From the IMG/VR virus record IMGVR_UViG_3300022074_000438, positions 1 through 21,528 of that record: a stretch of DNA of 21,528 bases; one strand, written 5' to 3'. The notes beneath the pieces are model-generated. The model was not told the origin of the DNA, did no database searches, and saw only the letters and a program-made list of their open reading frames with translations. This DNA is from a virus. A program made the translations under genes and the position numbers. Positions 1 through 21,528 of the stretch are shown in pieces (positions within the stretch are counted from its first letter, which is position 1; each line of letters starts with the position of its first letter).

Positions 1-2
1 GC

Positions 3-33
3 ATATATAGAAGTGCTGGTTCAGTCTATATAT
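3..33. repeat. AT-rich inverted repeat at left edge
   Basis: ATATATAGA at 3-11 is the reverse complement of TCTATATAT at 25-33, separated by 13 bases. It lies just 3' of the ribbon-helix-helix gene and touches its stop codon. The stem is all A/T except one pair and has no T tract, so it is a poor intrinsic terminator. It could be an operator for a gene beyond the window or a chance product of AT-rich sequence. Confidence 0.35.
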
Positions 34-194
34 TAATTTTTTGTTTTTATCTCATAACCCTCTGATTTACAAAAAACGTCAAACATGACACGAAGCTGTC
101 CAGAAATACTTCTGTTCTCCATCCCAGCTATTTTCTTTATTCCTACGTATACTTCTACAGGAACAAGAACTGATTTCCATTTCGTAGTGTCCAT
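33..194 (-). CDS. small ribbon-helix-helix (Arc/MetJ-like) DNA-binding protein
   Basis: A 53-residue protein when started at the ATG at 194. That start has GGAG six bases upstream. The in-frame ATGs at 200 (SD directly abutting) and 245 (no SD) fit less well; the last would add 17 residues unlike the family. Residues about 6-13 (KSVLVPVE) suit the DNA-contacting beta strand of the ribbon-helix-helix fold. A helix follows, then the NRSISGQLR turn and helix 2 (about 27-43), the usual pattern of phage RHH repressors that act as dimers. Its target is unknown; the divergent control region near 7080-7120 is a candidate by inference. It has its own candidate promoter just downstream of the replication-operon terminator, so it is probably expressed separately. 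The fold call rests on pattern only, without a profile match. Confidence 0.72.
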   Translation of the reverse strand: MDTTKWKSVLVPVEVYVGIKKIAGMENRSISGQLRVMFDVFCKSEGYEIKTKN

Positions 195-211
195 TATCAT
201 CTCCAAAACAT

Positions 212-270
212 AAAAAAGCGGTGGGGGGTTACAACTCCCTTTCATCAGACGGGTGAGAAAACACCCCCAC
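212..270 (-). promoter_or_regulatory. possible attenuator hairpin in the RHH-gene leader
   Basis: Read on the minus strand, GTGGGGG (complement of 264-270) can pair with CCCCCAC (complement of 221-227), a seven-pair GC-rich stem. It is followed three bases later by six T residues (complement of 212-217), so it resembles an intrinsic terminator placed before the RHH start. A shorter competing hairpin, GGGTG/CACCC, uses part of the same G run. The loop of the large stem is about 36 bases, which weakens it as a simple terminator. Confidence 0.3.
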
Positions 271-331
271 GGACTTGGCTTTCGCTACTTACTCACAGTA
301 GAACCCAGTTACTCCACGCCCTGCCTAAGAC

Positions 332-360
332 AATATAGGACTTTATATTTACAATTGCAA
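332..360 (-). promoter_or_regulatory. sigma-70-like promoter for the RHH gene
   Basis: On the minus strand a -35 box TTGCAA (355-360) and a -10 box TATATT (332-337) are separated by exactly 17 bases. The -10 matches TATAAT at five of six positions and the -35 matches TTGACA at four of six. The predicted start near 325 gives a leader of about 130 bases before the RHH ATG at 194. The promoter begins right after the T tract of the replication-operon terminator, so one unit ends where the next begins. Confidence 0.6.
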
Positions 361-361
361 G

Positions 362-388
362 AAAAAAAGGCCCCGCCGAAGCGGGACC
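362..388 (-). terminator. intrinsic terminator of the replication operon
   Basis: In minus-strand RNA the sequence is GGUCCCGC, a UUCG tetraloop, then GCGGGGCC: an eight-pair GC-rich stem with one U-G wobble. Seven U residues follow (complement of 362-368). The stem starts about 25 bases after the polA stop codon. Stem, ultra-stable tetraloop and U tract together make this a textbook rho-independent terminator. Confidence 0.94.
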
Positions 389-413
389 AGTTAGGGAGGA
401 AACGCCATGAAAA

Positions 414-2315
414 CTACATACTGTCGCCCCAGTTGGAACCAAGCTCAATATCCGTCTTCATAGGTACCTCTAATGGTATGCCAGAACACATTATGTTGGC
501 AAGTTCTTTTGCATCATTTTCGGATTTAACACTGAACGCAAGTTCATCATGCACTTGTAACAGTGGAACGGTTCCCTGTTTATATACATCCACCATGGCT
601 TTCTTTGTCATATCCGCAGCAGAAGCTTGGATAAGTCTGTTCAAAGCCTTGTACGCCATAGCTCGTTGTAGTGCCACATTGGGGCCATAATGTACTTTAG
701 CTTCTTCCAAGGGCATAGCTTTATGCATACCAAATGCCTTCGGCTCAAACATAGGAAAGCGACATTTGCGGCCCATTAAGGACCGGATAGAACCCTCTGA
801 GTTTCCGTTCTGTACGCGATCCTGTACAACCTTCATAAGTTTTTTTACAAAGGGTACTTCTGTATCATATTGCTGAGTAAGTTCTTTAGCTTCATCCTTA
901 GAAAGATCTAATTGTTCAGAAAGTTTTCCTACCCCCATTCCGTACATCATACCTAAATTGATTGTCTTGGCCTGTTTACGTGGGATGCTCGCCATGTCTG
1001 CCACCATGGTATGGAAATCCATGTCGGGATTATTGGTGTACCCTTCTACAAATTTCTCTACCTTTGGCATCTCTATGCGGGTGTTCTTTTGATATAAGGA
1101 AGCAAAGTGGACCAAGATCCGCGGTTCCTGTTGCGAGTAATCTATAGACGCCCACTTCTCACCTTCTTCCGGTAAGAATACAGAACGTATCATAGGCCCT
1201 AGCTCTGGGTGCCGCGCGGGAATTTGTTGAAGGTTCGGGTTAGACATGGAAATTCGCCCGGAAACCGTGCCGCCATCATCTGACCGGATTTGATTGATGT
1301 GCCCATGAATGCGCCCGTCTTTACCAATATGTTTAGAAAGCCCGTCCATAAAAGTATTTTTACTTTTGTCATATTCTCTGGCTAATAAAATTTGTTTAGC
1401 TAGGTCGTGCTCATGGGTAGTTAGAAAAGCTTTAGTAAATGACGGAGCGCCTTTCGCTGTTTTTGGATACGGCAAGCCCACCTCATCAAAAGCTCTAGCT
1501 ATGGACGCCGCCGCCCAAATCTCAACATTAAAACCGGACAGAGCTTTTACGTTATCTAAAGCTTTCTTCTTTTCTTTAAGCATGAACTGCGTTGCGCGTT
1601 CCATAGCATCTGTATTGACGCGGACTCCTTTAAGAGTCATATCCACTAAGCACGGTAGAAGGTCGCGCTCTAATTCAAACACTGTTTGGATACCCTCTTT
1701 AGTTAACTGAACTTTAAAATATTTCCAAAGCTCCAAGGTTAACTCAGCATCCCCCTCACCGTATTCTCCTACAAACTGTGCGGGCAACCGCCAAAGCTCT
1801 GCTTTTGGGTCAAACCCAAACTCTTTTGCCGCCTGTACAAGTCCCTTCTCAGACTTTGTTTTGGCAATGTAATCGTATCCACAAGCGTTCAGGCTGTAGC
1901 TAAAGCGGTTCTCATCTAACAGCGCGGCAACAACCATAGTATCAATTATGTTGCCATTAACCTCAAATCCTGCCGCTTTTAACCAGCCAAGGTCATACTG
2001 TGCGTTGTGCATTATTTTATCTGCGGGACAAGCAAGCACCTTCTTCATATAGTTGCTAACTATTCTCTCGTCTAAGTTACCTCCGCCCTCATGTTTAATA
2101 GGCAAATATGCTTTCCAACCATCTACGGCAATACAATATCCTGCTATGAACCCATCACCTCTAGGCCATCCCGGCCCTAAAGTTTTTAAATTTGGGTCAC
2201 ATGTCTCAAGGTCGATTGCAATCTCAGAACTTCCCGTTATATCCGGCAACTCTGTTGGGGGCGTCCATTCAACATTTAGGTTTGTTGACAAAAGCTGTAA
2301 CTGTCTAGGTTGCAT
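414..2315 (-). CDS. polA: family A DNA polymerase with 3'-5' exonuclease domain
   Basis: Phage replicative DNA polymerase of 633 residues, combining a proofreading domain with a Pol I-type polymerase domain; no 5' nuclease domain is present, as is usual for phage enzymes. Exonuclease motifs are DLET (D35, E37), NAQYD (D108) and YGEGD (Y185, D189), so the DEDDy site is complete. Polymerase motif A is DYSQQEPR (D392), motif B is RKQAKTINLGMMYG (R446, K450, Y458) and motif C is HDE (589-591). The motif B residue equivalent to E. coli Pol I Phe762 is Leu454. The start ATG lies inside the end of the upstream DUF3310 gene (11-base overlap) behind a GGGGGAAG ribosome site. It is the last gene of the replication operon, followed by the intrinsic terminator. 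Confidence 0.97.
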   Translation of the reverse strand: MQPRQLQLLSTNLNVEWTPPTELPDITGSSEIAIDLETCDPNLKTLGPGWPRGDGFIAGYCIAVDGWKAYLPIKHEGGGNLDERIVSNYMKKVLACPADKIMHNAQYDLGWLKAAGFEVNGNIIDTMVVAALLDENRFSYSLNACGYDYIAKTKSEKGLVQAAKEFGFDPKAELWRLPAQFVGEYGEGDAELTLELWKYFKVQLTKEGIQTVFELERDLLPCLVDMTLKGVRVNTDAMERATQFMLKEKKKALDNVKALSGFNVEIWAAASIARAFDEVGLPYPKTAKGAPSFTKAFLTTHEHDLAKQILLAREYDKSKNTFMDGLSKHIGKDGRIHGHINQIRSDDGGTVSGRISMSNPNLQQIPARHPELGPMIRSVFLPEEGEKWASIDYSQQEPRILVHFASLYQKNTRIEMPKVEKFVEGYTNNPDMDFHTMVADMASIPRKQAKTINLGMMYGMGVGKLSEQLDLSKDEAKELTQQYDTEVPFVKKLMKVVQDRVQNGNSEGSIRSLMGRKCRFPMFEPKAFGMHKAMPLEEAKVHYGPNVALQRAMAYKALNRLIQASAADMTKKAMVDVYKQGTVPLLQVHDELAFSVKSENDAKELANIMCSGIPLEVPMKTDIELGSNWGDSM

Positions 2316-2541
2316 CTTCTTCCCCCGTGATAAACTGCAATCTATTTAAATAAAACTGTGCTTTAGCAAGGTCCTCTGCGGCCTTACCCTTATGCTCATA
2401 GCGCCACATGTATTTTATAATCACGCCTTGAAGATAGTATTTATAGCCGTCGCCTAATGCAGATTGTATGGCGTCTAAGCATTCCACTTTCCCTGCCGTG
2501 TAATGCTTTGGGTGATTGACCATATCGATCGGTGTGTTCAT
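2305..2541 (-). CDS. DUF3310 family protein
   Basis: A 78-residue protein with the two signatures of the DUF3310 phage family: VNHPKHYTAGKVECLDAI near the N-terminus (8-25), and a helix-rich second half where IIKYMWRYEHKG leads into EDLAKAQFYLNRL. The family is widespread in tailed phages next to replication and nucleotide genes. It is sometimes labelled nucleotide kinase, but no P-loop is present here and the function is unknown to me. It overlaps the helicase stop by four bases (ATGA) and the polA start by 11 bases, so it is translationally coupled on both sides. The context suggests a replication accessory role. Confidence 0.88.
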   Translation of the reverse strand: MNTPIDMVNHPKHYTAGKVECLDAIQSALGDGYKYYLQGVIIKYMWRYEHKGKAAEDLAKAQFYLNRLQFITGEEDAT

Positions 2542-4070
2542 ACCTGATAGCTCCTTAACCCATCAATTGGTGAAACAATGTAAAGATTTTCTTTGGCGCG
2601 GGTGACAGCCACATAAAACAATCTGTGTAAATCGTCCATCATTCTCTGCCCCTCAAGCGTGTTTGATGAAACCGCTTGGTCAGAAGCATATGATATATCG
2701 GTATATAAAACAACATTCGTTGCTTCTCCGCCTTTTGTACCGTGTATTGTGGATACCTTGATCCGTGGTTCGCGGTTCAAGTCTTCTCCTTTTCGAAGCA
2801 GCGCCGCAATATATGTTTTAAGGTCTTCTGGAATTTTATCCATGGCTCCGCCCCACGACATATCTTTAGTAGCGAGCAATCCAAAGTTGTTTTGTAGGGT
2901 TTCAAGATTAAACAGGTCGTTAGTTTCTATGCCAGATAAATTTTTAAAGCCACGTTTAATGCGGGTGCCGGATTTCATGTAGTAATACATGTTGCGGGCG
3001 GAGTTGGCATCCACTTCATCACCAGCTATGAGCGCTTCCCATGCGCTAAGTGCGCTTGCAAGCTTTTCGCTTATGCTACGGTTGCCGCGGTTTTCAAAGT
3101 AGTAACCATACTGCTTCATCTCCTCACAGATTTCATTCAGCATGTAGTTACATTGCGCTAACACCAGCCAATCCCCCTCCGCAAACTTATGCATGTCGGG
3201 CTGAAATACATTCTCCACTTTCCCTATGTCAGGCTTTGGCTTGTAATCTTTAGGTCTGCGAGTTTTTATTCTTGCGGCAATTCTATGTGCTATTTGGTGC
3301 ACCTTCTGTGGTATTCGGTAGGATTGAGAAAGCACCTCTGAGCCCTCTTCTACGCCCAAGAAGTGCTCTACATCTGCACCCGCCCAGCGGTAAATGGCTT
3401 GGTCATCGTCCCCCGCGGCGTACATACGGGTGGCATTCTCATTTAGTATATGTGCAATTTCCCACTGCAACGGGGATAAATCCTGCGCCTCATCTAAGAA
3501 GACAAGGGAAAACTTCGGGCAGACCCGTGATCCGTGTTCCGTGAACCATTCTAAGATGTCTGTGTAATCATAAAGTCGATTAGCTTTTTTATATTTACGG
3601 TAGGCTTCATCTATATACACAACCGTGGACAGCGGCTCTTCTACTGAGCTTTCTTTATAGGTTACTTCTATGCGTTCTTTTTTAAGCCTAGCAAGCTGTA
3701 TAAGTTGCATGAGCGGATTATCACGGGCGTTGGAGCCTATGTCTTCATCGTCGTTATTTGCTTTTGCGGATAGGTTAAAGCCTATTTGCAAACTCAATTC
3801 GTGCAGGTGCTCTGTGCCTAAAAGCTGGTCCCGCTGTATATCTGACAGGTTAAAGCAAAAGCTGTGTAGCGTTCTAAAGAAGTTCAGGTCTTTTTCTACG
3901 TCCAGATTAAAACGTCTAGCCGCACGTTCTTTGGCCTCGCTAGCGGCTTTGCGGGTAAAGGCAAGGAAGGCAATATTAGAAGGGGATATACCCTCATCAA
4001 TTGCTTTCTCTACCATGTTCAAGAGTGTAGTGGTTTTACCTGTACCCGGTGGGCCGTATATAACAAACAT
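2538..4070 (-). CDS. superfamily 1A (UvrD/Rep-like) DNA helicase
   Basis: ATP-driven 3'-5' type helicase of 510 residues, probably acting at the phage replication fork. Motif I is GPPGTGKTT (6-14), Ia AFLAFTRKAASEA (34-46), II FLDEAQD (191-197), III GDDDQAIYRWAGAD (220-233), IV SQSYRIPQ (248-255), V TIHGTKGGEA (441-450) and VI FYVAVTRAKENLYIV (485-499). All catalytic motifs are intact. The Walker A motif begins at residue 6, so the Q motif that normally precedes it in UvrD/Rep is absent. The frame is closed by an in-frame TGA about 16 bases before the ATG, so no longer start exists. The ATG overlaps the primase stop (TAATG). The order primase, helicase, polymerase supports a replisome role; repair or recombination is the alternative. 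The gene carries two clear heptad DNA repeats. Confidence 0.94.
   Translation of the reverse strand: MFVIYGPPGTGKTTTLLNMVEKAIDEGISPSNIAFLAFTRKAASEAKERAARRFNLDVEKDLNFFRTLHSFCFNLSDIQRDQLLGTEHLHELSLQIGFNLSAKANNDDEDIGSNARDNPLMQLIQLARLKKERIEVTYKESSVEEPLSTVVYIDEAYRKYKKANRLYDYTDILEWFTEHGSRVCPKFSLVFLDEAQDLSPLQWEIAHILNENATRMYAAGDDDQAIYRWAGADVEHFLGVEEGSEVLSQSYRIPQKVHQIAHRIAARIKTRRPKDYKPKPDIGKVENVFQPDMHKFAEGDWLVLAQCNYMLNEICEEMKQYGYYFENRGNRSISEKLASALSAWEALIAGDEVDANSARNMYYYMKSGTRIKRGFKNLSGIETNDLFNLETLQNNFGLLATKDMSWGGAMDKIPEDLKTYIAALLRKGEDLNREPRIKVSTIHGTKGGEATNVVLYTDISYASDQAVSSNTLEGQRMMDDLHRLFYVAVTRAKENLYIVSPIDGLRSYQV
2761..2781. repeat. heptad DNA repeat inside the helicase gene
   Basis: Three consecutive seven-base units, ATCCGTG, GTTCGCG and GTTCAAG; the first two fit the NNYCGYG pattern seen at many places in this window. 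The flanking CTTGA and TCAAG make the 25-base block (2757-2781) an imperfect palindrome. Seven is not a multiple of three, so codon periodicity does not explain the spacing. Confidence 0.5.
3523..3543. repeat. three tandem NYCCGTG heptads in the helicase gene
   Basis: Three directly adjacent units (3523-3529, 3530-3536, 3537-3543) share CCGTG at positions 3-7 and differ only in the first two bases. This is the cleanest example of the heptad pattern. On the coding strand it falls within the HGSRV segment between motifs Ia and II, a poorly conserved part of the protein. Confidence 0.65.
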
Positions 4071-5611
4071 TAGAAGGGTATCTCCTCATCGTTTGCTCCG
4101 AACTCTGGAGTTCGTACCGCTTCTACCGACTTATCATAAGCGGGTATTGACCAAACTCTTACCACCCTGTCTTTAATTCTTAACGACGTTGAATCCCCGT
4201 TAATGTCTCTTAGACGCTGAGAAATCATGTGCGTTTTAAATTCAAAGAAGCGCTGACGCTTTAGATAGTTCTCAAAGTCTCTTAACCGGAAATAGGTTAA
4301 GCTGGCTTCTTCATCTGTCCACGGGCGCCGCAGAAGTATTTCTTCTTTATCAGAAGCTGTCTGCATATTACGGCAGAAGTCTTCTAAGTAATCATAAAAG
4401 GCGCCGTCCACAGAAGCATCCTCACTGGCCTCCATGATACCCCCTTCTGTCTCCGTCATATCACGGAGCAGGGCCGCAACCCTGTTTTCCCAGACAGGCT
4501 TACTTGCTGTGGGCGGCATTACGTTCAACTGCTCTATGCAGGCTCTTTGAAAGGAAGCTTGGCTTTGTAGACCTTCAGTAGAAAGCTCTAGCGGTTCGCC
4601 ATTAACATCCATAAACCAGATAGGCGGCTTTGAATTATATTTACGCAGGTTAGCAACCGTAGCTGACTGGCCTACATTACCTACACCGAAACGCCGTGTC
4701 AGGCACTTCTCTTTGTCGCAATGGTCGTTGATAGGAGCATCGCTACACTTGTAGGTATAGTCTTTTCGGTTAAGCTGTTTAACAAGCACGTTTACTTCCG
4801 CCAATGGCAGCGGCGGCTCAAAGTGAGCCATGTTGTACTGCATTAGCTTATCTTCCCAATCGTCAGGGTGCGCTTTACGAAGATACACCCCTATGTTGAA
4901 CAGGCCATTATTGCGTGTGCCTTCGGGAAATCCTTGAGTACAAAGATACTGCAAGCATGGCGGACCGTCCTTTATGGGGTTTTCGTCACTCTTCTCTATT
5001 GTAAGAGCTTCCACCTGCTCAGTCGTTTGTACATTCTCCGTATACAGTTCAATAAATTCTTCTAAGGTTGCCGCTGTCCCATCGGCTTTGAAGGCGTAGC
5101 GTAAACTCTCCTCATGGTTATAGTAGGGTAGGTTAAGGAAGTTTCCCACATCCCCCCGGTCGAGGTGTAAACGAATCTGTTTCGGGAAAATCTCACATCC
5201 AGAATAACCCAACGCCGCCGAAATAGAGGACAGCGTATCTTGTAGAAGTTTTGCTTCCACCCAATCTGAAGTAAAAAGAAAAACATGAGCCCCTCCAGAT
5301 TTAGAACGACAAACTATAAGCGGAAGTTTCATCTCCGCAATCTTGTCGATTAATTCTTTGTGGTTAAAACCCGTGTATTGATCAATATCAATACAACCCC
5401 ATCTACACTGGTTATTAGCGTTGATAGGTATAATTCCAATTGCGGGGCCAGAACCGGATAAGTGCATCTCCCACGTTTCCGTGGTCCGGGGCTGGCGTAT
5501 AACGCTGGCCTGCCCGGCTTGCTTCCCATTGGCCTGCTGTTTTCTGATCTCGTAAGTACCATACGCCTCTTCGAGTCCAGAAAAGATATCTGAAAACTTT
5601 TCTACTGACAT
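4070..5611 (-). CDS. archaeo-eukaryotic-type (AEP) primase with Cys-rich C-terminal domain
   Basis: Makes primers for phage DNA synthesis; 513 residues. The N-terminal part resembles AEP primases of the type also found in TOTE conflict systems. The metal-binding acidic pair is WGCIDID (D75, D77), the nucleotide-binding SKSGGAH motif follows at 103-109, and GNFLNLPYY at 156-164. The middle holds PPCLQYLC (217-224) with EGTRNN (230-235), then a Cys cluster C289, C298, C303. C219 plus these three could form a zinc or iron-sulfur site, as in PriL-like or PriCT domains (inference). The extreme C-terminus is NDEEIPF, like an SSB tip. The ATG has GAGG six bases upstream and follows a hairpin that separates it from the SSB-like gene. 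It is coupled to the helicase by TAATG. A primase-polymerase role is possible. Confidence 0.88.
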   Translation of the reverse strand: MSVEKFSDIFSGLEEAYGTYEIRKQQANGKQAGQASVIRQPRTTETWEMHLSGSGPAIGIIPINANNQCRWGCIDIDQYTGFNHKELIDKIAEMKLPLIVCRSKSGGAHVFLFTSDWVEAKLLQDTLSSISAALGYSGCEIFPKQIRLHLDRGDVGNFLNLPYYNHEESLRYAFKADGTAATLEEFIELYTENVQTTEQVEALTIEKSDENPIKDGPPCLQYLCTQGFPEGTRNNGLFNIGVYLRKAHPDDWEDKLMQYNMAHFEPPLPLAEVNVLVKQLNRKDYTYKCSDAPINDHCDKEKCLTRRFGVGNVGQSATVANLRKYNSKPPIWFMDVNGEPLELSTEGLQSQASFQRACIEQLNVMPPTASKPVWENRVAALLRDMTETEGGIMEASEDASVDGAFYDYLEDFCRNMQTASDKEEILLRRPWTDEEASLTYFRLRDFENYLKRQRFFEFKTHMISQRLRDINGDSTSLRIKDRVVRVWSIPAYDKSVEAVRTPEFGANDEEIPF

Positions 5612-5627
5612 GTTGGTTCCTCAAACG

Positions 5628-5654
5628 GGGGTGCAACTAAATAAGTTACACCCC
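5628..5654 (-). promoter_or_regulatory. intergenic RNA hairpin between SSB-like and primase genes
   Basis: In minus-strand RNA, GGGGUGUAACU pairs with AGUUGCACCCC through 11 pairs (one U-G wobble) around a five-base UAUUU loop. It begins seven bases after the SSB-like stop and ends a few bases before the GAGG ribosome site of the primase. Only a short CGUUUG follows, so it is not a normal intrinsic terminator. It more likely stabilises the 3' end of the SSB mRNA, serves as a processing site, or tunes primase expression. Confidence 0.65.
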
Positions 5655-5661
5655 TTTGAAG

Positions 5662-6447
5662 TTAAAATGGGATGTCGTCGTCAGGAGCTTGATTAGAGCC
5701 CTCTTGCTGGTGCTTAACCTTAACTTCTCCCTTTTCAATAGAAGCGTTAAAAGTTTTAGCCGCGTTGTACATGCCCGCATCTGTAATAGGGCTATCCAAG
5801 CTCATCTCCCAACCATGCCAACTGCCTTTGGAGTTTTCTTCTGAGACACTCCGAAGGTTGTATATGTGGCTAAACATAGGCGGCGTAAACGGTCCGTTGG
5901 CACCCTGCATTTCCCGCGATAGAATCATAGACATCCACTTACGAGATTTCTTTAACTGCGTAGACTTCATAGCAATCAAAGCATTTGTAGTGCCGCCATT
6001 CTCGTCAACCACTTTCACATACCACTGCGCGGTTTGCTCAATGTAATCACCAGAACCGTCTAACAAATATTCTTTGTTATCGTTGGCATCCCGCTCTGTC
6101 TTTGGAATATCGTCAGAAGGGTCGTAAATAGCAGAAGGGGCGCCCGTGCCCGAACCGCGTGGAGACCACTGAATGAATTTACGCTGGTAGACGCAAGGTA
6201 TAACTTTAATACCCTCTTTGCCTTTAAACGCTTCCCCGGTGACGGTGTTTAGAATATCGCCTTTACGGATATCTTCACGCTCATCCAAGATGGGGTCCAA
6301 GCCTGACACGATTTTTAAAAACGGTAGGGCCATATCTTCGTTAGAAATGTTACCCAAACCACCACTGGCATCTGCCTCAAACATTGAGGGGTCAAATGCT
6401 GCAACCGCAGTGTTTTCTTTCACCGCCACTTCTTTTTTCTCAGCCAT
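5662..6447 (-). CDS. SSB-like phage protein with DDDIPF C-terminal tip
   Basis: A 261-residue protein of a type I recall as common in marine phages next to replication genes. The last six residues, DDDIPF (256-261), are identical to the acidic tip of E. coli SSB, which binds partner proteins and is mimicked by phage ssDNA-binding proteins. A linker rich in Q, E, N and P (about 246-255) precedes it, as in SSB. The body contains conserved-looking blocks VIPCVYQRKFIQWSPRG (82-98), MKSTQLKKSRKW (160-171, basic) and GPFTPPMFSHIYNLRS (185-200). I cannot assign an OB fold by eye, so ssDNA binding is inference from tail and context. It is coupled to the upstream 192-residue gene by TAATG and lies just before the primase. 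A recombination-mediator role is an alternative. Confidence 0.65.
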   Translation of the reverse strand: MAEKKEVAVKENTAVAAFDPSMFEADASGGLGNISNEDMALPFLKIVSGLDPILDEREDIRKGDILNTVTGEAFKGKEGIKVIPCVYQRKFIQWSPRGSGTGAPSAIYDPSDDIPKTERDANDNKEYLLDGSGDYIEQTAQWYVKVVDENGGTTNALIAMKSTQLKKSRKWMSMILSREMQGANGPFTPPMFSHIYNLRSVSEENSKGSWHGWEMSLDSPITDAGMYNAAKTFNASIEKGEVKVKHQQEGSNQAPDDDIPF

Positions 6448-7025
6448 TATTTTGCTCCTTTTATTTCTGCACGTTGGCCTACATAAGCCCCAAACAATTC
6501 CATGGGGAAATCGTTACCCGCTTCAACTTGTTCCTTTACCCAAGCACGAAGCTTTGAAGGGTGAATAGATTCTTTTTGGTCTGGTATTAAGCCCATTTGT
6601 TCCGCCTTTTCAGAGAAATCTTGAGCTTTCTCGTCTTCCCCCATCCCAAAAGAAACCGCCACCACATTTTTGATAGCGTCACCATGCCCATTATCCCTCA
6701 TCCACTGATGGGCTTCGTCAATTTTATCCTTCGGTATAGATGCACCATATAAAGGTTTGACGTTGACACTAGACCCGTCAGCAAGCTTAAAAGATGAAAC
6801 GCCCATTTCGGTTAACATTAAAGGCAAATCTTCTTCAGTCATTTTCCGAAGATCTTTCTTCAAGTTTCCCAAGCGCTCTTCAGCTTGTTTCACTTCATTT
6901 TCTTTATTTGAGATATCTTGAGCCAATCTTGCGACGCCTTTAAGATGCTTGTCGTCAAAATTACCAAGGGGGGAGGGTGGTTTGGACTTAACGTCCGATT
7001 CAATAAGTGATGTTAAATCATTCAT
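6447..7025 (-). CDS. coiled-coil protein of unknown function, first gene of the replication operon
   Basis: A 192-residue soluble protein I do not recognise with certainty. Residues about 33-66 (RLAQDISNKENEVKQAEERL onwards) form a strongly charged heptad-like coiled coil. A compact middle follows (75-125, with FKLADGSSVNVKPLYGASIP), then a helical C-terminal part ending in LRAWVKEQVEAG and a basic tail. Proteins of this shape sit next to the SSB-like gene in marine phages, which suggests a replication or recombination accessory role, but this is context only. The ATG at 7025 has only a weak AAAGG about ten bases upstream, inside a leader carrying a triple TTTCG repeat, so its translation may be controlled. 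Its stop overlaps the SSB-like start (TAATG). Confidence 0.8.
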   Translation of the reverse strand: MNDLTSLIESDVKSKPPSPLGNFDDKHLKGVARLAQDISNKENEVKQAEERLGNLKKDLRKMTEEDLPLMLTEMGVSSFKLADGSSVNVKPLYGASIPKDKIDEAHQWMRDNGHGDAIKNVVAVSFGMGEDEKAQDFSEKAEQMGLIPDQKESIHPSKLRAWVKEQVEAGNDFPMELFGAYVGQRAEIKGAK

Positions 7026-7037
7026 ATGTTAATCGCC

Positions 7038-7058
7038 TTTCGTCTTTCGCGTTTCGTC
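7038..7058. repeat. three seven-base TTTCG repeats in the replication-operon leader
   Basis: TTTCG occurs at 7038, 7045 and 7052, exactly seven bases apart. On the minus-strand transcript this is a triple CGAAA whose last copy runs into the weak ribosome site of the 192-residue gene. It could be a protein-binding site on the leader RNA. It also fits the NTTCGYG branch of the heptad repeats found elsewhere. Confidence 0.55.
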
Positions 7059-7071
7059 ATTAAAATGTCTT

Positions 7072-7108
7072 TTGGACACTTGATATATCTTATATACTGA
7101 TATATGTT
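7072..7108 (+). promoter_or_regulatory. candidate promoter for the SNF2/zinc-ribbon unit
   Basis: Two sigma-70-like combinations exist on the plus strand: TTGATA (7080-7085) with TATGTT (7103-7108) at 17-base spacing, and TTGGAC (7072-7077) with TATACT (7093-7098) at a short 15-base spacing. Either would start transcription at about 7105-7115, only 20-30 bases before the SNF2 ATG. The direct repeat TGATATAT (7081-7088 and 7098-7105) lies within and may be an operator. Confidence 0.5.
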
Positions 7109-7119
7109 TATATAGTCAA
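7091..7119 (-). promoter_or_regulatory. candidate promoter for the replication operon
   Basis: On the minus strand TTGACT (complement of 7114-7119, five of six to consensus) lies 17 bases from TATATA (7091-7096), with TATAAG as an alternative -10 two bases further on. Transcription would start near 7084, giving a leader of about 59 bases to the ATG at 7025. It occupies the same DNA as the plus-strand promoter, pointing the opposite way. Confidence 0.6.
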
Positions 7120-7133
7120 GGAGAAACCGCAAA

Positions 7134-8597
7134 ATGTCAAACAATTATAATTATACTTTTAAAACAGAGCCTTATGCCCACCAAGAAACTGTGTTTCGTG
7201 ATTCGCGGGACGAGAGAATGTATGCATTGTTTATGGAAATGGGCACGGGTAAATCTAAAATCGCAGTGGACACCATGGGTTCATTGTATGAAGAAGGTAA
7301 AATAGACACCGCTCTTATTGTAGCGCCTAAAGGTGTTTTTCATAACTGGACAAACAAAGAAATACCCGCGCATTTGCCTGAGAGAATTAATCACCATATT
7401 TTGCCGTGGCAACCCAACATCACTCAGAAGTTCAAGCAGGCGTTTGTAGATTTATGTAACACTAAATCTTTAAAAATCTTTGTAATGAATATCGAATCGT
7501 TCAGTACATCCAAAGGAGCAGAGACAGCTTTATGGTTTGCGAAACAGTATGGTTTAAGGGGCTTGATGATAGTAGATGAATCTACCGCTATTAAAAACCG
7601 TAAAGCCAATCGAACCAAAGCTATCATTGCGGCGGGGGAACATTTTGCATATAAGCGTCTCCTGACAGGCTCCCCCGTCACTAAATCCCCTATGGATTTG
7701 TATTCTCAATGTGAGTTTTTAGACAAAAGGCTGTTGGGTTTTACCAGCTATTATGCGTTTCAAGGCAGGTATGCTGTTGTTCAAAAGCGTTCTATGGGGC
7801 ATAGGTCTTTTCAACAGATTGTGGGCTTTCAACGTCTAGACGAGCTTAACGGAAAGCTTGATTCGTTTAGCAGGCGCGTTCTTAAAAAAGATTGCTTAGA
7901 TCTTCCTGAAAAGGTTTATGTGCGTAGAGAGGTAGAACTCACCAAAGAACAAAAGACCTTATATACCCAGATGAGCAAACTAGCTTTAGCCCAATTAAAG
8001 GACGGATCTTTGTCAACCACGAACAATGTTTTGACACAGATTATGCGGCTACAGCAAATATGTTGCGGGTTTATCAAGAATGATGAAGAAGAAATATCTG
8101 AGGTGCCTTCAAACAGATTGCAAGAGCTTGTGAATGTTTGTGAAGAAACAGACGGTAAAGTTATTATTTGGGCCACATATGTTCACGATATTGAGCAGAT
8201 ATGTGAAATGCTTTCAAAAAACTATGGTCCTAAAAGTTTCGGATCTTTCTACGGTGCAACCCCGCAAGATGAGCGGCAAAACATTGTAGAGACATTCCAA
8301 GACCCGGAATCAGAAATGCGTTTTTTTGTGGGGAACTCACGTACAGGGGGTTTTGGTATTACACTTACTGCCGCCAATACTGTGGTGTACTACAGCAATA
8401 ATTATGACCTTGAAATACGCCTGCAATCGGAAGACCGGGCGCACCGTATCGGGCAGAAGAACAATGTAACTTATATTGATTTAGTAAGTCCTAAAACAAT
8501 AGATGAAAAGATATTGACCGCATTAGTTAATAAGCAGAACATAGCTAATACGGTTTTGGGTGAGGAGGTAAAAGAATGGTTCAACCCCCCAAAATAA
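7134..8597 (+). CDS. SNF2-family DNA helicase/translocase
   Basis: ATP-dependent double-strand DNA translocase of 487 residues, a compact phage member of the SNF2 group. Lobe 1 has Walker A MGTGKS (36-41), motif Ia LIVAPKGVFHNW (61-72), motif II VDEST (147-151) instead of DEAH, and motif III LTGSP (177-181). Lobe 2 has KVIIWATY (342-349), motif V GFGITLTAANTVVYYS (406-421) and motif VI QSEDRAHRIGQ (431-441). It has no extra targeting domain. The ATG at 7134 has AAGGAG ten bases upstream (7118-7123). With the zinc-ribbon gene it is the only plus-strand unit in the window and diverges from the replication operon. Roles in fork remodelling, recombination or displacing host DNA-bound proteins are plausible; the sequence does not decide. 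Confidence 0.95.
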   Translation: MSNNYNYTFKTEPYAHQETVFRDSRDERMYALFMEMGTGKSKIAVDTMGSLYEEGKIDTALIVAPKGVFHNWTNKEIPAHLPERINHHILPWQPNITQKFKQAFVDLCNTKSLKIFVMNIESFSTSKGAETALWFAKQYGLRGLMIVDESTAIKNRKANRTKAIIAAGEHFAYKRLLTGSPVTKSPMDLYSQCEFLDKRLLGFTSYYAFQGRYAVVQKRSMGHRSFQQIVGFQRLDELNGKLDSFSRRVLKKDCLDLPEKVYVRREVELTKEQKTLYTQMSKLALAQLKDGSLSTTNNVLTQIMRLQQICCGFIKNDEEEISEVPSNRLQELVNVCEETDGKVIIWATYVHDIEQICEMLSKNYGPKSFGSFYGATPQDERQNIVETFQDPESEMRFFVGNSRTGGFGITLTAANTVVYYSNNYDLEIRLQSEDRAHRIGQKNNVTYIDLVSPKTIDEKILTALVNKQNIANTVLGEEVKEWFNPPK

Positions 8598-8752
8598 AGG
8601 AAGACGGTCCTATCAAAAAAGCGCTTGATTCGGGCCGTTGTCCGCGGTGCTTGTGCAACATGGAGCCTGTCGATGTGCACGGTCATCAGCAATGCTCAGT
8701 ATGTAAGTTCTATATAGTTGAGTGCTGTAACGGGGAAACTAGCCGCGATTAA
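8576..8752 (+). CDS. 58-residue zinc-ribbon protein
   Basis: This small gene starts at the ATG at 8576 inside the 3' end of the SNF2 gene, in another frame, behind a perfect GAGGAGG ribosome site seven bases upstream. It encodes C22-P-R-C25 and C40-S-V-C43, the two knuckles of a zinc ribbon, with extra C27, C50 and C51 and a GHQQC segment. Small proteins with this layout recur in marine phages. They may bind nucleic acid or protein; no specific partner can be named. The 22-base overlap with SNF2 implies coupled expression and possibly a joint function. Its last 14 bases overlap the 3' end of the convergent 669-residue virion gene. Confidence 0.85.
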   Translation: MVQPPKIKEDGPIKKALDSGRCPRCLCNMEPVDVHGHQQCSVCKFYIVECCNGETSRD

Positions 8753-10748
8753 AGCTAATATCACTCAATCCTTGCTCTAGGGTGTTAATGCTAGAGCGGC
8801 CTTCTCTTTCTCTACGAGCTTTTTCTTCTTGAAATTCTCTGTTCTGCCTGCGGGCTTTTTCAGCTAAAGATTCGTCAGCTAATTTTTCCACGCCCCCGGC
8901 TTGTAGCGTATCTAGAAGAATCTCTCCAAAAGACTGTTTTCCAAAAAACTCAGAGGCGTCTATGTTAAATCCTTTCGCTCCGCCTGTTCGAGCATCGTAG
9001 CCCTGTACTTTAATTTCGGCAGTTTCTGGATCTACAAAAGTTTGAATAGGTTGGCTTTTGTCAAAGCCGCCAAAATTTCTTCCTACAAGATCGTTTAGCT
9101 CCTGACCTTCTCTACTATTCATAAGTCTTGCGCCTAAATCGGGGTTCTGCTCAAAAAAGTTTTCAAGAGAAGTGCTTGCGGCGGTTGCACCAACCGAATC
9201 AGCATTTCTTAAATCGGACGGTAAACCTGTTCCTTGGTACGAGGTATCTCTGCCGCGGTTTTGTTCTCTTAGAATTTCCGAAGGGGATAACTGCATGTCC
9301 ATAAGGTCTTGTGCAGTAGGCTCGATACCCATAGAGCGTAAGTCATCTGGGGTACGCGGCCCAAACATTCCATAACCCTCACCCGGAGTAGGCGCCATCT
9401 GATTACCCCGAGGATCAATAGTTGAACCTAATGCATCCATGTCAGGGCCAACTGGTGTGGCCCGTGACTCGCGGTAAGATGCTGCCGCATCCATGTCAGG
9501 GCCGTAGGGTTGAGGAGTAAACCCATCAATTTCTTCAGGAGTAGGACCTGTCACACCGTCTATTTCATAGTTACGAGAAATGGCGTCTAATTCTTCTGAA
9601 GGTAGGTCATACCTCCGTCCAATAGGGCCTTCTATATCTACGGATTGATAAGGGCCCATTGCTGCACCTTCGTTAGCCCGCGCTATTGCTATAGATTCAG
9701 GAACAGATGTAGGGGTAGGAATACGATTTTGCCTTTCTACCATATCATAGGAAACAGGATCCATGCCATAATTAGGAGCGTTTCTATTTGTTAGAGCATT
9801 TGTAGGGGCAGATAGTGCATCAATTTCTCTTGGGTCAAAACTAGGGGCCGGAGCGTTGCTTGGGCGAGTCGTAAACGCCGTACCCTGTACAACAGGGGCT
9901 GGGGTTTCCCTGCCGCTAATTAAACTTCTTATGCCGTCCCCCAAAGAGCGAGCTTTGCTGTCAAACTGTGCAGGGTCCACACCAGTAGCGCCTTGAAACA
10001 CCTGTCCTAAAAGTCCTTGCGGACCCCTGCCTCTCATTTCAGGGGTTACTGCGCTTGATAGATAAGGATCAGTAGTGTCTAAAAGACCTGTTCCCATGGG
10101 CATCAGCGCACGAGCAATTGCGTCAGGTATGCTCTGTTCTCGAACAACTTCCTCTAAAGGGCCTAAGTAAGAGCCTCTATCCGTCCTGCCGCCGCGGGTA
10201 ATCTTTCCAGCGTCCACCTCTGCTTGTGTCGCACTTCTTTGATCTGGGTCAAAGCCGTCTACATCGGGTAAATTAAAAGGGTTTCTATAAGCGTCATACT
10301 GCTGTTGCATAATGCGTTCAGCAACGGCGCCCGGAGCATTGTATGTTGCCGCGTCAACGCCCCCCAAAAGTTTTCCGGTAGCGTCTCTCTTAATCTTTCC
10401 CCCTTTAAATACAGTTCCAGTTCTGGGAAGATTAGACAATTGCCTAGTGTAGTCTGGCTTAGCACCAAACTTACTCATAAAATTTGTAAAACCTGTTTGA
10501 CCAAAAGGATTAGTAGAACTCATGCCAAAACGAGTTTTAAATTGGTCGAAATTTAAGTCGCGACCATCGCTCATGCCACGGTTTACTTTGGTGGCATAAG
10601 TAGAATTAGAATCGTCATTATAAACAGAGGATGCATCATACCCTAATTGAGACGCGGCAGTGCCTTTGCTCGCCTGATATCCGGGAGTGTCCGCAACATA
10701 TCCTTGACCACCGACATCAAACGGATCGTATTCGTCTTCCATTGCCAT
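8739..10748 (-). CDS. large Gly/Pro/Asp-rich protein of unknown function, probably virion-associated
   Basis: 669 residues, not recognised. The N-terminal part (about 1-130) is polar and rich in G, Y, N and D (for example YDPFDVGGQGYVADTPGYQ). The centre (about 285-490) is Pro-rich and probably disordered, with two GPDMDA copies encoded by a 17-base direct repeat at 9433-9500. The C-terminus has a charged helix (about 620-655: EKARRQNREFQEEKARRERE). No signal peptide or membrane segment is evident. It is the last gene of the virion block, starting one base after the endolysin stop. There is an alternative ATG two codons in. It might be an internal virion, scaffold-like or host-contact protein; nothing in the sequence decides. 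Confidence 0.8.
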   Translation of the reverse strand: MAMEDEYDPFDVGGQGYVADTPGYQASKGTAASQLGYDASSVYNDDSNSTYATKVNRGMSDGRDLNFDQFKTRFGMSSTNPFGQTGFTNFMSKFGAKPDYTRQLSNLPRTGTVFKGGKIKRDATGKLLGGVDAATYNAPGAVAERIMQQQYDAYRNPFNLPDVDGFDPDQRSATQAEVDAGKITRGGRTDRGSYLGPLEEVVREQSIPDAIARALMPMGTGLLDTTDPYLSSAVTPEMRGRGPQGLLGQVFQGATGVDPAQFDSKARSLGDGIRSLISGRETPAPVVQGTAFTTRPSNAPAPSFDPREIDALSAPTNALTNRNAPNYGMDPVSYDMVERQNRIPTPTSVPESIAIARANEGAAMGPYQSVDIEGPIGRRYDLPSEELDAISRNYEIDGVTGPTPEEIDGFTPQPYGPDMDAAASYRESRATPVGPDMDALGSTIDPRGNQMAPTPGEGYGMFGPRTPDDLRSMGIEPTAQDLMDMQLSPSEILREQNRGRDTSYQGTGLPSDLRNADSVGATAASTSLENFFEQNPDLGARLMNSREGQELNDLVGRNFGGFDKSQPIQTFVDPETAEIKVQGYDARTGGAKGFNIDASEFFGKQSFGEILLDTLQAGGVEKLADESLAEKARRQNREFQEEKARREREGRSSINTLEQGLSDISFNRG

Positions 10749-10749
10749 C

Positions 10750-11268
10750 TTACACGTTCCTCATTTCTAACGCGGCTTCCAAAGTCTCTTTATTACGGCG
10801 GAGCCAGCCCTTACCAAATGTACCAAAAGTTTTTAAAGATTTATAGTATTCATCTCTTCTATTAGCCAAAGCCTGAATTAAAACAGCCGTGTCAGTAGCC
10901 CTTATCCGCTCCATGGTTCGTGGTCCGATAACCCCGTCCTCTGTAGCGCCAATCAAGCTCTGTAAATTCTTTGCGGCCCTAGACGGTCCGCTGTTCACGG
11001 CCCAATCAAATGTGGCAAAGTCTAGCCCTGACGGCATTTCATCAGCTAGCACCTTGTCCCAATACCCATGCTTATAGATAAGCTGTATATGCTCATCGGG
11101 TATATTCTTTAGCTCGTCCACATCTTCTAACGGGCGTCCTAAGAAATCAGCATAGGTTTTATGTGTGATACCTTTGTTGGTAGCACCGCCGGGGTCCTCT
11201 GGGTGGTCAACAAAACCACCTTCATGTTTAAGAACCATTTCAAGACTGAAAAAGAAATTTGCTTCCAT
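10750..11268 (-). CDS. GH108 N-acetylmuramidase endolysin with PG_binding_3 domain
   Basis: Cleaves the glycan strands of peptidoglycan, for lysis or for local wall opening during infection; 172 residues. The catalytic Glu is E16 in KHEGGF, followed by DPGGATNKGIT (25-35), the hallmark of glycoside hydrolase family 108. The C-terminal half (FDWAVNSGPSRAAKNLQ, then DGVIGPRT) matches the PG_binding_3 domain normally fused to this family, so it is full length. No signal peptide or anchor is visible, so it would need a holin or another route. No holin is recognised nearby. The start overlaps the stop of the 1226-residue gene (TAATG). Its position inside the virion block allows a virion-associated lysin as well as a classical endolysin. 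Confidence 0.93.
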   Translation of the reverse strand: MEANFFFSLEMVLKHEGGFVDHPEDPGGATNKGITHKTYADFLGRPLEDVDELKNIPDEHIQLIYKHGYWDKVLADEMPSGLDFATFDWAVNSGPSRAAKNLQSLIGATEDGVIGPRTMERIRATDTAVLIQALANRRDEYYKSLKTFGTFGKGWLRRNKETLEAALEMRNV

Positions 11269-14200
11269 TAACCTCTAGCCGCCATTAGTCCCATTATACC
11301 GTCGCCGGGAAATGCCGCCGCCATTCTAGAAGCGGTAGCCGGAGAAGAAGGTGCCTGCGCCAGCACGTTAGCCGAAGGGGCAGGGGCCGACGGCGGCGCA
11401 GGCGTAGGCGCCCGTGGAGGTTGGGGCGCCATGCTGACAGGTCCTAAAGCTCTGTCCCCCGCATTTAATTTGTACGGGCCTAATCCCGGTGGTCTTTGTG
11501 GCAAAGGAGTTTCTATTTCAACGTCTGGGCCCGGAGAAGTGTCATCTTCATCTGCCAGACCAAGCCCCGCATTTATAAGATATGCGTTTAAGAAACGGAC
11601 ATTGTTTTGAACCTCCGAAGATGTTTTACCTTTTTTCAAAAGCTTAACCATAAACTGTGGGTCAGTAACCGCAAGTTCTAGCATGTTTAACTGCATTCCT
11701 TGCGGTACTTTGCCCATCATATTCTTCATAAAGCGGACACCTGCCCCAGCCTCCACCAAGCCCTGTGACTTCATACCTGTTGCGGAAGCTACCCCAGTAC
11801 CAAAACGAGCACCCGCCAGCCGCATAAGTAAGTCCGCAGTAAAGCCCATTTCGTCGATCATTTCATCAGAAAGCTTGCCCGCTCTTTGTGCAGACTGTAT
11901 TTTCTGCCCTTGTTTCATAAGATATTCTAAACGGTCTAGTTCAGCTTTTGTGAAGACCCCTTCTCTTTCAAGAACGTCCGCAACAGAAACTCTTTGACGA
12001 GCACGATTGCCTAGCTCTTGTGCTTGATCCGTGGTCCGTGCAGTGCGCCCCGTGGCGGCAGTGGTCTTACCTTTAACCAAAGGCTTGAACATAGCTTCTT
12101 GGGCTGCGGCAAAATTAAACTTACCGCCTGTTCCACCCGCTCTTGTCCACATCCATTCAATCAAGCTGGACTTTAGGCCGTCCATAGCATCTTCAGGGCT
12201 TAAACCTTCGGCGTCTAAGTCATCAGCGAAGCGCGAATTTTTAGAGGCTTTTTTAACGGTATTAATTACAGACTGTAGGCTATCAACCGGGCGGGTGCTA
12301 CCAAGAGCCTCGGAAATAGCTACTGAAGGGCTTTCATACCGAAGGATTTTTGCTAAAACATTATTGCTCTTTACAGCTTTGTCATAACGCCCACGGTTCT
12401 TTTCCATGAGTTTAACCATGTTTTCAAACTGCTTGCCGTCTTTAAGCATGGCTTCAACTTCTGGGAAGTTGCGAAGCAAAACCTTGTTCTGTTCTAAGAA
12501 GGATGCCGCTTTACGCGCATCAATTCTGCCGGAAGCAGGGTCTAATACTTTAGCCGCGGCATACTGAACAGCTTGCGCCATGGCTGTATTTAAACTTTGC
12601 TGGTCTACCGGACCAAAATCCACATCATTTAATGGAACGCGCAATTCCTCTGCAACATTTAAACGGTCAAGCTCTTTTTGTACAAAGCTTGCTCCGTCCT
12701 GAATTTCTCTAAACCTAATGGCTGTCGCATCCGCGCCACCTTGAAACAAGGCTGAAGCTAAAAGAGTAGGTTCATATACATCGCCGCCATCTCTGTCGCG
12801 GGCCATAATATCTCCTAAGAAGGTACGGCGCAGTGCGTCGTTTTTGCCTCTTGAGAAAGCGCGAGCCAAGTCATATGCAGGATTCCCACCCTCTGCAACT
12901 GAATCTAGTTGCGTAAGGATAGCATTACCCAATTCACCCAAAGCTTTAGCACGGCCTCTATCGCCGTCTTTCATAGCTTTACGGGCTTCATCCAAAACTC
13001 GGCTACGAAGCTTAGTAAGTTCTTTTACTGAAATTTCACCAACTTCAGCTTCTTCAGGACCAATCCCTGCCTGTCTTTGCGCTTTTAACAGTTTTAATTC
13101 TGCGTTAGCTACACGTTCTGCGGCGTTAAGCTTTGCTTTCTCCCCGGCAGACAAAGATTTACCAAAATACTGCCTGCGAGCACGAATACCATCAATAACT
13201 CTTACGGGTTCGGTAAGAGCATAATCCATATCAACCGTGTCTACCTGACGGTTTTGAGTAAACATCCTGTTCTGTTCAGGGTTTTTAATAGTAGCTAATA
13301 CGTCCTGATAGTCTGCCACCGCGGCAGGGGGTAGGTTATTAATCGCGGTTTCCGCAGAAGCTACAGCTTTATTAGTTGTAGTGGGCGTATCGGTTAGTCC
13401 TAACTTTCCACGAAATAGGTTGATTTGACCTGCAATAGCCGGAGGGAAATCCTCTGTGTCCAAGAAGAATTTCTGCGAAATACCGTCTACATTATCGAAG
13501 AAACCGTCCATTGGAACGGTCAGGTCATTTGGAACTTCCGCCCATAAAAGACCTTCTTGCTCATCAGCGTTCTTAATGATTTGATCAAATTGTGTGCTAA
13601 GATTTAAGCCTATAGTGTCAAAGTCATCTTGACGCCCTAGACGATTGGCGGCGCCTACTGCGTTTGCATTTGCTTTAATTAAACTTTGCTCAATTAAATC
13701 TGAAATAGCGTCAGTGCGTAACTGTGTGGCAAAGCGAACTGATTCAGAATCCCCTTGTGCTATCAAAGCCGTGGCAAGCTGTTCTATAAACTCATAACCC
13801 TTTTCAGCACGAGCAAGGGCCTCTTGGTCAAGAACAGAGGTAACCCCCTTCTTTGCCACTTGGTTTTGCAAAAGGCTAAGAACAGGAGAACCTGTTATTT
13901 GAGCAGGCGTAAGTGGAGGAAGTTCAGCGTTAACCTGCAAGTCATCTAAAAACGATTGCATTTGTGCAGGGTTTTCTTCCAACTGCCGGATAATTGTATT
14001 TGGGTCCTCACCATATTTTTGTATGGTTTCAAACAACTTTTGACCTATACGAGTTTCTCTAGCCCCCGGCCCCACCTTTCCGGTAAGAGAATTAAAAAAC
14101 CGTGGAAGATTACGCATTATTGCAAGCCTCGGTTCAAACATACCGCCTGCAATTTCACCACCAAATCGCCCTGTTTCTCCTCCTCCTAGACTTTCCTGAC

Positions 14201-14948
14201 CTATGGCACCGCCTAAACTTGACATACCTGTAGCACCTACCTCTACAGTGTAAAAACCCCTCTTCGCGGTTTTTCCTTCTTCCCCTCTAGCGGTTCTACC
14301 TACCTTACGAAGAAAATCTTCCGCCGCGGTATACGCTTTTCCGGGGGCACGAGCTATGCTCCCCTTTTTTCCTGAGATTCTGTTTAATCTCTCCGCCATT
14401 AGAAGCCCTGCGGTGCTTCCACTACCCGTCATCATGTAGGGAGCAGTAAATACAAGGGGCAGTCCTTCTCCAATTATATCCCCCATAACAGCCGCAAAAC
14501 GGTCCTGCCGTAAAGGAGGGGCTGTCTCAAAAACCCCCATGTTTTCCCCAATTTCTACTGCGGATTCCCCGGCTTCTGCACCTGTTAAACCACCTATAAT
14601 TGCGCCAGCTATAGTAGGCGCAGGTTGAGCTACTGGAACACGGGCACCTATTTTAGCACCGCCGACTACCCCCGCGGCTATCGGCGCAGACTTTGTTAGC
14701 CCCCGCATTAATCTATCTGTAAAAGCAGAAAAAGATCCCGGCTCTGCGGCGTTAGAATATACATAAAGAAAATCGTTTACATTGCCCCCCATTTCGAGAT
14801 AGGCATCAACGTCTTTATCTACTTCCTGACCAATGCCTTTGGCAATGTCATAGTTAGAATAACCCGCATCGTATAATTCGTCGTAGTTCAGCGCTATAGG
14901 GCTATCTACTTTTTGAAGAGGGCCTGTAGGTTGAGGTGTCTGTGCCAT
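11268..14948 (-). CDS. very large internal virion / DNA-ejection protein candidate
   Basis: At 1226 residues this is the largest gene of the window. The N-terminal region has Gly/Ala-rich hydrophobic stretches at about 89-104 (PIAAGVVGGAKIG) and 112-127 (TIAGAIIGGLTG), with a further one near 160-172. These could insert in or cross a membrane. A long, mainly helical charged body follows (about 290-1060). A Pro/Ala-rich linker near the C-terminus leads to a short tail with FPGDG. Size, composition and position next to other Ala/Gln-rich virion genes match ejection-type proteins of podoviruses such as the T7 gp16 class; this is analogy, not homology seen by eye. No lytic transglycosylase motif was noticed. 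The ATG directly follows the TAA of the 806-residue gene. Confidence 0.72.
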   Translation of the reverse strand: MAQTPQPTGPLQKVDSPIALNYDELYDAGYSNYDIAKGIGQEVDKDVDAYLEMGGNVNDFLYVYSNAAEPGSFSAFTDRLMRGLTKSAPIAAGVVGGAKIGARVPVAQPAPTIAGAIIGGLTGAEAGESAVEIGENMGVFETAPPLRQDRFAAVMGDIIGEGLPLVFTAPYMMTGSGSTAGLLMAERLNRISGKKGSIARAPGKAYTAAEDFLRKVGRTARGEEGKTAKRGFYTVEVGATGMSSLGGAIGQESLGGGETGRFGGEIAGGMFEPRLAIMRNLPRFFNSLTGKVGPGARETRIGQKLFETIQKYGEDPNTIIRQLEENPAQMQSFLDDLQVNAELPPLTPAQITGSPVLSLLQNQVAKKGVTSVLDQEALARAEKGYEFIEQLATALIAQGDSESVRFATQLRTDAISDLIEQSLIKANANAVGAANRLGRQDDFDTIGLNLSTQFDQIIKNADEQEGLLWAEVPNDLTVPMDGFFDNVDGISQKFFLDTEDFPPAIAGQINLFRGKLGLTDTPTTTNKAVASAETAINNLPPAAVADYQDVLATIKNPEQNRMFTQNRQVDTVDMDYALTEPVRVIDGIRARRQYFGKSLSAGEKAKLNAAERVANAELKLLKAQRQAGIGPEEAEVGEISVKELTKLRSRVLDEARKAMKDGDRGRAKALGELGNAILTQLDSVAEGGNPAYDLARAFSRGKNDALRRTFLGDIMARDRDGGDVYEPTLLASALFQGGADATAIRFREIQDGASFVQKELDRLNVAEELRVPLNDVDFGPVDQQSLNTAMAQAVQYAAAKVLDPASGRIDARKAASFLEQNKVLLRNFPEVEAMLKDGKQFENMVKLMEKNRGRYDKAVKSNNVLAKILRYESPSVAISEALGSTRPVDSLQSVINTVKKASKNSRFADDLDAEGLSPEDAMDGLKSSLIEWMWTRAGGTGGKFNFAAAQEAMFKPLVKGKTTAATGRTARTTDQAQELGNRARQRVSVADVLEREGVFTKAELDRLEYLMKQGQKIQSAQRAGKLSDEMIDEMGFTADLLMRLAGARFGTGVASATGMKSQGLVEAGAGVRFMKNMMGKVPQGMQLNMLELAVTDPQFMVKLLKKGKTSSEVQNNVRFLNAYLINAGLGLADEDDTSPGPDVEIETPLPQRPPGLGPYKLNAGDRALGPVSMAPQPPRAPTPAPPSAPAPSANVLAQAPSSPATASRMAAAFPGDGIMGLMAARG
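12027..12054. repeat. heptad DNA repeat in the 1226-residue gene
   Basis: ATCCGTG, GTCCGTG, a degenerate CAGTGCG and CCCCGTG lie in four consecutive seven-base slots; three of four fit NNCCGTG. It belongs to the same pattern as 3523-3543. Confidence 0.5.
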
Positions 14949-17369
14949 TTATTTCCCCGATAGAGAAGGTGCGTCTTGTGGGAGTACTCCGCCAGAACCG
15001 AAAGACCCCACTTGCCCTTGCAAGTTTCTTTGAAGAATTTCGTACTGACTGATTAAATAGTCCATCTCATCTATATCATCGCGTTTTTTAGCTTTGATTT
15101 GAACGGTTGGAGCATCTTCTCTTTGTGATTCAAGCTTGATTTTATTGTCTTTAAGAAAGGACAACATATTATCCACAGAGCTTTTTAATTTAGTCTTTGT
15201 TAGCCCCGCAGAGTAAGGGTCAATTTGAAGAGCTTCGATGCGGGCCCGCAGTCCTTCAGTGTCTTTACCACCAATGGCATTCAAGGCTCTAGTTACAGTT
15301 ATGGTATTCAAATACTGTAAGTCTCTCGCCCCTTCAAAAGAAGATGTATTAGTGGGCTCATAATCAGCACCCGTAACCAATGCAGAAAAGAAGTCCGCAA
15401 CATTTCCTATGCCCCGACCAAACTTTGCTCTAGGACCAATGCTCTCAGCGTAATTGATATTAGGATCAATAATACCTTCATAATCCGCAGGAGCGTCTGC
15501 CGCGTCTACAGCGTCTACTGAAAGTAGCCCCATGTCATTAAATTCAGGATTTAATTCTTTGGCACTACGAATCGCTTCTACCACAAACGGGGGAACAGTG
15601 CCGCCAGCGGTTACTAAACCTTCGCCCCCGGGGCCTGTTGTAATTCTTGGAGTATCCCGAACTACTGTGATAGCAGATTGGAACTGGCGAAGTTGTTTTG
15701 CGTCAGCAGTACCGTTAGATATTTCATCGGCTAAATCTACCAATAGGGCATTAGCAAATGAATTAGACATCCCTTTCAGTTCAGGCTTAGTGGTAAAGTG
15801 GAAACCTTCTTTTCTTGCTTTCAAAGCCTCAGAATCATTTTTAATAACCCTTGGCTGACCTTTTTCATTGAAAAGAGTAGCTGGGTCATTTTGTGTTGCA
15901 ACCACACTTGTTCCAAGAGGCGTGACAGATAATAACTGATTACCAAACACTTTAAGCTCTTCACTATATGGGCGGTAACCCTGTTCAATAAGATTATTTT
16001 GCTCAACCATGCTTTTAGCTGTTGAAACAATAGGCTTGCCGCCTTCAACCTTAACCATCCGTAAAAACTGAAAGTTTTCAGGAGTTTGAGGAGTAAACCC
16101 TTGCTGTACAAGAGCTTCCATATTTTCTGTCGTAGCCGTCCGTGCTTCTAAGCTACCATTTTCATCTCGGCGGTAAAGAACTTGCATGTCTGAAAGCTTC
16201 AATCTCGCAGGGTCAAACACAAAACCTTCGTTACGAATTTTTGTCTCTTCCTCTAAGGAGGAAGCTGTTTTAACAGTGCCCGCTTGGTTAGACAAAGACT
16301 TTGGAGCATACTTCGCTTCTTTGGAAGGCGGTAAGACAAACCCTGCCCTGCGGATAGAGGCCTCTTCTGTGGGAGAAGTAGCTGTTCTAACTTCTCCAGC
16401 TTGGTTAGATAAACTAACTGGCGAAAAGGCTTCCGGCTTGCTTGGCGGTAAGACAAACCCTTCATTCCTAATCCGATTCTCATCTTCAATTGTGAAAGCG
16501 GTTTGAAACTTTCCTGCGGTATTCATAAGGGTCACAGGCTTAAAGGTTTCACCTACACCCTGTGCAATAACCGGACGTTCGCCTGTCTCAGGGTCGGGTG
16601 CACCAAAAACTGTTTCGTAACGATTTACTTTAATAGGCTCTGCGGCTTTTGCTCGAGCGTCTCTAATACGTTTCTGTTCTGCTTGCGCTAATTCAAAAGC
16701 GCCTGCCCGTTCTGCGGCTTGTTGTGCACGTTTAGATTTAGACACATCCGCCGAAAGTTGAGCGGCATACGGTCCTATAGGCATTAAAGCCTCTGCCACG
16801 GGCGTACCCTGTGCAATAGCCAGACCTGCGGGCGCTAACCCCCCAAGCAATAGCTGACCAAGAGCCTGTTTTTGCATATCGGCTGTCTGGTCACCATAAA
16901 TTTCCTGCATCATAGGCAGGTTTTCTTCGTACAAACGCTTCAAGCTTACGGCACCGCCGGGTGCAAGCTGCAAAGGTTGCATAATGCCGCCAGCCATCTT
17001 GCCCTCTACAGGAACGTCCATAGCCTTTTGAGCCATTTGACCAATGCCCTCATCCACAGAACCCTGCGCTTCGCGCATCTGCATGACAGGCTGAACCAAA
17101 GTAACTACTGATTCGGGGGTCTTGTTAGCGTCTTTCATACCAACAATGCCGCCCAGTTCGTTGCGGCGCTCTTTCATAGTGCGCTCGTCACCACGCATGG
17201 CGTTCATCACACCCGCATAATCCTTGGCAGAAGCAATGCCCTTTTGAGCATCCGAAACAACCCGATTGCCTACTTCGCCTACAAAGTTTTCTGCCACCGC
17301 ATCACCCGCACCCTGCGCTTGGGGCATGGGCCGTGATCCGCGGAACATGCTTCTCTCATATACAGACAT
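14949..17369 (-). CDS. large virion protein with 39-residue tandem repeats
   Basis: 806 residues, not matched to a named family. The N-terminal 200 residues are helical and Met/Gln/Ala-rich, with a hydrophobic stretch (about 170-205) that could touch a membrane. Residues 276-392 are three exact 39-residue repeats of the form aromatic-x-P-x-x-L-x-N-x-A-G-x-x-x-T-A, then acidic residues, then GFV. Diverged copies continue to about 530, where each unit again ends in G followed by an aromatic residue. The C-terminal part (about 535-806) is non-repetitive with a final helical segment. The repeats look like small beta-beta-alpha units. Position and composition suggest an internal or ejection protein, or a tail-associated one. 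TAATG couples it to the upstream 272-residue gene. Confidence 0.75.
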   Translation of the reverse strand: MSVYERSMFRGSRPMPQAQGAGDAVAENFVGEVGNRVVSDAQKGIASAKDYAGVMNAMRGDERTMKERRNELGGIVGMKDANKTPESVVTLVQPVMQMREAQGSVDEGIGQMAQKAMDVPVEGKMAGGIMQPLQLAPGGAVSLKRLYEENLPMMQEIYGDQTADMQKQALGQLLLGGLAPAGLAIAQGTPVAEALMPIGPYAAQLSADVSKSKRAQQAAERAGAFELAQAEQKRIRDARAKAAEPIKVNRYETVFGAPDPETGERPVIAQGVGETFKPVTLMNTAGKFQTAFTIEDENRIRNEGFVLPPSKPEAFSPVSLSNQAGEVRTATSPTEEASIRRAGFVLPPSKEAKYAPKSLSNQAGTVKTASSLEEETKIRNEGFVFDPARLKLSDMQVLYRRDENGSLEARTATTENMEALVQQGFTPQTPENFQFLRMVKVEGGKPIVSTAKSMVEQNNLIEQGYRPYSEELKVFGNQLLSVTPLGTSVVATQNDPATLFNEKGQPRVIKNDSEALKARKEGFHFTTKPELKGMSNSFANALLVDLADEISNGTADAKQLRQFQSAITVVRDTPRITTGPGGEGLVTAGGTVPPFVVEAIRSAKELNPEFNDMGLLSVDAVDAADAPADYEGIIDPNINYAESIGPRAKFGRGIGNVADFFSALVTGADYEPTNTSSFEGARDLQYLNTITVTRALNAIGGKDTEGLRARIEALQIDPYSAGLTKTKLKSSVDNMLSFLKDNKIKLESQREDAPTVQIKAKKRDDIDEMDYLISQYEILQRNLQGQVGSFGSGGVLPQDAPSLSGK
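16194..16544 (-). repeat. three 117-base tandem repeats
   Basis: Three adjoining 117-base units (16428-16544, 16311-16427, 16194-16310) encode the 39-residue protein repeats. DNA identity remains visible: the 18-base string GGCGGTAAGACAAACCCT occurs at 16327-16344 and 16444-16461, exactly 117 bases apart. This points to fairly recent tandem duplication or ongoing homogenisation. Confidence 0.9.
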
Positions 17370-18187
17370 TATCCAAATAGCCCTAAGTTGTTAGCGCCAG
17401 CCGCGGCTGACAGGCCAGCTATTCCATAGCCAAATAGCTGAGACATTGGTGAAGGGGCCGCGGCCCCCGTGCCTTGTGTGGTTGTCATTGCGCTAGAAGG
17501 AGCGCCAGCATAAATGTCAGACAAGAAACCTAACCGCTGGTATGGCTCAAACTGTTGCTGTAGTTGGCTCTGGCGAGTAGCGTCTAGCTGGGCTTGTTGG
17601 ATAGCCTGTTCTCTTGCGCCTACGTCGAAGCCGAAGCCAATGCCTTGCTGTTCAAGACCCTGTTGCATCTGCCCCAGACCTGCAATGCCTTGTGACGCCT
17701 GCCCTAAACGGCTCATAGCATCTTGGTAGCCCTCTTGGCGTAACTGAGCGCCAAGATTACCCGCCTGTTTAGCGGCTTCGGCGGCTAGAATACCTTGTGC
17801 AACGCCTGCCCGAGAACCGCCTAACGCGCCTTGCGCTACTGCACCCCCTGCAAGCTCATTCTGTTGCATAGCAGATTGATCGAAAATATCCTGTTGGGCA
17901 CCTTGAATTACATTTTGTATGTACGGACTCATTGCGGCTTGTACCGCGGCAGGGTCCTGACCTATTGTAGCTCCGATATAACCTTTAGCAGATTGGATGT
18001 CCGCGGTTGGATCATATGCGGCACCTGCACGGTTCAAAGCGTCCTGCTGAAGCGTGGTTATGCCCGCAGTTTGATAAGTAGGAAGGGTAAGCGACTTGTC
18101 TGCAAGGTCTTTCGCAGATTCCATAAGTCCTATTTTAAGGGCTTCTACATCGGGTGCTTCCCGTTGGATCATAGTTTGAGTAGCCAT
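17369..18187 (-). CDS. Ala/Gln-rich internal virion protein candidate
   Basis: 272 residues, about a third of them Ala, Gln or Gly, almost entirely predicted helical. The SPYIQNVIQGAQQDI segment (about 85-100) and the GALGGSRAGVAQGI segment (about 120-133) recur in a family of marine podovirus structural proteins that I recall only as unnamed or ejection-like. A long Q-rich amphipathic helix follows (about 145-215). The C-terminus, LFGYGIAGLSAAAGANNLGLFG, is hydrophobic and Gly-rich and might interact with membrane. It is coupled by TAATG at both ends. It probably acts with the 806- and 1226-residue proteins as an internal core or ejection set; this is inferred from order and composition. Confidence 0.72.
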   Translation of the reverse strand: MATQTMIQREAPDVEALKIGLMESAKDLADKSLTLPTYQTAGITTLQQDALNRAGAAYDPTADIQSAKGYIGATIGQDPAAVQAAMSPYIQNVIQGAQQDIFDQSAMQQNELAGGAVAQGALGGSRAGVAQGILAAEAAKQAGNLGAQLRQEGYQDAMSRLGQASQGIAGLGQMQQGLEQQGIGFGFDVGAREQAIQQAQLDATRQSQLQQQFEPYQRLGFLSDIYAGAPSSAMTTTQGTGAAAPSPMSQLFGYGIAGLSAAAGANNLGLFG

Positions 18188-19317
18188 TATGCTCTAGCCT
18201 CTAAGTTACGCATTAAACCATACATGTTGTTAATACCTTTCTGCATACTTCCCCCGCCTGCGGCTTTTACAGCATTACGGGTCATAACAAACTCCCCGTC
18301 CATCAGCATTGCAGGTACGTCATCCTTGGTCCCTGTGCCTTCCCCCGGCCCTATTCCACCGTTACGACGAGGAAAATACTGTACATCCCCGCCATCTTCG
18401 TACTTTTTGGCTAACTCAGGACTCATTTTCTGTTGAATACCTTCGGGAAGCTTTGAAAAGCCCTTAAACTTATCTGGTACAGAAGCTACGCCGCCTGTTT
18501 CCATGTACTGTGCATAAGGAACAACTACGTCCTGCATAGTTGGGATAGGCCCGGTAGCGATATTTACCTTGTGAATGGCTGGGTCATACACACTTTCATA
18601 CACAAAATCTTCTTCTTCTTCTGGTTCTTCTTCGGTTAAAGCTAAAGCACCAATGCCTGCGGCGCCAACAAGGCCATATTTATCCATGAACGAAGGATTA
18701 TAAGTACCCTGCAACGAGGCAAGAGCTTTATCTGGTGATAGGCCCTTATTAACCATAGCATCAAATTCAGGGGAGGACATTAGCTGTGCGTCTGTATAAC
18801 CCTTTTGAAAAGGCCCTCCTAAAATAGAAGATTTTGTAAGCTGGGTGGCATCTTGAACTTGTTGTACAGTGTTTGGTTGCCCTGAAAATTCTGCTCTTAA
18901 AGTACCTTCAAGGGGGGCTTGGGGCGCCTCAACTCTAGGGCCCATATTGGAGGTGTCTGCCGCAGAAACGGCTTCGGGAGTATAGCTACCACCCACCATT
19001 TGACCGTAGTTTGCAGGGCTCAAGGGGTCGGAGAAGAATGTTCTGGTCTGGCCTAAATCATCAGATATGCCGCCCATAAACCCTTTTTCTGTGCCCATAG
19101 AACCTATTCCTTTGAACAAAGCACCTGTCGCGCCGCCCATTGCGCCAGCTTTTAAAGCGTCTTCTATGTCCCCGCCCTGAATAAGCGTACCAATCCCCGC
19201 GCCAAGTGCGCCGGAGGCAATTGTACCTAATCCGGGGGCAATCGCGTTAATAGCAAAAGGCAGGACAATAGGTGCGACGTCCTGCACAACATCTTTAATT
19301 TTATCAAATAAACCCAT
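18187..19317 (-). CDS. virion protein with N-terminal glycine-zipper region and conserved C-terminal GxGTGTxDDxPAML module
   Basis: 376 residues. After an amphipathic start (MGLFDKIKDVVQDV), residues 14-70 are hydrophobic with regular small residues (GTIASGALGAGIGTL), a glycine-zipper pattern typical of membrane-inserting ejection proteins. A second hydrophobic stretch (about 215-227) is followed by an acidic run (229-237, all Glu, Asp and Pro with one Thr). The C-terminus carries GPGEGTGTKDDVPAMLMDGE (323-342) and then FVMTRNAVKAAG, a block I recall at the end of many marine-phage structural proteins, of unknown role. The Asp-Asp and Met-rich segment could be a processing or docking site (speculation). 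It is coupled by TAATG on both sides. Confidence 0.7.
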   Translation of the reverse strand: MGLFDKIKDVVQDVAPIVLPFAINAIAPGLGTIASGALGAGIGTLIQGGDIEDALKAGAMGGATGALFKGIGSMGTEKGFMGGISDDLGQTRTFFSDPLSPANYGQMVGGSYTPEAVSAADTSNMGPRVEAPQAPLEGTLRAEFSGQPNTVQQVQDATQLTKSSILGGPFQKGYTDAQLMSSPEFDAMVNKGLSPDKALASLQGTYNPSFMDKYGLVGAAGIGALALTEEEPEEEEDFVYESVYDPAIHKVNIATGPIPTMQDVVVPYAQYMETGGVASVPDKFKGFSKLPEGIQQKMSPELAKKYEDGGDVQYFPRRNGGIGPGEGTGTKDDVPAMLMDGEFVMTRNAVKAAGGGSMQKGINNMYGLMRNLEARA

Positions 19318-19544
19318 TATGTCACCTTCACAGTACCACTATCATTATACAGAGTCCCCGCTTCAAGTCCAGTAGCCGAAGTTGGCAAGTCTGTCAGCGT
19401 TAGCTTAGTTCCTCGCATCTCACCCGGGTTACGCTCTTGCTCAATAAAAGTTTGCAAAGAACGCACTAAATCCGCCATGTACTGCTGTGTATACTCTAGT
19501 GGAGGTTCAGGTAATCTTGGTGGAGCGACTTGATTACTAGACAT
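19317..19544 (-). CDS. small virion-block protein of unknown function
   Basis: 75 residues: a Pro-rich start (VAPPRLPEPPLEY), an amphipathic helix (QYMADLVRSLQTFIEQE) and a beta-type tail ending GLEAGTLYNDSGTVKVT. The tail resembles short phage structural proteins with a GxLYNDxGTVK ending. Its TAATG links at both ends show that it is translated with the stabilisation-type protein and the 376-residue protein. A head-tail or tail-assembly role is plausible, but nothing specific can be said. Confidence 0.75.
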   Translation of the reverse strand: MSSNQVAPPRLPEPPLEYTQQYMADLVRSLQTFIEQERNPGEMRGTKLTLTDLPTSATGLEAGTLYNDSGTVKVT

Positions 19545-21528
19545 TATCTTCTACCATCCTGACGCACATCCACACGAGGGCTACCTAATTTCCATTTTGA
19601 CCCCAATGCATTTGATTCTACACGAAGTGCGAAGGAACGTCCACGAATCCTTAAATCCAACCGCTCTGTAAATTCTTCCACCGGAGAGGTCTGCGTTCTA
19701 ATAGCAGACCCTGTAGCGGTGCTGTCAAAAGATTGACCGGGATTGTTTCTAGCCTTTAAGGTAAATGACGCCTGTGGAGAACTTAAATTAGTAGAACCGT
19801 CAAAGGTTAAATCAGGTATTAAACGGCGAATATATGCAAAGTTTTCACCTTCTCCAATGTCTATAACCGCAGATTCAATGAATGAATCCATAGCCGTGCC
19901 ATCGTCATCATATCCAAACTCGTGGTTATAAATATATCCGTCTCCTACAGCGAGAGGAAAGTTCCGTGTGCCGCGGTCTAACCATGCAGTTCTTTCAATC
20001 GTGCCGAAGTACCACACTTTTTCAGAGTAATTGTACGTTACATAGCGGTCATTGTCAGTAGCACCTGTGGACGGGTAGAACCAAGTTACTTCGCTAAACT
20101 CTGAGTTTACGCCAGCAACAACCTTTTCCCGCTCACTAAGGTTAAAATCTAGAAACACCTTATCCTTTACTGTACATGGTAAGGTTTGTGTCTGTCCTGC
20201 ATATACATAGAAGGTGTCAATGCCCATCCAGAACACAAAGTCTTCTGTTGATACAGCAGAGTTTGGGCTCATTATGGTTATGTTGCTAGATAACTGTTGA
20301 AGTCCAAAAGTGAAGGGGGGCCCTATGAACCGCATAGATGTAAGCGCAGTATCTGTCCATACCAGTATCTCACGCTTTGTTTCAACAGCCTGCACAAAAG
20401 TAGAACCCGCACCCAAGCGCAAATCGCCCGCGGTGTTGGTCGTTGTTGGATACCATTCTGTCGGGTTTTCTTGGTCAGAAAACCGAATTAATAGCGGGTC
20501 TTGTGTACCATCCCCGTCTGTTGCGCTAGAGCTTACATTAATACCATCCGAACCAAAGGCAATTACATGGCGGTCACGGTCAGAAACAAGTATTTGTTTA
20601 CACAAAGTTGGTACGCTGGTTTTTGTGCCAGCAATACTATTTAACTTTACAGCGCGAGTAGATAAATTATTCGTTCTGTCCCAATAGTAAATCTCATCAT
20701 CACGGGGGTTAACTAACAGGTCTTCACCAAAATTGTCATGCGACCATAGACGGATCTGAGTTGTTGTTGTCAGACCACCAGAAGCCGCTCTGCCCCAGCC
20801 GGAAAAATCATCAGCGGGATTGGCGTTGCCCAAAGCTAACTGAACCACCGAACCATCAGCGTGTGTGGTTGCAGTGGTGCCTGAATGTCCGCGTGTACAG
20901 CTTGTTAGATTGCTACCGGATATGCCGCCCACAAGAATAAGCTCTGTACCTATAAGCACAACGTCAGAAGCAACTATGCCTGTAGTGCTAGTTACTGTAA
21001 TGGTGGTGTCCACGGCTGTAAGTGTGCCGCCTTCGTTTACTGTGGTTTGTAGCGCACTGGTAGTAACACCATAATAAAGGCCCGCACCCCAACCTGTACC
21101 ACCAACCGTGGTGTTCAAGCCCACGTTGATTTGATATTCGCCCACGACACTCGAACCGCCATTACCTGTGTCTGATGCATTAGCCGTAACCGCGCTGGTA
21201 ATCTCATAAGTGTTGGCATCAACAACACGAGCAATTTGATACTCAATGTTAAGAACCGCCGCAGTGATTACCCCGCCCAAGCTCACCGCACCTGAGAAAG
21301 TAACAAAGTCAAACTGATTGGCACCGTGGCTGATATCTGTCACAGTAATTGTTGCAGAACCATTTACTGCGGTAAAGGTCACATCTCCTGCGGCAGTGGT
21401 AACGCGAATAGGGGTAATGTCATTAAGAGTACCCCCCTCTTCAATGTAGTATTTTAGGTGAGAGCCTATGCCAAGGTAGTTAGAACCATCTAATGCTATC
21501 CAGTTGTGCAGTGCACGGGCTGTGCCTA
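19544..21528 (-). CDS. stabilisation/tail-type structural protein (5' end beyond window)
   Basis: The frame is open to the window edge, so the gene is partial. The first in-frame start-like codon, a GTG at 21382, is not the true start: the upstream frame codes for convincing protein (ALHNWIALDGSNYLGIGSH, then DITPIRVTTAAG). At least 661 residues are present. The protein is beta-rich and Thr/Ser/Gly-rich, with an Ig-like feel near the N-terminus (VNGSATITVTDISHGANQFD) and a middle resembling phage packaged-DNA stabilisation proteins of the P22 gp10 type (WTDTALTSMRFIGPPFTFG, WMGIDTFYVYAGQ). The C-terminus, GSPRVDVRQDGRR, is a block common in marine-phage members. It probably sits at the head-tail connector or tail hub. 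It is the most upstream gene of the virion block seen here. Confidence 0.78.
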   Translation of the reverse strand, partial: GTARALHNWIALDGSNYLGIGSHLKYYIEEGGTLNDITPIRVTTAAGDVTFTAVNGSATITVTDISHGANQFDFVTFSGAVSLGGVITAAVLNIEYQIARVVDANTYEITSAVTANASDTGNGGSSVVGEYQINVGLNTTVGGTGWGAGLYYGVTTSALQTTVNEGGTLTAVDTTITVTSTTGIVASDVVLIGTELILVGGISGSNLTSCTRGHSGTTATTHADGSVVQLALGNANPADDFSGWGRAASGGLTTTTQIRLWSHDNFGEDLLVNPRDDEIYYWDRTNNLSTRAVKLNSIAGTKTSVPTLCKQILVSDRDRHVIAFGSDGINVSSSATDGDGTQDPLLIRFSDQENPTEWYPTTTNTAGDLRLGAGSTFVQAVETKREILVWTDTALTSMRFIGPPFTFGLQQLSSNITIMSPNSAVSTEDFVFWMGIDTFYVYAGQTQTLPCTVKDKVFLDFNLSEREKVVAGVNSEFSEVTWFYPSTGATDNDRYVTYNYSEKVWYFGTIERTAWLDRGTRNFPLAVGDGYIYNHEFGYDDDGTAMDSFIESAVIDIGEGENFAYIRRLIPDLTFDGSTNLSSPQASFTLKARNNPGQSFDSTATGSAIRTQTSPVEEFTERLDLRIRGRSFALRVESNALGSKWKLGSPRVDVRQDGRR

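Follow-up and report, generated by a model that had tools for sequence, protein, structure and literature searches.

The 21,528-nt stretch of viral DNA analysed here (the window) carries a selected, strand-polar heptad motif with an exact 7-bp period. The pattern YCGYG-NN-YCGYG gave eight overlapping matches on the plus strand and none on the minus strand. As the chance model, 1000 synonymous codon shuffles with the proteins kept gave means of 0.40 (plus) and 0.24 (minus) with a maximum of 4, and first- and third-order Markov sequences gave 0.12-0.19 matches. In relatives, the codons within the motif were conserved at 0.74, compared with 0.31 for the same codons elsewhere. The initial annotation had named equal abundance in codon-shuffled genomes and lack of conservation between related phages as the outcomes that would speak against its dispersed heptads; neither was found, and the heptads are real. 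The offset of 7 between YCGYG cores gave 8 plus- and 0 minus-strand matches against 0-2 at the other offsets within 5-21, and a count of tetramers at lag 7, made without prior assumption, ranked the motif's own words at the top. The core was YCGTG, with YCGCG instead in roughly half of the second units, the following base was G (45%) or A (29%), and the sites reached about three heptads in length.

Seven of the 11 places listed initially fitted at least two adjacent NNYCGYG units exactly (2761, 3523 with three units, 7194, 9460, 12027, 17329 and 19962), while four fell short: 1117, 5477 and 10916 each hold one perfect heptad and one near miss, and at 7038-7058 (TTTCGTC TTTCGCG TTTCGTC) the middle unit alone fits. 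In the run given as 12027-12054, the first two adjacent units fit and the rest do not. The window encodes on its minus strand a family A DNA polymerase (polA, a lineage marker; 414..2315, PF00476), a UvrD-like helicase (2538..4070, PF00580), an archaeo-eukaryotic primase (AEP/PrimPol; 4070..5611, PF22548 AEP-TOTE), our candidate heptad reader, and Pam3 gp34-like and gp33-like (DUF7307) proteins (5662..7025, PF23977 and PF23984). The sole plus-strand gene encodes an SNF2 helicase (7134..8597, PF00176).

The top score of the window, 26.2, belonged to three perfect plus-strand heptads in the UvrD-like helicase gene, ACCCGTG ATCCGTG TTCCGTG (3523..3543), where the codons TCA and CGG were conserved at 0.95 and 0.86 against baselines of 0.23 and 0.18. 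The other plus-strand site of this gene (TACCTTGATCCGTGGTTCGCGGTTC, 2754..2781), detected by pattern and score, contains a CGC codon identical in 18 of the 18 relatives keeping Arg. Pattern and score also detected, all on the plus strand, TTCCGTG GTCCGGG in the primase gene (5477..5490), at whose homologous place other relatives have full heptads, TGGTGTG GCCCGTG ACTCGCG in a 669-aa gene (9453..9473, retained in L009) and GTGCTTG ATCCGTG GTCCGTG in a 1226-aa gene (12020..12040). The plus-strand site AACTGTG TTTCGTG ATTCGCG near the start of the SNF2 gene (7187..7207) was found by score; its Ser codon TCG was kept in 38 of 40 relatives against a baseline of 0.32, and the adjacent residues vary. 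Exact plus-strand pattern matches were GGCCGTG ATCCGCG at the start of an 806-aa gene (17329..17342), with four of four codons kept in two aligned relatives, and TTCCGTG TGCCGCG in a 612-aa virion gene (19962..19975, retained in L097). Weak plus-strand sites were located in polA (AACCAAGATCCGCGGTTCCTG, 1110..1130, score 11.3), 3' of the SNF2 gene (GGCCGTT GTCCGCG, 8633..8646, score 11.0 and a one-mismatch pattern match) and in an endolysin-like gene (including GTTCGTG GTCCGAT, 10909..10929, score 11.6). As the polA site encodes a conserved EPRI, conservation there is not independent of the protein. The reverse-orientation pair noted near 10983-11003 was recovered as a weaker three-heptad minus-strand match, GGCCGTG AACAGCG GACCGTC (10982..11002, score 13.9).

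The plus-strand reading whichever way the gene runs was confirmed by the 8/0 count, which includes the site at 7194. As this sole plus-strand gene has its site on the plus strand too, the polarity is set by the DNA strand and not by the gene, and an RNA-level element was rejected because the polarity tracks the DNA strand across the SNF2 gene. Roughly half of the coding sites in the window lie in one antisense frame, encoding [RH]-x-[PST]-R. A preference for this peptide was rejected as the cause, since the peptides are unchanged in the shuffles, and the site in the SNF2 gene lies in a different frame and strand.

The same excess was observed in related genomes, where plus/minus counts were compared with the means of protein-preserving shuffles: 7/0 against 0.34/0.19 in G007, 7/0 against 0.42/0.09 in G001 and 10/2 against 1.62/1.11 in G013. 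The result was weaker in G010 (4/0 against 0.81/0.29, shuffle maximum 3), and in G015 (7/6 against 1.50/0.99) both strands were enriched and the coding sites had no bias. The codon shuffles, with weaker results in G010 and G015, together with the codon-conservation test ruled out a protein or codon-usage artefact. Among the matches listed for the DNA pattern alone, 50-59 of 120 viral contigs carried lineage proteins. On these sequence grounds, the heptads mark one large aquatic phage lineage, the DSL-LC04/HTVC023P type. A reversed-pattern control in the viral collection also gave many perfect arrays, so raw array counts say little, and only arrays with heterogeneous spacers discriminate the motif from this control: three different NN spacers with YCGTG kept were found in 12 arrays, compared with 0 for the reversed pattern. 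The portions consulted of the HTVC023P-type genome paper (PMC9599517) mention no such repeat, and a search of the literature for heptads described at the terminase genes of phages gave no specific result.

Many members of the lineage have a dense heptad array adjoining TerL, on the TerL strand and with up to 14 or more units, which fits tandem short direct repeats clustered at one locus. Such an array lies outside the window. The arrays are located between TerS and TerL, at a distance of 0.2-1.5 kb on the upstream side of TerL and, in HTVC027P types, of 3-4 kb. TerL leaders also hold further 7-bp repeats (CCGGCAC, CCAAGGC and TTCGATG). In seven genomes, among which G010 and G002 are close relatives, 77 of the 88 sites outside the 1.5-kb TerL leader were opposite to the TerL strand and 11 on the same strand; inside the leader, nine sites were on the same strand and one was opposite. 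The GC skew slope shifts near TerS/TerL, a change confounded by gene direction. The conservation of codons, the presence throughout the lineage, the polarity and the array near TerL together provide good support for the heptads as a sequence-specific recognition element. Of the recombination, packaging or DNA-binding motif suggested initially, the recognition element is thus well supported, with packaging as the main rival still in play.

The phages HTVC027P and HTVC023P infect the same Pelagibacter host strain and differ in the core. In HTVC027P the 7-bp period is kept, but the arrays on the TerL strand read (NNGCTTG)n, whereas HTVC023P has YCGTG. Because these phages share a host but differ in core, the protein that would read the heptads is probably phage-encoded. 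A host-derived repeat, as in the initial idea of remnants of a host-like short repeat, was rejected. The three-heptad form was rare in the genomes sampled as candidate hosts: it matched at least once in 8 of 142 Alphaproteobacteria and 9 of 143 Gammaproteobacteria, mostly as simple repeats. The coding copies are also free of indels, and the core switches between phages of one host.

The best candidate for the reader is the 4070-5611 product. Its sequence matched PF22548 AEP-TOTE at 3e-12 and, by profile, Marinitoga CAPP at 2.5e-11; residues 1-208 gave a fold match of Z 19 to 7nqe, and residues 402-492 a separate C-terminal winged-helix-like match. These models showed an AEP fold for the product. 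The folds of SaPI Rep and RSF1010 RepB' also came up in the structure comparison. Iterons with a cognate initiator are known for SaPI Rep and for RSF1010 RepB' with its ssi sites. Four helices were predicted at 218-282 (AF2, low-to-moderate confidence), at about the position of the template-reading helix bundle of pRN1/NrS-1, and may form such a bundle, although this region gave no significant structural match to pRN1 (E 0.05-0.3). The putative recognition helix is QRLRD in W-type and DSL primases, whose core is YCGTG, and differs from QRLRD in the three GCTTG-type primases found. The core YCGTG contains GTG, mostly followed by G or A, and GCTTG phages have TTG instead. pRN1-type primases make an 8-nt unit primer, which is no more than a suggestive number beside the 7-bp spacing. 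The pRN1 AEP reads GTG in a single-stranded template (PMC8076596), and the phage NrS-1 primase reads GTGA/GTGG and TTTGGTTA, with a split into origin and restart sites proposed (PMC8718748).

We favor, at somewhat below even chances, the reading that the heptads are recognition elements of a phage-encoded protein, most likely the lineage AEP primase, with the array as origin and the dispersed copies as priming sites. We infer all three of these roles. The TerL-adjoining array would be an origin iteron at which the primase starts the leading strand. With the motif on the template strand there, synthesis would head away from TerL. The dispersed sites lie on the strand that would be the lagging template of such a fork, and would serve roughly every 1-2 kb as fixed lagging-strand priming sites. 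The fork would leave toward TerS, polA, helicase, primase, SNF2 and the tail genes, crossing the window from left to right. Portal-region sites also lie opposite to the TerL strand; a bidirectional leading-strand (ori-ter) polarity was dropped for this reason, and a fork that runs in one direction from the array is the better fit. The fuller proposal, that lagging-strand starts are hard-coded as tandem one-strand heptads selected at synonymous positions inside genes and read by the phage AEP primase, with an inverted dense array as origin and a 5-bp code switched between same-host phages, is tentative and rather doubtful as a whole.

Several observations count against reading by the primase. 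The array adjoins TerL and not the replication genes, the capsid and tail-fibre halves are sparse in sites yet would need lagging-strand synthesis too, and some same-strand sites occur in G013 and G015. Single YCGTG words showed no strand bias beyond the tandem ones. In five GCTTG genomes, the weaker sites outside the arrays were few (11 against about 5 expected), although all were on the opposite strand. HTVC023P has the YCGTG core, yet its primase is about 27% identical to that of the window and its C-terminal helix aligns unclearly.

The heptads might instead be binding sites for TerS (HTH, Terminase_2), with the TerL-side array as pac and the dispersed copies as secondary or decoy sites tolerated in the opposite orientation only. 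The position of the arrays upstream of TerL agrees with this, as does the assignment of TerS to PF03592, which we take to be the family of SPP1/SF6 TerS. The TerS recognition helix of GCTTG phages is uniform (ARQYASKL) and differs from those of YCGTG phages, as packaging would predict, but the latter are heterogeneous (HTR, HVK, SVK, SGI, GVM, RTK and KYW) despite the same core. SPP1 pac has three direct-repeat sets near the small terminase gene, but in SF6 the DNA-binding domain shows no sequence specificity in its binding to pac (PMC4737164). Moreover, packaging gives no reason to expect many conserved copies in the opposite orientation within genes 10-30 kb distant, and we consider it unlikely.

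A repressor, ribbon-helix-helix or ParB-like protein polymerising on the heptads, as omega (the pSM19035 ParB) does on WATCACW, appears improbable. Omega sites likewise have a 7-bp period, units that are not palindromic, a requirement for contiguous repeats and overlap with promoters (PMC9499535), but sit in promoters and not on one strand through genes, and the candidates scanned included no Pfam-recognised RHH or ParB protein. The product of L107:2474-3352 looks ParB-like by eye only. More improbable still is that the arrays are functionless minisatellites from neutral 7-bp slippage. Perfect long arrays and the other 7-bp repeats of the TerL leaders would fit this, and the bacterial excess of heptanucleotides, the commonest longer simple repeats, has been attributed to polymerase slippage (review, PMC4679880). 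However, slippage is contradicted for the coding sites, which had no indel in up to 77 aligned relatives and where a 7-bp insertion would break the frame; nor does it explain spacers that vary while YCGTG stays, codon conservation or genome-wide polarity. Some TerL-leader arrays may have expanded in this way. A Chi- or KOPS-like signal for directional protection or recombination, addressed to a helicase-nuclease or translocase of phage or host, would suit the one-strand polarity, the sites inside genes and the lineage's UvrD-like and SNF2 helicases (with a PD-(D/E)XK nuclease in DSL-LC04), but has only a slim chance, because Chi and KOPS each consist of one short word without tandem repetition, the three-heptad form occurs in few of the bacterial genomes sampled, and the inverted dense array by TerL is left unexplained.

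Genome-wide strand-specific sites, fixed and selected inside protein-coding genes, are unusual, and we know of no replicon with genetically fixed Okazaki start sites. HTVC023P-type pelagiphages have been described as among the most abundant SAR11-infecting phages. If the primase reads the heptads, their sequence would directly show origin, fork direction and priming in these phages. HTVC023P and HTVC027P, with different cores in one host strain, are a natural specificity swap. The heptad pattern can also be used as a lineage marker in metagenomes.

Among known systems, bacterial heptanucleotide repeats (TAACTGA in Beggiatoaceae, GGACCGG in Geobacter) are likewise scattered 7-bp direct repeats, but their units differ, the TAACTGA set is mostly intergenic while the Geobacter set also occurs inside genes, and the reports describe neither strand polarity nor codon conservation. 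Omega WATCACW sites are contiguous 7-bp non-palindromic units with degenerate flanking bases as well; their sequence differs, however, and omega is an RHH protein acting at promoters in plasmid partition. SPP1/SF6 pac shares the direct repeats near terminase genes and a Terminase_2 TerS, but in SPP1 the boxes are few and belong to a single locus, and only here are there dispersed polarised copies. The heptads resemble replication-origin iterons in their tandem short direct repeats, element-specific core switching between relatives and putative winged-helix/primase reader, and differ in the array adjoining TerL and the many opposite-strand copies in coding DNA. As for pRN1 ORF904 and NrS-1 PrimPol, a mobile-element AEP would read a strand-specific site in single-stranded template, in which A or G comes after a GTG core, and origin-type and general sites have been proposed there (PMC8718748, PMC8076596) as we propose here. 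Unlike their single short word, the heptads form 2 to 14 or more tandem 7-bp units and, as predicted sites, are polar genome-wide and conserved inside genes.

The window covers the replication-to-tail portion of a phage genome (21,528 bases, IMG/VR record), with genes for a family A DNA polymerase (polA), a DUF3310 protein, a UvrD-like helicase, an archaeo-eukaryotic primase (AEP), Pam3 gp34/gp33-like proteins, a plus-strand SNF2 helicase, and endolysin-like, ejection and virion proteins. All eight occurrences of YCGYG-NN-YCGYG lay on the plus strand and none on the minus strand; protein-preserving codon shuffles gave 0.40 and 0.24, respectively (maximum 4 in 1000), in agreement with the initial annotation that codon periodicity does not produce the heptads. 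An offset of 7 bp was the sole enriched spacing of the motif in the window, and this period was also recovered without a preset motif. Among the 11 places originally listed, seven were exact fits and three were near misses, whereas 7038-7058 mostly failed. This intergenic stretch, flanked by the divergently oriented gp33-like and SNF2 genes, reads TTTCGTC TTTCGCG TTTCGTC, 7-bp periodic with a core that is not that of the lineage. In a 669-aa gene, the direct repeat CATCCATGTCAGGGCC occurred twice (9436-9505), on both sides of the heptad site at 9460.

The closest named phages were DSL-LC04, 023Pt_psg01, and Pelagibacter phages HTVC023P and HTVC027P. In polA relatives, the motif was mostly antisense to polA (281 vs 60; distinct sites, 169 vs 42). 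Codon shuffles of five larger relatives agreed with the window in three (G007, G001 and G013) and less strongly in G010, and showed enrichment on both strands in G015. When 2.9 million viral contigs were searched for four tandem YCGTG heptads without use of protein data, at least 120 matched; among the 120 listed, 59 had at least one lineage-related protein, approximately 50 of them convincingly. The proposal of a host-like repeat remnant was not borne out, as few sampled alpha- and gammaproteobacterial genomes had even one three-heptad match. Two Bryobacterales genomes (G032 and G037; loci L257, L294 and L318) carried hundreds of CCGTGATTCGTGTTTCGTGTCTCGTGATTCGTG arrays, preceded by AAAAGG and coherent in orientation across tens of kb within contigs, and lacked the reversed control pattern; we read these arrays of related sequence as a separate phenomenon.

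The expected conservation of sites between relatives was found. Where relatives retained the amino acid, motif codons were identical in 74% of cases, compared with 31% when those codons stood at other positions in these genes (0 of 20,000 resamplings). The SNF2 serine codon TCG was retained in 38 of 40 relatives while adjacent residues varied. Non-redundant sites from close relatives defined a motif of about three heptads, TG-RN-YCGTG-RN-YCGYG-RN-YCGTG.

Many lineage members carried a dense heptad array directly upstream of the large terminase gene (TerL), usually on the TerL strand. Of the 101 TerL loci whose upstream sequence was long enough, a set including motif-selected loci, 44 had some three-heptad array within 1.5 kb. 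In loci picked by TerL alone, heptad density was maximal 200-600 bp upstream, and 5-mer autocorrelation there, with no preset motif, peaked at 7, 14 and 21 bp. In seven genomes, sites outside the TerL leader were opposite to TerL in 77 cases and on its strand in 11, versus 1 and 9 inside it. The array was absent from the window, which falls entirely within the reversed-strand arm.

HTVC027P had no YCGTG heptads and instead carried five NNGCTTG arrays (NN variable) between the small terminase gene (TerS) and TerL; relatives sharing its TerL type also had them on the TerL strand. As HTVC023P, with YCGTG sites, and HTVC027P infect the same host strain, the reader is likely phage-encoded. Weak GCTTG sites outside arrays in five genomes numbered 11 on the opposite strand (about 5 expected there) and 0 on the array strand, which is suggestive only. 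In L089 (16506-17737) and homologous regions of G324-G329, the GCTTG arrays formed two clusters about 0.8-0.9 kb apart in the TerS-TerL interval. Other perfect 7-bp repeats (CCGGCAC, CCAAGGC and TTCGATG) in the TerL leaders of L469, L474, L486 and L462 hint at further core switches.

The heptads form a real element that is under selection, lineage-specific and strand-polar, and its core can switch. They would most likely serve as replication (primase) signals. Possibly they are packaging signals, a TerS-bound pac site, which would explain the array position and has precedent in SPP1 (PMC4737164), but leaves the dispersed polar copies unexplained, and TerS recognition helices differ widely across YCGTG phages. 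Binding by a partition or operator protein is a weaker reading, as are Chi/KOPS-like signals. A 292-aa protein between polA and TerS (L107:2474-3352, minus strand; GRLLDGQNRLAA) appeared ParB-like by eye, and a Pfam scan of it gave no match. Neutral slippage, also weaker, is ruled out as the source of the coding sites because these had no indels in aligned relatives.

For the replication reading, the candidate reader is the primase at 4070-5611 (minus strand), which matched Pfam AEP-TOTE and the profile of the solved Marinitoga PrimPol. In an AF2 model of moderate quality, residues 1-208 gave a fold match (Z 19) and residues 402-492 a separate winged-helix-like match. The putative recognition helix of the C-terminal domain was QRLRD in W-type and DSL primases, and the three GCTTG-type primases found had another sequence there; the HTVC023P primase did not clearly fit this helix-core pattern, and descent confounds the comparison. 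A primer from the TerL-side array would head away from TerL, toward TerS and polA, and the dispersed sites, spaced about 0.8-2.6 kb apart in the window with one 5.3-kb interval, would lie on the lagging template of the fork leaving the array. One rule, priming at YCGTG, would cover array and dispersed sites and thus explain both strand polarities. The AEP primases of pRN1 and phage NrS-1 read GTG (PMC8076596) and GTGA/GTGG (PMC8718748), respectively, in the template strand; the heptad core likewise has GTG (or GCG) as its last three bases, and in three quarters of sites the next base is G or A.
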